Assembly: GCA_012516855.1 (NCBI GenBank)
Contig: JAAYWB010000057.1
Span: 1-64,000, forward strand
Origin: Candidatus Cloacimonadota bacterium
GTDB lineage: Bacteria; Cloacimonadota; Cloacimonadia; Cloacimonadales; Cloacimonadaceae
DNA: 64,000 bases
Direction: 5' to 3'
Both the position numbers and the translations under genes were made by a program. The notes below the pieces were generated by a model, which saw nothing but the letters and a program-made list of their open reading frames with translations, was not told where the DNA came from and ran no database searches. Positions 1-64,000 of the stretch are shown here, piece after piece. How positions within the stretch are numbered: the first letter of the stretch is position 1; each line of letters starts with the position of its first letter.

Positions 1-758
1 GCGTATTCCCATTCCGCTTCGGTGGGTAATCTGTAGCCGTTGGCGTTCCAGTCGCAAATCGCGGCGTCCCAGGCGTCGTTGTAGTCTGTGGGTACTGCGC
101 CCCAGTTGGCTGGATTGGTGCTACCGTTTATAGTGTAGCAGGGAATCAGCCCCTCAGCCATGCTGCGCAGGTTACAGTATTTGAGGATGGCGTACCAGGA
201 AACATAATAGGCGGGATAGTTATCCCCGAGGCCATAATCGCTTCTCCAGCTTGAACCCGGCTGCATATACTGGGAATACTCCGCCTGGGTGACCTCATAT
301 TTGCCGATGTAAAAAGAGTTCAGGGTGACCGTATGGGTTGGCAGTTCATTCACATATCCCCTTGTATCACCCATGGTGAAGGTGCCGCCGGGGACATAGA
401 TCATCTGATCGGGGGGTGGAGGCAGCTCAATGGTGTAGCTTGCTGTGGCGATGGCGCTGTCCTGCATGCCGGTTCTATAAGCTTTGGCTTTCAAGGTTAT
501 GGTTTCTGAAACCAGGATGGGACCAGCGTAAACCGGTGAATTCAAGTCAGGATCGCTGCCGTCGGTGGTGTAAAGGATGGTTGTGCCAAGGGTAGAGGTG
601 GTGATGACAACTTCAACCGCGCTATCATAAGTGCCTCCGGGAGGACTGAAGACCGGCTTGGACACCTGCTCTAACTCCGTCGGTTTGTGGCAGCCAGACA
701 AGAATAAAAGAAAAACAATGGCTGTCAACATGACTACAAGAAGAAAACGCGCTTTCAT
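1..758 (-). CDS. SUMF1-like secreted lipoprotein with chitobiase-type domain (3' end outside window)
   Basis: Read on the minus strand from ATG at 758 to the window edge; 252 codons are visible and the C terminus is missing. The N terminus is a lipoprotein signal with lipobox LSGC (Cys23). Residues about 35-110 resemble the chitobiase/beta-hexosaminidase C-terminal domain (ILYTTDGSDP). From about residue 119 a formylglycine-generating-enzyme-like (SUMF1) domain begins (GGTFTMGDTRG, YIGKYEVTQAEY, GYRLPTEAEWEYA). AGGAG lies a few bases before the start. It is a clear paralogue of the protein at 37697-39055. The SUMF1 fold is widely used as a binding scaffold, so enzymatic activity is not implied. 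Confidence 0.85.
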   Translation of the reverse strand, partial: MKARFLLVVMLTAIVFLLFLSGCHKPTELEQVSKPVFSPPGGTYDSAVEVVITTSTLGTTILYTTDGSDPDLNSPVYAGPILVSETITLKAKAYRTGMQDSAIATASYTIELPPPPDQMIYVPGGTFTMGDTRGYVNELPTHTVTLNSFYIGKYEVTQAEYSQYMQPGSSWRSDYGLGDNYPAYYVSWYAILKYCNLRSMAEGLIPCYTINGSTNPANWGAVPTDYNDAWDAAICDWNANGYRLPTEAEWEY

Positions 759-1453
759 GTTACACTCCTTTGGTATTATCTTACTGACCAAGGCTAAAAG
801 CCATAAATGGCAATCTCTCTGTTGAAAAGGTTGTTAAAATGATATCCATTCTCTCAGTAGGACGGATTGTATCAAAGCCATTCATCGGCAGAGGCCAAAT
901 TTCTTAATTGATACTGGGAAAGATTGGATTCCTCAGTAACTTAAAGGTATCTGAATATTCCACGCCAGTGATTCCACGCAGCCCAACTAACAGCAAAACA
1001 AAAATCCAGTCGCTAAAACTATACCTTTCATACCAAGCTCCCTTTTACTGGAGTTATCGCCAGTTTGGCAAGCCAAACCCATATCCATCAATGGCTCAGC
1101 AATATGTTCCTTTTAAGACTTGCACTGAAATTCACTTATTCGCCAATAATATAATATGTCAAGAAGATTTTTCGGTTGTGGCAAAATCCGAGCGCCATTT
1201 CCCGTCATTCCGGCACTGGGGCAGGTTTCCAGTCCCATTGGTGCTTAGCCCTCTGAGACCCCCTCCCCATACGCCTCCCGGAGGATGGCCGCATTTGATA
1301 CGGGGATTGTGCGGGAGGCGAACTACCTGCGTTGCTTAAAGGGCTAAGGTGGCATCCGGTTTCCGCAGGGAAAATCCTTTCCGGATTGGCGGGCAGGATT
1401 TTTATTGACTTCATGGCTTGGCGAGAAATCAATGCTCCGAACAAAGGTGAACG
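759..1453. other. Intergenic region between divergent genes
   Basis: This 695-bp gap holds no convincing gene. It carries one degenerate copy of the family-1 palindromic repeat (core 1272-1320). On the minus strand a ribosome-binding-like GGGAG precedes an ATG at 1031 that opens a hydrophobic 14-codon reading frame ending in TAG at 987-989; this may be the remnant of a lipoprotein gene. The plus-strand open frame at 908-1339 has no family resemblance and overlaps the repeat. Confidence 0.5.
1272..1320. repeat. Family-1 palindromic repeat, copy A (degenerate)
   Basis: A 49-bp core bounded by perfect 9-bp inverted arms CGCCTCCCG and CGGGAGGCG, with the family's central GCATTTGAT. The inner stem is largely degenerate. 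The left flank (GCTTAGCCCTCTG, then a C-rich run) resembles the left flank of the copy at 41060. The core length equals that of copies C and E. Confidence 0.7.
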
Positions 1454-1987
1454 ATGAAAAAGCTGTATGTTATAATGATTCTGGCCCTTGCCGCCGTCGG
1501 CCTCTGCGCCCAGGAAGGGCTGTTTGGCCTTGCCTACGGCGACGATCTGAACTTCGCGGATTCGCTGATGGTGCAGCAGGGCTTCATCGCCCGCGAGGTG
1601 ATCAGCAGTTGGGTGATTTATACCTCCGATTACAATCCCCTGATCGATTTCGTGGTGCTCTACGTTGATCCCGCCACGGAAATCCTGAGGGGATGGAGCG
1701 TTGTTTACAACGCCGAAAACACACAGGAACAGGATGGTTACGTGCTCGACATGATGCATAAGATGCACGGGGAGAACGTGTTGGTGAATGAGGCCAGGGA
1801 GACGGTAAGCTGGATTTTCGACGAAAACCTGGCCGCCAGCTATTCCTATTCACCGCAGGGGAACCTTCGCGTTATGTATTACGATTTTTCCTGCCCGGAA
1901 CTGTTCGCTCTGCCCGGCACCGAGAAAGAGCCAGAGCCCTCTGAACCGGCGGAACCGGATGTGGAGGAAAAAAACCAGGCCCGCTGA
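1454..1987 (+). CDS. Secreted protein of unknown function
   Basis: A 177-residue protein with a typical signal peptide (MKKLYVIMILALAAVGLCAQ, cleavage probably after residue 19). The mature part has no motif I recognise; it is acidic and mixed alpha/beta in character. The last 25 residues are rich in Glu and Pro and probably disordered. AGGTGA lies before the ATG. It stands alone: the next gene, kdd, has its own ribosome-binding site 130 bp downstream. A periplasmic or surface location is inferred from the signal peptide only. Confidence 0.75.
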   Translation: MKKLYVIMILALAAVGLCAQEGLFGLAYGDDLNFADSLMVQQGFIAREVISSWVIYTSDYNPLIDFVVLYVDPATEILRGWSVVYNAENTQEQDGYVLDMMHKMHGENVLVNEARETVSWIFDENLAASYSYSPQGNLRVMYYDFSCPELFALPGTEKEPEPSEPAEPDVEEKNQAR

Positions 1988-2119
1988 CTTGGAGCCAATT
2001 CATCCAGGCAGGCTTAGGGCATCCCATAGTGCTTGACAAATCCTGCCAGCCTGAAAAGCTGACTTACTCGATAAAGAATAATTAACAAAATAGATATCAG
2101 TATCTTAGAGGAGTTGAAT

Positions 2120-3181
2120 ATGAAAACCGGCGGCTGCCGTTTCGGCACACACAGGGTTATCGAACCCAAGGGCGTACTGCCCCAACCTGCCAGAGTTTTG
2201 AACAATGACATGAGCGAGATCTGGGATAATGAACTGCTCATCGACGTGATCCGCCTCAATGTGGATTCCGCCTCTTTCCACCAGATCAAGAACAAACTTA
2301 TCGCCCAGGGACACACAGACCTGGAAAAAGCCTTCGCGGACCACGCTATCGATTTGGTTAACCGCACGGGCAAGCACAAAAACGAGGACACCGGCTCCGG
2401 CGGAATGCTAATCGGCCGGGTGGCGCAGATCGGCCCCAAGTTTGAGATGAAAGACGAAATCGCCGTAGGCGACACCATCGCCAGCATGGTCTCGCTTTCG
2501 CTGACGCCGCTGAAAATCAACAAGGTCAAGCGGGTGCTGCTGGACAAGGACCAGGTGGAAATCGAAGGCCAGGCAATCCTCTTCAGCAGCGGCATCTATG
2601 CCAAACTGCCGGACGACATGGACGAAAACCTGGCCCTGTCGGTTCTGGACGTTGCGGGCGCTCCAGCCCAAGTGGAACGTTTGGCCAGGCCCGGCGACAC
2701 GGTGGTTGTCCTGGGCGCCAACGGCAAGAGCGGAATACTCTGCAACGCCATTGCCCGCGAGCGGGTTGGCGTTTCCGGAAAAGTGATCGGCATCGTGCGC
2801 AATCCAGCCTACATCGAAACCTGCAAAAACACCGGCTGCCACGAGGTTATCCTCGCCAGCGCCACCGACGCCATCACCATCCAGAAAGAAGTGGCACGCC
2901 TCACCAATGGCCGGATGGCCGACGTGGTGATAAACGTGGTAAACATCGAAGGCACGGAACTGCCCTCCATCATGGCTTGCAGGGAACGCGGTCTGGTCTA
3001 TTTCTTTTCCATGGCCACATCTTTCACCAAAGCCGCCCTCGGCGCTGAAGGCATCGGCGCTGACGTGGATATGATTCTCGGCAACGGTTACGCGCGCCAC
3101 CATGCCGCCATCTCCCTCGATCTGCTGCGCCGGAACCCTGTGCTGATGAAGCTTTTCCAGGAAAGATACACTGACAAGTGA
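2120..3181 (+). CDS. kdd: L-erythro-3,5-diaminohexanoate dehydrogenase
   Basis: Cytoplasmic enzyme (EC 1.4.1.11) of the anaerobic lysine-fermentation pathway; it oxidatively deaminates 3,5-diaminohexanoate to 5-amino-3-oxohexanoate with reduction of NAD. The start GCRFGTHRVIEPKGVLPQPA is typical of the family, and a Rossmann-type dinucleotide motif follows at VVVLGANGKSG. Start choice: GAGGAG at 2108-2113 lies six bases before ATG 2120, so this ATG is preferred to the in-frame TTG at 2114. The product is 353 residues. kamA follows after 8 bp, which supports the assignment because both act in lysine degradation. A TTGACA hexamer lies at 2033 but no good -10 element was found. Confidence 0.93.
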   Translation: MKTGGCRFGTHRVIEPKGVLPQPARVLNNDMSEIWDNELLIDVIRLNVDSASFHQIKNKLIAQGHTDLEKAFADHAIDLVNRTGKHKNEDTGSGGMLIGRVAQIGPKFEMKDEIAVGDTIASMVSLSLTPLKINKVKRVLLDKDQVEIEGQAILFSSGIYAKLPDDMDENLALSVLDVAGAPAQVERLARPGDTVVVLGANGKSGILCNAIARERVGVSGKVIGIVRNPAYIETCKNTGCHEVILASATDAITIQKEVARLTNGRMADVVINVVNIEGTELPSIMACRERGLVYFFSMATSFTKAALGAEGIGADVDMILGNGYARHHAAISLDLLRRNPVLMKLFQERYTDK

Positions 3182-3189
3182 GGTGCTGA

Positions 3190-4437
3190 ATGGCAGAACT
3201 GACAGACATCCGCAGCATTGCCACCGAACAGGAATGGAACGACTGGCGCTGGCAAATCCGCAACCGCATCACCGATTTTGAGACCCTTAAAAAATACATA
3301 GAGCTTCAGCCGGAGGAAGAGGCCGTCGCCAGCTCCGATAGTTTTTCTTTCCGCATGGCGATCACGCCTTATTACCTTAGCCTGATCGATCACAAAAACC
3401 CCAACGATCCTGTGCGCCTGCAAGCCATACCCCGCATCGCGGAAAGCGTTACCGGTCCTTCCGATATGGCCGATCCCCTGAACGAGGATGCCGACGCGCC
3501 TGTGCCAGGCATGACCCACCGCTATCCGGACCGCGTGCTGCTGCTGCTCACGGACCAGTGCTCAATGTACTGCCGCCACTGCACCAGACGCCGCAAAGCC
3601 GGGGAGTATGACGCCCCCATGCCGAAGGAAAATGTGGACAAGGCCATCAAGTACATTGAAGAGCACAAGGAAGTTCGCGACGTTATCCTCTCCGGAGGCG
3701 ATCCCCTCACCATGAGCGACGCCCGTATCGATGAGGTTTTGGTTCGTCTGGCCAAAATCGACCACGTTGATATCGTCCGCATCGGCACCAGAACCCCTGT
3801 GGTGATGCCGCAGAGGATCACCGACGAACTGATAACCGTGCTGAAAAAGTACAAGTTCGTCTGGCTGAACACCCATTTCAACCATCCCCATGAGGTAACC
3901 CCGGATTCCGCTGCCGCCCTAGCCAAACTGGCGGAAGCGGGTGTGTTGCTTGGCAACCAATCCGTGTTGCTAAAAGGCGTGAACGACCACGTGGATGTGA
4001 TGAAATCCCTGGTGCACGCCCTGGTGCGCAACCGCGTGAGGCCTTATTACATCTATCAGTGCGACCTTTCTGAAGGCATTTCCCATTTCCGCACCCCGAT
4101 TTCCAAAGGCATCGAAATCATTGAATCCCTGCGCGGGCACACCTCCGGACTTTGCATTCCCACTTTCGTTGTGGATGCCCCCGGCGGCGGCGGAAAGATC
4201 CCCGTGATGCCCAATTATATTATCTCCCAGATGCCAGGACGCGTTGTGCTGCGCAACTATGAAGGCTTCATCTCCGCCTACACGGAACCGGAATTCGCGC
4301 CCCAGGACGAAAGCAAATACCAGTCCCGCTGCGCGCCTGAACGCCAGTCCATAGAGGGCGTGATGACCCTGCTGCGGGGCAAAAAGGTGTCCATAGGGCC
4401 GGCAGACACCCGCCGCAACCAACGCCGCACCAAATAA
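3190..4437 (+). CDS. kamA: Lysine 2,3-aminomutase (radical SAM, PLP)
   Basis: Interconverts L-lysine and L-beta-lysine, the first step of lysine fermentation. The 415-residue protein carries the radical-SAM cluster motif CSMYCRHC with Cys124, Cys128 and Cys131. The PLP lysine is Lys336 in PGGGGKIPV, and the substrate-binding aspartates are Asp292 (YQCDLSEG) and Asp329 (VVDAPGG). Each is offset by one from the well-studied Clostridium enzyme. SGGDPL at 168-173 is also typical. A GAGGTG ribosome-binding site overlaps the end of kdd. The gene is the second in a four-gene run kdd-kamA-P-loop-CDF. Confidence 0.96.
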   Translation: MAELTDIRSIATEQEWNDWRWQIRNRITDFETLKKYIELQPEEEAVASSDSFSFRMAITPYYLSLIDHKNPNDPVRLQAIPRIAESVTGPSDMADPLNEDADAPVPGMTHRYPDRVLLLLTDQCSMYCRHCTRRRKAGEYDAPMPKENVDKAIKYIEEHKEVRDVILSGGDPLTMSDARIDEVLVRLAKIDHVDIVRIGTRTPVVMPQRITDELITVLKKYKFVWLNTHFNHPHEVTPDSAAALAKLAEAGVLLGNQSVLLKGVNDHVDVMKSLVHALVRNRVRPYYIYQCDLSEGISHFRTPISKGIEIIESLRGHTSGLCIPTFVVDAPGGGGKIPVMPNYIISQMPGRVVLRNYEGFISAYTEPEFAPQDESKYQSRCAPERQSIEGVMTLLRGKKVSIGPADTRRNQRRTK

Positions 4438-4450
4438 CCGGCGCCAAAAG

Positions 4451-5482
4451 ATGAAACACGGAGCGCGGCCCGGACCCTTTGACTGGATCCAGGCCGCGGA
4501 ACCGCGCGCTGTGGCCATCGTCGGCATTTGCAAAAACGCCGGGAAGACCACCCTGCTCAATCACCTTCTATCCCTGCGCAAAAAAGGAGTATGGGGTGTT
4601 TTCAGCACCGGGATCGACGGAGAGGAACGCGACAGCGTTTTCCGGGTGCCCAAACCCGCGGTCAAACTGGAACCGGACACAGTATTCTGTTGCGACACTG
4701 CCAATCTGGACGCTTTGGGCAGCGGTGTCAAAGTGCTGGAAAAAGTCCGGGGCAGTTCTGCGGCCCGTCCTTTGTGGCTGGCGCGCAGCCTGGTGCACCT
4801 GCAAACTGAGATCACCAGCCCCGGTTCAGTATCCGAGCAAATTTCCGTGCTGCAGGCTATGAGGGAACAGGGAGCGGAAAAAGTGCTGATCGACGGTTCG
4901 CTGGACCGCAAATCGATAGCCCTGTCTGAAGCTGTCGATGCCGTCGCCGTGGTGATCGGCGCCAGCTTTGGCAGCGTGTCTTCCGTCATCACTGAAATCA
5001 GGCGTCTGGAATTTCTCAATTCTCTTCCTGAGGCGAAGCTCGGACAACAGGAATTTGCAAAGTTGCTCGGTTCGGAGCAAATCCTTCTGAAAAAAGACGG
5101 ATGCTGGACTGGAAGCGACCTGCATTCCCTGCTGGGAAATGAGAAGGAACTGAAAAAGCTGTTGGAACAGGGTCATGAAGCCATTTACATCCCCGGGGCG
5201 TTGACTGATGCCGGGTTTCCTGCTTTGCGGGAACCTTTGGCAGCGCTGAAGGCAAACATCATTTTCCGCCATCCGGAGTGCCTAAAACTGGGGCTGACAC
5301 GCTTGGAACGCTTGGTTGAGGAGCTTCAACCGCGAGTGCTGATTCCCTTCCGAATCCGGTCCTGGACAGTGAACACGGCTTCCGTTGGCAATGTGGCTGT
5401 CGATGCAGCGGACTTTCGTGCCCGGCTGCGAGAGGCTTTTCCGCAGCTTGACCTGCCTGATATAAGGGAGCTAACGTCATGA
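4451..5482 (+). CDS. P-loop NTPase of the lysine-fermentation locus, KamB-like
   Basis: A 343-residue cytoplasmic protein with a Walker A motif GICKNAGKTT at residues 25-34. It follows kamA by 13 bp and overlaps the next gene by 4 bp. In known lysine-fermentation clusters a P-loop protein (KamB) is encoded next to kamA and is thought, with the MutS-like KamC, to help reactivate the B12-dependent lysine 5,6-aminomutase KamDE. Size, P-loop and position fit KamB, but I recognise no KamB-specific motif beyond that. No kamC, kamD or kamE is present in the window. Alternative: another small GTPase-like protein that happens to be in the operon. Confidence 0.6.
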   Translation: MKHGARPGPFDWIQAAEPRAVAIVGICKNAGKTTLLNHLLSLRKKGVWGVFSTGIDGEERDSVFRVPKPAVKLEPDTVFCCDTANLDALGSGVKVLEKVRGSSAARPLWLARSLVHLQTEITSPGSVSEQISVLQAMREQGAEKVLIDGSLDRKSIALSEAVDAVAVVIGASFGSVSSVITEIRRLEFLNSLPEAKLGQQEFAKLLGSEQILLKKDGCWTGSDLHSLLGNEKELKKLLEQGHEAIYIPGALTDAGFPALREPLAALKANIIFRHPECLKLGLTRLERLVEELQPRVLIPFRIRSWTVNTASVGNVAVDAADFRARLREAFPQLDLPDIRELTS

Positions 5483-6378
5483 GCGACAGAGACAAGATCA
5501 CCAACCGCACTGTCAATTTTGGCCTGTTCACAAACGTGGTCCTGGCTGTGCTGAAATCCCTGATCGGTATTATTGGCCATTCGCAGGCCCTCTTGGCTGA
5601 TGGCATAAACTCCACATCAGATGTGGTTTACTACGTGGCGGTGAAGATTTTCATGCGTCAGGCCAACAAACCTGCCGATCCTGAACATCCCTACGGGCAC
5701 CGCCAGTTGGAAAGCATTTCAGCCATCGTGGTAGGCGCGTTCATCATCACCACTGGCATTGCCATCTTCTTTGAATCCATCAACAAGGTTTACGACCTGG
5801 CCACCACCGCTTCCAGAGCGCCAAGCTCACTGTGGGTGCTGGTGATAGCCGCTGCCACCCTGCTGACCAAGATCTATCTGCTCGCCTTCACCCGCGTAAA
5901 CTACAGCAAGACAGGCAACCCCACCCTCAAAGCCCTGGCTAACGACCATCTGAACGACATCATGGCTTCCGGGGCCGTGATCGTTGGCGTGGTCGCCGCC
6001 CGTCTGGGACTGCCCTGGATGGACCCGGCAGCCGGTGCCATCGTCGCGCTGTTCATCTTCAAAACCGGGGTGAGCATCCTCATGGAATCGTCGGCTGAAC
6101 TGATGGACGCCGTTCCGGACAAGGATTTCGGCGATACCGTCAGAAAGATAGCGCTTTCCGTGGAGGGCGTGCGCTGCATCGAAGATATGGGCGTGCACCG
6201 TTTTGGCCCCTTTTTCACCATCGAAATGACCATCTGTGTGGATGGCTCCATCACCGTGGAAGAAGGCAATGCCATTGCCCACCGGGTGGAGGAAAAACTG
6301 CTGGAGAGCTATGAAGGCGGCCTGCGCCGGGTGATGATCCATTTCCATCCGGAAACGCAACACTCTCACTTTGAGTGA
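5479..6378 (+). CDS. Cation diffusion facilitator (CDF) family transporter
   Basis: A 299-residue inner-membrane protein, probably exporting Zn, Fe, Mn or a similar divalent metal by proton exchange. LLADGINSTSDVV in TM2 and HPYGHRQLESI in the following loop are CDF hallmarks, and NDHLNDIMAS in TM5 supplies the expected His and Asp of the metal site. A cytoplasmic C-terminal domain follows (VEGVRCIEDMGVHRFG ... GLRRVMIHFHPE). The start overlaps the preceding stop as ATGA. Metal specificity cannot be read from the sequence. Why an efflux pump is coupled to the lysine genes is unclear. Confidence 0.9.
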   Translation: MSDRDKITNRTVNFGLFTNVVLAVLKSLIGIIGHSQALLADGINSTSDVVYYVAVKIFMRQANKPADPEHPYGHRQLESISAIVVGAFIITTGIAIFFESINKVYDLATTASRAPSSLWVLVIAAATLLTKIYLLAFTRVNYSKTGNPTLKALANDHLNDIMASGAVIVGVVAARLGLPWMDPAAGAIVALFIFKTGVSILMESSAELMDAVPDKDFGDTVRKIALSVEGVRCIEDMGVHRFGPFFTIEMTICVDGSITVEEGNAIAHRVEEKLLESYEGGLRRVMIHFHPETQHSHFE

Positions 6379-6552
6379 CATACCTCTCTTTCCCATGTCC
6401 GCGAGCTTTTCCCGCTGACCCGTCCTAAGAATCCACCCGCATAAAGGAACTCTCTTTCAAGCCAGGCAGATAAAGACCAACAGACAGCTTTTTATTTGAG
6501 CGTCCGCACCAACTTGTTTGTTAATAGAGTTGTATCTGTTTACCCACCGCAA

Positions 6553-6697
6553 TATCCTGCCAGTTCGGTCCTGAACGCTTGAGTCCACCCCTCTCTCACG
6601 CCCCGCGCATGATTCTCGCATCAAATGCGGGTATCGTGCGGGAGGCGTGTCTGGAACACAAACAAGGGCCTTAACAGCCTGACGGCATCGCTTCTCC
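6553..6697 (+). repeat. Family-1 palindromic repeat, copy B
   Basis: About 145 bp aligning over its whole length with the copies at 41060 (same strand) and 11505 (opposite strand). The core at 6598-6648 is a near-perfect palindrome with arms ACGCC and GGCGT and the shared centre CTCGCATCAAATGCGGGTAT. Left flank: GGTCCTGAACGCTTGAG, then CCCCTCTCTC. Right flank: GGGCCTTAACAGCC, then GGCATCGCTTC. Noncoding. Confidence 0.85.
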
Positions 6698-6822
6698 CAA
6701 GTCACTTACCCCCCCCGCTATTGTATTCAGACCCAAAGCCTTACCCATCCGATTTGAAAGAGGGACAAACTCTTCTTGCCGTCGCTCATGTTGACGCTTC
6801 CATAAATCCGATCCATGAAAAA

Positions 6823-6854
6823 GGGACCAAGAGCCATTTCTGGCCGTTGGTCCC
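6823..6854 (-). terminator. Rho-independent terminator of the parvulin gene
   Basis: On the minus strand GGGACCAA pairs with TTGGTCCC (8 bp), with an inner GGCCA/TGGCT pairing, followed directly by TTTTT. It sits about 50 bp after the stop codon at 6907. A second GC-rich hairpin without a T run (CGCCCCA/TGGGGCG, 6874-6893) lies between the stop and this terminator. Confidence 0.85.
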
Positions 6855-6906
6855 TATAATGTCTTCAGCCGACCGCCCCAATTGGCTGGGGCGAAGCGTT
6901 CGAGCT

Positions 6907-8679
6907 CTAGAGCTGGATCACCCTGCCGGGGGTATTGAGGTCATAAAAGTCACGCCGGTTGTCGATTAAGTTTACTTTCTGGCGTTCATCGCGGTACCAT
7001 TCGTTCAGGTGTTCCTGCCGGGCTTTGTCTTTGGCTTCTGAAAGCAGCTTCTTTTTGTCCTTTTCCCATTCGGCCGGATCTGGTACCTGATGGCGGTCAA
7101 CCTTCACCAAAAACCAGCGCATCGCCTCACTGATCAAGGGCGCGAAAGTGCCTTCCGGAGTGCTGAACAGGGCATCTTCAATGGCCTGGACTTTGCCGAT
7201 GGAGCTGATGTTGTCGCCTTTTTTGTGGCCGCTGATCTCCACCACCAAGATGCTGTCGCGTTCAGCTTCGCTCAGGTAATGCTCAGGTTTTATGTTTCTG
7301 ACAAACTCCTGCACTCTGGCGTTCATGGTGTATCCGCGCTTGGAGCTGGTGGCACTGCTCATCACCCGGCTGCGCTCGTCTTCGAAAGTGGGGTACCAGA
7401 CCGGATAAACGCCTGAAACCTCGCAGACGAAAATGTCCCCGGAGGGTGAAGTGAACATGTCGGCCAAAGCGCCTTCGGGATTGTCGAAGGCGAAACTCAC
7501 CAGGCCAGCATCCCTGCCGATGCCGGGGATGAAGGCGTCCTTGGCTTGGAAAACCGAGCTTTCCTCCACCTTCAGGTTCATCTCAGCCGCCGCGGCTATC
7601 AGGCCATTTTGTTTGGCCAGCTCGAAAACTTGCGCGCTCTGAGCTTTCATGGCCTGTTGGGTGGCCATACTGGGTTCCATCTTAATCAGGATATGCCGGG
7701 CCATAACCTCTTCGTTGTCTTCGGTGCCGCGCCGGTCCTGGGTTTGGATGATGTGCCAGCCAAATTGGGAAAGCACCGGTTCGGATATCTCACCTACCGG
7801 AGTGCTGAAGGCTGTGTCTTCAAACACTTTAACCATCCTGTTCCGTCCGAACCAGCCGAGGTCTCCGCCTTTCGAGCCGGAACCGGGGTCATCGGAAAAT
7901 TCCCTGGCCAATTCAGCAAAATCAGCCCCAGATTGAAGTTCACGGTAGATTCGCAGCGCCTCTTCGTGAACAGCCAGAGAATCTGCCGCGGAAGGGGCTA
8001 TGGCAAACTTCACAAAGCGGTATCGGCGGCAGTCGTCCTTGCGGAATTCTTCTTTGCGTGCCTCAAAGTAATCGCGGGCTTCGTCTTCGCTTGCCACAAC
8101 GTTGGGTTGGCGGTTGGCATCGAAAAAGATGATCTTCGCGTCCACCACCTCGGTGTCCCGTTCCCACTGGGCCCTAACGCTGTCTTCCACCACCACGGCC
8201 TCGGAGCGGATCGTCTCCAGCAGCTTGCTGTATTGGTATAGGTTTTTCACCTCATCCAGTACGGCATTGCGAAACTCCTTGGCTTCCGTGAGAGCCTTTT
8301 CATACTTCTTTTTGTCGAACTTTCCATTGGTCTTAAGGTCCGGGATCTGTTTCACCGCGGCAGGCGGATTCTTCTTCGCCTCGCGCAGAAGTTCCTGCTG
8401 GGTGATCTTGATTTTACCGGCTTTGATGGCTTTGTCGTAGATATAGCGGCCCACCAGTTCTTCCCAGCAGCGGTTGTTCAGGTCGGCTTTCTCTTCTTTG
8501 GTGAGGGTGCTGCCTTTCTGGTTCTGGTGGTACTTGTAATAGTTGTCCAGAATCTTGTTGTATTCCGAGTAAGTATAAGTTTTGTTGTCGATTTTGCCGA
8601 CAACAGCCTTGGGATCTGGGTCCTTGGCGCTCAGGAAAGCGGCCGTGAGCGCAAGCACCAGCAAAATCAGTCGTTTCAT
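6907..8679 (-). CDS. Periplasmic peptidyl-prolyl isomerase, SurA/PpiD-like parvulin
   Basis: A 590-residue exported folding factor. It has a signal peptide (MKRLILLVLALTAAFLSAKD), then a helical, Lys-rich N-terminal chaperone region to about residue 210. A parvulin domain lies at about 220-315, with the signature FSDDPGSGSKGGDLGWFGR and SQFGWHIIQ. A second, degenerate parvulin-like stretch begins at ARHILIKMEPS, and the C terminus has a further helical region. With no N-terminal membrane anchor beyond the signal it looks more like SurA/PrsA than PpiD. A role in folding outer-membrane proteins is inferred from the family. It is transcribed alone, divergently from the L,D-transpeptidase operon. 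Confidence 0.85.
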   Translation of the reverse strand: MKRLILLVLALTAAFLSAKDPDPKAVVGKIDNKTYTYSEYNKILDNYYKYHQNQKGSTLTKEEKADLNNRCWEELVGRYIYDKAIKAGKIKITQQELLREAKKNPPAAVKQIPDLKTNGKFDKKKYEKALTEAKEFRNAVLDEVKNLYQYSKLLETIRSEAVVVEDSVRAQWERDTEVVDAKIIFFDANRQPNVVASEDEARDYFEARKEEFRKDDCRRYRFVKFAIAPSAADSLAVHEEALRIYRELQSGADFAELAREFSDDPGSGSKGGDLGWFGRNRMVKVFEDTAFSTPVGEISEPVLSQFGWHIIQTQDRRGTEDNEEVMARHILIKMEPSMATQQAMKAQSAQVFELAKQNGLIAAAAEMNLKVEESSVFQAKDAFIPGIGRDAGLVSFAFDNPEGALADMFTSPSGDIFVCEVSGVYPVWYPTFEDERSRVMSSATSSKRGYTMNARVQEFVRNIKPEHYLSEAERDSILVVEISGHKKGDNISSIGKVQAIEDALFSTPEGTFAPLISEAMRWFLVKVDRHQVPDPAEWEKDKKKLLSEAKDKARQEHLNEWYRDERQKVNLIDNRRDFYDLNTPGRVIQL

Positions 8680-8853
8680 CTGATCTCCTGAAATATCTAT
8701 TGCCTTGTATATACCATTATTAGTGTCTGTTCCCTGTAAATTTGGCTCTCCGGATTACGTCAACCGAAAAATCCATTTCTGCCGCTGGCCTTTATGCGCT
8801 TCGCGAGCAAAAGATAACGCAGGAATCCCTTTGGAATGGGGTATAAAAAGCAG

Positions 8854-8882
8854 TTGACAAATATCCTTGTCGGCTTTATCTG
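8854..8882 (+). promoter_or_regulatory. Candidate sigma-70-type promoter for the L,D-transpeptidase operon
   Basis: TTGACA at 8854-8859, a 17-bp spacer, then TATCTG at 8877-8882. It lies 57 bp before the TTG start at 8939. Prediction from consensus only. Confidence 0.55.
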
Positions 8883-8938
8883 ACCCTATCAGATTAGGAG
8901 ATCGGGCCTGTAACTAATTCCGAGTATGAGAGGTTAAA

Positions 8939-9610
8939 TTGAATCGACAGACCGGCAGCAAGATCATCGCGACCCTGTTGCTTTTGTTATTGTTTTCGGC
9001 ATTGGCGTGGGGCAAGTCAGCCCAGTCTGCTGGAAAGTCGGAAACAGCCGTTGCGGCCCAGACGCAGAGTGGCAATGTTACCAAAGATGGCGCCCTCAAG
9101 GTGCTTCCTGCCGGTACGGACAGCCTCCAAGCCTGGGAAAACCGGCAGCCAAGGAACGCCACTGAAGGCTACTACATTATCGTCAATAAAACCAAACACA
9201 AACTTCATCTGTATAAAGACGGCGTGCTGCTGAAGACCTATCCCGTGGCCACTGGCAGGAATAAGAAGGACAAATCCAGTGTTGGCGACCTTGCCACCCC
9301 GGAAGGCCATTTCAATGTTGCTTCCATCAACGCTTCCATCAAAAGTCGTTATATCTGTCCGAAAACCGGAAGGCAAAGCAAGCCTGGGGTTTACGGACCC
9401 TGGTTCTTTGTCTTGAACACCCAATCCGGCGCCTTCTCCGGCAAAAGCTGGACCGGGATCGGCATTCACGGCACCAGCAGCCCCTCCTCCATCGGCAAAT
9501 CCGTATCCCACGGATGCATCCGCCTATATAGCAAAGACATAACCGAGATCAGGGAAGAGGTCGCCTGGCTGGACAATACTTCTCAGATCCGGGTGGACAT
9601 CCTGAAATGA
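8939..9610 (+). CDS. L,D-transpeptidase (YkuD domain)
   Basis: Exported peptidoglycan cross-linking or lipoprotein-attaching enzyme. The 223-residue protein has an N-terminal signal or anchor (residues 8-24) and a YkuD domain from about residue 77 to the end. The catalytic region is complete: His177 in GIGIHGTSSP, then SVSHGCIRL with His191, Cys193 and Arg195. The start is TTG at 8939, supported by GAGAGG at 8928-8933 with five bases between; no upstream ATG suits. The stop overlaps the next gene (ATGA). Being in one operon with an ABC binding protein is unusual. Confidence 0.92.
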   Translation: MNRQTGSKIIATLLLLLLFSALAWGKSAQSAGKSETAVAAQTQSGNVTKDGALKVLPAGTDSLQAWENRQPRNATEGYYIIVNKTKHKLHLYKDGVLLKTYPVATGRNKKDKSSVGDLATPEGHFNVASINASIKSRYICPKTGRQSKPGVYGPWFFVLNTQSGAFSGKSWTGIGIHGTSSPSSIGKSVSHGCIRLYSKDITEIREEVAWLDNTSQIRVDILK

Positions 9611-10461
9611 AAAAAACTGTTTCTGGCTTAATCGTAACCCTGTTGCTGCTGGCAATCCTGATCACGGGCGCCTGTGGCGATAGGAAGGATACGCAAGGGC
9701 AAACCCGGATTGTAGCCCTCTCTCCGGAAGTGGCGGAAATCATAGCCTCGCTTGGAGGGACATCTCTTTTGGTTGGCGTAACCCAGGAATGCAAATATCC
9801 GCCCGAACTTGCCAGGATAAAGAAAGTGGGCAATTTCGGGGCCGTGAGCAGGGAAGCCGTCCTGGCCCTGAAACCGGACTTGGTGTTCACCTCCGCTCTG
9901 GAGCAGGATGCCCTCACCACCGACCTTGCCAAAATGGGACTCACCGTGAAGCAGATCTATCCCAAAAAGCTTGACGACCTGCCCCGCGTGATCCTGCAAA
10001 TCGGAGAGCTTATCGGCAAAACGGAGGAGGCGAAAATTCTGGCCGACAGCCTCAGCAGCGGCATAGCGGCCATGCGGGACCAGACAGCCGGCAAAACCCG
10101 CCCCAAAGTATATCTGGAGATTTACCGCGATCCCCTGATGAGCGTATCCGACGACTCCTTCGTGGGCGAAATAATAGAAGCCGCCGGGGGCGACAACATT
10201 TTCAGCACCCTCGAGCGGGATTACGCCCGCGTTAGCCCTGAAGCCGTAGTTAAGGCACAGCCAGACATCATTATCTGCTATTCCCGAGACAGCCTGGAAT
10301 CCATCCTGGCCCGCAAAGGCTGGCAGGATATTCCCGCCGTCCGCAGCCGGAGAGTGTATTTCGAAACCGATATCGATCCCGACCTCATCCAACAAGCCAC
10401 CCCGCGCACCCTGGAAGGGATGCGGCGCTTATACAAGCTGTTTTTCCCATCAGAAGAATAG
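9607..10461 (+). CDS. ABC transporter substrate-binding lipoprotein, BtuF/FepB-like
   Basis: A 284-residue periplasmic binding lipoprotein (lipobox ITGAC, Cys23) of the helical-backbone metal-receptor class used for cobalamin, haem or ferric siderophores. Typical features are RIVALSPEVAEIIASLGG, a VGVTQECKYPPEL loop, KPDLVFTS, and DDSFVGEIIEAAGG in the C-terminal lobe. It overlaps the upstream L,D-transpeptidase by 4 bp and is followed immediately by the permease. The ligand cannot be decided; cobalamin would suit an organism using B12-dependent mutases, but this is inference. No B12 riboswitch was seen upstream. Confidence 0.88.
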   Translation: MKKTVSGLIVTLLLLAILITGACGDRKDTQGQTRIVALSPEVAEIIASLGGTSLLVGVTQECKYPPELARIKKVGNFGAVSREAVLALKPDLVFTSALEQDALTTDLAKMGLTVKQIYPKKLDDLPRVILQIGELIGKTEEAKILADSLSSGIAAMRDQTAGKTRPKVYLEIYRDPLMSVSDDSFVGEIIEAAGGDNIFSTLERDYARVSPEAVVKAQPDIIICYSRDSLESILARKGWQDIPAVRSRRVYFETDIDPDLIQQATPRTLEGMRRLYKLFFPSEE

Positions 10462-11382
10462 ATGAAGCGAAACCGGATCTTCACGCTACTGCTGGTGCTG
10501 GCCGGCGGATTGGTGGTGGCCTTCTATCTCTTTGGCGGCGGAGTGGATGCCAATATCGTAACGGAACTGCGCCTGCCGCGGCTGATCCTGACAGTCTTTA
10601 CCGGCATGACCCTGGCCGGGATCGGTTCCGTATATCAACTGATGCTGGCCAATCCTCTGGCTGAGCCTTACATTCTGGGCATCTCCTCCGGCTCGGCTTT
10701 CGGCTCCATCCTTTTCGGAGTGCTGGGGCTCACCCTACTGATGCCTTTGGGCGGTTTCATCGGCGCGGTGGCAACACTGCTGCTGGTCTGGCGGCTGGCC
10801 CAGAAAAAAGGCAGTTTCGATCGCAGCCGGCTGCTGATCGCGGGGGTGATCGCCGGAATGTTTTTCGCGGCGGGGATTTCGCTGGTGATGTATCTTTTCC
10901 AAAAGGACACCATGATCATCCTGGGCACCCTGATGGGCAATCTGGGTCACGTTTTCACCCGGGGCGAATGGTCTTTTTTCCTCGTGCTGATGGGTGTTTC
11001 GCTGCTGATCCTGGCTTGGCTCTGGTTTCGTGCTCCGGCTCTGGATATAATGAGCGGAGGCGATATTTACGCCGGCAGTGTGGGCATCAACGTTTTCCGC
11101 GTGCGCAAGGAGATTTTCGTCCTCACTTCGCTGCTAATCGGCATCACGGTTTCCTATGCCGGCATCATCGGTTTTGTGGGCCTCATCATACCTCATGTAG
11201 TGCGCTTTTTCGTGCCATCCGGGCAAAAAAGGGTCTATCTCTGGTCACTCGCCGCTGGGGGCATATTTCTGCTGCTGGGAGACCTGGTCGCCAAAAACAT
11301 CGCCGCCATAGAACTACCCGTGGGCGTGGTCACAGCGGCAGTCGGCTGCCCCTTCTTCGTCTGGCTGATGCTGCGGAAATAG
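10462..11382 (+). CDS. FecCD/BtuC-family ABC transporter permease
   Basis: A 306-residue polytopic membrane protein. It has the FecCD pattern LRLPRLILTVFTGMTLAGIGS, NPLAEPYILGISSGSAFG, and the coupling region YAGIIGFVGLIIPHVVRF; GDLVAKNI, ELPVGVVTAAVGCPFFVWLM closes the protein. It follows the binding-protein stop codon with no gap. It is slightly shorter than the usual 330 residues at the N terminus. No ATPase gene follows: the next 516 bp are noncoding, so the ATPase must be encoded elsewhere. Confidence 0.92.
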   Translation: MKRNRIFTLLLVLAGGLVVAFYLFGGGVDANIVTELRLPRLILTVFTGMTLAGIGSVYQLMLANPLAEPYILGISSGSAFGSILFGVLGLTLLMPLGGFIGAVATLLLVWRLAQKKGSFDRSRLLIAGVIAGMFFAAGISLVMYLFQKDTMIILGTLMGNLGHVFTRGEWSFFLVLMGVSLLILAWLWFRAPALDIMSGGDIYAGSVGINVFRVRKEIFVLTSLLIGITVSYAGIIGFVGLIIPHVVRFFVPSGQKRVYLWSLAAGGIFLLLGDLVAKNIAAIELPVGVVTAAVGCPFFVWLMLRK

Positions 11383-11898
11383 CGCAACCTGACAGACTCT
11401 AATTACCATCCATCCAGTTCAATCAGACCATTTGGCTTTCTTTCAAATCTAGTAGCTGAAACTCAGTGTCTTACAACCCAGTAGGCGACAGAAATCAATC
11501 CCCTCGCAGGAGTGAAGCGATGCCTGCTGGCCGTTAAGGCCTTGTCCTGTGTATCAGGTGCGCCTCCCGTATAATACCCGCATTTGATGCGAGTATTTTG
11601 CAAGAGGCGTGAGAGAGGGACGGGCTCAAGCGCTCAGGGCCTGACTGACAGGACCTTATATCGGGTTAACATTTCTAACTCTCTTTTATACCGATTGGCT
11701 GCGGTTACTCAAACAGAAAGCGGTCCGGAGGGCGTTTCCCGTCCGATTTTATAGAGAGCCAAATGGAAAGATAGAACAAGTGATGGAGGAGAAATGAGGC
11801 CCAACTCCTTTTTGAGGCAAGGACATGCCAGAATCAGCTTGACAGCTTAGGCCCGTCCGCTGGTATGAATGTTTTAATAAACGAACCCGAGGTATCCC
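11383..11898. other. Intergenic region with family-1 repeat
   Basis: This 516-bp gap lies between two plus-strand genes. About 150 bp of it (11505-11655) is family-1 repeat copy C. No terminator with a T run was seen after the permease gene and no ABC ATPase remnant was recognised. The rest holds nothing I can name. Confidence 0.5.
11505..11655 (-). repeat. Family-1 palindromic repeat, copy C
   Basis: Inverted relative to copies B and E. The 49-bp core at 11561-11609 folds as CGCCTC/GAGGCG, then AATAC/GTATT, then GCAT-TTG-ATGC. Reading the minus strand, flanks match copy E: GGCCCTGAGCGCTT on one side, AAGGCCTTAACGGCCAG and GCATCGCTTCACTCCT on the other. Outer segments GTCCTG and CAGGAC can also pair. 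Noncoding. Confidence 0.88.
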
Positions 11899-12588
11899 AT
11901 GCCAAAACCCCGAATAGGCCTGAGCATGAACTACATGAGGCTGGGCAGCCATCAACAGTTCCATGTGCGGGACAAATACATAGACGCGGTTTTTGCCGCG
12001 GGCGCGCTGCCCTGTCCCTTGCCCTGCACGGACGACAAAGCCGCGCTGCGCCAGTATTTGGAGCCTTTGGGCGCGGTTATCGTGATAGGCGGTCTGGATT
12101 ACCCGCCGGAACTTTACGGCGAGGCGCTCCACCCCAAAACGGAGCTGGCTCACGAGCGCCGCGTGAAGGGAGACTTCGCCCTTCTGGAAACCGCTCTGGA
12201 ACTGGAGAAACCGCTGCTGGGCATCTGTGCCGGGATGCAGCTTCTCAACGTCTTTTTCGGCGGCGCCCTGGTCCAGCACATCCCCGAACTGGACATCCAT
12301 TACGGGGAAAAACAGCATCCGGTGGAAATCCTGGGCGGACGCTGGCTGCCGCGGATTTACGGCGAAGGCAGGATCATGGTGAATTCAAACCACCATCAGG
12401 CTGCCGACCCCAATCGAATCGGGGCAGGCCTGAAAGTCGTGGCGCGGGCTGAAGACGGGATGGTGGAAGCGCTTGAGCACGATTCAGAACAGATGGTCCT
12501 GGGCATCCAATGGCATCCGGAAAGGATGGCCGATTCAGCGCTGGGTGGGGCGGTGTTCAGGTTTCTGGTAAAACTCGCCAAAACATAG
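11899..12588 (+). CDS. Class I glutamine amidotransferase-like hydrolase (peptidase C26, PuuD-like)
   Basis: A 229-residue cytoplasmic enzyme. The catalytic triad is visible: Cys110 in LLGICAGMQLLNV, and His206 and Glu208 in GIQWHPERM. NSNHHQAAD and the overall length match the gamma-glutamyl-gamma-aminobutyrate hydrolase family, which cleaves gamma-glutamyl amides in polyamine degradation and related pathways. The substrate here is unknown; no polyamine genes are nearby. It stands alone between repeat copy C and the convergent tldE gene, and shares a terminator with it. Confidence 0.88.
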   Translation: MPKPRIGLSMNYMRLGSHQQFHVRDKYIDAVFAAGALPCPLPCTDDKAALRQYLEPLGAVIVIGGLDYPPELYGEALHPKTELAHERRVKGDFALLETALELEKPLLGICAGMQLLNVFFGGALVQHIPELDIHYGEKQHPVEILGGRWLPRIYGEGRIMVNSNHHQAADPNRIGAGLKVVARAEDGMVEALEHDSEQMVLGIQWHPERMADSALGGAVFRFLVKLAKT

Positions 12589-12614
12589 AAGGGGCACCGG
12601 TTTGGCGCCCCTTC
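12588..12614. terminator. Bidirectional hairpin terminator between C26 hydrolase and tldE
   Basis: GAAGGGGC at 12588-12595 pairs with GCCCCTTC at 12607-12614, 8 bp with an 11-base loop. It begins at the stop of the plus-strand hydrolase and lies 20 bp past the stop of the minus-strand tldE. T runs on either side are weak. Confidence 0.65.
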
Positions 12615-12633
12615 AGGGAATGCAGTTATAGTC

Positions 12634-13926
12634 TTATTTGCCCGCCACGCTCACGTCCTTGCAAAGCAGGGCGGGAAGCTTGTGGATACCGAGGTTCAGG
12701 GCCTTGTTTTCCACCGCCTCCACGTTGGAGAGGGTTTCGTAAACGTTTCCGGATAGCATGCAGTCCTTCACCCGGCCAGTGATGCGGCCGTTTTCTATCA
12801 TGAAACCGGTGGAGACGCCGACAGAATAATCGCCGTTGAGGACGTTGCCGGAATGCGCTCCCATCAGGAACTGGGCCAGGATGCCCTCCTTAATGCCGGA
12901 AACCATGTCCTCCAGGGAAACGTCGCCGGGATCCAGCACCAGATTGACGGCATTTGCCGTGGGGAGCCATTCCAATGACTGGCGCACCGCGCAACCGTTG
13001 GGCTCCAGATTCAGTTTGGCGGCATAATTCAGGTCGGTGGGGAAGGCGCTGAAAACACCTTTGTCAATCAGCGTCAGCCGGCGGGTGGGGGTGCCCTCGG
13101 CGTCGAAAGCGGAGGCGGAGTCCAGCTCGAGGTCGAAAGGCTCGCGGGTGAGGCTGATCTTCTCGGAGACGATCCTCTCCCCCAGCTTGCCGCAGAGGGG
13201 CGAAACCCCGTTGTGGATGTTCACTGGCGACCACGCGGCCTCGAACCTTGAGAGCAGCGCGTAGAGCGAAAGGGGGGCGAAAATCACAGGCAGCCTCTTG
13301 GTGGGCGGAACAATCTCGATTTTGCTGAGGCGGAAAAGCTCGACAAGTTCGTCCAAGTCGGCATCTTCAAGGTCCAGCGGGCAGCGTCCGGTTTTAAAGG
13401 TTAAAAGCCCGCTACCGGTGCCGGGGAAAACCAGCATGGCCTGGGTGAAAAAACCGGATCCCCTTTCGTGCAGGTCGGTTCCTGCGCTGTTGAGGATTCC
13501 AACGCTACCGGTGCTGTAGCCGAAACTTACGTTGACCTGGGCATCCACCCGGTCGCGGATGTAACTGATGATCCGGTTGCCCGCGGCGATAAGGCTTTCC
13601 TTGCTCACGTCCTCGACGGCGGGGTTGTAGAGCTCGAGCCGGGGCAGGTCCCGGGTATGGGGCAGGGTGAAATCCACCTCCATTCCGTTTTCCGCGCTGA
13701 GCAAGGCTTGCCGGAGAAAGTCCTCCCTGTCCAGCAGGTTACAGGTGTGGGCGAGGCCCATCCTGCCGTTTTTGATCACGCGCAGCGCGATGCCGGAACT
13801 CAGGGAACTGTCACAGTTGACGAGCTTGCCGTCGCTGAAGGCAAGTTCGTCCATGGTTTTTTCGTTGTAAAAGATTTCGGCCTGGTCCGCGGCCTGGGTA
13901 GCGAGTTTTAGCAGCTTTTCCATCAT
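12634..13926 (-). CDS. tldE: TldE/PmbA-family protein, partner of TldD
   Basis: A 430-residue cytoplasmic subunit of the TldD/TldE protease, which in other bacteria matures or degrades unfolded peptides such as microcins and CcdA. It has the family pattern ALRVIKNGRMGLAHT near residue 40, LTFKTGRCPLDLEDADLDEL in the middle, and MGAHSGNVLNGDYSVGVSTG near the C terminus. As expected for TldE it lacks the HExxxH zinc motif. The start overlaps the tldD stop by 4 bp, indicating translational coupling. Last gene of the long minus-strand operon. Confidence 0.93.
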   Translation of the reverse strand: MMEKLLKLATQAADQAEIFYNEKTMDELAFSDGKLVNCDSSLSSGIALRVIKNGRMGLAHTCNLLDREDFLRQALLSAENGMEVDFTLPHTRDLPRLELYNPAVEDVSKESLIAAGNRIISYIRDRVDAQVNVSFGYSTGSVGILNSAGTDLHERGSGFFTQAMLVFPGTGSGLLTFKTGRCPLDLEDADLDELVELFRLSKIEIVPPTKRLPVIFAPLSLYALLSRFEAAWSPVNIHNGVSPLCGKLGERIVSEKISLTREPFDLELDSASAFDAEGTPTRRLTLIDKGVFSAFPTDLNYAAKLNLEPNGCAVRQSLEWLPTANAVNLVLDPGDVSLEDMVSGIKEGILAQFLMGAHSGNVLNGDYSVGVSTGFMIENGRITGRVKDCMLSGNVYETLSNVEAVENKALNLGIHKLPALLCKDVSVAGK

Positions 13927-15287
13927 CTTCCTCCCACGGTGAGATTTTCAAAAAGGACGCTGGGCCCGCCCAGGCAGGAGCGGATGTTGGTCTGGCCTTT
14001 GCCGCAGCCGCCGGATTCACTCAGCTCGAAGTCACTTCCGACCAGCTTCACGCTGTTCAGGGTGTGGTAAAGGTTGCCCATGATGTTGATGTCGCGGATC
14101 ATGCCGGCCAGTTTTCCGTTTTTGACCACGTAGCCGTAACTGGCGCCGAAAGTGAAGTTTTCGCCGGAGGTTTGTCCTCCCATCGCGTCACAGATGTAGA
14201 GGCCGTCGCCGAGGGCGGAAAGCAGCTCTTCCAAGCTGGCGGAGCCAGGTTCGATGAAGATATTGCCCATGCGCACGATCGGTGGGTAGCGGTAATCCTC
14301 TGCAATGGCGTGGCCTGTGATGGGCTCGCCCAGTTCGGCAGCGGTGAAACGGTCATGCAGCCTGCCGGTGAGCACGCCCGCGGTCATAAGCTTCACCTTG
14401 CGGACAGCGACTCCCTCGTCGTCGTATTTGTAATATCCCAGTTGGCCGGGCATGGTGGCGTTGTCGGTGATGTTCAGGATATCCGTTCCGAGTTTCGTTC
14501 CCAGCTTCATCTTTTCCTTCATGGCGGGAAGGTCGCGGATGATGTCGGCTTCGGAAAAATGGCCGAAAGCCTCATGGGTAAAGACTCCCGCGATATCGGG
14601 ATTGAGCACCATGTTGTAAGCGCCGGCTTTCACGGGCTCCGCCTTCAGGAGATCGGAAGCGATCTTCGCCTGCCGCAAAGCCTCCTCTTCGCGGTTTCGC
14701 ACCCTCTGAAAGCCGTCGCTGCCACCAAAAGCCATTCGCGCGGTCTGAGTGAGTTCCCCAACCTGGCTGATGATGGCACCGACAAGCTTGGTGGTTACCA
14801 GTTCTTCGTTGATTTCACTGCCTTCGGTGTTGACGAAATATTTGTCACGATAGACGTCATTGTAATACAATTCCACGTTGGCGATATCCGGCTGGGCAAA
14901 GAGAAGGTCGGAATAGTGCTTCACCAGGGCCAGCTTTTCCTGCAGGGAAATCTGGCGCGGGTCCTCAAGCAGAGGGGCTTTCACGGTCGCGCGGACCACT
15001 TCGGCAGGAGCGATATGCTTCTTCTCTTTTTGGTGCGCGCTGAGGACATCAGCGTTTTCCACAGCCCTGCGGACAGCCTGGTCTGCCTGCTCCGGCTTGG
15101 TGAAGCAGACCGTGGCGAGGCCGCCCCGGCGCAACACCCTCAGCACATAGCCGTCGCCGGTGGTGGAACCGTAATTACGGACCTCTTTCTTGCTGAGCGT
15201 CACGCGAGCGACCTGCTTGGTCTCGTAGCGCAGGTCTGCGTAATCGGCTTCGACCTTGCCAAGTATCTCCTTCATTTTCTCAATCAC
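13923..15287 (-). CDS. tldD: TldD metalloprotease subunit
   Basis: A 454-residue zinc peptidase subunit that forms a heterodimer with TldE. The zinc motif HEAFGH lies at residues 238-243 (GVFTHEAFGHFSEAD). The C-terminal region GGQTSGENFTFGASYGYVVKNGK, GNLYHTLNSV and GCGKGQTN is typical. The start is GTG at 15287, supported by AAGGAG five bases upstream. The gap to mfd is 107 bp and contains an inverted repeat (GGCTGAA/TTCAGCC, 15327-15363), so this pair may have its own control within the operon. Confidence 0.95.
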   Translation of the reverse strand: MIEKMKEILGKVEADYADLRYETKQVARVTLSKKEVRNYGSTTGDGYVLRVLRRGGLATVCFTKPEQADQAVRRAVENADVLSAHQKEKKHIAPAEVVRATVKAPLLEDPRQISLQEKLALVKHYSDLLFAQPDIANVELYYNDVYRDKYFVNTEGSEINEELVTTKLVGAIISQVGELTQTARMAFGGSDGFQRVRNREEEALRQAKIASDLLKAEPVKAGAYNMVLNPDIAGVFTHEAFGHFSEADIIRDLPAMKEKMKLGTKLGTDILNITDNATMPGQLGYYKYDDEGVAVRKVKLMTAGVLTGRLHDRFTAAELGEPITGHAIAEDYRYPPIVRMGNIFIEPGSASLEELLSALGDGLYICDAMGGQTSGENFTFGASYGYVVKNGKLAGMIRDINIMGNLYHTLNSVKLVGSDFELSESGGCGKGQTNIRSCLGGPSVLFENLTVGGR

Positions 15288-15326
15288 GGCAACTCCTTGT
15301 GTTTGTAAGCGGTTGTTTAATTCATC

Positions 15327-15363
15327 GGCTGAAACACTCGGCGAAAGGCCGGGAGATTCAGCC
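15327..15363. other. Inverted repeat in the mfd-tldD gap
   Basis: GGCTGAA at 15327-15333 and TTCAGCC at 15357-15363 form a 7-bp outer stem, with an inner CGGC/GCCG pair possible. No T run follows on the minus strand. It may be a weak attenuator, a processing site or chance. Confidence 0.3.
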
Positions 15364-15394
15364 CTCTATCCAAATCTGTCTGGCAGAAGGGAAA

Positions 15395-18300
15395 TCAGGA
15401 CTGGACATAGAGCTCAAGAAGGCGCAGGGCCTCTTCGAACTGGTCATGGTAAGCCATTTCCTTATTCAGGCTGATGGTCACCCTGAGGCCTTTGGCAGCA
15501 TCAAAACGCAGTTCCTGTTTAACTTGGGAGCTGAAGCGGAGCACCTTTTCGCGCGGGGGCAGCAGTTCGGGCTTGAATTCCATAGTGAGGGTGTGGTTGC
15601 GGACGTGGCAGTTGAGCAGGTCGGCTTGTTTCGCGAGAATGTTCAGCTTGAAATACATCAGCAGCCAGCCAGCCTTTTCGGGCAGGGGGCCGAAGCGGTC
15701 AACCAGTTCCGCCTCAAAATCTGCGATGTCGGCAAGGCTTTCAAATCCGCTCAGGCGGCGGTAGATGGAGAGGCGCTGCTCGTCGTCGGTGATATATTCC
15801 GGTGGGAAGTAGAGGTCGATTTCCGTGGTGAGTTTGCGCCGGGTGGGCGGGGTTTCCAGTTCGCGAGAGATGCTTTTCCCTGCCTCAACGGCGGTGATGG
15901 CGCGCTCCAAGAGGCTGTTGTAATAGTTGAATCCGATGGATTGGATGATGCCGCTCTGCTTGGTGCCGAGGATGGTTCCGGCTCCGCGCAGTTCCAAATC
16001 CCGCAGGGCAACCTGGAACCCGGCGCCCAGATAATCGTATTGGGTGAGGGCTTCAAGGCGTTTGCGGGCCACGTCTGTGGTTCCACGGGGGATGAGCAGG
16101 TAGGCGTAAGCCCGACGGTTGGAGCGGCCAACGCGTCCGCGCATCTGGTAAAGCTGGGCGAGGCCAAAGGTGTCGGCGCGGTCAACAAGGATAGTGTTGG
16201 CGTTGGGGATGTCGATGCCGTTTTCCACAATGGTGGTGGAAATCAGCACCTGGAATTCGCGCTTGATAAAGGCGTCCATCACCTCTTCCAGAATGCGTTC
16301 GGGCATCTGGGCGTGGCCAACGGCGAACTTGACCTCAGGCATCAGCCCACGCAGCTCCTCAGCGACCGTTTCGATGGTCTGAACACGGTTGTGGATGAAG
16401 AAAGCCTGGCCGCCACGGTCAATTTCGCGCCGGATGGCATCGCGGATGACCTCGCTGTCCCGAGGGGTGATGATGGTGCGTATGGGCAGGCGTTCCTTGG
16501 GGGAAGTCTGCATCAGGGAAATTTCCTTGAGGCGGGCGAGGGCCATGTTCATGGTTCTGGGGATGGGCGTGGCGCTCATATAGAGGGTGTCAACGTTGGA
16601 TTGCAGCTTGCGCAGGCGTTCCTTGTGGCGCACCCCGAAGCGGTGCTCCTCGTCGATGATGAGCAGGCCGAGGCGGGGAAAGCTGATGTCCCTGGAAAGC
16701 AATCTGTGGGTGCCGATGGCGATGTCCACCTTTCCGGAGATGATGCCGGATATGTCATCTTGGATTTGTGCGTTGCTACGGAAGCGGCTCAGCATCGCAA
16801 CCCGAACGGGATATTGAGCCAGGCGATCACGGAAAATGCGACAATGCTGTTCTGCCAAAAGGGTGGTGGGGACCAGCACTGCCACCTGGTAACCGGAGCA
16901 GACGGCCTTGAAAGCGGCGCGAATCGCCACCTCGGTCTTGCCAAAGCCCACGTCGCCGCAAAGCAGGCGTTCCATCGGGGCAGGGCTTTCCATATCAGCC
17001 TTGATTTCGTTGGTGGAGCGCACCTGGTCCGGCGTGTCGTCGTAAATGAAAGATTCCTCGAGGTCCCTCTGCCAGTCGGTATCAGGCTGGTGGGCAATTC
17101 CCACCTGGGAACTGCGTTCCGCGTAGAGCTTCACGATGTCCGCGGCAACAAGCTCGATTTGCTCAGTGGCCTTGCGTTTGATGTTTTGCCATTTGGCGCT
17201 GCCGATGCGGCTGAGGGTGGGGGCGGCACTTTCCTCCGCCACGTATTTGGTGACAAGCTTGAGCTGCCAGGTGGGAACATAAACCCGGTCGTCGCCGGCG
17301 TAGCGCAGGGTTAGGCATTCGGTAGCCTGTCCGTCGAGCTGGATGATTTGCAAGCCCTCGAAGATGCCGATACCGTGGTCAATGTGGACAACGTAGTCGC
17401 CGGGCCTGAGGCTTTCGTAATCGATTATCTCCTCCCCGGGAGAGAATCTGGGGGCATAGCGCTTGCGGCGGTAGCGGTTGAAAATCTCATGGTCGGTCCA
17501 AAGGGCCAGACCGCAATCCAGCAAAGTGAAGCCTTCGTGCAGCAGGCCGATGTGACTGTCTGGGGCGGCGCCAAAATCAGCTAGGAGTTCGTGCATGCGC
17601 TTGGCCTGGCTGGGGTTGTCGAAGAGCAAAACTGGGTCGACGTCCTCGGCGCCCATCCTCTTCAGGGAGGAGGCCAGCAGGGCCAGATCGCCGTTCAGGC
17701 CGGGTTGAGGCTCGCAGGGGGCTTTGTGGCCACGGACAGGGAAAGGCAGGATGAACTCGCTTTGGGAAAGGAAGACTGCGCTTCCGGGGCGGCAAAGCTC
17801 CAGCAGTTTTTCCTCGCCTGCCAAAACCCTGTCCGGAGGGCTGAGCTTGGCTTTGGTGGTGTTTTTCAGCTCGCGCCGGTATTGGCTGTTCACCTGTTCG
17901 GCCAGTTGTTCAAACTCCTCCTGGATGTAAAGATAGTTCGAGAAAAGCAGCAGCCTTTCCCCCGGGGCAAAATAATCGGCGAAAGTGACCAAGCTGTCCA
18001 ACAGCAGGCTGTATTGGTTTTCGATGCCCTCCCAGAAGCCTGTGTGTTTGACCTTTGCCATCAGGGGGGAAGTGGCGCGAACATCGTCAAGGCAGAATTC
18101 GCGGGCAGGAATTACCGTGTAGGAGGGAACCTCGCCGGGTTCGGAACGCTGGGTATTCGGCGAAAAATAGCGCATGGTTATGATTTCGTCGCCAAAGTAT
18201 TCCACGCGCACAGGCTTGAGTGCCGGGGGACTGAAGATATCCAAAATGCCACCGCGACGGGCAGCTTGGAAGACCTTGTTCACCTGATACTCCACTTCGT

Positions 18301-18790
18301 AACCCATGAAAACAAGGTTCCGCATCAATTCCTCGGGTGGATACTCCATGCCCGGGCGCAGGGTTTTCACGTGGCGAGCGATGTTTTCCAGAGACGGCAA
18401 GAAGCGCATCAGAGCACGGATGGAGAGGCTGTAAACAGCGGGTTTTCCCTCGATGACTCTGTGGAGGCACATCATCCTGGCAGCGCGGATGGAATAGTGG
18501 GGCGAGCGTTCCTCGTACGGCAAAATCTCATAATCCGGCAAGTAATGAGCACTGGCTGTTCCAATTAGGGTGCAGAGGTCGTCCCAGATGTCCTCAGCGA
18601 TGATGTCATCTTGCGAAACGATCAGGATGTTTTTGCCGGTTTTTGCCCAAAGATGGGCCGCAGCAAGGGCGCGGGCACTTTGATTCAGATGGTGGAGCTG
18701 GTGGCGTTCTGGGCTTTGGGGGAGGGTTGCCAGTTCCTGAAAGAAGGGCGAGCGTTCCAGCCTGGGGAGGATTCTTTCGTAGAGCGTCAT
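15395..18790 (-). CDS. mfd: Transcription-repair coupling factor Mfd
   Basis: An 1131-residue DNA translocase that removes RNA polymerase stalled at lesions and recruits UvrA. In order: an N-terminal UvrB-like region ([29 protein letters not shown]), the CarD-like RNA-polymerase-interacting domain ([17 protein letters not shown]), and the helicase motor with Walker [28 protein letters not shown] and [11 protein letters not shown]-terminal TRCF domain closes the protein. The length is close to the usual 1150. uvrD ends 7 bp before the start, so the two repair helicases are co-transcribed. Confidence 0.97.
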
Positions 18791-18797
18791 ACCTGTT

Positions 18798-20996
18798 TCA
18801 GAGGGGCTCCGTGCTCACAAAGGTGCCGATGATCTTGGCCAGCTTGCCCGAAACGAAGGATACCGTAAGGCGAGCGGAAGAACCGATCCCATCCACGCTG
18901 AGTATCATTCCTTTACCGTATTCGGAGTGCCAGACCTGTTGTCCGATGCGGAACTGTTTGTCTTTTTCCGTGATCCGGTGGCGCGTTTTGGGGCGATGCC
19001 TCGGGGCGGGGGTGAAATCTGTTTGGTCGTTGCTCCCGGCAAAAAGTGATTCGTCGAGTTCCTGCAAAAACTGGCTGGGCTTGGTGTAGTAAAAGGTGTC
19101 GTAGAGGCGACGGCATTTGGCGTAGCTTAGGAACAGTCTGGTTTTGGCGCGGGTCACCCCCACATAGAATAGCCGGCGCTCCTCCTCAATGGCTTCGTGG
19201 CTGTCCAAGCTCATGCGGTGGGGAAGCAACTCGTCCTCCAAGCCTACGATGAAAACGCAGCCGAATTCCAGGCCCTTGGCGTTGTGCAGGGTCATCAGCC
19301 TCACGGAGTCAGCGCCGCTGTCCATCCTGTCCATGTCTGTCTGCAGGGCCACAAAGGGCAGGAAATCGTCCAGGCGGGGCGGTGTGTCGTGCTCTTCGGC
19401 CCAACGTTCCGAAAATTCGCTCACGGAACCGACAAACTCTATAAGGTTTTCCACCCGGGAAATGTCTTTGGGGTCTTTGCTCTGTTTGTAGAGGTTCACC
19501 AAGTCGAGGTAGTCCATCAGCTCTTTCACCAAATCGAGTACCGGAGCTTCGCGGGCCAGCTTGCGCCAGTCATCCAGTTTCTCGGAGAATTCAACCAGTT
19601 TCTTTTTGAGACTGGGACCAATTTCTTCGATGGAGGCTGAGTTCTGCAAGGCCTGGTAAAGAGTGCCGCGGGTTTTGGCGGCATGGGCAAGAAGGCGATT
19701 CACAGTGGTCTGACCGATGCCCCGGGGCGGCTCGTTGATGATGCGGAGTAGGCTTTCTGCGTCCGAGGGATTGGAAAGCACAGCCAAATAGGCCAGCAGG
19801 TCACGGATTTCCTTGCGCTGGTAAAAATGGAGACTGCCAACGATAGCGTGGGGGATTTCCTCCTGCAGAAAGGCGTATTCGAACACCCTAGACTGGGCAT
19901 TGGTGCGGTAAAGAACTGCTATCTGGCCGTAGGGAACGCCCTTTGCATGCAGTCTGACAACCATTTTGGCGGTCTGGTTAGCTTCTTCCGTCTCGTTCTG
20001 ATGGTTCAGCAGTTGGGGTTTTTCGCCCTTGCCGAGGTCCGACCAGAGGTCCTTGCGGTGGCGGCGGCGGTTGTGGCGAATGATAGCGTTGGCGAGGTCC
20101 AGAATGCCGGTGGTGCTGCGGTAATTCTGTTCCAGGCGGATGGAGCGGACATTGCTGTAATCCTGCTCAAATTCCAGGATGTTGCGGATGGTGGCGCCCC
20201 GGAAGCTGTAAATCGCCTGGTCATCGTCGCCCACAACGCAGACGCGCTGATGGTCTTTGGCGATCTGGTACACGATTTCAAATTGGGCCTGGTTCGTGTC
20301 CTGATACTCGTCGATCATCACGTAGCGGAACATCTGGCTGTATTTAGCTCGAACAGCGGAGTTGTCTTGCAGCAGTTTGGCAGTGTATAGAAGGATGTCA
20401 TCGAAATCCAGTGCTTGGTTGAGCAGCAACTTTTGCTGATAGAGGCCATAGATGCGCAGGACGGCGTTTTCAACATCATCCTGCCAGCCTTTTCCACGGC
20501 TGTCCACAGTATGGGTGGAGCTTAGGTCTTCTGGCAGAAGAAGGCGGTTCTTGTAGCGTCCGATGCGGGTCAGAACACGCTGGATGGGGAATTTCTGCCT
20601 GTCGAGGTTATGCTCTTTATAGATTTTTTTTAGTAGCGAAGCCTGGTCATCCTGATCGTAGATGGAAAAGTTCGACCCGAATGGCAGAGAAGCTGCTTCG
20701 CTGCGCAGAATGCGCGAACAAACGTGGTGGAAAGTGCCCACCCAGAGCGAACGGACGGGAAAACCAAGCAGATTCTGCAGGCGCTCCTGCAGTTCGCGGG
20801 CGGCTTTGTTAGTAAACGTGACCACCAGAATGTTCCAGGGCGGAACCTGTTTTTCCTTTAGCAGCCAGGCGCAACGGTAGATGATAGAGCGTGTCTTGCC
20901 ACTGCCAGCGCCCGCCAGAACCAAAAGCGGGCCTTCAGTATCGGTAACGACCGCGAGCTGCTGAGGGTTCAGCTCCTTGGAAAAATCTGCACACAT
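18798..20996 (-). CDS. uvrD: ATP-dependent DNA helicase UvrD/PcrA
   Basis: A 732-residue SF1A 3'-5' helicase used in nucleotide-excision and mismatch repair and in clearing DNA of stalled complexes. Motifs: Q motif LNPQQLAVV, Walker A GAGSGKT at residues 29-35, VTFTNKAARELQERL, Walker B YVMIDEYQDTN, VGDDDQAIYSFRGA, LEQNYRS, VRLMTLHNAKGLEF and RRLFYVGVTRAK. A C-terminal tail with a Tudor-like segment (GQQVWHSEYGKGMIL) is typical of PcrA. It begins 6 bp after an envelope lipoprotein gene, an unusual neighbour, and is followed by mfd. Confidence 0.96.
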   Translation of the reverse strand: MCADFSKELNPQQLAVVTDTEGPLLVLAGAGSGKTRSIIYRCAWLLKEKQVPPWNILVVTFTNKAARELQERLQNLLGFPVRSLWVGTFHHVCSRILRSEAASLPFGSNFSIYDQDDQASLLKKIYKEHNLDRQKFPIQRVLTRIGRYKNRLLLPEDLSSTHTVDSRGKGWQDDVENAVLRIYGLYQQKLLLNQALDFDDILLYTAKLLQDNSAVRAKYSQMFRYVMIDEYQDTNQAQFEIVYQIAKDHQRVCVVGDDDQAIYSFRGATIRNILEFEQDYSNVRSIRLEQNYRSTTGILDLANAIIRHNRRRHRKDLWSDLGKGEKPQLLNHQNETEEANQTAKMVVRLHAKGVPYGQIAVLYRTNAQSRVFEYAFLQEEIPHAIVGSLHFYQRKEIRDLLAYLAVLSNPSDAESLLRIINEPPRGIGQTTVNRLLAHAAKTRGTLYQALQNSASIEEIGPSLKKKLVEFSEKLDDWRKLAREAPVLDLVKELMDYLDLVNLYKQSKDPKDISRVENLIEFVGSVSEFSERWAEEHDTPPRLDDFLPFVALQTDMDRMDSGADSVRLMTLHNAKGLEFGCVFIVGLEDELLPHRMSLDSHEAIEEERRLFYVGVTRAKTRLFLSYAKCRRLYDTFYYTKPSQFLQELDESLFAGSNDQTDFTPAPRHRPKTRHRITEKDKQFRIGQQVWHSEYGKGMILSVDGIGSSARLTVSFVSGKLAKIIGTFVSTEPL

Positions 20997-21002
20997 GCCC
21001 TA

Positions 21003-21437
21003 TTATGCCGGAACTCTGATGAAGCGGGGTTCGCTGCGCCGTCCTTCCAGCTTGCCCAGAAAGTTGCCGTTACCGTCGTAAACATCCCTGAACGCGGAAA
21101 CCTTGTACCAGTAATCACCGGGCAAAACCGAATGCCACGCTTCAGAGCCGTGGTTGCAGAAGTTGGTGGCCACGGTGTCCACCACAGCGTAGTCAGAATT
21201 GTAGGCCAGTCCCCGAAAAACGTAGTAGCCATCGGTGTTCAGGGCCGGGTTAGCGATCCAGCGCACCTCGACATATTTATTTGCCGAACCCGCTTGGGAG
21301 GCAAAGCATTGCACCCCGCTCACCTGATCCGGCACGATGATATCCGGATTATCATAGGGGTCGAGAGGGTTATTGTGCTTGAGGCAGGCCGCTGTGAGCA
21401 GCAGGACCAGGGCGGCAAGAATAAGCTTGGTTTTCAT
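21003..21437 (-). CDS. Small envelope lipoprotein, fibronectin-like
   Basis: A 144-residue lipoprotein: signal MKTKLILAALVLLLTAAC with lipobox LTAAC, then NNPLDPYDNPD, a Pro/Asp-rich linker common in FCB lipoproteins. The rest looks like one fibronectin type III-like beta-sandwich (VEVRWIANPALNTDGYYVFRG; GDYWYKVSAFRDVYDGNG). The ATG at 21437 was chosen because it opens the signal peptide and has AGGA eight bases upstream; an upstream in-frame extension lacks these features. It lies in a tight operon between the next protein and uvrD. Function unknown. Confidence 0.75.
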   Translation of the reverse strand: MKTKLILAALVLLLTAACLKHNNPLDPYDNPDIIVPDQVSGVQCFASQAGSANKYVEVRWIANPALNTDGYYVFRGLAYNSDYAVVDTVATNFCNHGSEAWHSVLPGDYWYKVSAFRDVYDGNGNFLGKLEGRRSEPRFIRVPA

Positions 21438-21447
21438 AGGAGCCATC

Positions 21448-22032
21448 CTAAAAACGCACCCGGATCCCCTCCGGGCCAAGGCTGACGGCCTTTTTGGAAT
21501 GCTTTTGCAGGATATCCTGCCAGACTTGGGCATTGTAGTTGTCCGTAGTGAGGATCACGTCGTAAATGTTATAACCCCAAATCACCACACCCAGCGCCAA
21601 AAAGAGCATGGAGTAATACCTGGGCGTCTGGGCCAGGCTGTAATACTGCTGAATATCGTCTATCTGGGTGGCGGTGAGATATTGATTGTAATAGTAATTG
21701 CTTCGGTCGTAGAGGTAGAGTGACACCCCCAAGGAGAGCAGTTCTGCGCCCAGGAAGATGGTTCCCTTGGTCCCGGCCTTGCTGGTAATCTGGCCAAAAC
21801 CCGGCACCAGAGCAGATTTGAGAATGGCGGCACCTATCGAGCTGGATTCCATCTCGTAGAGCTGCAGCATTTCCTGACGGTTGAGCAAGTCTTCACGGTA
21901 AGCCGCGCGTCCGCGCCAATCCTGCCAGCCGTATTTGGTGCTGTCGGCAAAAGACTCGATGTCGAACTGGATCTGGGCAAGCAGACATGATGCCAGGATC
22001 AGAAAGAACAGAGTGAAAACCGTCTTGCGCAT
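21448..22032 (-). CDS. Exported membrane protein, DUF5683-like
   Basis: A 194-residue protein with a signal peptide (MRKTVFTLFFLILASCLLAQ) and later hydrophobic segments around SALVPGFGQITSKAGTKGTI and YSMLFLALGVVIWGYNIYDV. The SALVPGxGQxxxxxxxKG pattern is typical of DUF5683 proteins of FCB bacteria, of unknown function. The ATG at 22032 begins two bases after the preceding stop, making coupling likely; longer upstream readings lie inside the neighbouring gene. Probably a periplasmic or membrane protein of the envelope. Confidence 0.75.
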   Translation of the reverse strand: MRKTVFTLFFLILASCLLAQIQFDIESFADSTKYGWQDWRGRAAYREDLLNRQEMLQLYEMESSSIGAAILKSALVPGFGQITSKAGTKGTIFLGAELLSLGVSLYLYDRSNYYYNQYLTATQIDDIQQYYSLAQTPRYYSMLFLALGVVIWGYNIYDVILTTDNYNAQVWQDILQKHSKKAVSLGPEGIRVRF

Positions 22033-22034
22033 GC

Positions 22035-23441
22035 TTACTCCATCAGTTTTTCGGAAAGCTTGTTCAGGGGGGTGATAGAGCGGTCCCTCAGATTCACTTG
22101 CCAAACGTAATAATATGATATGGTAGGGGTTACAAGGTCGTAGCGGGCTTCATACTTGAACTGGCTGGAAGAGATCATGAACTTCCAGCCTGAGTCGCGA
22201 ATTTCGTTTGGGTTGTAAGCCCGCAGCAATTCCTGTTTTTGCCTTTGGATGCGGATGTTGAGGATTCCGCCGCGGTATTCGTTGATCACGCGTCTGGCAA
22301 AAGCGGCGGGATCCGCCTGAGCGGCAATGAGGTTTTGCATCTGGGAAATCTTGGCACTGAACTCCTGCTGACTATCCAGATTGTTAGCCTGGCGGTAGAG
22401 GTTCAACGCCTCTGAATATTTTCCGGAAAGCTCGGCTTTTTCGGCCTGCGCCTGTATTTCCCTGGCCCGTGCGACGTTTTCTCTGATAGTGTTCATCCGG
22501 GCGATGGCCTGGTTGGCCAGAGCATAATCCGGTATGATGTCGTAGGTTTTCTGATAGTGGATCAGGGCGTTCTCGAAATCGCGCTGGGCTACAAGTTCAT
22601 TGCCACGGTTGATGAAGAGCGAGGCTACTTGCTCCAGACGCCTGTCCACCTGGGCTTTTTTACCCGGATCATACTGCACTGCGATGCGAAAGAAGCGGTC
22701 GGCCTCCAGATAGTTTTGTCCCTTCAGATAGCTTTCCGCCTGGCCGATGTAGGCTTCGGCGATCATCTGGTTGTTGGCGGAGCTTTCCACCACCGGGTAT
22801 TTGCCCAGTTCAAAGAGGATGCGCAAGCCTTCGCTGTAGTAGCCGGTGTTGTAAAGCTGACGGGCTTGGTCCACCTTAGCAGGGATAATGCGCAAGATTT
22901 GTTTGCGGGCGGCTACTTCGAAGGCGTTGTTTGGATAATTGTCGAAGAGGTCCATGTAGTCCTGCCAGGCGCCTTCATGGTCGATGAAGGTGTCCAGCCG
23001 GAAGCCGATTCGGCGGTTGAGCATTTCCGCTGAGAGTTCTGAACCGGGAATCTCACGCAGGATGGCGTTCACGAAATCCAGCGAAAGCCGCTTGTTTCCC
23101 TGGGCCAAAGCTTTGTCAGCCATGTCACGGTAAATACGGCCAAGAGCTTGGTCCGCTTCTTGCGAATTGGAGAGCTTTAAAAACTTTATCGCCAAATCGT
23201 AGCTTTCGCGTTGCAGGGCTAGCAATCCCAACTCATAATAGCACTGACCGCGCAGAATTTCTCCGCGGGTGATCAAGGCGCCGTTTTGCCCGGTTTTGAT
23301 GTAATTATCCAGTTCCTGGATCGCCGCGGCATAGCGCCGATTGTTGTAATGGTCTTCAGCACTATTGTATTTGTTTATTTCGCAGGCGCTTGCAAACACG
23401 AGGAGAAGTGCAGTGAACAGGATCGGCAAACGGTTGTTCAC
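22035..23441 (-). CDS. TPR-containing lipoprotein
   Basis: A long alpha-helical envelope protein. From GTG at 23441 it has a compact lipoprotein signal with lipobox FASAC, then repeated TPR-like helices (EDHYNNRRYAAAIQELDNYI; GQNYLEADRFFRIAVQYDPG; AQRDFENALIHYQKTYDIIPD; AELSGKYSEALNLYRQANNLD), and a short C-terminal beta-rich part. GGAG five bases before the GTG supports this start. An ATG at 23498, overlapping the upstream stop, would add 19 residues with a poor ribosome-binding site. TPR proteins of this kind are scaffolds; the partner is unknown. Confidence 0.8.
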   Translation of the reverse strand: MNNRLPILFTALLLVFASACEINKYNSAEDHYNNRRYAAAIQELDNYIKTGQNGALITRGEILRGQCYYELGLLALQRESYDLAIKFLKLSNSQEADQALGRIYRDMADKALAQGNKRLSLDFVNAILREIPGSELSAEMLNRRIGFRLDTFIDHEGAWQDYMDLFDNYPNNAFEVAARKQILRIIPAKVDQARQLYNTGYYSEGLRILFELGKYPVVESSANNQMIAEAYIGQAESYLKGQNYLEADRFFRIAVQYDPGKKAQVDRRLEQVASLFINRGNELVAQRDFENALIHYQKTYDIIPDYALANQAIARMNTIRENVARAREIQAQAEKAELSGKYSEALNLYRQANNLDSQQEFSAKISQMQNLIAAQADPAAFARRVINEYRGGILNIRIQRQKQELLRAYNPNEIRDSGWKFMISSSQFKYEARYDLVTPTISYYYVWQVNLRDRSITPLNKLSEKLME

Positions 23442-23494
23442 AAACTCTCCAAGCCTGTTGCGAGAACCCTTGTTTCCAGTTCTGATAGGACGGC

Positions 23495-24598
23495 TCATTT
23501 TTCCACTTTATTGCTTTTTTTTTGGTTGCTTGGCACCACGATCGGTATCTGGTCCAGTTTGCGTCCAAAGACTATGAAAAAAGTAGCCAGCATCACAGTG
23601 GAAACCAGCAGCAGCACTTGGTTCCCGGTGATGAATATAATGATAGTGGTGAGCACGATGAGGATGTTGATGGCATAGATGATCAGGGCGGTGATCTTGA
23701 TGGAGCCAAGCGCAGTGTTTATGCGGTGGGTGGAATGGTCCCTGCCGCCCTGCATCACGTGGCGCCCATCGCGCTTGCGGGTGTAGCTCACCAGGGAGAT
23801 GTCGAAAATGGCGTAGCTGAGCAGCAGAACGGGCAATAGGTAGAAAACGTTGTTTTCCCTGGTCAGCACAGCATAGCGGGCCATGAGGGTGCCCATCGAG
23901 GACAGAAAATAGCCGATGAACATAGATCCCGCGTCGCCCAGGAAGATTTTGGCGGGGTTAAAGTTGTAGGGCAGAAAGCCCAAAACGCTGCCCGCGAAAC
24001 TCAACGATATCAAGCCGATGAAAGCCATCTCCGCTCCATTCGAGCCAGTGGTGTTGGCCAAGCTGAAGGCAAAAAATCCCAAGCCAAGGATTCCCGCGAT
24101 TCCGCTCAGGATGCCGTCCATGTTGTCCAGGAAATTCAGAGCGTTCATCAGGCCAACCATCCAAAGAACCATCACCGGAAGGGAGATATAGACCGACCCA
24201 AACATGTCCCGTAATTCCGAAAACTGGAAGTTCGTGAGAATGAAAAGCAGGCTTACAGTGATTTGTCCGATCAGTTTGATGATGGGGTTCATGCCGAAGC
24301 GGTCATCAATGAGGCCGATCAGCATGATCAGCAGGGAACCACCCAGGTAGCCCAGCATCGCGGGATCGAAGCTGCGGTTTGCGGATATGGTCACATCATA
24401 GATGCAGAGCAGGAAAAAACCAATGAACACACTCAGCCCGCCCATGTATGGGACGCTGGTGAGATGTATCTTTCTGGCTTCGGGTTTGTCCACGAAGTTC
24501 AGCGCCTTGGCAAGCTTGATGATAAAAGGCGTGAGTCCGTAAACGAGCAACCAGGACATAATGAACACGCTCACGTATTCCCATGTCCTATTTTCCAT
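23495..24598 (-). CDS. Undecaprenyl-phosphate sugar-1-phosphate transferase, WecA/TagO-like (MraY family)
   Basis: A 367-residue polytopic membrane enzyme that transfers a sugar phosphate (often GlcNAc-1-P) to undecaprenyl phosphate, starting O-antigen, ECA-like or other surface polymers. Family motifs: VDKPEARKIHLTSVPYMGG, NALNFLDNMDGILSGIAGI, YNFNPAKIFLGDAGSMFIGY and GGRDHSTHRI. It is closer to WecA/TagO than to MraY in these. ATG 24598 has GGAG seven bases upstream and is preferred to ATG 24604. First gene of the long minus-strand operon. Confidence 0.9.
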   Translation of the reverse strand: MENRTWEYVSVFIMSWLLVYGLTPFIIKLAKALNFVDKPEARKIHLTSVPYMGGLSVFIGFFLLCIYDVTISANRSFDPAMLGYLGGSLLIMLIGLIDDRFGMNPIIKLIGQITVSLLFILTNFQFSELRDMFGSVYISLPVMVLWMVGLMNALNFLDNMDGILSGIAGILGLGFFAFSLANTTGSNGAEMAFIGLISLSFAGSVLGFLPYNFNPAKIFLGDAGSMFIGYFLSSMGTLMARYAVLTRENNVFYLLPVLLLSYAIFDISLVSYTRKRDGRHVMQGGRDHSTHRINTALGSIKITALIIYAINILIVLTTIIIFITGNQVLLLVSTVMLATFFIVFGRKLDQIPIVVPSNQKKSNKVEK

Positions 24599-24626
24599 GT
24601 TCATACTCCATCTATAATATTACTCA

Positions 24627-24654
24627 ATAATCTTGGCATGCTGTTTTTTGTCAA
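24627..24654 (-). promoter_or_regulatory. Candidate promoter of the wecA-uvrD-mfd-tldDE operon
   Basis: On the minus strand TTGACA (24654-24649), a 16-bp spacer, then GATTAT (24632-24627), about 30 bp before the start codon. Confidence 0.55.
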
Positions 24655-24720
24655 TGCAAAAAGCCGGTAATCATCCTGTCCTGTCTGCTCCCGATGACTC
24701 CGATGAGGAAGCTTCGGATG

Positions 24721-25494
24721 TCAGTTCGAGAGGCCTCTCTCTGAAGAGCGTACGAATTCCAGGAAAATCCGTTGCTCGGGAGTGAGGGTTGGCCAGGATT
24801 CAACGATTTCCAACGCTTGGGAGACGTTCAGCCCCTGGCGGTAAAAGACACGGTAAATCTCTTTGATGGAGTCTAGGCTTTCGCTGGAAAAGCCTCTGCG
24901 CTGCAAACCCACGCTGTTCAGGCCGGAGGTTTTATAAGGATTGCCCATGCCCCGGGTGTAGGGCGGGATGTCCTTTTTCACTGCGGAAGCCCCACCCACA
25001 AAAGCGTGGGTGCCTATATGCACGAACTGGTGTATGGCGGTAAGTCCGCCGATGCTAACATAATCTTCTATCACCAGATGCCCCGCCATCTGCACTGTGT
25101 TGGCTATCACGCACCCGGAGCCGATTTGGCAATTATGGCCCACATGCACATACTCCATCAGCAGGTTGCCGTCACCAACGCTGGTGAGTTCGCTGCTGCA
25201 GTTGCTGCGGTTTATCGTTACGAATTCACGGATCACGTTGCGGTTGCCGATGCTGAGGCCGGTCTTTTCTCCGCGGTATTTAAGGTCTTGGGGATCGGTT
25301 CCAATCACTGCGTAAGAGAATATCTGGTTGCCGTCGCCGATGTGAGCCTCACCCATAAGGATAACATGGGAGTGAAGCTTGTTTCTTCTGCCCAAAACCA
25401 CTTCCGCCCCGATCTGGCAATGGGGGCCGATTTCGCAGTCTTCACCAATCACGGCTCCGGGGTAGATGATGGCGGTGGGATGGATCAGGCTCAT
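24721..25494 (-). CDS. lpxA: UDP-N-acetylglucosamine acyltransferase LpxA
   Basis: First enzyme of lipid A synthesis; transfers a 3-hydroxyacyl chain from ACP to UDP-GlcNAc. The 257-residue protein is a left-handed beta helix with many hexapeptide repeats (IHPTAIIYPGAVIGEDCEIGP). LpxA-specific features are EYVHVGHNCQIGSGCVIAN, which includes the catalytic His region, and HIGTHAFVGGASAVKKDIPPY, then GLNSVGLQRRGFS. Normal length. It overlaps the lpxC-fabZ stop by 4 bp and ends the gcv-lpx gene run. Confidence 0.96.
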   Translation of the reverse strand: MSLIHPTAIIYPGAVIGEDCEIGPHCQIGAEVVLGRRNKLHSHVILMGEAHIGDGNQIFSYAVIGTDPQDLKYRGEKTGLSIGNRNVIREFVTINRSNCSSELTSVGDGNLLMEYVHVGHNCQIGSGCVIANTVQMAGHLVIEDYVSIGGLTAIHQFVHIGTHAFVGGASAVKKDIPPYTRGMGNPYKTSGLNSVGLQRRGFSSESLDSIKEIYRVFYRQGLNVSQALEIVESWPTLTPEQRIFLEFVRSSERGLSN

Positions 25495-26888
25495 GAATCT
25501 CTTTTCTGCAGCATGGCCAGAAAATCGCCCTCGGCAACTTTCTCATCGCCCACATAGGCCTCGCCGTGCATCTTGGAAAGACTGCGTTTCAGCGAGATGA
25601 CTTTCAGTTCGTAGCGCAGGGTGTCGCCCGGCAATACGGGTTTACGGAACTTCACGTTGTCGATGGAGGCGAAATAGGCCACCCACTCGGCAGGATCGTC
25701 CATCTGGCGCATCAGGATGATGCCGCCGGTCTGGGCCATTCCCTCCACGATCAACACGCCGGGCATGATGGGATGGCCGGGAAAATGCCCCTGGAAGAAA
25801 GGTTCATTGATGGTTACGTTTTTAATGCCGGTGATAGATTCGCCCGGTTTCAGGTCGATGATCTTGTCCACCAGCAGGAAAGGATAACGGTGGGGGATGA
25901 TCCTCATGATGGCGTTGATATCAAAGACAAGGTCCTTGTTGTGGTCTTTTTGGTATTTCTTTTTCAATTCGTGCTTCAGTTGGATTTGGCGAAGCTTCTT
26001 CACAAGTTCCACATTGGTTTTATGGCCGCTGCGGGCGGCGAGGATGTGGCCGCGGATGGGCATGCCCAAGAGGGCCATGTCACCGATCAGGTCCACAACC
26101 TTGTGGCGCACAAACTCGTTTGAATACCTCAGCGGATGGCTTTCCAGAATGCCTTCGGGGGAAACCGTGATGGGCTTGTGATAGTTAAAGACTTCGCGCA
26201 GATGCTCAAGTTCTGCCGTGCTCATGTCCGGTTCCGCTATCACCAGGGCGTTATCCAGCGAACCGCCTTTGATGAGGCCTTGTTCCTTTAGCTGGAGGAT
26301 TTCTTTAATGAAGCAGAAGGTGCGCGCTCCTGCAAAATCCCGCTCAAAGTGCCTAAGGTTCGGCAGAAAGGTGTACTGAGTGCCCAGATGGGGGTGCTTG
26401 TAGTCGATCATGAAGGTCACCTTCAATTCGTTCGACGGTACCACAACCACATCGACGTTATCATCAGGGCAGGAATAGCTTATCGCCTCGTCAAATTCGA
26501 AATAGACCCGTTCCGAATCCTGCTCTTCGTAGCCTGCCTGTTTCAGCAGATTCACGAAAACCAGGGGGGAACCATCTCCCACAGGCACTTCCGGACCGTC
26601 TATCTCGATGCGGATGTTGTCTATCATGAGGCCCTTTACAGCGGCCAGAACATGCTCTATGGTTCCAACGGTCACGCCTTTCAAGCCTATGGTTGTCCCT
26701 CTGGATATATCCACAACGTGATCGATATCTGCCGGGATTTCCGGTTTGTCCGGCAAGTCGGTGCGAATGAAGACGATGCCCTCATCCTTTCCGGCCGGCT
26801 TGAAGCGGATGGTGGAAATCTCTCCTGAATGAAGGCCGACCCCGGTGTAGCTTACTTCCGATTTAATGGTATGTTTAAACTCTGCCAT
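25491..26888 (-). CDS. lpxC-fabZ: Bifunctional LpxC deacetylase / FabZ dehydratase
   Basis: A 465-residue fusion. Residues 1 to about 300 are LpxC, the zinc deacetylase of UDP-3-O-acyl-GlcNAc: VGLHSGEISTIRFKP, TIEHVLAAVKGLMIDN with a zinc His, and RHKVVDLIGDMALLG with the second zinc site. Residues about 320-465 are FabZ, 3-hydroxyacyl-ACP dehydratase: IPHRYPFLLVDKI with catalytic His, QGHFPGHPIMPGVLIVEGMAQ with catalytic Glu. This fusion is characteristic of Bacteroidetes and relatives. It couples the committed step of lipid A synthesis to fatty-acid elongation. Three bases separate it from lpxD. Confidence 0.96.
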   Translation of the reverse strand: MAEFKHTIKSEVSYTGVGLHSGEISTIRFKPAGKDEGIVFIRTDLPDKPEIPADIDHVVDISRGTTIGLKGVTVGTIEHVLAAVKGLMIDNIRIEIDGPEVPVGDGSPLVFVNLLKQAGYEEQDSERVYFEFDEAISYSCPDDNVDVVVVPSNELKVTFMIDYKHPHLGTQYTFLPNLRHFERDFAGARTFCFIKEILQLKEQGLIKGGSLDNALVIAEPDMSTAELEHLREVFNYHKPITVSPEGILESHPLRYSNEFVRHKVVDLIGDMALLGMPIRGHILAARSGHKTNVELVKKLRQIQLKHELKKKYQKDHNKDLVFDINAIMRIIPHRYPFLLVDKIIDLKPGESITGIKNVTINEPFFQGHFPGHPIMPGVLIVEGMAQTGGIILMRQMDDPAEWVAYFASIDNVKFRKPVLPGDTLRYELKVISLKRSLSKMHGEAYVGDEKVAEGDFLAMLQKRDS

Positions 26889-26891
26889 TGC

Positions 26892-27929
26892 TCAGTCCTC
26901 TTTATGTTTCAACTGGTTGCGGTAGTGCCCATAGATTTCGGGCAATTTTCTCTGGATAGCCAGAATGCGTTTGTAGGCGTTGGCGTCAATAGCCGGCGTG
27001 CCCCAATAAAGCCCGTCGGGGGCAAGGTCGTGGGTAACTCCGCCCTGGGCGCCAACCATGGCACGGTCACCAATGCTCAAATGCCCGGCGGCCCCAGCTT
27101 TGCCAGCCAAGTAAACGTAATCACCCAATACCGTGCTGCCTGCGAGGCCCACCTGCGCGCAAAGGATGCAGTGTTTGCCGATCCGGCAATTATGGCCGAT
27201 TTGCACGAGGTTGTCGATTTTGGTGCCGTCACCGATGCTGGTGGGACCAAGGGTTCCGCAGTCCACAGTGGAATTGGCACCGATTTCGACGTGGTCGCCG
27301 ATTTGCACATTGCCCACCTGGGGGATTTTTAGCTGGACCCCATCCTCCAGAACGAATCCAAACCCATCCGCTCCGATCACCACTCCGCTGTGGATGATGC
27401 ATTCAGAGCCGATGAAGCTGAATGGGTAGAGTGTAACCCGGGGATGTAGCCGGGTGTTTTTTCCGATGGCGCATTCGGCGCCGATCACGCAATGCGATTC
27501 TATCACCGCTCCGCTTTCGATCCGGCAACCCTTGCCGATAACGCAGCCCGGGCCGATGTGTATGTCTTCGCCCAAAACAACGCTGGTATGGACCTCCGCG
27601 CTGGGATGAATGCCCGGTGCAGGCTTTTCAGCCTCATGCGAAAGCCAACAGCTCACCAGCTTCATCATGGCGAATCCCGGCCTGGGATGCAGCAATAGGT
27701 TCCGCCCCGGCAGCAGATTTGCCTGGTCCGGCATACAGATAACCAGCCCTGCCTGGGATTCCCTTACAGCTTCAAAAAGACGGCTTTGTTCAAAGTAAAC
27801 AACGCTGTCTGCTGTGGCTTCGGCGGGGTCAGCCACGCTGGAAGCCTGCAGTTTGTCATCGCCCCGGAATTCGCCTCCGCAGATTGCCTGGATTTCTGCT
27901 CCGGAAAGGGCAGAAGCGAATTTCCTCAT
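26892..27929 (-). CDS. lpxD: UDP-3-O-acylglucosamine N-acyltransferase LpxD
   Basis: Third enzyme of the lipid A pathway, adding the N-linked 3-hydroxyacyl chain. The 345-residue protein has an N-terminal uridine-binding domain to about residue 100, then a hexapeptide beta helix: IHPSAEVHTSVVLGEDIHIG, VVIGADGFGFVLEDG, and NLVQIGHNCRIGKHCILCAQ with the catalytic His. A C-terminal helix follows (NAYKRILAIQRKLPEI). The ADGFGF motif separates it from LpxA. Its start overlaps the skp stop by 4 bp. Confidence 0.96.
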   Translation of the reverse strand: MRKFASALSGAEIQAICGGEFRGDDKLQASSVADPAEATADSVVYFEQSRLFEAVRESQAGLVICMPDQANLLPGRNLLLHPRPGFAMMKLVSCWLSHEAEKPAPGIHPSAEVHTSVVLGEDIHIGPGCVIGKGCRIESGAVIESHCVIGAECAIGKNTRLHPRVTLYPFSFIGSECIIHSGVVIGADGFGFVLEDGVQLKIPQVGNVQIGDHVEIGANSTVDCGTLGPTSIGDGTKIDNLVQIGHNCRIGKHCILCAQVGLAGSTVLGDYVYLAGKAGAAGHLSIGDRAMVGAQGGVTHDLAPDGLYWGTPAIDANAYKRILAIQRKLPEIYGHYRNQLKHKED

Positions 27930-28540
27930 GGCTTGAAGTCGGGGAACTCTTCTTTCGGTTCTTCGGTCTTAAAGGGATCCTCGGACTCAACCTCATTTTG
28001 CAGCAAGCCTCCATCAGCGGGAGGCTGGGTGTCTTTGTTCAGTTCCAGCAGAATCTGTTCTGTGAGGTCCAGAGCCGGAAGGGCGTAAAGCACCGTGCCC
28101 ATGCTAACGTCGAAGATCATGGTGTATTTCTCGTCTTCGGCGGTTTTCACGATGAGGTTGTGGATTTTCAGGGTGAGGGGATCGATCAGTTCGCGGTAAC
28201 GCTGTTCCGCCTTTCCACCTTCGCCGAAGTATTCTTCCAGCAGGCGTCCCGCCTCGGCTTTTTTGGCGTCGATCTTGGCTTGGGCGTCGCGTTTGGCGGC
28301 TTCGGTCTTGGTAAGCTTGTCGATTTCAAAGTTGCGTTCCATCTGCTTGATTTCATCGTCAAGCTTCTTGACCTGGTTGGTCCAGTTTTGCTTGTCCAGA
28401 TTGAACAGGCGGGAGATTTCGGCCGCTTCGTTACTTTCCAGCAGAAGGCGGTCCGTGTTCACATAGCCCAGCTTGACATCGGCGGCAAAAACGATCGATA
28501 CCAGCACCAGGCAGGTCAGCAAGATCAGTGTTCTCTTCAT
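27926..28540 (-). CDS. skp: Periplasmic chaperone Skp/OmpH family
   Basis: A 204-residue exported chaperone for outer-membrane proteins. The signal peptide MKRTLILLTCLVLVSIVFA is followed by ADVKLGYVNTDRLLLESNEA, the typical Skp beta strand. A long charged coiled coil (about residues 45-120, KLDDEIKQMERNFEIDKLTK) and a second strand region (YTMIFDVSMGTVLYALPALD) follow. The last 25 residues form an acidic tail. Its place immediately before lpxD matches the common skp-lpxD-fabZ-lpxA order, although bamA is absent here. Confidence 0.9.
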   Translation of the reverse strand: MKRTLILLTCLVLVSIVFAADVKLGYVNTDRLLLESNEAAEISRLFNLDKQNWTNQVKKLDDEIKQMERNFEIDKLTKTEAAKRDAQAKIDAKKAEAGRLLEEYFGEGGKAEQRYRELIDPLTLKIHNLIVKTAEDEKYTMIFDVSMGTVLYALPALDLTEQILLELNKDTQPPADGGLLQNEVESEDPFKTEEPKEEFPDFKP

Positions 28541-28570
28541 TTTATCTTATCTCCAAATAGTCTCGTGGGT

Positions 28571-30025
28571 TCATTCCCCCGGGGAAAAGGCCACGTCGAG
28601 GAATTTGACGGCGCGCACGTCGTCAACCCTGCGCACCGGTGTGGTGAGCGGAGCTTCATGAAGTAATTCCGGGTTGTCGTGACATTCCTGCGCGATTTCT
28701 ATCATCGCGGCGGCGAAAGCGTCCAGGGATTCCTTGCTTTCGGTCTCCGTTGGTTCTATCATCATGGCTTCGGGAACGATCAGCGGGAAATAGACCGTGG
28801 GCGCGTGGAATCCTTTGTCCAGCAACCTCTTGGCAATGTCCAGAGTGGTCACTCCAAATTCCTTTTTCTGCCACATCGAATCCGCCACGAACTCGTGCAT
28901 GCAGTGTTCCGTGTGCTGGATGTGGTAATGGTCTTTCAGCAGGACCATCAGATAATTGGCATTGACCACAGCGTTTTCGGACACCCGTTTCAGGCCCTCC
29001 GCGCCCAGCATCTTGATATAGATATAGGCGCGCAGCAGCACTGCAAAGTTGCCGTGGAAGGTGTGTACCTTGCCGATGGAGGTCTCTGCATGCCCAAAGT
29101 CGAAGAAATAGCCATCCTCGCTGTGGCCGATGGTTGGCACAGGCAGATAGGGTGCGAGTTTTTCAACAACGCCAACTGGACCGCTGCCCGGCCCGCCGCC
29201 TCCGTGGGGCGTGGCGAAAGTCTTGTGCAGGTTGAAGTGCATCACGTCGAAGCCGATCTTGCCGGGCTGCACAATGCCCAGCAGCGCATTCAGGTTTGCC
29301 CCGTCCATGTAGATGAGGCCGTCCACGCTGTGGATGATGTCTGCGATTTCTTCGATCTGATCTTCAAAAAGGCCCAGCGTATTGGGATTGGTGAGCATAA
29401 AGCCGGCGATGCTGTCATCAACTATGCTTTTCAGGTGCTCCATATCGCAGCGCCCGCGGGCATCAGATTTCAGTTCCACCACATCATAACCCACCAGGGA
29501 ACAGGTGGCGGGGTTGGTTCCATGCGCTGAATCCGGGATGATGATTTTCGTCTTGTGGTGATTGCCTTTGGCCCGGTGATAGGCGGCGATCACTTTGATA
29601 CCGGTGAATTCGCCCTGAGCCCCAGCCACAGGCTGCAGCGTGACTTTGTGCATGCCGGAAATCTCGGCCAGGTCCTGCTGAAGCTCGTAAAGGATTTCCA
29701 GCGAGCCTTGCAGGGTGGATTCAGGCTGGCAGGGGTGGATGTTGTTGAAACAGGAATGGCGCACCAGGGCTTCGTGGGACTTGGGATTGTATTTCATGGT
29801 GCAGCTTCCCAGAGGGTAGAGCCCTTTCTCGATGAAGTGGTTCCGGTGCGAAAGCTTTATGTAGTGGCGCATTACGTCCAATTCGCTCACCTGGGGCAGC
29901 CGGGGAGCCGTTTCGCGCAGATATTCGGAAGGAAAAAAGTCTTTCACTTCCGTGTTCAGTTCCCGCCGGGGAAGGGTTACCCCCTTGCGGCCGGCAACGC
30001 TGTGTTCAAAAATGGTCTTACTCAT
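28571..30025 (-). CDS. gcvPB: Glycine dehydrogenase (decarboxylating) subunit 2
   Basis: PLP-bearing half of the split P-protein of the glycine cleavage system, which decarboxylates glycine and passes the aminomethyl group to lipoyl-GcvH. The 484-residue protein has YPLGSCTMKYNPKSHE near the N terminus, SAHGTNPATC and the PLP-lysine region HFNLHKTFATPHGGGGPG. It overlaps gcvPA by 8 bp, so the two are co-translated. gcvH and gcvT are not in the window. Skp follows after 30 bp, so this operon probably continues into lipid A genes. Confidence 0.96.
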   Translation of the reverse strand: MSKTIFEHSVAGRKGVTLPRRELNTEVKDFFPSEYLRETAPRLPQVSELDVMRHYIKLSHRNHFIEKGLYPLGSCTMKYNPKSHEALVRHSCFNNIHPCQPESTLQGSLEILYELQQDLAEISGMHKVTLQPVAGAQGEFTGIKVIAAYHRAKGNHHKTKIIIPDSAHGTNPATCSLVGYDVVELKSDARGRCDMEHLKSIVDDSIAGFMLTNPNTLGLFEDQIEEIADIIHSVDGLIYMDGANLNALLGIVQPGKIGFDVMHFNLHKTFATPHGGGGPGSGPVGVVEKLAPYLPVPTIGHSEDGYFFDFGHAETSIGKVHTFHGNFAVLLRAYIYIKMLGAEGLKRVSENAVVNANYLMVLLKDHYHIQHTEHCMHEFVADSMWQKKEFGVTTLDIAKRLLDKGFHAPTVYFPLIVPEAMMIEPTETESKESLDAFAAAMIEIAQECHDNPELLHEAPLTTPVRRVDDVRAVKFLDVAFSPGE

Positions 30026-31367
30026 AATTCAGCTCCCGCAGGGTTTCGATGTAGTCGTCGATTTCAGCCACCGTTTTCTTTTCCGTGACGGCTATCAGAA
30101 GCTGGCGGCTGTCCTGGCCGAAGGTGCCCAGGTCCACACCGGCGTAGATGCCGTGGTCGAGCAGGTCGGCAATCACCTGACTGGCCGGCACGGGGCAGTT
30201 CACCACGAATTCCTTGAAGAAAGCAGCGTTAGGCCAGACGAGGGAAAATCCGGGCACGGAGGCGATTTTCTGGGCCATGTAATGTGTCAGTTGGGTGGAT
30301 TGGGTGGCCACTTCAGCCAGCCCGTCGCTTCCCATCAGGCTCAGATAGACGGTTGCCGCCAAAGTGCAGAGCGATTCGTTGGAACAGATGTTCGAGGTGG
30401 CCTTGGCGCGCCGGATGTGCTGTTCCCTGGCCTGGAGGGTGAGGGCGTAAGCCCGCTTTCCGTCCTTGTCCAGGGTTCCTCCAACGATGCGGCCCGGCAT
30501 GGAACGGGCCATGTTCAGCTTGGTGGCGAAAAATCCAAACAGGGGGCCGCCCATGTACATGCTGTTGCCCAGAGCCTGTCCTTCGCCCACAACGATGTCC
30601 GCGCCCAATGCCCCCGGCGCTTTCAGAATCGCCAGGGAGATGGGGTCAGCGGCTACGATCAGCAAAGCTTTGGGATTGCTGTGGACCACCTTTTCCAGGT
30701 CAGCAAGCGGCTCTATGTTGCCCCAGAAGTTGGGGGTCTGGATAACCACGCTGCCAACGCTGGCGTCCATTTTTGCCGTCAAATCGTCAATATCCATCAC
30801 GCCGGCCTTGGCTTTGCAGGTAATGAGTTCCACCCCGATTCCTTCTGTGTAGGATTTTATCACTTTCACATATTCGGGATGAAGGCTGGCGGGGAGGATG
30901 GCTTTTTTGAGGCCGTTCTTGCGCACCGCCATCAGGATGGCTTCCGCCGCTGCCGAAGCCCCGTCATACATGGAGGCGTTGGCCACCTCCATGCCGGTGA
31001 GTTCGCATATCATTGTCTGGTATTCATATATGAACTGCAAAGTGCCCTGGCTGACTTCAGCCTGGTAGGGCGTGTAGGCGGTGAAAAACTCCGGTCGGGA
31101 CACAATGCTGTCAACCGCGGCGGGGATGAAATGGTCGTAAACCCCCGCCCCCAAAAAGGAACTGGCCTTTTGCGCGCAAACGTTTCCGCAGGTGCGTTCC
31201 TGGATGCGCCGGGTCATTTCAAGCTCTGAAAGCGGGGCTTCCAGCTTCAAAAGGCCTTGCAGGCGCAAATGCTTGGGAATCGCCGAAATCAGTTCTTCAA
31301 ATGATTCCGCTCCGATCCGCTCGAGCATCTGGCGCCGTTCGGCTTCAGTATTGGAAATATAGGGCAT
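30018..31367 (-). CDS. gcvPA: Glycine dehydrogenase (decarboxylating) subunit 1
   Basis: N-terminal half of the split P-protein. From ATG 31367 the protein is 449 residues, the usual size, beginning MPYISNTEAERRQMLERIG. Characteristic stretches are FLGAGVYDHFIPAAVD, RPEFFTAYTPYQAEVSQGTL, and ANASMYDGASAAAEA. GGAGAG just upstream of 31367 supports this start; a longer in-frame extension to 31493 runs through the promoter region and is rejected. In amino-acid fermenters this complex oxidises glycine or works in reverse; direction cannot be read from the sequence. Confidence 0.96.
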   Translation of the reverse strand: MPYISNTEAERRQMLERIGAESFEELISAIPKHLRLQGLLKLEAPLSELEMTRRIQERTCGNVCAQKASSFLGAGVYDHFIPAAVDSIVSRPEFFTAYTPYQAEVSQGTLQFIYEYQTMICELTGMEVANASMYDGASAAAEAILMAVRKNGLKKAILPASLHPEYVKVIKSYTEGIGVELITCKAKAGVMDIDDLTAKMDASVGSVVIQTPNFWGNIEPLADLEKVVHSNPKALLIVAADPISLAILKAPGALGADIVVGEGQALGNSMYMGGPLFGFFATKLNMARSMPGRIVGGTLDKDGKRAYALTLQAREQHIRRAKATSNICSNESLCTLAATVYLSLMGSDGLAEVATQSTQLTHYMAQKIASVPGFSLVWPNAAFFKEFVVNCPVPASQVIADLLDHGIYAGVDLGTFGQDSRQLLIAVTEKKTVAEIDDYIETLRELNYE

Positions 31368-31403
31368 TATCTCTCCATAGCTGTCTGAAATTCTGATTTT
31401 ATC

Positions 31404-31432
31404 TATAAATTTGAATGGGCGGTTTGTGTCAA
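31404..31432 (-). promoter_or_regulatory. Candidate promoter of the gcvPAB-lpx operon
   Basis: Minus strand: TTGACA (31432-31427), a 17-bp spacer, then TTTATA (31409-31404). It lies just upstream of the gcvPA ribosome-binding site. Confidence 0.6.
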
Positions 31433-31537
31433 TCGCAAAAATCATGGACACCTTACCGGGCGGCAGGGAGGCGGTTTCAGGATGGGGAACCATCCGCGGC
31501 CATCACAGCCTTAACGGTCTATAATCCGGCTTCGTGT

Positions 31538-31575
31538 CGCCTCCCGCAGTATATGCGGGAATCCTTCAAGGGGCG
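31538..31575. repeat. Family-1 palindromic repeat, copy D (shortened)
   Basis: A 38-bp core, 11 bp shorter than the family's 49 bp, from CGCCTCCCGC to GGGGCG with an inner TGCGGGAATCC. The left flank retains GCCTTAACGG. It lies between the gcv promoter and the rnf terminator. The most degenerate of the five copies. Confidence 0.55.
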
Positions 31576-31616
31576 TGCGTCAGGCAAGGCTTCGGGAGTT
31601 AAGGAGGAATAAAGAA

Positions 31617-31639
31617 AAGGCGGGATTCGCTCCCGCCTT
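31617..31639 (-). terminator. Rho-independent terminator of the rnf operon
   Basis: AAGGCGGGA/TCCCGCCTT, a 9-bp perfect GC-rich stem with a five-base loop, followed on the minus strand by TTCTTTATT. It begins 21 bp after the rnfB stop codon. Confidence 0.85.
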
Positions 31640-31660
31640 GAGAAAGGTATCGGCTTGGAA

Positions 31661-32692
31661 TTATGTCATTTTGATGGCTTGCTTGGGGCATTTGCCCACA
31701 CATACTTCACAGCCGACGCATTTGCCTCTGTCAATCTTATGCGCCTGTTTCACTTCTCCGCTGATGGCTTCCACGGGACAGCTTTTCGCGCAGATGGTGC
31801 AGCCGATGCAGAGTCCACCGTTGATTTCAGCTTTCTTGCGGCGCCCGCCAAGCAGGTCAAGAATAGCACCGCTGGGGCAGGCTGTAGCGCAGATGCCGCA
31901 GTTGACACATTTCGCATAGTCGATGCGGGCGAGGTTGTTTTCGATGGTGATGGCCTGCACCGGGCATTTGCGTGAACAGATTCCGCAGCCGAGGCAGGGT
32001 TTTTCGTTGCCGCAGCTTTGCCTGGCAAGGGGGCCCTTGTCTTGGGAGGAGCATTTGATATGAACGGAGTTTTTAAGCGGAACCAACTCTATCAGCTTGC
32101 GGGGGCAGGCTTTAACGCAGGCTCCGCAGGCGGTGCATTTTTCCGGGTCTATCACGCGCATTCCGCTTTCATCAATGCTGATGGCGCCAAACATGCAGGC
32201 TTTAACGCAGTCGTTGAAGCCAATGCAGCCCCAGGAACAGGAGTTCGGACCGCCGGCAATGCTGGCCGCAGAAAGGCAGCTTTCGATGCCCTTGTAGGCA
32301 TATTTCCACTTCGTATTGTCGCGGCCACCGGAACTGCAGTGGATCACCGCGACTTTTTTCTCCACCGCGCCGGCTTCCGTGCCCATGATGCCGGCTATGG
32401 CCTTGGCGACAGCGGCGCCTCCAGGGGCGCAAAGGTTGCAGGGCGCTCCTCCGTTAACCACGGAATCGGCATAGCCAGAGCAACCTGCGGATCCGCAGGC
32501 ACCGCAGTTGGCGCCGGGAAGCACGGAAATGATTTGCTCCACCCGGGGGTCAACAGTCACGGTGAAAACCTTGGCGGCGAAAGCCAGGACGAGCCCAAAG
32601 ATCAGGCCCATGGCGCCTAAAATGATGACTGGGGTCACTATCTGGGATGTCATGGAGGCGGTGAGGATGATGAACGGTGTCATTGGCGTCAT
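31661..32692 (-). CDS. rnfB: Rnf complex subunit RnfB (iron-sulfur, ferredoxin entry)
   Basis: A 343-residue electron-input subunit. An N-terminal membrane helix (residues about 18-42) is followed by the Fe-S domain LPGANCGACGSAGCSGYADS ... CNLCAPGG. Then come several ferredoxin-type CxxCxxCxxxC sites: CTACGACVKACP, CLGCGICSRKCP, CVNCGICATACP, CIGCTICAKSCP and CVGCEVCVGKCP. This many clusters matches the long RnfB of anaerobes such as Acetobacterium. It takes electrons from reduced ferredoxin. Last gene of rnfCDGEAB and followed by a terminator. Confidence 0.95.
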   Translation of the reverse strand: MTPMTPFIILTASMTSQIVTPVIILGAMGLIFGLVLAFAAKVFTVTVDPRVEQIISVLPGANCGACGSAGCSGYADSVVNGGAPCNLCAPGGAAVAKAIAGIMGTEAGAVEKKVAVIHCSSGGRDNTKWKYAYKGIESCLSAASIAGGPNSCSWGCIGFNDCVKACMFGAISIDESGMRVIDPEKCTACGACVKACPRKLIELVPLKNSVHIKCSSQDKGPLARQSCGNEKPCLGCGICSRKCPVQAITIENNLARIDYAKCVNCGICATACPSGAILDLLGGRRKKAEINGGLCIGCTICAKSCPVEAISGEVKQAHKIDRGKCVGCEVCVGKCPKQAIKMT

Positions 32693-32702
32693 TTTCCCTT
32701 CC

Positions 32703-33305
32703 TCAGATTTTCAGCCCCATGAAGCCGTAGAAGGCCAGGGCCATGGTTCCGGCCAGAATCATGCCGCTGGCGAAACCTTCCATGCTTTTTGGCATGTCTA
32801 CCAGTTCCAGACGCTGGCGGATGCCGGCCATTGCCAGCAGGACAAAGGTGAAGCCCACGCCCGAAAGGAATCCGTTCAGGGTGGCAAAGAGGAAATTGTA
32901 GGTGGAGCCGTCTGCAAGCGGGGTGATGTTCAGGATAGCCACTCCCAGCACGGCGCAGTTGGTTGTGATCAGAGGCAGATAGACGCCCAGAGCTTTGTAG
33001 AGGGCGGGGGCGTTTTTCTGGATGACCATTTCCACGAACTGCACCAGGGCTGCGATGGTGAGGATGAAGGCCAGCGTGCTCAGATAGGTGAGCCCATACG
33101 GCACCAGCAGGTATTTGTAAATCAGGAAACAGATGGCCGAAGCCATGGTCATCACAAAGATAACGGCCATGCCCATACCGAAGGCGGAATCCATTTTCTT
33201 GGAAACTCCCAGATAGGGGCAGAGTCCCAAAAACCGAGACAGCACGAAGTTCTGGATGAAGATGGCGCTCACCGCCATCACGAAAAGTTGGCCCAGAAAG
33301 TTCAT
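32703..33305 (-). CDS. rnfA: Rnf complex subunit RnfA
   Basis: A 200-residue integral membrane subunit with six predicted helices. The pattern FIQNFVLSRFLGLCPYLGVS and TTNCAVLGVAILN is typical of RnfA/NqrE, with the conserved cysteines that hold an intramembrane iron centre between RnfA and RnfE. The start overlaps the rnfE stop (ATGA). Transports ions together with RnfD and RnfE. Confidence 0.95.
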   Translation of the reverse strand: MNFLGQLFVMAVSAIFIQNFVLSRFLGLCPYLGVSKKMDSAFGMGMAVIFVMTMASAICFLIYKYLLVPYGLTYLSTLAFILTIAALVQFVEMVIQKNAPALYKALGVYLPLITTNCAVLGVAILNITPLADGSTYNFLFATLNGFLSGVGFTFVLLAMAGIRQRLELVDMPKSMEGFASGMILAGTMALAFYGFMGLKI

Positions 33306-33895
33306 TGTTTCCTCCCCTTCAGCAGATTGATCGTCGCCATCAGCAGGCCCAGGGTGAAAAAGGCTCCAGGCGCGAGAATGGCTATCAGCATTGGATTGTA
33401 GCTATGAGGCATTACCCTCATCCCGGCCCAGGTGCCGTTGCCCAGGATTTCGCGGAACGTGGCCATCACCGAGAGAGAAAGGGTGAAGCCCAGCCCCATG
33501 CCGATTCCGTCGGCCATGGAGTTCAAAACGTTGTTCTTGTTGGCGAAGGCTTCAGCGCGGCCCAGGATGATGCAGTTCACCACTATAAGAGGTATGAACA
33601 AGCCCAGGGACTTGTGCAGGTCCGGAATGAAAGCCGCCATCGCCATGTCCACGACTGACACGAAGGCCGCTATCACGACCACATAGACGGGGATGCGGAT
33701 TTTGTCCGGCGTGATGTTCTTTATCAGCGAGATCATGATGTTCGAGCAAACCAGCACGAAAGTGGCCGCGACGCCCATCCCGACTGCGTTGTTCACCGAA
33801 GTCGATGTCGCCAGGGTGGGGCACATACCCAGCACGATCACGAAGGTAGGGTTTTCTTTGATGATCCCCTTAGTAAGTTCTTTTATGAAGCTCAT
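33302..33895 (-). CDS. rnfE: Rnf complex subunit RnfE
   Basis: A 197-residue membrane subunit, homologous to RnfA. It carries LGMCPTLATSTSVNNAVGMG near the N terminus and IVVNCIILGRAEAFA, supplying the paired cysteines of the intramembrane iron centre. It overlaps rnfG and rnfA by 4 bp each, showing tight translational coupling throughout the operon. Confidence 0.95.
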   Translation of the reverse strand: MSFIKELTKGIIKENPTFVIVLGMCPTLATSTSVNNAVGMGVAATFVLVCSNIMISLIKNITPDKIRIPVYVVVIAAFVSVVDMAMAAFIPDLHKSLGLFIPLIVVNCIILGRAEAFANKNNVLNSMADGIGMGLGFTLSLSVMATFREILGNGTWAGMRVMPHSYNPMLIAILAPGAFFTLGLLMATINLLKGRKQ

Positions 33896-34458
33896 GGTTG
33901 CGCCTCCCCTTGCCGGGATTCAATGTCTGCGCGCAGCAAGGTTATCTGCTCCTTCAGCGAGTTCGCTACCGCGCGGGAAGTGATGGTGGCACCTGTCAGC
34001 GCCTTGATCGGTCCGCCGTCCTTGTCCACCAGCAACTGGTCGGCTGCCAGACCTTTGAACTGGTCTGTGAAGAAGCTTTGGGTGCTGTTCGCGCCGAGGC
34101 CGGGGGTTTCTGCCTGCTCTATCACCTTGATGGCGATCAGCTTAAAATCAGGGTCGATGGCGGCCATTGTCTTCACGTTGCTTGAATATCCGTTTTTGGC
34201 AGCGGTGAAGGTGTAGCCTTTGATCTGGCCGGTTGTAGTGTCTTTGGCCACGTAATAGGTGTGGGATTCCTCCCCGGCTTTGAAGGATTGCTCTTCAAAG
34301 GTCGAGCCCGGGATCAGCGAACTTCTGGCTTCCTCGGCTTCTTTTACCTTCAGTTCGTCGATTTTGGGTTTGGTTACCGAATTCACATAGGCCAGAAGAG
34401 CCGTGGCCACAACGCAGAACGCCAGCAGGATGAGGCCGAGTTTGAGGAACATTTTCAT
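33892..34458 (-). CDS. rnfG: Rnf complex subunit RnfG (covalent FMN)
   Basis: A 188-residue subunit anchored by an N-terminal helix with the rest outside the cytoplasm. The flavinylation motif is ALTGATITSRAVANSL, where the final Thr of the S/T-GAT-x-T pattern normally carries FMN through a phosphoester bond. GYTFTAAKNGYSSNVKTMAAID and ETPGLGANS are other family features. An ApbE-type flavin transferase would be needed and is not in this window. Confidence 0.94.
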   Translation of the reverse strand: MKMFLKLGLILLAFCVVATALLAYVNSVTKPKIDELKVKEAEEARSSLIPGSTFEEQSFKAGEESHTYYVAKDTTTGQIKGYTFTAAKNGYSSNVKTMAAIDPDFKLIAIKVIEQAETPGLGANSTQSFFTDQFKGLAADQLLVDKDGGPIKALTGATITSRAVANSLKEQITLLRADIESRQGEAQP

Positions 34459-35564
34459 TTCTTGGACCTCCCGAAGGCTTTGGGATGGGTGAGAATGTCG
34501 ATGAGGGGGGTCATAACATTCATGAACAGAATGGAGTAGGAGACCCCTTCAGGATATCCACCCACCAAACGGATTATCACAGTGAGCAAGCCGCAACCGA
34601 TGGCATAAACCACCCTGCCGTTTTTGGTTATTGGGCTGGTGGTGTAGTCCGTCGCCATGAAGAAAGCGCCCAGCAGCAGTCCGCCGGAGAAAAGGTGAAA
34701 GATCGGCAGGGTAAGCGAATAGCCAGTTCCGGGCAACCCGCCGAACAGGAAAGTGAGCACAAACACCGTCAGCAGGTAGAAGAAGGGGATGCGCCACTCT
34801 ATGATCCTGCGCCAGAGCAGATAAACGGCGCCCAGCAGCAGCGCGAACACCGAAACTTCGCCGATGCAGCCGCCGATTTGGCCCCAGAACAGGTTTTTGA
34901 GGGTGCCGAGGTCGAGCATGCCGTTGAATATCCTGTTGCTGAGGTCCAGGCTGGCATCCCTGGTGGCAGCGAGGGAGTTCACGAATGTGCTGTCGCGCAG
35001 GGTCTGGGCCAGGTTCAGGGGTGTGGCGCCGGTCACGAGTTCATAAGCTTTGCCGGAAACGGCCTGGAGGTTAGGATCGATGATGCGGGGGTCGATGCCG
35101 CTCATGGAGATGGCCGTTCCCGGCTGCTTCCAAGTTTGGATTCCAGTCATCAGCGCGGGCCAGGAAGCCAGCAAAAAGGCGCGTCCCAGCAGAGCCGGGT
35201 TCACCGGGTTGTTGCCCAGTCCGCCAAAGACCTGCTTGCCGATGGCGATGGCGAAAACCGCTCCCACCACGGGCAGCCACCAGGGTGATGAAGGCGAAAT
35301 GTTGTAGGTCAGCAGCATGCCGGTGAGCACTGCCGAACCATCGGAAACCCTGACGGGAACCTTGCGCAGCCACTGGATCAGGGCTTCGGCGCCCACGGCG
35401 GCCGAAATGCCCAGCAGGGTGAGCCAGAGCGAACGCCAGCCCCAGTAGTAAACCGCGAAACCCAGCGCCGGCAGCAAGGCCAGCACCACGTTCCACATCA
35501 CGTTGGGGATGCTGCTGTTGTCATGGAGATGGGGCGCGGGTGAAACTGTATATCTTTCTTTCAT
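34455..35564 (-). CDS. rnfD: Rnf complex subunit RnfD (covalent FMN, ion channel)
   Basis: A 369-residue polytopic membrane protein of the NqrB/RnfD family. SPAPHLHDNSSIPNVMWNVV begins the first helix region, GGLGNNPVNPALLGRAFLLASWP is highly typical, and the FMN-binding Thr lies in ELVTGATPLNLAQ. DYTTSPITKNGRVVYAIGCG and GGYPEGVSYSILFMN follow. It overlaps rnfG by 4 bp; rnfC ends 10 bp upstream. Probably part of the ion-conducting path. Confidence 0.95.
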   Translation of the reverse strand: MKERYTVSPAPHLHDNSSIPNVMWNVVLALLPALGFAVYYWGWRSLWLTLLGISAAVGAEALIQWLRKVPVRVSDGSAVLTGMLLTYNISPSSPWWLPVVGAVFAIAIGKQVFGGLGNNPVNPALLGRAFLLASWPALMTGIQTWKQPGTAISMSGIDPRIIDPNLQAVSGKAYELVTGATPLNLAQTLRDSTFVNSLAATRDASLDLSNRIFNGMLDLGTLKNLFWGQIGGCIGEVSVFALLLGAVYLLWRRIIEWRIPFFYLLTVFVLTFLFGGLPGTGYSLTLPIFHLFSGGLLLGAFFMATDYTTSPITKNGRVVYAIGCGLLTVIIRLVGGYPEGVSYSILFMNVMTPLIDILTHPKAFGRSKK

Positions 35565-35574
35565 GGCATAACCT

Positions 35575-36897
35575 CTATTTCTTGCCGCGCAGGGCTTCCG
35601 CGTGCTGGATCTTGCCGGTGTCTATCCACTGCACCAGGCGGATGTGCGCTGGGCAAACGTAGGCGCAACTTCCGCATTTCATGCAGTCTTCCAGTCCCGC
35701 TTTAAGAGCGAGGTCCAGCGCCCCGGCTTTAACAGCCTGGGCGATCTGGCAGGGCAGCAGGTTCATCGGGCAAACATCCACGCAGCGCGCGCAGCGGAGG
35801 CAATTGCGTTCTTCAAGCGTTTTGCTCTCTTTTTCGCTCATCAGCACAAGGCCGGAGCTGCCTTTGGCCATCGGCGCCGCCAGCGAGGGCAGGGCGAAAC
35901 CCATCATCGGGCCGCCGGAAATGATCTTTCCCGGGTCCGAGCTCACGCCGCCGCAAAACTCCACCAGATCAGAAAAGGAAGTCCCAATCCGGGCTTTGAG
36001 GTTTTTGGGATGCGCCACCACGCTGCCGGTAACGGATATTATCCGCTCCACCAGAGGCTTTTGATAGCGCACCGCCTCATAAATAGCAAAGGCAGTGCCC
36101 ACGTTCTGCACCACCACGCCCACAGCCATTGGCAATCCTCCAACGGGCACTTTTCTGCGCGTCACGGCGTAGATAAGCTGCTTTTCCGCGCCCTGGGGGT
36201 ACTGAAGTTTGAGCGGCACCACCCTAAATCGGCTTTCGGAGGCCATTATCTTTTTCATGGCGGCGATGTCGTCTGGTTTGTTGGCTTCGATACCGATGAT
36301 GCCTTGCTTTGCGCCCAGGACCTTCATCAGGATCTTCAGCCCGTTCACCACTTCCTGCGTTTTTTCCAGCATCAGCCGGTCGTCAGCGGTGAGGTATGGT
36401 TCACACTCCACACCGTTCAGGATAACGGTGTCGATGGGTTTGTCCGTCGGGGGTGAAAGCTTCACTAAGGTGGGGAAGCCTGCTCCGCCCATGCCGCAGA
36501 TTCCGGCGTCGCCGATGCGTTTTTTCATCTCATCGGCAGACAGGTCCAGGAAATTAGGGTCATCAGCAAACTCAATCCAGTTGTCGGTTCCGTCGCCCGT
36601 GATTTCGATGGCCAGGGCCGAAGCGCCCGATGGATGGGGAAAAGTGTCGATCTTGGTAACTTTGCCGCTGATCGAGGCATGCTGGGGAATGGATACGAAT
36701 CCTCCAGCGTCCGCGATCTTCTGCCCTGCTTTCACCTCGTCGCCCACCTTGACGATCGGCACGGAAGGCGCTCCGATGTGCTGGGACATGGGGATAACCA
36801 CCCGCTGGGGCAGGGGCATCTCCTCGATCGGGGCGGAGGCGGAAAAACGCTTGTTATCGTGGGGATGAACTCCCCCGGGAAAGGTCTTTAACCTCAT
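35575..36897 (-). CDS. rnfC: Rnf complex subunit RnfC (NADH site)
   Basis: A 440-residue membrane-associated subunit binding NAD(H) and FMN. It begins with the RnfC barrel sandwich (MRLKTFPGGVHPHDNKRFS), followed by GICGMGGAGFPTLVKL, a glycine-rich nucleotide site, and ILNGVECEPYLTADDRLM. Two ferredoxin-type [4Fe-4S] motifs are at the C terminus: CLRCARCVDVCP and CMKCGSCAYVCP. ATG 36897 is preferred to 36909 because GGGAG lies five bases upstream. First gene of rnfCDGEAB. Confidence 0.95.
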   Translation of the reverse strand: MRLKTFPGGVHPHDNKRFSASAPIEEMPLPQRVVIPMSQHIGAPSVPIVKVGDEVKAGQKIADAGGFVSIPQHASISGKVTKIDTFPHPSGASALAIEITGDGTDNWIEFADDPNFLDLSADEMKKRIGDAGICGMGGAGFPTLVKLSPPTDKPIDTVILNGVECEPYLTADDRLMLEKTQEVVNGLKILMKVLGAKQGIIGIEANKPDDIAAMKKIMASESRFRVVPLKLQYPQGAEKQLIYAVTRRKVPVGGLPMAVGVVVQNVGTAFAIYEAVRYQKPLVERIISVTGSVVAHPKNLKARIGTSFSDLVEFCGGVSSDPGKIISGGPMMGFALPSLAAPMAKGSSGLVLMSEKESKTLEERNCLRCARCVDVCPMNLLPCQIAQAVKAGALDLALKAGLEDCMKCGSCAYVCPAHIRLVQWIDTGKIQHAEALRGKK

Positions 36898-37275
36898 TGA
36901 CGCTCCCATTGCAGCTCAAATCGAGCCAAAACATTTTTGTGTTCCATAAATCTTGTTCAAGGAATTTAGGCAAGCTTTTTTTTCGGGCTGGCTTCTATCA
37001 ATTCATGCTACGTTTCCAAAGCCGAGAAGCTGGAGCCGAGCAAGAAACGAGCATCGACTACAACAATAAATGTAAGCTCAAGAATATCCTGTCTCAAAAC
37101 AGGGATGTGAGTACAAAATAAATCTTGACAGGGAGAGGAACTATGCAAAACTTCGTCAAACGTCAATGTTATGATTAGGAATGTCGCTGAGTGCTGTCCT
37201 GTGCCGCGCCGTTCCAGTCCAGAGCGCGCTTTCTCGCGCAGAACCAACCTATAAACAAAACACAAGGAGCATAGC
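36898..37275. other. Intergenic region between divergent rnfC and secreted-protein operons
   Basis: About 380 bp, locally AT-rich. It should hold two divergent promoters. A TTGACA lies at 37125-37130 on the plus strand but no convincing -10 element follows. No repeat copy, hairpin or gene was recognised. Confidence 0.4.
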
Positions 37276-37686
37276 ATGAACAAGCTGCTGACCCTGTTCG
37301 CGCTTTTCGTTTTGGTAGGGAATTTGTCCGCGTTCATCGCGGAGGGCGAATCCAACATTTTTGAGATCATAGCAACATCGGTGGATGAATCCCTTCTGCC
37401 TCCAGCCACACTGTTCACCGGTATGCAGCCTGCCAGTCCCAATCCCTTCCGCAGCGGTGGGAAAGCCTGTGTGAGCCTTACCGTCAAAGCAGGGGAAACA
37501 GCCACCTGCGGCATCTACAATCTATCCGGGCAGTTAGTGCGCTCCCAGACCTACGCTCCAGGCAACCATAATTTCGTTTGGAACGGACATGACCTCTCAG
37601 GCGAGCCCTGCGCCAGCGGAATCTATCTAATCCGGCTCAAATCCCCCAGCCACAATTCCAGCGCCAAACTGGTGCTGATCAAATGA
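37276..37686 (+). CDS. Small secreted protein consisting almost only of a T9SS/FlgD-type C-terminal domain
   Basis: 136 residues: signal peptide (MNKLLTLFALFVLVGNLSAF), a linker of about 30 residues, then a domain from MQPASPNPFRSGGKACVSLT to the end. That domain has the hallmarks of FlgD-Ig-like or type IX secretion sorting domains: NPF, YNLSGQLVRSQ, FVWNGHDLSGEPCASGIYLI and the terminal KLVLIK. Such domains normally sit at the end of large secreted proteins, as in the protein at 39097. AAGGAG precedes the ATG, and the next gene starts 10 bp after the stop. Function unknown; whether it is a truncated cargo or a genuine small protein cannot be told. Confidence 0.75.
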   Translation: MNKLLTLFALFVLVGNLSAFIAEGESNIFEIIATSVDESLLPPATLFTGMQPASPNPFRSGGKACVSLTVKAGETATCGIYNLSGQLVRSQTYAPGNHNFVWNGHDLSGEPCASGIYLIRLKSPSHNSSAKLVLIK

Positions 37687-37696
37687 GGGAGGCGAA

Positions 37697-39055
37697 ATGA
37701 ACAAGCTCGCGATTTTCATCCTGTTCCTTACAGCCGGCCTGTTATCGGCAGCCCCAGTGCTGACAAACATTACGGCCGGGCAGTTGTACGACCAGGTCCT
37801 GATCAACTACCATCTGGCCCATCCGGACAACTTGCCCTGTGAAATCTCAGTGCAGGTTTCCAATGACGGTGGAGCCAGCTACACCATCTTTCCCACTGCC
37901 CTCAGCGGAGATGTTGGAACCATTTCTACCACGGCCTCTGGCGCCCAGTATCAGATCAACTGGAATTACATTTCTGATGGAGTAGGCAGCGGCAAAAACT
38001 ATCGCGTAAAAGTGATAGCCGATGACGGAGCTGGAGAAGTGGCAGCGCCAGTCTTCAATCCCCCCGCTGGGTCCTACGAAAACGCGCAAAACGTGACCAT
38101 CACCTGCCCCACAAGTGGAGCCACCATCCGCTACACCACAGACGGCAGTGAGCCTGGCTCCGAGTCTGAGATATATTCAACCCCTATCCACATCGACGAG
38201 ACCACCACCCTGAAAGCACAGGGCTTCAAGTCAGGCTGGACTCCCAGCGCGGTGAGCAGCGCGGAATACACCATCGCCCCTTCAAATATGATCTATCTTT
38301 CAGGCGGTTCGTTCACAATGGGCGACACCAGAGGAGAGGGAACCACCGACGAACTTCCCACCCACAGCGTGATTCTAAGTCCTTTCTACATCGGCAAGTA
38401 TGAGGTAACCCAAGGCGAATGGCAAGCAGTGATGGGTTCCAACCCCGCCAGCGGCTACGGGGTGGGAGCCAATTATCCAGTTTACAGCATCTCCTGGTAC
38501 TCCACCCTGAAATTCTGCAACTTGCTCAGCATGGCTGAAGGCCTCACCCCGGTCTATACAATCCTCGACTCCACCAATCCAGCCAACTGGGGCAACGTTC
38601 CCTCCAGCTGGGATGACAACTGGAACGCCGCGGTCTGCGACTGGACCGCCAACGGCTACCGCCTGCCCACAGAGGCAGAATGGGAATATGCCGCCCGCGG
38701 CGGAACTAACAGCCCAGACTATCTCTACGCGGGTTCGGATGATATCAATTCCGTGGCCTGGTATTTATCAAACTCGGCTGAAAACACCCATCCTGTCGGG
38801 ACCAAAGCCCCCAACGGCATCGGCGCTTATGACATGAGCGGCAACGTCTGGGAATGGTGCTGGGACTGGAATGGCGATTACTCTGGCACAGCCCAGACCA
38901 ACCCCACCGGACCTGCCGCCGGGGATACCAGAATCATCCGCAGCGGCTTCTTTCTGAATAGCCCGGCTTGGTGCCGCGTCTCGAAGCGCTACAGCAGTTT
39001 CGTTCACGACCCCGTCTTCTACCTCGGTTTCCGCCTCGCCCGGTCTGGTATGTGA
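37697..39055 (+). CDS. Secreted SUMF1-like protein with chitobiase-type domain
   Basis: A 452-residue exported protein. Signal peptide 1-18, then a beta-rich N-terminal domain (about 20-112), a chitobiase/hexosaminidase C-terminal-type domain (about 115-195, IRYTTDGSEPGS), and a SUMF1 domain (198-452: GGSFTMGDTRGEG, YIGKYEVTQGEWQAVMG, GYRLPTEAEWEYAARGG, YDMSGNVWEWCWDW). The end reads WCRVSKRYSSFVHDPVFYLG, then GFRLAR. Only one of the two active-site-type cysteines of true formylglycine-generating enzymes is evident, so a binding role is more likely than catalysis. It is the paralogue of the partial gene at 1-758. The C-terminal region resembles variable regions of diversity-generating retroelement targets. 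Confidence 0.88.
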   Translation: MNKLAIFILFLTAGLLSAAPVLTNITAGQLYDQVLINYHLAHPDNLPCEISVQVSNDGGASYTIFPTALSGDVGTISTTASGAQYQINWNYISDGVGSGKNYRVKVIADDGAGEVAAPVFNPPAGSYENAQNVTITCPTSGATIRYTTDGSEPGSESEIYSTPIHIDETTTLKAQGFKSGWTPSAVSSAEYTIAPSNMIYLSGGSFTMGDTRGEGTTDELPTHSVILSPFYIGKYEVTQGEWQAVMGSNPASGYGVGANYPVYSISWYSTLKFCNLLSMAEGLTPVYTILDSTNPANWGNVPSSWDDNWNAAVCDWTANGYRLPTEAEWEYAARGGTNSPDYLYAGSDDINSVAWYLSNSAENTHPVGTKAPNGIGAYDMSGNVWEWCWDWNGDYSGTAQTNPTGPAAGDTRIIRSGFFLNSPAWCRVSKRYSSFVHDPVFYLGFRLARSGM

Positions 39056-39096
39056 TATTCCTGTTTTCCCGCTGTTCTGCCTGAAAGGAGGTCCAA

Positions 39097-40992
39097 ATGC
39101 GTAAAACAACCCTGCTTTTCCTGGCTTTGCTGGGGCTGCTGCCAGCTTTGTGTGCACTACCCCGCGAACTGGTGGTGGTGGAGGTTGTCACGGGGACCTG
39201 GTGCCAGTATTGCCCCGGCGCCGCCATGGCCTGCCACGACCTGTTGCAAAACGGGCATCCGGTTGCCGTCATCAAGAACCACACCGGCGACGCCTTCACC
39301 AACCAGTATTCCGAGGCCCGCAACAACTTTTACAACCCCACCGGAGTCCCCACAGCCTGGTTTGACGGCCTGAACCCAAGTTCCGGAGGCAGCGCCACCC
39401 AATCCCTCTACACCACATACCTGCCCAGGGTGACAGCCCGGCTGGGCGTGCCTTCCCACTTCACGATCAGTGCCCAGGGCACTCAGGAGGGACCCCAAGT
39501 CCATTTGTCCGTGACGGTTACCAAGCCGGAGACGGACAGCAATACAAACGTGAAGCTGCACGCCGTCCTCACAGAATCCAACATCGCTTTCCCCTGGCAA
39601 AACCAGACAACGCTGGAAAACGTCAACCGGCTCATGTTGCCGGATCAGAACGGAACAGACATCAACCTCAGCACCGGAGGCTCCACCACCATCAACCTCA
39701 GCTTCACCCCGAATCCAGCCTGGCAACTGGCCAATTGCGAGATGATCTTCTTCTTGCAGAACATGAATTCCAAGGAAATCCTCCAGGCAGTGAAGTACCC
39801 CCTGGCTGACCTGGCGGGCTACTATCCGCTTTCCACCAACACCCTGGACTTTCCGGACACCTACCTTTCCGGAGCGGCCACCCTTCCGCTGACGATCACG
39901 AACTACCTTGACACCCCGGTTTCCGGCACAATCACCAGCGACAATCCGGTCTTTACCTGCAGCGTGACGAACTTCAGCATCCCCGGTTCTTCATCCCTCA
40001 CTGCCACCGTTACTTTCACCCCCGCCGCAGTTCAAACCTACGCAGGGAACCTCACCGTCAGCAGTAACCTCCACAACCACCCAAACCTCAGCGTTACACT
40101 TTCCGGGACTGGATATTCCAACCTGGCCCCGACTGTTGAAAACCTCCAGGTCACGGGGCCACCGGTTCTGTATCAACAGCAGTTTGCCAGCTATGATTTC
40201 ATCGACGCGGACGGTGATGCCGAAGGCAACACCGCTTATCAGTGGTACAGGTTCATAAATGATATTCCCCAGGCCATTGCCAACGCGAACGAGGTGGTTT
40301 ACAGGGCCGTGAATGAAGATTTGGGCTATCCCATAGCCATCCAGGTGACCCCGGTGGACGAAAACGGAATGGCTGGAATGCCGGTAATGAGCCCTCCCAC
40401 CCTTCCCATCGAGGTGCTGCCGCCACCTCAAAACCTGCAGGGGACCTGCATCCCGCCCGACACCGTGCAGCTAAGCTGGGAAACGCCCCAACATTTTGGC
40501 TTAAGAGGCCTGGCAGGCTACCGCATTTACCGTGACAGCAACAGCATCTCCAGCCTCTCAGATCCGGGCATCCTCTCTTTCAGCGACACCGGGGTTTCCC
40601 TCGGCACCCATGAATACTGGGTCCGCTCGGTCTTTGACGATCCCCCGATGCTTTCCGGCCCGTCCAACACTGTCTCCGTGATGGTCAGCGTGGCCACAGA
40701 CGACCAGCTGGCCCCCGTGGAAGTTGGGGTGAGGGTTTCCCCAAATCCCTTCCACGGCGGCACCGGGATAAGCATCAAAAGCGAAGCCGGGGCCAGAGTG
40801 GAATTTGCCATTTACAACATCCGCGGCCAGTTGGTGAAAAACGTGAACCTCACCGCGGACAATGCAGGAAAGGCAGGCTTCACCTGGGACGGAACTGATG
40901 CCCAAGGCAGCCCTGTGAACAGCGGTGTTTACCAATACCGGATGTCCAGCGCCGGCAGGTTCAGGACCGGCCGCGTCGTCCTTATCAGGTAA
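39097..40992 (+). CDS. Secreted Omp28/thioredoxin-like multidomain protein with sorting-type C terminus
   Basis: 631 residues. Signal peptide MRKTTLLFLALLGLLPALCA, then a thioredoxin-fold Omp28-like domain with a CxxC site at Cys36 and Cys39 (TGTWCQYCPGA) and the cis-Pro-type NPTGVPTAWFDG. An Omp28-like beta domain follows to about residue 235, then an ASPMA/choice-of-anchor-like domain (LDFPDTYLSGAATLPLTITN), one or two fibronectin-like domains (VQLSWETPQHFGLRGLAGYR) and a FlgD/T9SS-type terminal domain (VSPNPFHGG ... GRVVLIR). AAGGAGGT precedes the ATG. Third gene of a probable operon of secreted proteins. Cell-surface or outer-membrane location is inferred. Confidence 0.85.
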   Translation: MRKTTLLFLALLGLLPALCALPRELVVVEVVTGTWCQYCPGAAMACHDLLQNGHPVAVIKNHTGDAFTNQYSEARNNFYNPTGVPTAWFDGLNPSSGGSATQSLYTTYLPRVTARLGVPSHFTISAQGTQEGPQVHLSVTVTKPETDSNTNVKLHAVLTESNIAFPWQNQTTLENVNRLMLPDQNGTDINLSTGGSTTINLSFTPNPAWQLANCEMIFFLQNMNSKEILQAVKYPLADLAGYYPLSTNTLDFPDTYLSGAATLPLTITNYLDTPVSGTITSDNPVFTCSVTNFSIPGSSSLTATVTFTPAAVQTYAGNLTVSSNLHNHPNLSVTLSGTGYSNLAPTVENLQVTGPPVLYQQQFASYDFIDADGDAEGNTAYQWYRFINDIPQAIANANEVVYRAVNEDLGYPIAIQVTPVDENGMAGMPVMSPPTLPIEVLPPPQNLQGTCIPPDTVQLSWETPQHFGLRGLAGYRIYRDSNSISSLSDPGILSFSDTGVSLGTHEYWVRSVFDDPPMLSGPSNTVSVMVSVATDDQLAPVEVGVRVSPNPFHGGTGISIKSEAGARVEFAIYNIRGQLVKNVNLTADNAGKAGFTWDGTDAQGSPVNSGVYQYRMSSAGRFRTGRVVLIR

Positions 40993-41366
40993 GTCTTGCG
41001 GGCCGCTTTCTGATTGAGCACCCACTTGATTCTTTAGATAGAAATGTTTAGCCGCCAAGAGGCCCTGCCTGTCAGGTCCTGAGCGCTTTCAACCAGCCCT
41101 CTCCCCCGCCTCCCGCAAGATACTCGCATCAAATGCGGGCATTATGCGGGAGGCGTATTAGATCCACTGGACAGGGCCTTAACGGCCAGACCGCCTCGCT
41201 TCATTCCTCCAAAGGGTCACTAACCAATACACAGTCCCACCATCGTGTTCAGCATCCCGGGTAAAACCACCTGATTTGTATGAGAACCGAACGATTTTCC
41301 CTTGACATTTTCCTGCCCTGATTGCCTTTGGCATTTTGAGAAGAAAACCATTGAAAAGGAGAAAAG
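40993..41366. other. Intergenic region with family-1 repeat
   Basis: A 374-bp gap between two plus-strand genes. About 150 bp (41060-41210) is family-1 repeat copy E, the best-preserved core. A TTGACA at 41302-41307 lies 60 bp before the next gene, without a good -10 element. Nothing else was recognised. Confidence 0.5.
41060..41210 (+). repeat. Family-1 palindromic repeat, copy E (best core)
   Basis: The 49-bp core at 41107-41155 has perfect 11-bp arms CGCCTCCCGCA and TGCGGGAGGCG and an inner CGCAT/ATGCG stem around CAA. The left flank GGCCCTG can pair with CAGGGCC in the right flank, enclosing the core in a larger stem. Right flank: GGGCCTTAACGGCCAG, CCTCGCTTCATTCCTCC. Same orientation as copy B, inverted to copy C. 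Noncoding. Confidence 0.88.
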
Positions 41367-42176
41367 ATGCTTACCATCGACTGGAAGGAAAGGCTCAGAA
41401 AGGACACGATCGAGTATCTGCAGAAGAAGCTGCCCCAAAACGACTTTGACTTTGAAATAATCTTCATCGCCTATCCCGAACGGGTCAATGGAAAGATACC
41501 TCCCCAAGTGATTGTGCACGTGGCCAATAGCATCGTTAAGAAGCTGGGCAAGAATCACGAGAAATACCTGCATTTTTACAAACACCTTTGGGATAAAAAA
41601 GGCGAAACCGGCAGAACCGCGTTCATCGCCATCATGGCCAAGCTAGTGCAGAAAAAACCGGCGGTGTACCTGCCCATGGTGCAAAAAGCCGTGAACAACG
41701 CCCATGATGCCGATCTGGCATCGATTTTTGAAAAAGTGATGCTGCCGCTGCTGCGCAAGCAACCGGAAGAATACCTCAGTTATGCCTACGACTGGACCCG
41801 CAGCGGCAAGGAACTGGTGCGCAAACAAGCCGTGAACCTTTTGATAAAGCTATTGAAAAGGAACCCGGAACTGAGCGGAGAGGTGGTGCAGCACTTCGTT
41901 AACCAGTGGCTGCAACCTCTCGACGATCTTGCCTCCAACCACGTGACCCTGCTCAAGGCGGTTCAAAAGCTGGACTGGGAGCTTTATCTGGACGTCTGGC
42001 GCCAACATGACCAGAGCCGCGATCCCCAAAGCGCTGAAATCCTCTGCGCCTCCTTGCAAAGCTATCATCCGGAAATCGAGGAGACCGTCGAGAACTGGAC
42101 CAAAAGCGGCAACGCCCGGCTCAAAAAGGCCGCCGTGGCCGCCCAACGCATCCTGCTAAAGAAGAAGCCTGCCTGA
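41367..42176 (+). CDS. HEAT/ARM-like helical repeat protein
   Basis: A 269-residue cytoplasmic protein, almost entirely alpha-helical and Lys-rich, with repeated pairs of amphipathic helices (AFIAIMAKLVQKKPAVYLPM; ASIFEKVMLPLLRKQPEEYL; KQAVNLLIKLLKRNPELSGE). The pattern is that of HEAT or ARM repeats; a distant relation to the AlkD-type DNA alkylation repair fold is possible but unproven. AAAGGAG precedes the ATG. greA follows with no gap, so the two are translationally linked. Function unknown. Confidence 0.75.
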   Translation: MLTIDWKERLRKDTIEYLQKKLPQNDFDFEIIFIAYPERVNGKIPPQVIVHVANSIVKKLGKNHEKYLHFYKHLWDKKGETGRTAFIAIMAKLVQKKPAVYLPMVQKAVNNAHDADLASIFEKVMLPLLRKQPEEYLSYAYDWTRSGKELVRKQAVNLLIKLLKRNPELSGEVVQHFVNQWLQPLDDLASNHVTLLKAVQKLDWELYLDVWRQHDQSRDPQSAEILCASLQSYHPEIEETVENWTKSGNARLKKAAVAAQRILLKKKPA

Positions 42177-42656
42177 ATGGACCTCAGCATTCTGATAACC
42201 CCCGCTGGCATGGAAGCAATTCAGCGCCGCATACAAAAGCTGATGGGCGAACGCCCCGAAGTGGTGAAGGCCGTGATGGTCGCCCGCGAATTCGGCGATT
42301 TGAGCGAGAACGCAGAATACAAGGCTGCGCGTGAAAAACAGCGCCAAATCGACGGTGAAATCGACCATTTGCGCCGTCGCTGTTCGCACCTGAAAGTTAT
42401 CGACATCGACTCCATCCCCAAAGACAAAGCCCGCTTCGGCTGCGTTTGCCAAACCCGCGACACTGCCAACGGCGAGGAAATCACCTTCCAGATCGTGGGT
42501 GTGGATGAGCTTAACTTCCACAACCGAGAAGGCATCCAGCCGGTTTCCGTGCTGTCGCCCATCGGAAACGCCCTGCTTGGCAAAAAGGCCGGCGAAATCG
42601 CCGTGGTGAAAGCACCTATGGGCGAACGGACCCTTGAAATCCTGAATATATCCTGA
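42177..42656 (+). CDS. greA: Transcription elongation factor GreA/GreB
   Basis: A 159-residue factor that enters the secondary channel of RNA polymerase and stimulates cleavage of backtracked RNA. The coiled-coil domain carries the acidic tip FGDLSENAEYKAAREKQ. The C-terminal FKBP-like domain follows (FQIVGVDELNFHNREGIQPV; SPIGNALLGKKAGEIAVVKAP). Normal length. It starts directly after the stop codon of the HEAT-like protein gene. Confidence 0.95.
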   Translation: MDLSILITPAGMEAIQRRIQKLMGERPEVVKAVMVAREFGDLSENAEYKAAREKQRQIDGEIDHLRRRCSHLKVIDIDSIPKDKARFGCVCQTRDTANGEEITFQIVGVDELNFHNREGIQPVSVLSPIGNALLGKKAGEIAVVKAPMGERTLEILNIS

Positions 42657-42676
42657 TAAGCATAAATGGAGAATAA

Positions 42677-44095
42677 ATGAAAGCAACCAAAAACAAAGCC
42701 AAAAACACTCTAACGTATGAGCGGAAAAACTTCTGGAAAGAAGCTTCCGCCGCGAAAATCAGAGAAGCCCAGGCATTCGCAGGGCCTTACAAGGAATTTC
42801 TGAACAAAGCCAAGACCGAGCGCGAAACCGTACTCTGGACGGAAGCCCTGCTCAAGGCGAACAAGTTTCAACCCCTGACCGCCGCCAAGGCCGGAAAACG
42901 CGTCTATTCCATCTTTCGCGGCAAGACCATCGCCATGGCCGTGATCGGCAGCGAGCCCGTTAGCCACGGAGTGAACATGGTTGCCGCGCACGTTGACGCA
43001 CCCAGGGTGGACCTCAAGCAAAACCCGCTCTACGAGGATAAAAACAGCGACATGGCCTGCATGCGCACCCACTATTACGGCGGAATCAAGAAATACCAGT
43101 GGGTATCCACACCGCTGGCGCTGCACGGCGTCATCGTGAAAGCCGATGGCTCGTTGCTGAATGTCTGCATCGGCGAAGATGAAGGCGACCCGGTCTTTAT
43201 CATTCCGGACCTGCTGCCCCATCTGGCCCGCAAGGAACAGTACACCAAGAATCTGGCAGACGCCATCGACGCCTCGAGGATGAACCTGATCTTCAGCGGC
43301 ATGCAGGAACCGGACAAAGAGGAAAAAGAAGCCCTCAAAGCCTATGCCCTCAAGCTTTTGAACAAGAAGTACGGAATTGTCGAGCAGGACTTCATCTCCG
43401 CCGAACTGCAGTTGGTGCCGGCTACTCCGGCCCGGGACGCTGGCTTTGACGCCTCGATGGTGGTGGGCTATGGCCAAGACGACCGCATCTGCGCCTACGC
43501 CGGGTTGCAGGCCATGCTGGCCAATCTGGACGCCAAACCCAAACGCACCATGGTGGTCTATTTCTCTGATAAGGAGGAAGTTGGAAGCCAGGGCAACACC
43601 GGAGCCCAGTCCGTCTTCATCCAGGATTTCGTAGCCTCCCTTCTCCGGCACAACGGCGAAAATGACAGCAGTTCGAACCTGCGCCAGACCTTTATGAACT
43701 CCATGATCCTCTCCGGGGACGTGACCGCGGCCGTGGATCCCAACTATCCAAACGTGCACGAGCGCCAGAACGCTGTGCTTTTCAACCACGGCGTCGGCAT
43801 CTCCAAATTCACCGGCAGTAACGGCAAATACAGCTGCAACGACGCCAACGCTGAATTCACCGCCAAAGTTATTCGCATCTTTGACACGGCCGGGGTTTTC
43901 TGGCAGATGGGCGAACTGGGCAAGGTGGATGAAGGCGGTGGCGGCACCATCGCTTACATTTTGGCCAACCTGGGCGCAGAAGTGATAGACTGCGGCACAG
44001 GCCTGATGGGCATGCATTCGCTTTACGAGCTGTGCAGCAAAGCCGACCTGTATTCCACTTTCGCAGGATACAAAGCATTTCTGATTGCTAAATAG
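42677..44095 (+). CDS. M18-family aminopeptidase (aspartyl aminopeptidase-like)
   Basis: A 472-residue cytoplasmic zinc aminopeptidase. Metal ligands of family M18 appear in order: MVAAHVDAPRVDLK (His, Asp), SDKEEVGSQGNTGAQ (Glu pair), SGDVTAAVDPNYPNVHE and the C-terminal CGTGLMGMHSLYELC (final His). It probably releases acidic or other N-terminal residues from peptides, consistent with peptide fermentation. Length and layout match bacterial M18 proteins. A good ribosome-binding site (ATGGAG) lies upstream. Confidence 0.93.
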   Translation: MKATKNKAKNTLTYERKNFWKEASAAKIREAQAFAGPYKEFLNKAKTERETVLWTEALLKANKFQPLTAAKAGKRVYSIFRGKTIAMAVIGSEPVSHGVNMVAAHVDAPRVDLKQNPLYEDKNSDMACMRTHYYGGIKKYQWVSTPLALHGVIVKADGSLLNVCIGEDEGDPVFIIPDLLPHLARKEQYTKNLADAIDASRMNLIFSGMQEPDKEEKEALKAYALKLLNKKYGIVEQDFISAELQLVPATPARDAGFDASMVVGYGQDDRICAYAGLQAMLANLDAKPKRTMVVYFSDKEEVGSQGNTGAQSVFIQDFVASLLRHNGENDSSSNLRQTFMNSMILSGDVTAAVDPNYPNVHERQNAVLFNHGVGISKFTGSNGKYSCNDANAEFTAKVIRIFDTAGVFWQMGELGKVDEGGGGTIAYILANLGAEVIDCGTGLMGMHSLYELCSKADLYSTFAGYKAFLIAK

Positions 44096-44124
44096 ATCAA
44101 CTATCTAAAAGTAAGGAGGAAAAG

Positions 44125-45444
44125 ATGAGAAAAACGTTATTCGCGCTGCTGATCGTGATGCTGGCATTGTCAGCCTGCGTAAGCAACAAGACTTTCAAGG
44201 CGCAACAAGCCAAGGTCCAGATCATGGAGGCCCGGCAGAACAATCAGGACGCCGAACTGGAAATGGCGCGCAAAGATATCATCAATAATAGGGAGAAGCT
44301 CGACCAACTGATCATCAGGCTAAACAGCGTGGACGAGCAGTTGCAGGTGCTGGAACCGATGCAGGACGAAATCGTGAACTCAGCCACGGCTCTGGTGAAC
44401 CTCCAGGGTGAAGTGGCAGCCATCAGCGGCCAGCTAAACGAGGCCATCGCGGCCAACGCCAAGCTGGAGCAGAAACTCACCGCCCTCACCACCGATACCA
44501 ACGAGACCTTCGACGCCTATTCTGATTACCTCAAACAGATGAAGGACTCCCAGTCCGGCTTTGCCACCAAAGAAGAAGTAGCCCAATTGACAGAGGAAAG
44601 CACCAGGCTTGCCCAAGTTTTGGATGACTTGACCGCCGAAGTCGAATCCATCGCCCTCTTTATGGACGAGCAGGACGCCATTCTGGAGCAACTGGGTGAA
44701 TTCGCTGAAAACCAGGCTGCCTTCAACGAGGGCATCAACCTCGAAAAAGAGGCCATGGCTGAGTTACAAGCCTCACAGACTACCCTTACCGAAGACCAGC
44801 AAAAGAGCGCCGCCCAGGAAAAAGAAGCAATTTGGACCGAAATCACCCGTATCCGCGGTGAACTCACCAAATCCCAAAACGAGCTTACCGCCATCCGCCA
44901 GACCCTGAGTTCCGACGTGGAAGGACTCAAAAAAGACAGAACGCAAGTGATGACCGAGATGAGCGAATTACGCGAACGGGTCTATGCCGTCAACAGCGAC
45001 CTCACCAGCCTCACCACCGACCTGCAGTCTGTGATCACGAAAGAACGGACCGCGGCAGAAAAACGCCGCCTGGAAGCCATTAACAAGCAGTACAAGGCAG
45101 CCCTTGCAGAATACAACAGAGGCCGGCACGAAAACTCCATCGTGCTCTTTGAGGAATTCCTGAAAGCCAATCCCGATTGTGAACTCAGCCCCAACGCCTA
45201 CTACTGGATCGGCGAGAATTATTACAGCGCCGGCAACTACCCCAAAGCGCTACGCCAGTTCCAGGAAGTGGTGGACCGCTATCAGGGCCACGACAAGGCT
45301 TGGGACGCCCAGTTGAAGATCGGCCTTACCTATTTCCAGATGCAGGACTATGAATCCACTTACAACGAACTGATGGTAATCAAAAACTACAATCCCGGCT
45401 ATCCTCAGATGAAGATAGTGGATAAGTATCTGAAGAGAATCTGA
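44125..45444 (+). CDS. Coiled-coil lipoprotein with C-terminal TPRs, CpoB/YbgF-like
   Basis: 439 residues. Lipoprotein signal with lipobox LSAC (Cys18), then about 300 residues of strongly heptad-patterned, Glu/Gln/Lys-rich coiled coil (residues about 25-320). The C terminus is a TPR domain (KQYKAALAEYNRGRHENSIV; YYWIGENYYSAGNYPKALRQF; QLKIGLTYFQMQDYESTYNE). That C-terminal domain matches the CpoB/YbgF proteins of the Tol-Pal system, but the coiled coil is much longer than usual. AAGGAGG precedes the ATG. It heads a run of three envelope genes ending in a BamD-like protein. Confidence 0.82.
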   Translation: MRKTLFALLIVMLALSACVSNKTFKAQQAKVQIMEARQNNQDAELEMARKDIINNREKLDQLIIRLNSVDEQLQVLEPMQDEIVNSATALVNLQGEVAAISGQLNEAIAANAKLEQKLTALTTDTNETFDAYSDYLKQMKDSQSGFATKEEVAQLTEESTRLAQVLDDLTAEVESIALFMDEQDAILEQLGEFAENQAAFNEGINLEKEAMAELQASQTTLTEDQQKSAAQEKEAIWTEITRIRGELTKSQNELTAIRQTLSSDVEGLKKDRTQVMTEMSELRERVYAVNSDLTSLTTDLQSVITKERTAAEKRRLEAINKQYKAALAEYNRGRHENSIVLFEEFLKANPDCELSPNAYYWIGENYYSAGNYPKALRQFQEVVDRYQGHDKAWDAQLKIGLTYFQMQDYESTYNELMVIKNYNPGYPQMKIVDKYLKRI

Positions 45445-45452
45445 ACACCCTA

Positions 45453-53696: not shown

Positions 53697-54914
53697 CTAA
53701 GTATTACGCAACAGGTCGATGGTGCGCATCCGGTCAATCCTGCGCAGGGGGATGCGAACGCAGAGTAGAATAAGCAGGGCGGCTACAACAAAGATCAGGG
53801 CTTGGTTGAACGGCGATACATATAGCTCGAGGCGGTCGATGAAATAGACGTCGCCCTTGAGTTTGTAAACATTTTGTTTCACAATCAGCCAGGAGAGCAG
53901 AAAGCCGAACAACTGGCCCAGTATAACCGAGGCAAGGCAGACCAGTGTGATTTGGGAGCCCAGGATGTTGCGCACCGTGCCAGGCGCGGCGCCAAGTGCC
54001 TTGAGGACCGCTATCTCGTTTCTTTTATCCAGGATCTGGGTCAGCACGCCGCTGATCACGTTGATCCCGGCGATCGGCACCAGAAAGCTGAACACGATGA
54101 AGATCAGCCATTTCTGCATCTTGACCATGCTCAGCAGGGTGGTGTTCACCACCGGTGCTGCATAAACATAGGGGCCAAGCAGATGGTCATATTTCGCTGC
54201 CAGGTTCTGGGCGTCATCGGCATAGGCGTTTTGCAGGCGCAATTCGATGTTGCTGAAACCGGATGCCAATCCTGAAAGAGCCCGCAAATCAGCCAGGCTG
54301 CCGATCATCAGGCTGCGGTCATATTCGTAAAAACCTGAGTTGTAGATGCCGGTCACCTTCAGAGAGCGTTGGTTTGGATACAAGCCCAGAGGGGTGATCA
54401 GATCGAGGCGGGGAAATGAAACCAGCATCGTGTCGCCGAGGGCCAGGCCGAGGTCCCGGGCCAGATAATGCCCCACAATCACCTGCCCCGCGGCAACTTG
54501 CGCGGAGCCTTGAGTCACATATTTGGCATGGATCGCCTCTTCCCCGATTCCCTTGGCGTAGGCTTGCATCAAACCACTTCTGGCTTTGGAGCCATTCTGG
54601 GCCATAAGACTGCTGTTAAGCACCGGCACGGCCGATTTTATTTCCGGGAAGGCAGTAAGCCTGTTCAGAGTAGCTTCAGCCAGCGAATCCGGCAATGATC
54701 CAGCCCCGGCCCCGTAAACCCTGATATGGGCGAAAGAATCGAGCAGGACGGATTTCAGGGCTCTTTCATAACCCTCAAAAAGGTTCAAAGCCGCTGTGAG
54801 GATGCCAACCGAGATCACAATCCCCAGGATCATGAACAAAAAGCTGAAACGCAGCAGGTTTCTCTTCGGATCGCTAATATAGCGTTCTATGAAGAGCCGT
54901 TCAGCAGGATTCAC
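53697..54914 (-). CDS. lolC: Lipoprotein-releasing system permease LolC/LolE
   Basis: A 405-residue inner-membrane protein with four membrane helices and a large periplasmic domain (about residues 45-265). The N terminus reads ERLFIERYISDPKRNLLRF, and the FtsX-like C-terminal half contains DKRNEIAVLKALGAAPGTVR. A single LolC/E gene implies a homodimeric LolFD-type system. The start is GTG at 54914 with GGAGGA five bases upstream, overlapping the GT2 gene by 14 bp. Confidence 0.9.
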   Translation of the reverse strand: MNPAERLFIERYISDPKRNLLRFSFLFMILGIVISVGILTAALNLFEGYERALKSVLLDSFAHIRVYGAGAGSLPDSLAEATLNRLTAFPEIKSAVPVLNSSLMAQNGSKARSGLMQAYAKGIGEEAIHAKYVTQGSAQVAAGQVIVGHYLARDLGLALGDTMLVSFPRLDLITPLGLYPNQRSLKVTGIYNSGFYEYDRSLMIGSLADLRALSGLASGFSNIELRLQNAYADDAQNLAAKYDHLLGPYVYAAPVVNTTLLSMVKMQKWLIFIVFSFLVPIAGINVISGVLTQILDKRNEIAVLKALGAAPGTVRNILGSQITLVCLASVILGQLFGFLLSWLIVKQNVYKLKGDVYFIDRLELYVSPFNQALIFVVAALLILLCVRIPLRRIDRMRTIDLLRNT

Positions 54915-55857
54915 TCAGTTCCTCCGCGCTGATGTTGACAGTTTTTTCCACCGACACGGGCAATTCTCTCAGAGGTGAAATTCGGTTGATGATGAGTTCC
55001 GAAACCAAGCCCAGAGAGATGAACTGCAAGCCACCCAGGATCAGGGTTATGCCCAGAAAGAGGGGCAGGCGGTTGGAAATCGGCTGGCCGTAAAAGATCT
55101 TCAAAGCGGCCATCCAGAGCATGATCGCCGCACCCAGCAGGGCGGAAAGCAGCCCGGCACGGCCAAAGAGGTAGAGCGGGCTTTTCACGTATTGGGTCAC
55201 CATCTTCACTGTGAGCAGATCGAAAAAGCCACGCAGATAGCGTTCCAAGCCGTATTTGGAACGTCCGAACTCACGTTTGCGGTGTTCAACGGGGATCTCT
55301 GTGATGCGGTAGCCGAGAGAATTAGCCAGAGCCGGGATGTAACGGTGCATTTCACCATAGAGGTTCAGCTCTTTCACCACCTCGCTGCGATAGGCTTTGA
55401 AACCACAGTTGTAATCCTTTAGCTTGAGGCGGAAGGCGCGGGCGGTGACGAAATTGAAGAAACGGGAGGGAACCACTTTGTGCAGAGGGTCGTGGCGTTT
55501 CTGCTTCCAGCCGGAAACGAGGTCCCAGCCTTCATCCAGCTTGGCCAGGAATCTCGGAATCTCCACAGGATTATCCTGCAAATCGGCGTCCAGAGTGAAC
55601 ACGACCTCTCCCCGGGCCAGCCTGAAACCGTATTGCAGGGCTGCCGCCTTGCCAAAATTGCGGCGAAACTTCACAATCCGGATTTGGGGATCAGCTTTGG
55701 CCAATTCCTCCATTATGGAGAAGCTTTTATCCCTGCTGCCGTCGTCAATGAAAATAATCTCATGGGCGTGGGGCTTGCAGTTGGCCACAATCTCAGCGGT
55801 GAGCCGGAGCAGGGAATCCTCTTCGTTCAAAACCGGGATCACAAAAGATAGCAACAT
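54901..55857 (-). CDS. Family 2 glycosyltransferase, dolichyl-phosphate-sugar synthase type
   Basis: A 318-residue enzyme with a GT-A domain (SFVIPVLNEEDSLLRL, IIFIDDGSRDKSF, FTLDADLQDNPVEIP as the DxD region, WDLVSGWKQKRHD, NCGFKAYRSEV) and two C-terminal membrane helices. This layout matches DPM1/GtrB/ArnC-like transferases that load a sugar on a polyprenyl phosphate for use outside the membrane. ATG 55857 has AAGG seven bases upstream and is preferred to an in-frame TTG at 55863. Next to it is a possible polyprenol kinase, which may supply the lipid. Confidence 0.9.
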   Translation of the reverse strand: MLLSFVIPVLNEEDSLLRLTAEIVANCKPHAHEIIFIDDGSRDKSFSIMEELAKADPQIRIVKFRRNFGKAAALQYGFRLARGEVVFTLDADLQDNPVEIPRFLAKLDEGWDLVSGWKQKRHDPLHKVVPSRFFNFVTARAFRLKLKDYNCGFKAYRSEVVKELNLYGEMHRYIPALANSLGYRITEIPVEHRKREFGRSKYGLERYLRGFFDLLTVKMVTQYVKSPLYLFGRAGLLSALLGAAIMLWMAALKIFYGQPISNRLPLFLGITLILGGLQFISLGLVSELIINRISPLRELPVSVEKTVNISAEELSESC

Positions 55858-55868
55858 GTTCAAACCTT

Positions 55869-56474
55869 TTAGAAAATGATCTTGGCGAGGGCCATCGCCA
55901 GAGCCGACACGAGCGGCATTTCCACATTATCGTCAACCGGCAGCCCGCTCATCTCGGCCAAAGTGGCTGCCAGAGCCCCGGTGAACGCCACAACTGGATG
56001 CAAATAGAAATCAGGATGCAAACCAAAGAGGAGGGCGTAGCTGAAACAGACTGCGAAGCAGGCCAGGCTCCCCTCCAGCGACTTATTCCCTTTGCCAATC
56101 TTGCGTCTACCGAAATTGATGCCCACCATCGCGGCAAAAGTATCCCCCAACGCCAGGAATGACAAGGCAAAGAACACTATCACAGGCTCGAAAAAGGCCA
56201 CACAAAGCATGGCTGAGAAAAGCAGATAGGTCGCACCAGTGAAGTCGCGCAATTCATGGCGGCGCAGCACCAAACCGAATATCCACCAGAAAGTTTTGCG
56301 AAAGCTTTTCTGCCAGAAGCGGTAAAACTCAACTACCAGCATAATGGCGAAAGCCGCGAGCATAACATAAAACATAAGCTTGCGGTTGTCCTTCAGGATA
56401 AACCGGTAACCGTAAGGTATCACCAGGGAAGACAGGTGAATGCTTTTGCGCAGGGTTTCCTTTACCTTGAGCAT
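55869..56474 (-). CDS. Dolichol/phytol kinase-like membrane protein (CTP-dependent kinase family)
   Basis: A 201-residue polytopic membrane protein. The key motif ALGDTFAAMVGINFGRRKIG, followed by GKGNKSLEGSLACF, is shared by dolichol kinases, phytol kinases (VTE5) and diacylglycerol kinases of the SEC59 type, and distantly by CdsA. The N terminus carries KETLRKSIHLSSLVIP, also typical. It likely phosphorylates a polyprenol or similar lipid alcohol; the substrate is uncertain. It lies between recJ and the polyprenyl-dependent glycosyltransferase. Confidence 0.85.
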   Translation of the reverse strand: MLKVKETLRKSIHLSSLVIPYGYRFILKDNRKLMFYVMLAAFAIMLVVEFYRFWQKSFRKTFWWIFGLVLRRHELRDFTGATYLLFSAMLCVAFFEPVIVFFALSFLALGDTFAAMVGINFGRRKIGKGNKSLEGSLACFAVCFSYALLFGLHPDFYLHPVVAFTGALAATLAEMSGLPVDDNVEMPLVSALAMALAKIIF

Positions 56475-56492
56475 TGTTTTTTCCGCGCTGCC

Positions 56493-58052
56493 TCACGCGG
56501 TGGAATTTGCTGGTTCAAAAGAAAGGACCCTCACCTGCTTGGGACTTCTCCAGTGCAGCAGCGCCTTGCCCGTTTGGCCAAGAGGAAGGGAAACGCTGCC
56601 GTGTTCGAGCATGAAGAGCTTCTGCAACTCCTCAAGCCGGACGTTTTCCACAAGGATGCGTGGTTCCGGATGCTGCTGACCGAAAGGAAGCAGCAATTCC
56701 AAGCTCCGCCAGTTGTCGGGTGTGAACTGATCCAGTGTCAGGCAGGCATCAGGTTCTTCCTGAATTGGCTCTGTATTGTGGCTCAGGTTTCCGGCCAGAT
56801 AATGGTTGTAGCATTCCAGAAAAGCGTCGTAATTGTGGGGTTCCAGGGTGAAACCAGCCGCCTTGGCGTGGCCGCCGAACTGTTTCATGTGTTCCTTACA
56901 GGAAGCGAAAGCCTCCGCCATGTTGAATCCCTCTCCGCAGCGTCCCTCACAAACTATATCGCCATTGTGCTGCTTGAGCAGGATGGCGGGAATCCCCAGT
57001 TTGTCCAGAACGTAGGTGGCGCCTGTTCCCAGCAAGGGATAAGGAATCACGCCTTCGTCATCGAAATAGATGAAGGCGTTGCTGGAGAAGCCGGCGGTGA
57101 CACTATCCAGAATGTTGAAAACACGGTTCAGTTCACCCTCCCATTTCTTCTGTTTGGCTTCCATTGCTTGAAAAAGCTCGGCTTTGGCGTCTCCCATCTG
57201 CAAAAGAAAACGCATCGCGGTGTGCTGCCCTCCACTCTCTCGGCCGTTTGCTATCAGCCGGGAAGTGTATTGCATAAAATTGAACACATCCATGTCGTTT
57301 TCTATGCGTTTATGGTTACGCATCAGAAAATCCACGCTGGGATCGTTCATATCGTCCCAATGATTGATCACATGCCGGACTATGGTCCTGTTCACACCGG
57401 TCATCGGAACTTTATCCGCTATCGAGCCCACCGCCGTCCAAAAATAGGAGGATAGCGGCACTTGATGCTCCAGAGAGCGTCCCAGCCACCTGGCAAGCAT
57501 CAGGGCGACCCCTACCCCGGCTAGGGGTTTGAAAGGATATTGGCAGCCTGGCAATTGCGGATTGAGGATGGCATAAGCATTGGGCAGGGTTTCCGGCTGG
57601 ACAAGATGGTGATCCGTAATCACCACCTCACAACCAAGAGCGTTCAGCTTTTCCACCCCCCCATAGCTGGAAATCCCGTTGTCAACAGTGATCACCAGTT
57701 TGTAGCCACCCTCTCTCACGAAGCGTACAAAACCTTCCTGGATGCCGTGGGGTTCGAGATTGCGGTTGGGAATGAAATAGTTGTGCCTTTGATATCCGCA
57801 GGAATTGAAAAACTGATACATCACGTAGGTGCTGGTGATGCCGTCAGGATCGTCGTGACCAAAGATCACGGTGGGTTCATTGGCAAACATTGCCCGGGAG
57901 ATGCGCTGCGCCACAGAATTGATGTTGGCCAGCAGGGCTTCGTCGGGCAGTGTTTCAAGTCCGGCTGACAACCCGTCCTGGTCGATGCCTCGCTTCCGGC
58001 AGATTTGGCGTAAAAGACTGTTGGGATCTGAGTCCGGATGCGCTCCTACCAT
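56493..58052 (-). CDS. recJ: Single-stranded-DNA-specific exonuclease RecJ (DHH family)
   Basis: A 519-residue DHH/DHHA1 phosphoesterase. Motifs: TVIFGHDDPDGITSTYV, VITVDNGISSYGGVEKL, VVITDHHLVQPETLPNAYAI and GVGVALMLARWLG. The DHHA1 part reads QFGGHAKAAGFTLEPHN, with the GGH motif, and a C-terminal OB-like region follows. Somewhat shorter than E. coli RecJ (577), mainly at the termini. It works 5' to 3' in recombination and repair. It lies in a mixed operon with an outer-membrane barrel protein upstream. Confidence 0.92.
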   Translation of the reverse strand: MVGAHPDSDPNSLLRQICRKRGIDQDGLSAGLETLPDEALLANINSVAQRISRAMFANEPTVIFGHDDPDGITSTYVMYQFFNSCGYQRHNYFIPNRNLEPHGIQEGFVRFVREGGYKLVITVDNGISSYGGVEKLNALGCEVVITDHHLVQPETLPNAYAILNPQLPGCQYPFKPLAGVGVALMLARWLGRSLEHQVPLSSYFWTAVGSIADKVPMTGVNRTIVRHVINHWDDMNDPSVDFLMRNHKRIENDMDVFNFMQYTSRLIANGRESGGQHTAMRFLLQMGDAKAELFQAMEAKQKKWEGELNRVFNILDSVTAGFSSNAFIYFDDEGVIPYPLLGTGATYVLDKLGIPAILLKQHNGDIVCEGRCGEGFNMAEAFASCKEHMKQFGGHAKAAGFTLEPHNYDAFLECYNHYLAGNLSHNTEPIQEEPDACLTLDQFTPDNWRSLELLLPFGQQHPEPRILVENVRLEELQKLFMLEHGSVSLPLGQTGKALLHWRSPKQVRVLSFEPANSTA

Positions 58053-58054
58053 GT

Positions 58055-59281
58055 TTACAGGTCTTCCTTTTCCGGTATTTCCCGCGGTGCTGTGCGGTTG
58101 GGGGCTTTGGAAAGGATGTCGAAGCCGGTGAAGCCGAACATCAGCAGGTATGAATTGTCCAAAAGTTTGTTCTGGTCAAGCTTACCCCGGTGGCTATACT
58201 GGAAACCCACGTCGATGCGGTTCACCTCGCCTTTGAGGGGCAGGCTTACGCCCAGGCTGAGAGCCAGTTCATTGATCTCGTTGCCGGCTGCTCGGAACGG
58301 CAGGTGGCGCCAGGAAACCCCTGTGCGCAGAGGCAGGCTGAGCAGGCCTTTTCGCTCTTCCCGCGCGGCAGGCTCAAATGCCAAGCCAAGAGCGGCTTTC
58401 CAGCTATCGGTGTATTTGGCCTCGTCGATCTTCTGCCAGGGTTCATAGTGAAAATCAGCCGCCAACTTGAACTCTGGATATGGCAAAGCAGTCACGCTGG
58501 CCGAGTAAACTGGCGGAATCCTGAATTCGTAGGGCAAAGGGTCTTCCGTTGAGTGGATGGAAGTGCGCACCTCCTCGCCCTTCATGTTCACTCCCAAGCT
58601 GTAATAGGCACCCACGGCGAATTGTTCCTGATGCCTGATATATCCAAGCGTGAAGCCGGGGTTTTTGTAATCCCGCACAATCTCCACTTCGGTGTCAAAT
58701 GCGCCGAATCCCGCGGTCTGCTTAAAATTGCGTATCTCATGGCCCAGATAATAGTTGCCGCTTATCCCCAGGCTGTTTCGCCCCCAGGCAAAGCTGTAGA
58801 TCAGGTCCGCGCGGTAGATGTAGCGGTCCATGGAGTGCTTTTCCGTAACCGAAAGTGTGTCCGGCTCTTGGATAATGGAGAACTCGCGCTGGTTGTCCAC
58901 CACACCTGAGGAGTGGGAACTGAATTGGAAACCAAGCCGGTGCTGCTTTATCGGGATACTCAGGCTGAAATAGGGAAAGTCCAGCGAATTGTCCAGATGG
59001 CTGAACTTGTTGCCCAGAGAGTCTTGGGAGTTGTAATGATTGTAGCCTGGCATCAGCCCGGTGGAGAAGAGGCTGCGGTTGTTCAGGTTGTGCATGGCGG
59101 GGTTTCCGTAGCCAGAGTTGAGGCGAAACACATCACTGGCTCCGGTATCCCCCATGCCCAGGCTGTAGATGTCGTTTCCGTAATAGCGCAGGGCATTGCC
59201 GTCGAAAGCGAAGGCGGAGTTCCCGGCCAGCAGTGGCAGACTGAGCAGTAGCAGCAGGGGAAGAAGAAGTTTGGTCTTCAA
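58055..59281 (-). CDS. Outer-membrane beta-barrel protein, unknown function
   Basis: From TTG 59281 the protein is 408 residues with a signal peptide (MKTKLLLPLLLLLSLPLLAG) and then alternating-hydrophobicity strands throughout, typical of a beta barrel of the FadL/PorV-like kind (RYYGNDIYSLGMGDTGASDV, then NSGYGNPAMHNL). The start is placed 4 bp after the tatD stop; AAGGAC lies 10 bases upstream. A longer frame to 59530 lies inside tatD and is rejected. The first strands (SLGMGDTGASD, NPAM) recall PorV/UPF0164 proteins, which fits an FCB organism, but the match is by eye. Confidence 0.78.
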   Translation of the reverse strand: MKTKLLLPLLLLLSLPLLAGNSAFAFDGNALRYYGNDIYSLGMGDTGASDVFRLNSGYGNPAMHNLNNRSLFSTGLMPGYNHYNSQDSLGNKFSHLDNSLDFPYFSLSIPIKQHRLGFQFSSHSSGVVDNQREFSIIQEPDTLSVTEKHSMDRYIYRADLIYSFAWGRNSLGISGNYYLGHEIRNFKQTAGFGAFDTEVEIVRDYKNPGFTLGYIRHQEQFAVGAYYSLGVNMKGEEVRTSIHSTEDPLPYEFRIPPVYSASVTALPYPEFKLAADFHYEPWQKIDEAKYTDSWKAALGLAFEPAAREERKGLLSLPLRTGVSWRHLPFRAAGNEINELALSLGVSLPLKGEVNRIDVGFQYSHRGKLDQNKLLDNSYLLMFGFTGFDILSKAPNRTAPREIPEKEDL

Positions 59282-59285
59282 AATA

Positions 59286-60152
59286 TCACTTGTCCTTTTT
59301 CTTGTCTTTGGCTTTGGTAGTGGTTTTGCCCGTTTTGGCCTTCTTGGAGGATTTTCCGCCTTTGGAACCTCCCTTCTTGGAAAGAGGGCGCACGGGATCT
59401 GGCGGGACCCTAAAAAAGCGGAAGGCGTTATCGAACGAGGCTTGGGCCACTTCCAGCGGGGTGATGCCCCTGATTTCAGCGATCTTTTCCGCCACCAGAT
59501 GTAGATGCAGAGGGCTGTTGCGCTTGCCACGATGCGGATGCGGGGTCAGGTAGGGACAATCTGTCTCGATCATAAACTGGTCCATCGGCATCATGCGCAC
59601 CACATCCTCCAGATTGGAGTTGGGGTAGGTCACATTGCCGGTGAAGGAGACCATCCAGCCTTCGTCAAACACCTGCTGGGCAAAGATAATGTCGCCCGAA
59701 AAGCAGTGAAAGACCACATCTTTGGCTTGCACTTCCTTGAGGGTATTGTAGCATTCCTGGTGCGCGTCGCGGTTGTGGATCACCAGGGGTTTGTCATAAT
59801 CCACAGCCAGATATGCTTGATTGCGGAAAACTTCGCGCTGCACCGGGTAAGGCGAGTAGTTGCGGAAAAAATCCAGCCCGACCTCACCGATGGCCAGCAC
59901 ATTTTTGTCCCGCACCAGACGCTTGATAAGCTCGGCGTCAAAATCCATGGCATCGTGTGGGTGAAAGCCAACTGTGGCAAAGATGTGCAAGTGCTTTTTG
60001 GCCAGTTCCAGCGAGTTGAGCGAGGTCTCCTTGTTGAAACCGATGTTGATGATATACTCGATCCCGCTCTCAAAGCATTTATTGATCAGGCTCTCCCGGT
60101 CGGCATTGAAATCCGGAAGGTCAAGATGGGCATGCGTTTCAAACAGTTTCAT
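59286..60152 (-). CDS. TatD-family metal-dependent hydrolase with basic C-terminal tail
   Basis: A 288-residue TIM-barrel nuclease-like enzyme. Metal ligands: ETHAHLDLPDF near the N terminus, AIGEVGLDFFRNYSPYPVQ, PLVIHNRDAHQE, VVFHCFSGD and MIETDCPYLTPHPHRGKRN. The catalytic domain ends near residue 253 (AQASFDNAFRFFRVPPD). It is followed by about 30 residues very rich in Lys, Gly and Ser (SKKGGSKGGKSSKKAKTGKT), absent from ordinary TatD proteins. First gene of a nine-gene minus-strand run. Confidence 0.92.
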   Translation of the reverse strand: MKLFETHAHLDLPDFNADRESLINKCFESGIEYIINIGFNKETSLNSLELAKKHLHIFATVGFHPHDAMDFDAELIKRLVRDKNVLAIGEVGLDFFRNYSPYPVQREVFRNQAYLAVDYDKPLVIHNRDAHQECYNTLKEVQAKDVVFHCFSGDIIFAQQVFDEGWMVSFTGNVTYPNSNLEDVVRMMPMDQFMIETDCPYLTPHPHRGKRNSPLHLHLVAEKIAEIRGITPLEVAQASFDNAFRFFRVPPDPVRPLSKKGGSKGGKSSKKAKTGKTTTKAKDKKKDK

Positions 60153-60493
60153 TTACAGCATTTTATCCCTGATTTAGATTTAAAACAAGAAAAACAAGAT
60201 GCCGCTTTCTTGTCAATTGAAAAGAACTCCCGCCCCTGTTTGACACCCGCGGCTTTTTGTCCTTCCCGGAAAATACAGCAGATTTTCTATTGACTCCAAA
60301 CTGCCTCGATAAGACCGCTGACCGTACCAAATCTGGCACAGCGGTTGAAAGCGCAGCCGCAAACAAGGTCATAGCAACCTAAGCTGACACCTTAAAAAGC
60401 AATGTCCAAAATTAGGAAAGGAAAAATTAGATTGACAGAAAAGGGTGCTTGGGGGAATAAGATTCAGAAGTTACAATACCACGAGGTACAAAA
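60153..60493. other. Divergent intergenic region, tatD / ompA-like
   Basis: 341 bp, AT-rich. On the plus strand TTGACA at 60432-60437 with a 17-bp spacer leads only to GAATAA, a weak promoter for the OmpA-like gene. A TTGACA on the minus strand near 60220 may serve tatD. No repeat copy, RNA gene or coding region was seen. Confidence 0.4.
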
Positions 60494-61501
60494 ATGAAAA
60501 ACATCAGTAAAATTCTAGTTATAGCCCTTGCATTAATGGCCTTTTCCGCGGCTATGTTCGCCCTTGAACAAACTGTTGGCCTCCGTTTCGGCTGCAGCCA
60601 TCCCAAAAATGACATCAACGTTGATAATCCGGATGACGGAATTGTTAATTTCATGACCGGCTTGAATTATGAAGCTTGGCTGAAAGATTATGTCAGCTTG
60701 GGTATTTATCCCTATTATACCAAGCTTGACAATGATAACAACATTAATGGATATGCCGCCAAAGTTATCGGCGCTGAGATCCAGGCCCGTTTTCGTCCTA
60801 CCAAAGTTGCCGTCGTGAATTTCAAAGACGGAGCTTTGCAGCGCATAGCCCCCTATGCCCAGATCGGCATCGGCGCGGCTTATGTTGACAACGACAATAT
60901 GCTGGATGGCGAATTCGCGTTCCTCGCTCCCACAGCCGGACTCGGCCTTTCCTTCCAAACCAAATGGAATATCGATTTTGATCTGGGAGTGCAGCTTGAC
61001 CATGCCCTCATAGACGAAATTGACAACCAAGTGGGCGGCAGCGACATTTTTACCGACGCTCATATGATGCCCTACTTGGGGATCGGCTACACCTTCGGCA
61101 AGAAAGGCGGCAGCAGCGACGCCGTCGTTTCCCGCCTTCTGCGCAACATTGTGAGCATGGAGCAAGACTTCACCCTCGACGGCGTGCAATTCGAGTTTAA
61201 CAGCTCCAAGCTTACCGGCGACGCCAAAGTGGTATTGCAGGAAGTTATTGAAGCCATGAAAAAAAATCCGAACGCGAGACTTGAGATTCACGGCCACTCT
61301 GACAACGTTGGCGATCCCGCCTACAACATCACCCTGTCCCAGGAACGCGCCCAGTCTGTGAAAGACTACATGGTCCAAAACGGCATTTCTGCCAACCGCC
61401 TCACCACCAAAGGTTTTGGCATGAACAAACCGATCGCCAGCAACTCCACTCCTGAAGGCCGTGCCCTCAACCGCCGCATTGAGTTCGTGATCGTCAAGTA
61501 A
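60494..61501 (+). CDS. OmpA-family outer-membrane protein
   Basis: 335 residues: signal peptide (MKNISKILVIALALMAFSAA), an 8-stranded-barrel-like N-terminal domain (about 25-200, ending YLGIGYTFGKKGG) and a C-terminal OmpA domain (about 222-335). The OmpA domain has LDGVQFEFNSSKLT, ARLEIHGHSDNVGD with the peptidoglycan-binding Asp, and LSQERAQSVKDYMVQNGISA; NRRIEFVIVK ends the protein. It would link the outer membrane to the cell wall. A strong terminator follows, consistent with a highly expressed single gene. Confidence 0.93.
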   Translation: MKNISKILVIALALMAFSAAMFALEQTVGLRFGCSHPKNDINVDNPDDGIVNFMTGLNYEAWLKDYVSLGIYPYYTKLDNDNNINGYAAKVIGAEIQARFRPTKVAVVNFKDGALQRIAPYAQIGIGAAYVDNDNMLDGEFAFLAPTAGLGLSFQTKWNIDFDLGVQLDHALIDEIDNQVGGSDIFTDAHMMPYLGIGYTFGKKGGSSDAVVSRLLRNIVSMEQDFTLDGVQFEFNSSKLTGDAKVVLQEVIEAMKKNPNARLEIHGHSDNVGDPAYNITLSQERAQSVKDYMVQNGISANRLTTKGFGMNKPIASNSTPEGRALNRRIEFVIVK

Positions 61502-61523
61502 TCCGCTTAAACCAGAGCTTATT

Positions 61524-61556
61524 AGAGGCCCCTGATTTTCTCGGGGCCTCTTTTTT
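61524..61556 (+). terminator. Rho-independent terminator of the OmpA-like gene
   Basis: AGAGGCCCC at 61524-61532 pairs perfectly with GGGGCCTCT at 61543-61551 over 9 bp, and a run of six T follows. It lies 23 bp after the stop codon. Confidence 0.93.
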
Positions 61557-61625
61557 GCACCGTGCCAGGATCATCCTTTACGAAGGCCAACCCAGAGCTT
61601 TTCGCGCTCACCTTACAAAAAATCC

Positions 61626-61654
61626 TTGACGTCTAATTGATTCGCTGTTAATTT
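61626..61654 (+). promoter_or_regulatory. Candidate promoter of the secreted GyrI-like gene
   Basis: TTGACG at 61626-61631, a 17-bp spacer, then TAATTT at 61649-61654, 34 bp before the ATG at 61689. Confidence 0.55.
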
Positions 61655-61688
61655 GCAATCCACTACTTCAATAATAGTGGAGGATATC

Positions 61689-62312
61689 ATGAATAAGCGT
61701 GTCTTGATTTTTCTGGCGGCTGTCTTGGCCGTAGCTTCTCTGATGGGGCAAGTTGTTGCCTCCGAAGCAAGTAAACCCCAGATGAAAACCCGTATGGAAG
61801 CCCTCGAGCCCTTCATTGTGATGGGGTTGGAGGCGCAAAATGCCATGGAAGGCGAAGCCATGATGGAAGCCTGGACCAAGTTCTTCTCTTATCACGAAAA
61901 ACTGCCGGAGCCAGTGGACAATAATTACTACGGTATTTACTATCCGGGCGAGAAATTCGACCTATCCACCATGCAGGGCTACAATTACTTGGTAGGTATG
62001 GAAGTGAAAGACGAGGTGAAACTGCCCGAAGGCCTGCAACTACACAAGGTCCCGGGCGGTAACTACGCCGTGTTTGAATACGTCGGGCCGATCTATGAAA
62101 TCGGCAATGCTTACGAATACATCTACGGCGAATGGCTGGCCACCACTAATTACAAACCTGCTTCCATGGAGATGTTTGAGGTCTATGGCGAGCGCTTCAA
62201 GGAAGATTCTAAGGATTCGGTAGTTGAGATTTGGGTGCCGGTGCAGAAACCCAGTCTGGAAGAAGCTCCGCAGGATGGGGACATCCAGGAAGGGAAGAAA
62301 CTGGAAAAGTAA
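61689..62312 (+). CDS. Exported GyrI-like (AraC effector-binding-type) domain protein
   Basis: From ATG 61689 the protein is 207 residues. It has a signal peptide (MNKRVLIFLAAVLAVASLMG), then a GyrI-like small-molecule-binding domain (about 40-185): VPGGNYAVFEYVGPIYEIGN, YIYGEWLATTNYKPASMEMF, EVYGERF and SVVEIWVPVQKP. These domains are normally cytoplasmic, alone or attached to AraC/MerR regulators; an exported form suggests ligand binding in the periplasm. The last 20 residues are acidic and probably disordered. GGAGG upstream supports this ATG over an earlier one at 61653. Confidence 0.82.
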   Translation: MNKRVLIFLAAVLAVASLMGQVVASEASKPQMKTRMEALEPFIVMGLEAQNAMEGEAMMEAWTKFFSYHEKLPEPVDNNYYGIYYPGEKFDLSTMQGYNYLVGMEVKDEVKLPEGLQLHKVPGGNYAVFEYVGPIYEIGNAYEYIYGEWLATTNYKPASMEMFEVYGERFKEDSKDSVVEIWVPVQKPSLEEAPQDGDIQEGKKLEK

Positions 62313-62522
62313 AGCCCTGCCTGATAGCTAAGGACATTTCTGGATAGCGCGGATTCGTTGTTTGGCGCGAAGGGATTATTGTATCTGAAGTTAGCACAAC
62401 AATAACTGATGAAAATCAGCCCAAGTCACAGAATTCTGAATCGGGACATCTATCTGGACCGGGAGATAGCGATCCAAGACCAGCAGCCCGACCGCTGAAG
62501 TTCTGACCGGCTCTCCCAGCCT

Positions 62523-63308
62523 TCAAAAACTCAAGCCGAGGCTGATCCCATTCAGCTCAGGCGCTGGCTTCAACGCCAGGCGGGGAGTGCTGTTCAGCGT
62601 CAGTCGGGCGGCAAGGTAGCCGATCACTGCACCGCAAAAAACGTCGCTGGCCCAATGTTCATCAGCGTTAACCCGGGACAAGGAACTCAGAACGGCCACA
62701 CTGTAAACCAGCGGGGTGACCCAGGTCTGGTCTGAATACTGCTCCGCCAGAACCGGCGCGACGCTCCAAGCCATTGCGCTGTGGCCGGAGGGGAAGGAAC
62801 CGTTTTCCAGGGAAAAGCCGCCTTCTGGCCAGAAGCTTCCATCACTTTCCGCCCCGGGACTTTGCCTCTGGGTGGCCAGTTTCAGGCCCTCGGTCGCCAC
62901 AGCGGTCATCAACATGCTTTTCAGGCACAGCAAACCTGTGTCGGTTGTTTTATCCGAACCGGTCGCCCAACCAGCCAAGGCGGTTGCCCCCGCCGCGGGG
63001 AAAAGCACCCACTTGTCCCCGGTGTAGGCAAAAATGTCAAGGAAGGCGTCACCCTGGCTGGTTCTGTTGTCCTGGGCGAAACCGCGGATTGGGGAATCAG
63101 CCCAGATCAGACTTCCCGCCACCAACGCCACTCCGCCGGCCGTAACCCATTCTTTGGCCTGCCAGCGCGCGGGCGCTGTTGCTGCCTCCTTCACGCTGAG
63201 AGGATAGGAAGCCAGATAACGTCGGAAATGGCCGCCCTCCTCCACGGCGTTCAAACCGGAAACGCAGAGCAGCAAAGCGAGCAAAACAAGGGCACATCTT
63301 CCATTCAT
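62523..63308 (-). CDS. PAP2-superfamily membrane phosphatase
   Basis: A 261-residue protein with a signal or first helix (GRCALVLLALLLCVSGLNAV) and PAP2 motifs in order: KLATQRQSP (motif 1, with P normally after R shifted), SFPSGHSAMAWS (motif 2, catalytic-type His) and SRVNADEHWASDVFCG (motif 3, His and Asp). Family members dephosphorylate lipids such as undecaprenyl diphosphate, phosphatidate or phosphatidylglycerol phosphate, or modify lipid A. The substrate is not predictable. ATG 63308 is preferred to an in-frame GTG at 63326. Confidence 0.88.
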   Translation of the reverse strand: MNGRCALVLLALLLCVSGLNAVEEGGHFRRYLASYPLSVKEAATAPARWQAKEWVTAGGVALVAGSLIWADSPIRGFAQDNRTSQGDAFLDIFAYTGDKWVLFPAAGATALAGWATGSDKTTDTGLLCLKSMLMTAVATEGLKLATQRQSPGAESDGSFWPEGGFSLENGSFPSGHSAMAWSVAPVLAEQYSDQTWVTPLVYSVAVLSSLSRVNADEHWASDVFCGAVIGYLAARLTLNSTPRLALKPAPELNGISLGLSF

Positions 63309-63718
63309 GCCGCGACCAATTTCCACGGCACCATTTCCGTCAAGGATTTATCCTGCCTCGAAGACAATAATTGACTGTAACATCCCGCTTAACATCATGG
63401 TTACGTCCTTTGCCCCATCCCGCTCACTTCCCGTTCACTTCCCGTTGACTTCCCGCCTGCCAGGCGGGAACTCAGCGAGATGCGATCAGGATGCGAATGG
63501 GAAAGGGCAAAGGACGAGTCCGGCAAAAAGCAAGCGAAAATCCCGCAAATGCTTGACCCATCTCTTAAAAATAGTGGGTAACAAGTCTGTGAAAACGCAG
63601 GTCGTTCCAAGCCCGAAAAGACCGGCTTCACGCGAGGCCGCGTAAACCATTATAGGATTGACAAAATACCCCCTTTGAAAAGAGTGGCGCCAAAAGCAAC
63701 CGGGAAGTAAACTTCTGA
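63309..63718. other. Divergent intergenic region with family-2 repeat
   Basis: 410 bp between the PAP2 gene and der. It holds family-2 repeat copy G (63404-63516). A TTGACA lies near 63658 before der, without a clear -10 element. No gene was recognised. Confidence 0.5.
63404..63516 (+). repeat. Family-2 inverted-repeat element, copy G
   Basis: 113 bp with perfect 12-bp terminal inverted repeats CGTCCTTTGCCC (63404-63415) and GGGCAAAGGACG (63505-63516). Inside are three 11-bp direct repeats (CTCACTTCCCG, TTCACTTCCCG, TTGACTTCCCG, 63423-63455) running into a perfect 9-bp hairpin TTCCCGCCT-GCC-AGGCGGGAA at 63450-63470, then AACTCAGCG. It matches copy F on the opposite strand. Confidence 0.88.
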
Positions 63719-64000
63719 ATGAGGAAATACATCGTATCGATCGTGGGTCGTCCTAATGTGGGCAAGTCCACGCTGTTCAACCGCCTTTGCAGAAAGCGTT
63801 CCGCCATCGTTGACCCGGAAGCGGGGATCACCCGCGACCGCAAATACGAGGATGTGGAGTGGAACGGCAAAGTGTTCAAAATCGTGGACACAGGCGGGAT
63901 TGTATTTGACAGCGGCGAAGCCATGGACAAAATGATCCGCCACCAGGCGCAACTGGCGATCGACGAATCCGACCTCATCGTCTTCATGGTTGACTCCCAG
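63719..64000 (+). CDS. der: Ribosome assembly GTPase Der (EngA), N-terminal part
   Basis: The first 94 codons of a gene continuing beyond the window. MRKYIVSIVGRPNVGKSTLFN is the G1 P-loop of the first GTPase domain. G2 and G3 follow (GITRDRKYEDVEWNGK, KIVDTGGI), and DLIVFMVDSQ is the strand after the second-helix region, all characteristic of Der. Der carries two tandem GTPase domains and helps 50S subunit maturation; only part of the first is visible. The ATG is at 63719. Confidence 0.95.
   Translation, partial: MRKYIVSIVGRPNVGKSTLFNRLCRKRSAIVDPEAGITRDRKYEDVEWNGKVFKIVDTGGIVFDSGEAMDKMIRHQAQLAIDESDLIVFMVDSQ

What the first reader, a model, noticed from the sequence alone, without database searches (positions are those of the whole stretch)
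1272..41210. Five-copy dispersed palindromic element (family 1) in intergenic regions
A shared core occurs at 1272-1320, 6598-6648, 11561-11609, 31538-31575 and 41107-41155, always outside genes and in both orientations. Three copies have a 49-bp core (A, C, E), one has 51 bp (B) and one 38 bp (D). Consensus arms are CGCCTCCCGCA and TGCGGGAGGCG around CTCGCATCAAATGCGGGTAT. Sequence differs between copies but the hairpin is kept, which suggests a structured, multicopy element such as a REP/BIME-like sequence, a MITE or an RNA element. I recognise no named family.
Basis: seen in the sequence. Interest (0 to 1): 0.7.

Follow-up and report, generated by a model that had tools for sequence, protein, structure and literature searches.

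The report
Evenly spaced chromosomal iteron palindromes
The five copies are part of a large family of long DNA palindromes built from 11-letter repeats that sit between genes about every 10,000 letters along the chromosome of this uncultured bacterium, a spacing far too even for chance, which suggests that they mark or organise the chromosome rather than being ordinary repeat clutter.

Summary
The repeat is real but larger than described. Cores B, C and E lie in a 152-nt element (type A; 122 strong copies in the 2.25-Mb draft genome; 106 of 110 read are exactly 152 nt). A and D are diverged relatives. Two further window sites (48055, 63401) belong to a related symmetric type S (119 nt), whose arms are arrays of ~11-nt iterons. 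All 44 members in six contig stretches are intergenic. The surprise is spacing: counting A and S together, 108 neighbour intervals average 10.0 kb and none is below 4.4 kb (about 41 expected; fewest in 20,000 simulations 22); three tight A-S pairs were counted as single sites. Another Cloacimonadota genus (G029) has different iteron sequences in the same architecture, 21 of 21 intergenic and at least 10.1 kb apart. Type A arms do not co-vary, copies show no recent duplication, seven positions are shared with a sister species, and no REP transposase was found. Best reading: dispersed protein-binding landmarks (supercoil-domain or segregation sites), occasionally spread by a MITE. Spacing and architecture are shown; binding protein and function are inferred. 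REP/BIME and RNA readings are not supported.

The parts
   Evidence: R1 40.1 bits; nhmmer 40.0 bits, intergenic
   Evidence: R1 165.2 bits; the gap of the orthologous gene pair lacks it in G001, G002, G003, G010, G012
6448..6766 (-). 319-bp unit around B with imperfect inverted ends GGCTCTCTTTCAAA-like (MITE-like carrier)
   Evidence: one end also (6753-6766)
   Evidence: R1 160.4 bits
11434..11760 (+). 327-bp unit around C with inverted ends
   Evidence: 11434-11447 + and 11747-11760 -
   Evidence: nhmmer 28.5 bits, E 2.6e-7, intergenic; not in the R1 list
   Evidence: R1 156 bits; after the orthologous upstream gene G002 has a type S element (L175, one flank aligned)
48055..48173 (.). type S element, 119 nt, symmetric 11-nt iterons
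   Evidence: R2 109.1 bits; S element in the orthologous gap of G002 (L226)
63401..63519 (.). type S element, 119 nt
   Evidence: R2 104.3 bits; aligned across to an S element in G002 (L238)

Best explanation
These are dispersed chromosomal landmark sites. Each is a palindrome of about 119-152 bp whose arms are (clearly in S and in the G029 families, weakly in A) arrays of ~11-bp iterons, so that a DNA-binding protein could load as a dyad-symmetric array, one subunit per helical turn. The sites are kept between genes at roughly 10-kb intervals (minimum about 4.4 kb), so that each stretch of chromosome of supercoil-domain size has one. I think they seed nucleoprotein complexes that organise the chromosome (bound supercoil domains, anchor topoisomerase/SMC activity, or assist segregation). 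New copies appear occasionally: type A seems to have been carried by a MITE with GGCTCTCTTTCAAA ends, and only copies that respect the spacing persist. Shown: intergenic location, near-constant length, 11-nt periodicity in four families (S; G029 I, II, III), even spacing across families of different sequence in two genera, shared positions between sister species, no recent copying. Inferred: a binding protein, the chromosome-organising role, and selection as the cause of the spacing.
For: Spacing, own genome: 178 sites (A and S together, three tight A-S pairs counted as one site each), 108 intervals, mean 10.0 kb, CV 0.40, 0 below 4.4 kb versus mean 40.8 and minimum 22 in 20,000 uniform simulations. 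Against a null of real intergenic gaps on six stretches (424 kb): 37 intervals, CV 0.35 versus mean 0.83 (minimum 0.54), 1 below 5 kb versus 14.4 (minimum 8). The two types respect each other: smallest A-S interval 4.73 kb apart from the tight pairs. Second genus (G029, 400 kb): an agnostic dyad scan finds 22 palindromes, best lag 11 nt in 19; three iteron families, 21 sites, 21 intergenic, minimum 10.1 kb, reached in 0 of 20,000 draws at each of three gap cut-offs. Near-constant length: 106 of 110 A copies 152 nt, 35 of 37 S copies 119 nt. 11-nt iterons: consensus lag match 0.61 (S), 0.66 (III), 0.50 (II). No covariation in A: positions are conserved one by one, as for binding sites. No recent copies: 105 A copies, best pair 86%. 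Positions kept: in the 7 of 39 G002 loci for which the own sequence in hand covers both flanks, the own genome has an element in the same gap, once of the other type.
Against: No protein, binding or expression data. Locus B has no element in five relatives, and one G002 S locus (L229, one flank aligned) has none in the own genome, so single sites are dispensable. G002 is sparser and less regular: 44 intervals, mean 21 kb, CV 0.65, 1 below 4.4 kb versus 5.7 expected. In G029 the CV (0.63) is only moderately low (3-4% of draws as low). Three A-S pairs lie within 600 bp in the own genome, one in G002. Type A shows only weak 11-nt periodicity (lag 11 ties with lag 13). S does exceed most shuffles on the covariation score (6 of 500 reach it). 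The offset of GG from the dyad axis is not the same in all families, and several iteron families in one genome would need either a tolerant protein or several.
Confidence: 0.45

Rival explanations
1. Non-autonomous mobile elements (MITEs) whose transposition system has target immunity: a new copy cannot insert within about 4-5 kb of an existing one, so even spacing is a by-product and the element has no host function.
For: Type A lies in units with inverted ends in 14 of 109 copies at >=17/26 identity for both ends (33 upstream, 35 downstream); the end motif is enriched 119 versus 9 in the control; locus B has no element in five relatives; strong type A copies occur in two of 13 same-genus genomes.
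Against: Spacing holds between families of different sequence: A and S, and I, II, III in G029, which immunity of one transposon would not give. No pair of 105 A copies exceeds 86% identity, so no burst; copies at ~70% mean identity but nearly all of one length do not look like decaying relics. Most A copies lack recognisable ends.
Confidence: 0.25
2. Structured RNA element acting in transcripts (3'-end stabiliser, terminator or sRNA).
For: Long hairpins are predicted for either strand of the A consensus; A copies lie nearer gene ends than starts and more often in convergent than divergent gaps (23 versus 11 of 77 with both neighbours); in S 1 of 500 shuffles reaches the paired percentage and 6 of 500 the covariation score; G.T cells outnumber A.C cells in the A dyad read on one strand (258 versus 196).
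Against: No covariation in A, and in S the number of pairs with a double change does not exceed shuffles (427 of 500 at least as high); 22 versus 21 orientation in tandem gaps; 8 of 39 element-bearing gaps are divergent; no T-run after the core hairpin in 105 A copies; in G029 family III the iteron spacers of the two arms are mostly not complementary; no Rfam match at gathering score in the window.
Confidence: 0.12
3. REP/BIME-type repeats made by a RAYT tyrosine transposase.
For: Extragenic palindromes in many copies; sister genomes have Y1 transposases.
Against: The own genome, with 122 strong A copies, has no PF01797 hit (draft of 98.8% completeness); length 119-152 nt and evenly spaced, mostly solitary copies, whereas passages of PMC2817692 describe most REPs in clusters and REPs flanking rayt genes.
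Confidence: 0.03
4. The even spacing is an artefact of detection or of where intergenic gaps lie.
For: Models R1/R2 scored only 150 candidates each; gene maps are my own ORF heuristic; positions of the sites were compiled by hand.
Against: An nhmmer scan of the whole 424 kb gives the same kind of map, and the null drawn from the real gaps is far from the data; the result repeats in G029 with other families found by an agnostic scan.
Confidence: 0.06

Closest known systems
REP / BIME elements (RAYT-associated; PMC2817692, passages seen)
   Same: Extragenic, palindromic, high copy, several sequence types per genome; BIMEs bind gyrase and IHF according to that paper.
   Different: 119-152 nt near-fixed length, 11-nt iterons, mostly solitary and evenly spaced at about 10 kb, no RAYT-type gene found in the genome, no recent copies.
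ERIC/IRU and RU elements of enterobacteria (RU: PMC2759123, search listing only; ERIC recalled)
   Same: ~100-170-bp dispersed intergenic repeats of unclear function.
   Different: I know of no report of even spacing or iteron arms for them (recalled); no sequence comparison was made.
parC centromere of plasmid R1 bound by ParR (PMC9426499, passages seen)
   Same: Arrays of 11-bp iterons; the passages say R1 ParR needs at least two 11-bp repeats and that ParR homologues tested bound only parC of their own family.
   Different: parC repeats are direct, on plasmids, upstream of parM; here arrays are inverted, on the chromosome and in well over 100 places. No ParM/ParR search was made.
Dispersed chromosome-organising sites such as matS, Noc sites, strong gyrase sites (recalled); E. 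coli chromosome in 400-500 supercoiled domains (PMC3820752, abstract in search listing)
   Same: Many protein-binding sites spread along a chromosome; 400-500 domains in E. coli corresponds to about 10 kb each.
   Different: Those sites are short single motifs (recalled); here long iteron palindromes with sequence families that differ between and within genera.
MITEs (general, recalled)
   Same: Part of type A sits in small units with terminal inverted repeats.
   Different: Most A copies show no such ends and type S was not tested for them as a set; no target duplication was established.

Membership tests
REP/BIME (RAYT-made) | RAYT (Y1) transposase in the genome, flanked by the repeats | tested here: not met
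   0 hits to PF01797 in the own genome; 10 of the 13 genomes in the same search have hits
REP/BIME (RAYT-made) | short palindrome, mostly in clusters or alternating arrays | tested here: not met
   119/152 nt; no second strong copy found in flanks of up to 1.5 kb of 110 A copies; none of 108 site intervals below 4.4 kb; three tight A-S pairs are the exceptions
REP/BIME (RAYT-made) | extragenic location | tested here: met
   0 of 110 A copies lie inside a predicted gene (small end overlaps not counted); 44 of 44 A+S on six stretches intergenic
MITE | terminal inverted repeats at both ends | tested here: inconclusive
   14 of 109 A copies with both ends at >=17/26; type S not tested as a set
MITE | target site duplication and a transposase acting on the ends | tested here: inconclusive
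   no consistent duplication seen by eye in the 14 two-ended copies; in the listed part of the <=2-mismatch end list I saw no inverted pair 0.7-2.5 kb apart (list truncated)
MITE | presence/absence at orthologous loci | tested here: met
   locus B has no element in G001, G002, G003, G010, G012
Structured RNA family | covarying helix, type A | tested here: not met
   no measure exceeds shuffles
Structured RNA family | covarying helix, type S | tested here: inconclusive
   covariation score reached by 6 of 500 shuffles, double-change cells by 26, pairs with double change by 427
Structured RNA family | match to an Rfam family | tested here: not met
   0 at gathering score over the window; four sub-threshold hits around one S site, none at locus B
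Intrinsic terminator | T-run directly after the hairpin | tested here: not met
   0 of 105 A copies on either strand
parC-like centromere | array of ~11-bp iterons | tested here: met
   consensus lag match peaks at 11 in S, G029 II and III; weak in A
parC-like centromere | adjacent parM/parR genes and ParR binding | not tested
   no ParM/ParR search made; of 20 window proteins scanned, 18 have family hits (several below cut-off) and 2 none
Chromosome-organising binding site | bound by a nucleoid or segregation protein in the cell | not testable with these tools
   needs a DNA-affinity or ChIP-type experiment

The most novel reading that the evidence does not exclude
Cloacimonadota chromosomes carry a new kind of genome-wide ruler: inverted arrays of 11-bp iterons at quasi-regular ~10-15-kb intervals, in which the architecture and spacing are conserved while the iteron sequence turns over between and even within genomes, read by a co-evolving DNA-binding protein system that divides the chromosome into even domains or gives it many centromere-like sites.
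Probability: 0.35. Interest if true: 0.95.

Novelty: new variant of a known kind. Interest (0 to 1): 0.85.

Why it matters
How bacterial chromosomes are cut into roughly 10-kb supercoil domains is usually discussed without fixed sequence boundaries (recalled). A phylum with evenly spaced, sequence-encoded, iteron-built sites would make that question directly testable by binding, supercoil mapping and deletion. It would also show dispersed repeats kept in place by spacing rather than spread as clutter, and it offers a simple genomic signature (dyad plus 11-nt period) to look for in other phyla.

Tried and rejected
RNA reading: RNAalifold and pair counts gave no covariation in A and a mixed result in S. 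REP reading: no Y1 transposase. Recombination-site readings (attC-like core, Tn3-like inner IR because of CGTTAAG/CGCTAAG) were considered from memory and dropped without a test. An autonomous transposon with the GGCTCTCTTTCAAA ends was looked for only in the listed part of the pattern search and, by motif, in 20 fetched stretches; none was recognised, but no protein scan of those stretches was made. A constant GG phase relative to the dyad axis across families was tested and holds only for some of them (6-7 nt in S, I, III; 10-11 in II and L258). Palindromes with a best lag other than 11 exist: 3 of 22 in G029 and 6 of 19 on the six own stretches, 3 of 9 in 20 Cloacimonadota loci, 13 of which had no palindrome at all; outside the phylum 10 palindromes in 60 loci, 1 with best lag 11. 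The gap null with gaps of 300 bp or more could not be run, there being too few such gaps on a contig. A hit of 10.7 bits at C16:10229, 3.1 kb from its neighbour, was below my 18-bit threshold and left out. The first protein scan of genome contigs found no relative. Literature: ten searches; in the listings I saw no report of these repeats in Cloacimonadota, but I opened only two papers (passages), the listings show a part of the hits, searches returned none, and most subscription papers are not in the library.
Full report
WHAT WAS CHECKED. Whole-genome blastn with copy B showed that the similarity extends well beyond the ~50-bp core. Aligning 31 copies in one orientation gave a 152-nt element (type A). 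A model of it (R1) finds 122 copies of 91 bits or more in the 2.25-Mb, 138-contig draft (counted; a lower bound, since 150 of 719 candidates were scored). Of 110 copies read with flanks, 106 are exactly 152 nt, and information drops sharply at the 5' edge and fades within about 20-30 nt past the 3' edge. B, C and E are such copies; A is a weak match and D only a remote relative.

A SECOND TYPE. Weak R1 matches, aligned on their own, define a symmetric relative (type S): a 119-nt palindrome of the form CCTTWGCCCC..TTCCC..CGCCTCC..CGCCTCCCGC..ACTTCCCGCC / mirrored. Window places 48055-48173 and 63401-63519 are type S. Of 37 own S copies of 60 bits or more not cut by a contig end, 35 are exactly 119 nt. 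The dyad sum of the S alignment has its side maxima 11 and 22 columns from the main one, and the consensus arms match themselves best at a lag of 11 nt (0.61; the other lags from 5 to 16 are at or below 0.42): the arms are iteron arrays, roughly GGGARGYNNNN repeated. In type A the periodicity is weak (lag 11 ties with lag 13).

DISTRIBUTION. Type A: own genome and the sister species G002 (14 copies above 116 bits), only weak matches in G010, G006 and G004, none in the other 8 same-genus genomes or the 8 same-order genomes of that search. Type S (R2, both strands counted, stricter filters): 9 of 13 same-genus genomes including the own one (G000, G001, G002, G004, G005, G006, G008, G010, G012), 4 of 12 genomes of other genera of the family with 1-7 matches, 0 of 16 in other families of the order. 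The 20 most similar records of a protein scan are all titled Cloacimonadota/Cloacimonetes or Ca.

SPACING. On six stretches read completely (424 kb: C59, C16, C58, C71, C22 and the window), 44 A+S elements of 18 bits or more are all intergenic. Leaving out one S copy whose centre lies 294 bp from that of an A copy, 37 neighbour intervals average 10.1 kb, CV 0.35, minimum 4968 bp, 1 below 5 kb. Drawing the same numbers of sites from the real intergenic gaps (40 bp or more, 1500 draws) gives CV 0.83 (minimum 0.54) and 14.4 intervals below 5 kb (minimum 8); cut-offs of 100, 150 and 200 bp give the same picture. Genome-wide, 122 A and 59 S or weak sites give 109 intervals after merging three A-S pairs closer than 600 bp: mean 10.0 kb, CV 0.40, minimum 4434 bp; A-S neighbours keep the distance as well (57 intervals, minimum 4730 bp). 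On contigs of known length, 108 intervals: 0 below 4.4 kb, against 40.8 expected under uniform placement and a minimum of 22 in 20,000 simulations. Type A alone: 2 of 63 intervals below 4.4 kb, against 19-20 expected. G002 agrees weakly: 44 intervals, mean 21 kb, CV 0.65, 1 below 4.4 kb against 5.7 expected.

AN INDEPENDENT GENUS. Some Cloacimonadota contigs fetched by protein similarity carry palindromes of the same build with other iterons, for example ATCAATACGGG in L247 and TATCCAGTCGG in L258. Scanning blindly for dyads and then asking which lag (7-15) fits best: in 20 Cloacimonadota loci, 9 palindromes, best lag 11 in 6, 13 loci without any; in 60 loci of other phyla, 10 palindromes, best lag 11 in 1, weakly. 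In 400 kb of G029 (a single 2,246,820-bp contig, the length I recall for Ca. Cloacimonas acidaminovorans) the blind scan finds 22 palindromes, 19 with best lag 11, and a shuffled copy gives 3; on the six own stretches it finds 19, 13 with best lag 11. By eye the G029 palindromes fall in three families of different sequence (TTCCCATATCA, CATTGCTTACC, GTAACAACTCC); the first shares GGGAAG with S, and R2 finds one weak match in G029. HMMs of the three give 21 sites, all intergenic, interleaved by family, 10.1 kb or more apart, the smallest interval being between two families. In 20,000 draws from intergenic gaps none reaches that minimum (largest 8.4, 9.6 and 7.8 kb for three gap cut-offs). The CV (0.63) is less extreme, about 3-4% of draws being as low, because of a few long gaps. 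Family III alone, 47 places (weak ones included) on the whole chromosome, is anti-clustered (1 interval below 8 kb against 7.1; p 0.0024) and, among 41 genomes, is found in G029 and weakly in G005.

WHAT IS CONSERVED, AND HOW. In type A the paired columns do not co-vary beyond shuffles. In S the result is mixed: 1 of 500 shuffles reaches the paired percentage and 6 the covariation score, but 427 reach the number of pairs with a double change. In S conservation and pairing are highest at three phases of the 11-nt period. In G029 family III the GTAAC cores are dyad-symmetric while the spacers are mostly not complementary between the arms. This is what a dyad array of binding sites would look like and is not typical of an RNA helix. 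Orientation of A to tandem genes is even (22 versus 21), convergent gaps exceed divergent ones (23 versus 11; 33 of 110 copies had a neighbour outside the stretch), and A lies nearer to gene ends than to starts. No A copy of 105 is followed by a T-run.

HISTORY. 105 A copies are 70% identical on average, the closest pair 86%: no recent burst. Of 39 G002 loci compared with the own sequence in hand (about a third of the genome), 7 match on both sides of the element, and in all 7 the own genome has an element in the same gap: three S-S, three A-A and one G002 S-like against own A (L244 versus L006). Four of the seven (L226, L238, L240, L152) come from stretches not chosen around own A copies. With one flank only, the types differ at window E (G002 S, own A) and at L159 (G002 A, own S), while L229 has no own counterpart. 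Orthologous A cores of equal length are 68-77% identical (three pairs; no closer than to many paralogues; a further pair, L155/L086, differs by one nucleotide in length); in L152/L115, L155/L086 and L159/L123 the intergenic sequence beside the core aligns poorly and with gaps. Against strict permanence, locus B is empty in five relatives. In 14 of 109 A copies both ends of a 289-437-bp unit with inverted GGCTCTCTTTCAAA-like ends are visible; the end motif is enriched 119 to 9 in the genome and also bounds much smaller elements. In G002 such an end lies directly beside an S element whose own-genome counterpart lacks it. I read this as a separate MITE that once carried a variant of the palindrome (type A) and spread it.

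INTERPRETATION. Even spacing that holds between families of different sequence in one genome (A and S; I, II and III) is hard to explain by immunity of a single transposon and suggests a shared function that needs about one site per domain. PMC3820752 (abstract in search listing) puts the E. coli chromosome at 400-500 supercoiled domains, about 10 kb each. The closest molecular analogy I can document is ParR on the 11-bp iterons of R1 parC (PMC9426499, passages); for gyrase and IHF on BIMEs see PMC2817692 (passages). Neither is a membership claim. The tight A-S pairs (three here, one in G002) are so close that they act as one site in the spacing; the own S partners score 51-64 bits against about 100 for the best S copies, which would fit decay of a redundant copy, though other solitary S copies score as low.

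LIMITS. The genome is a draft; gene maps are my own ORF heuristic; weak sites depend on a score threshold; site lists were compiled by hand; the collection searches score a limited number of candidates; the binding protein, the effect on the chromosome and the cause of the spacing are not shown.

Noticed in passing
own genome, e.g. G000:C15:32157-32201 (L189), G000:C58 (L186), window 6448-6766 and 11434-11760: Inverted-repeat elements of 45 to ~330 bp with GGCTCTCTTTCAAA-like ends, sometimes beside terminator-like hairpins or poly-T/poly-A runs; 119 end motifs versus 9 in the control; no transposase recognised.
   Followed up: partly
L014, L018, L023, L028, L030 (flanks of A copies): Another dispersed repeat, CCTGTCGTCCATGCTCACTGCGTTCGCTGTACGCCAGG-like, next to several A copies.
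   Followed up: no
L006, L021 (flanks of A copies): Repeat GCCCCTTGCGGGCGTCAGAAATCAACTCCGCGGTTCTGTCGCCCTCCGGGC-like in intergenic regions.
   Followed up: no
window, right part of the gap 6379-6906 (locus B): A GGGACC...GGTCCC hairpin is kept in the orthologous gap of G002 and G012 although the rest of the gap differs.
   Followed up: no
genomes G000-G008 and G013-G016: Y1 (IS200/RAYT-type) transposases are present in 10 of 13 genomes searched, including siblings, but not in the own genome.
   Followed up: no
G000 contigs C10, C20, C22; G002 contig C5: Tight A-S pairs (start to start 264-439 bp), the exceptions to the spacing rule; possible replacement intermediates.
   Followed up: partly
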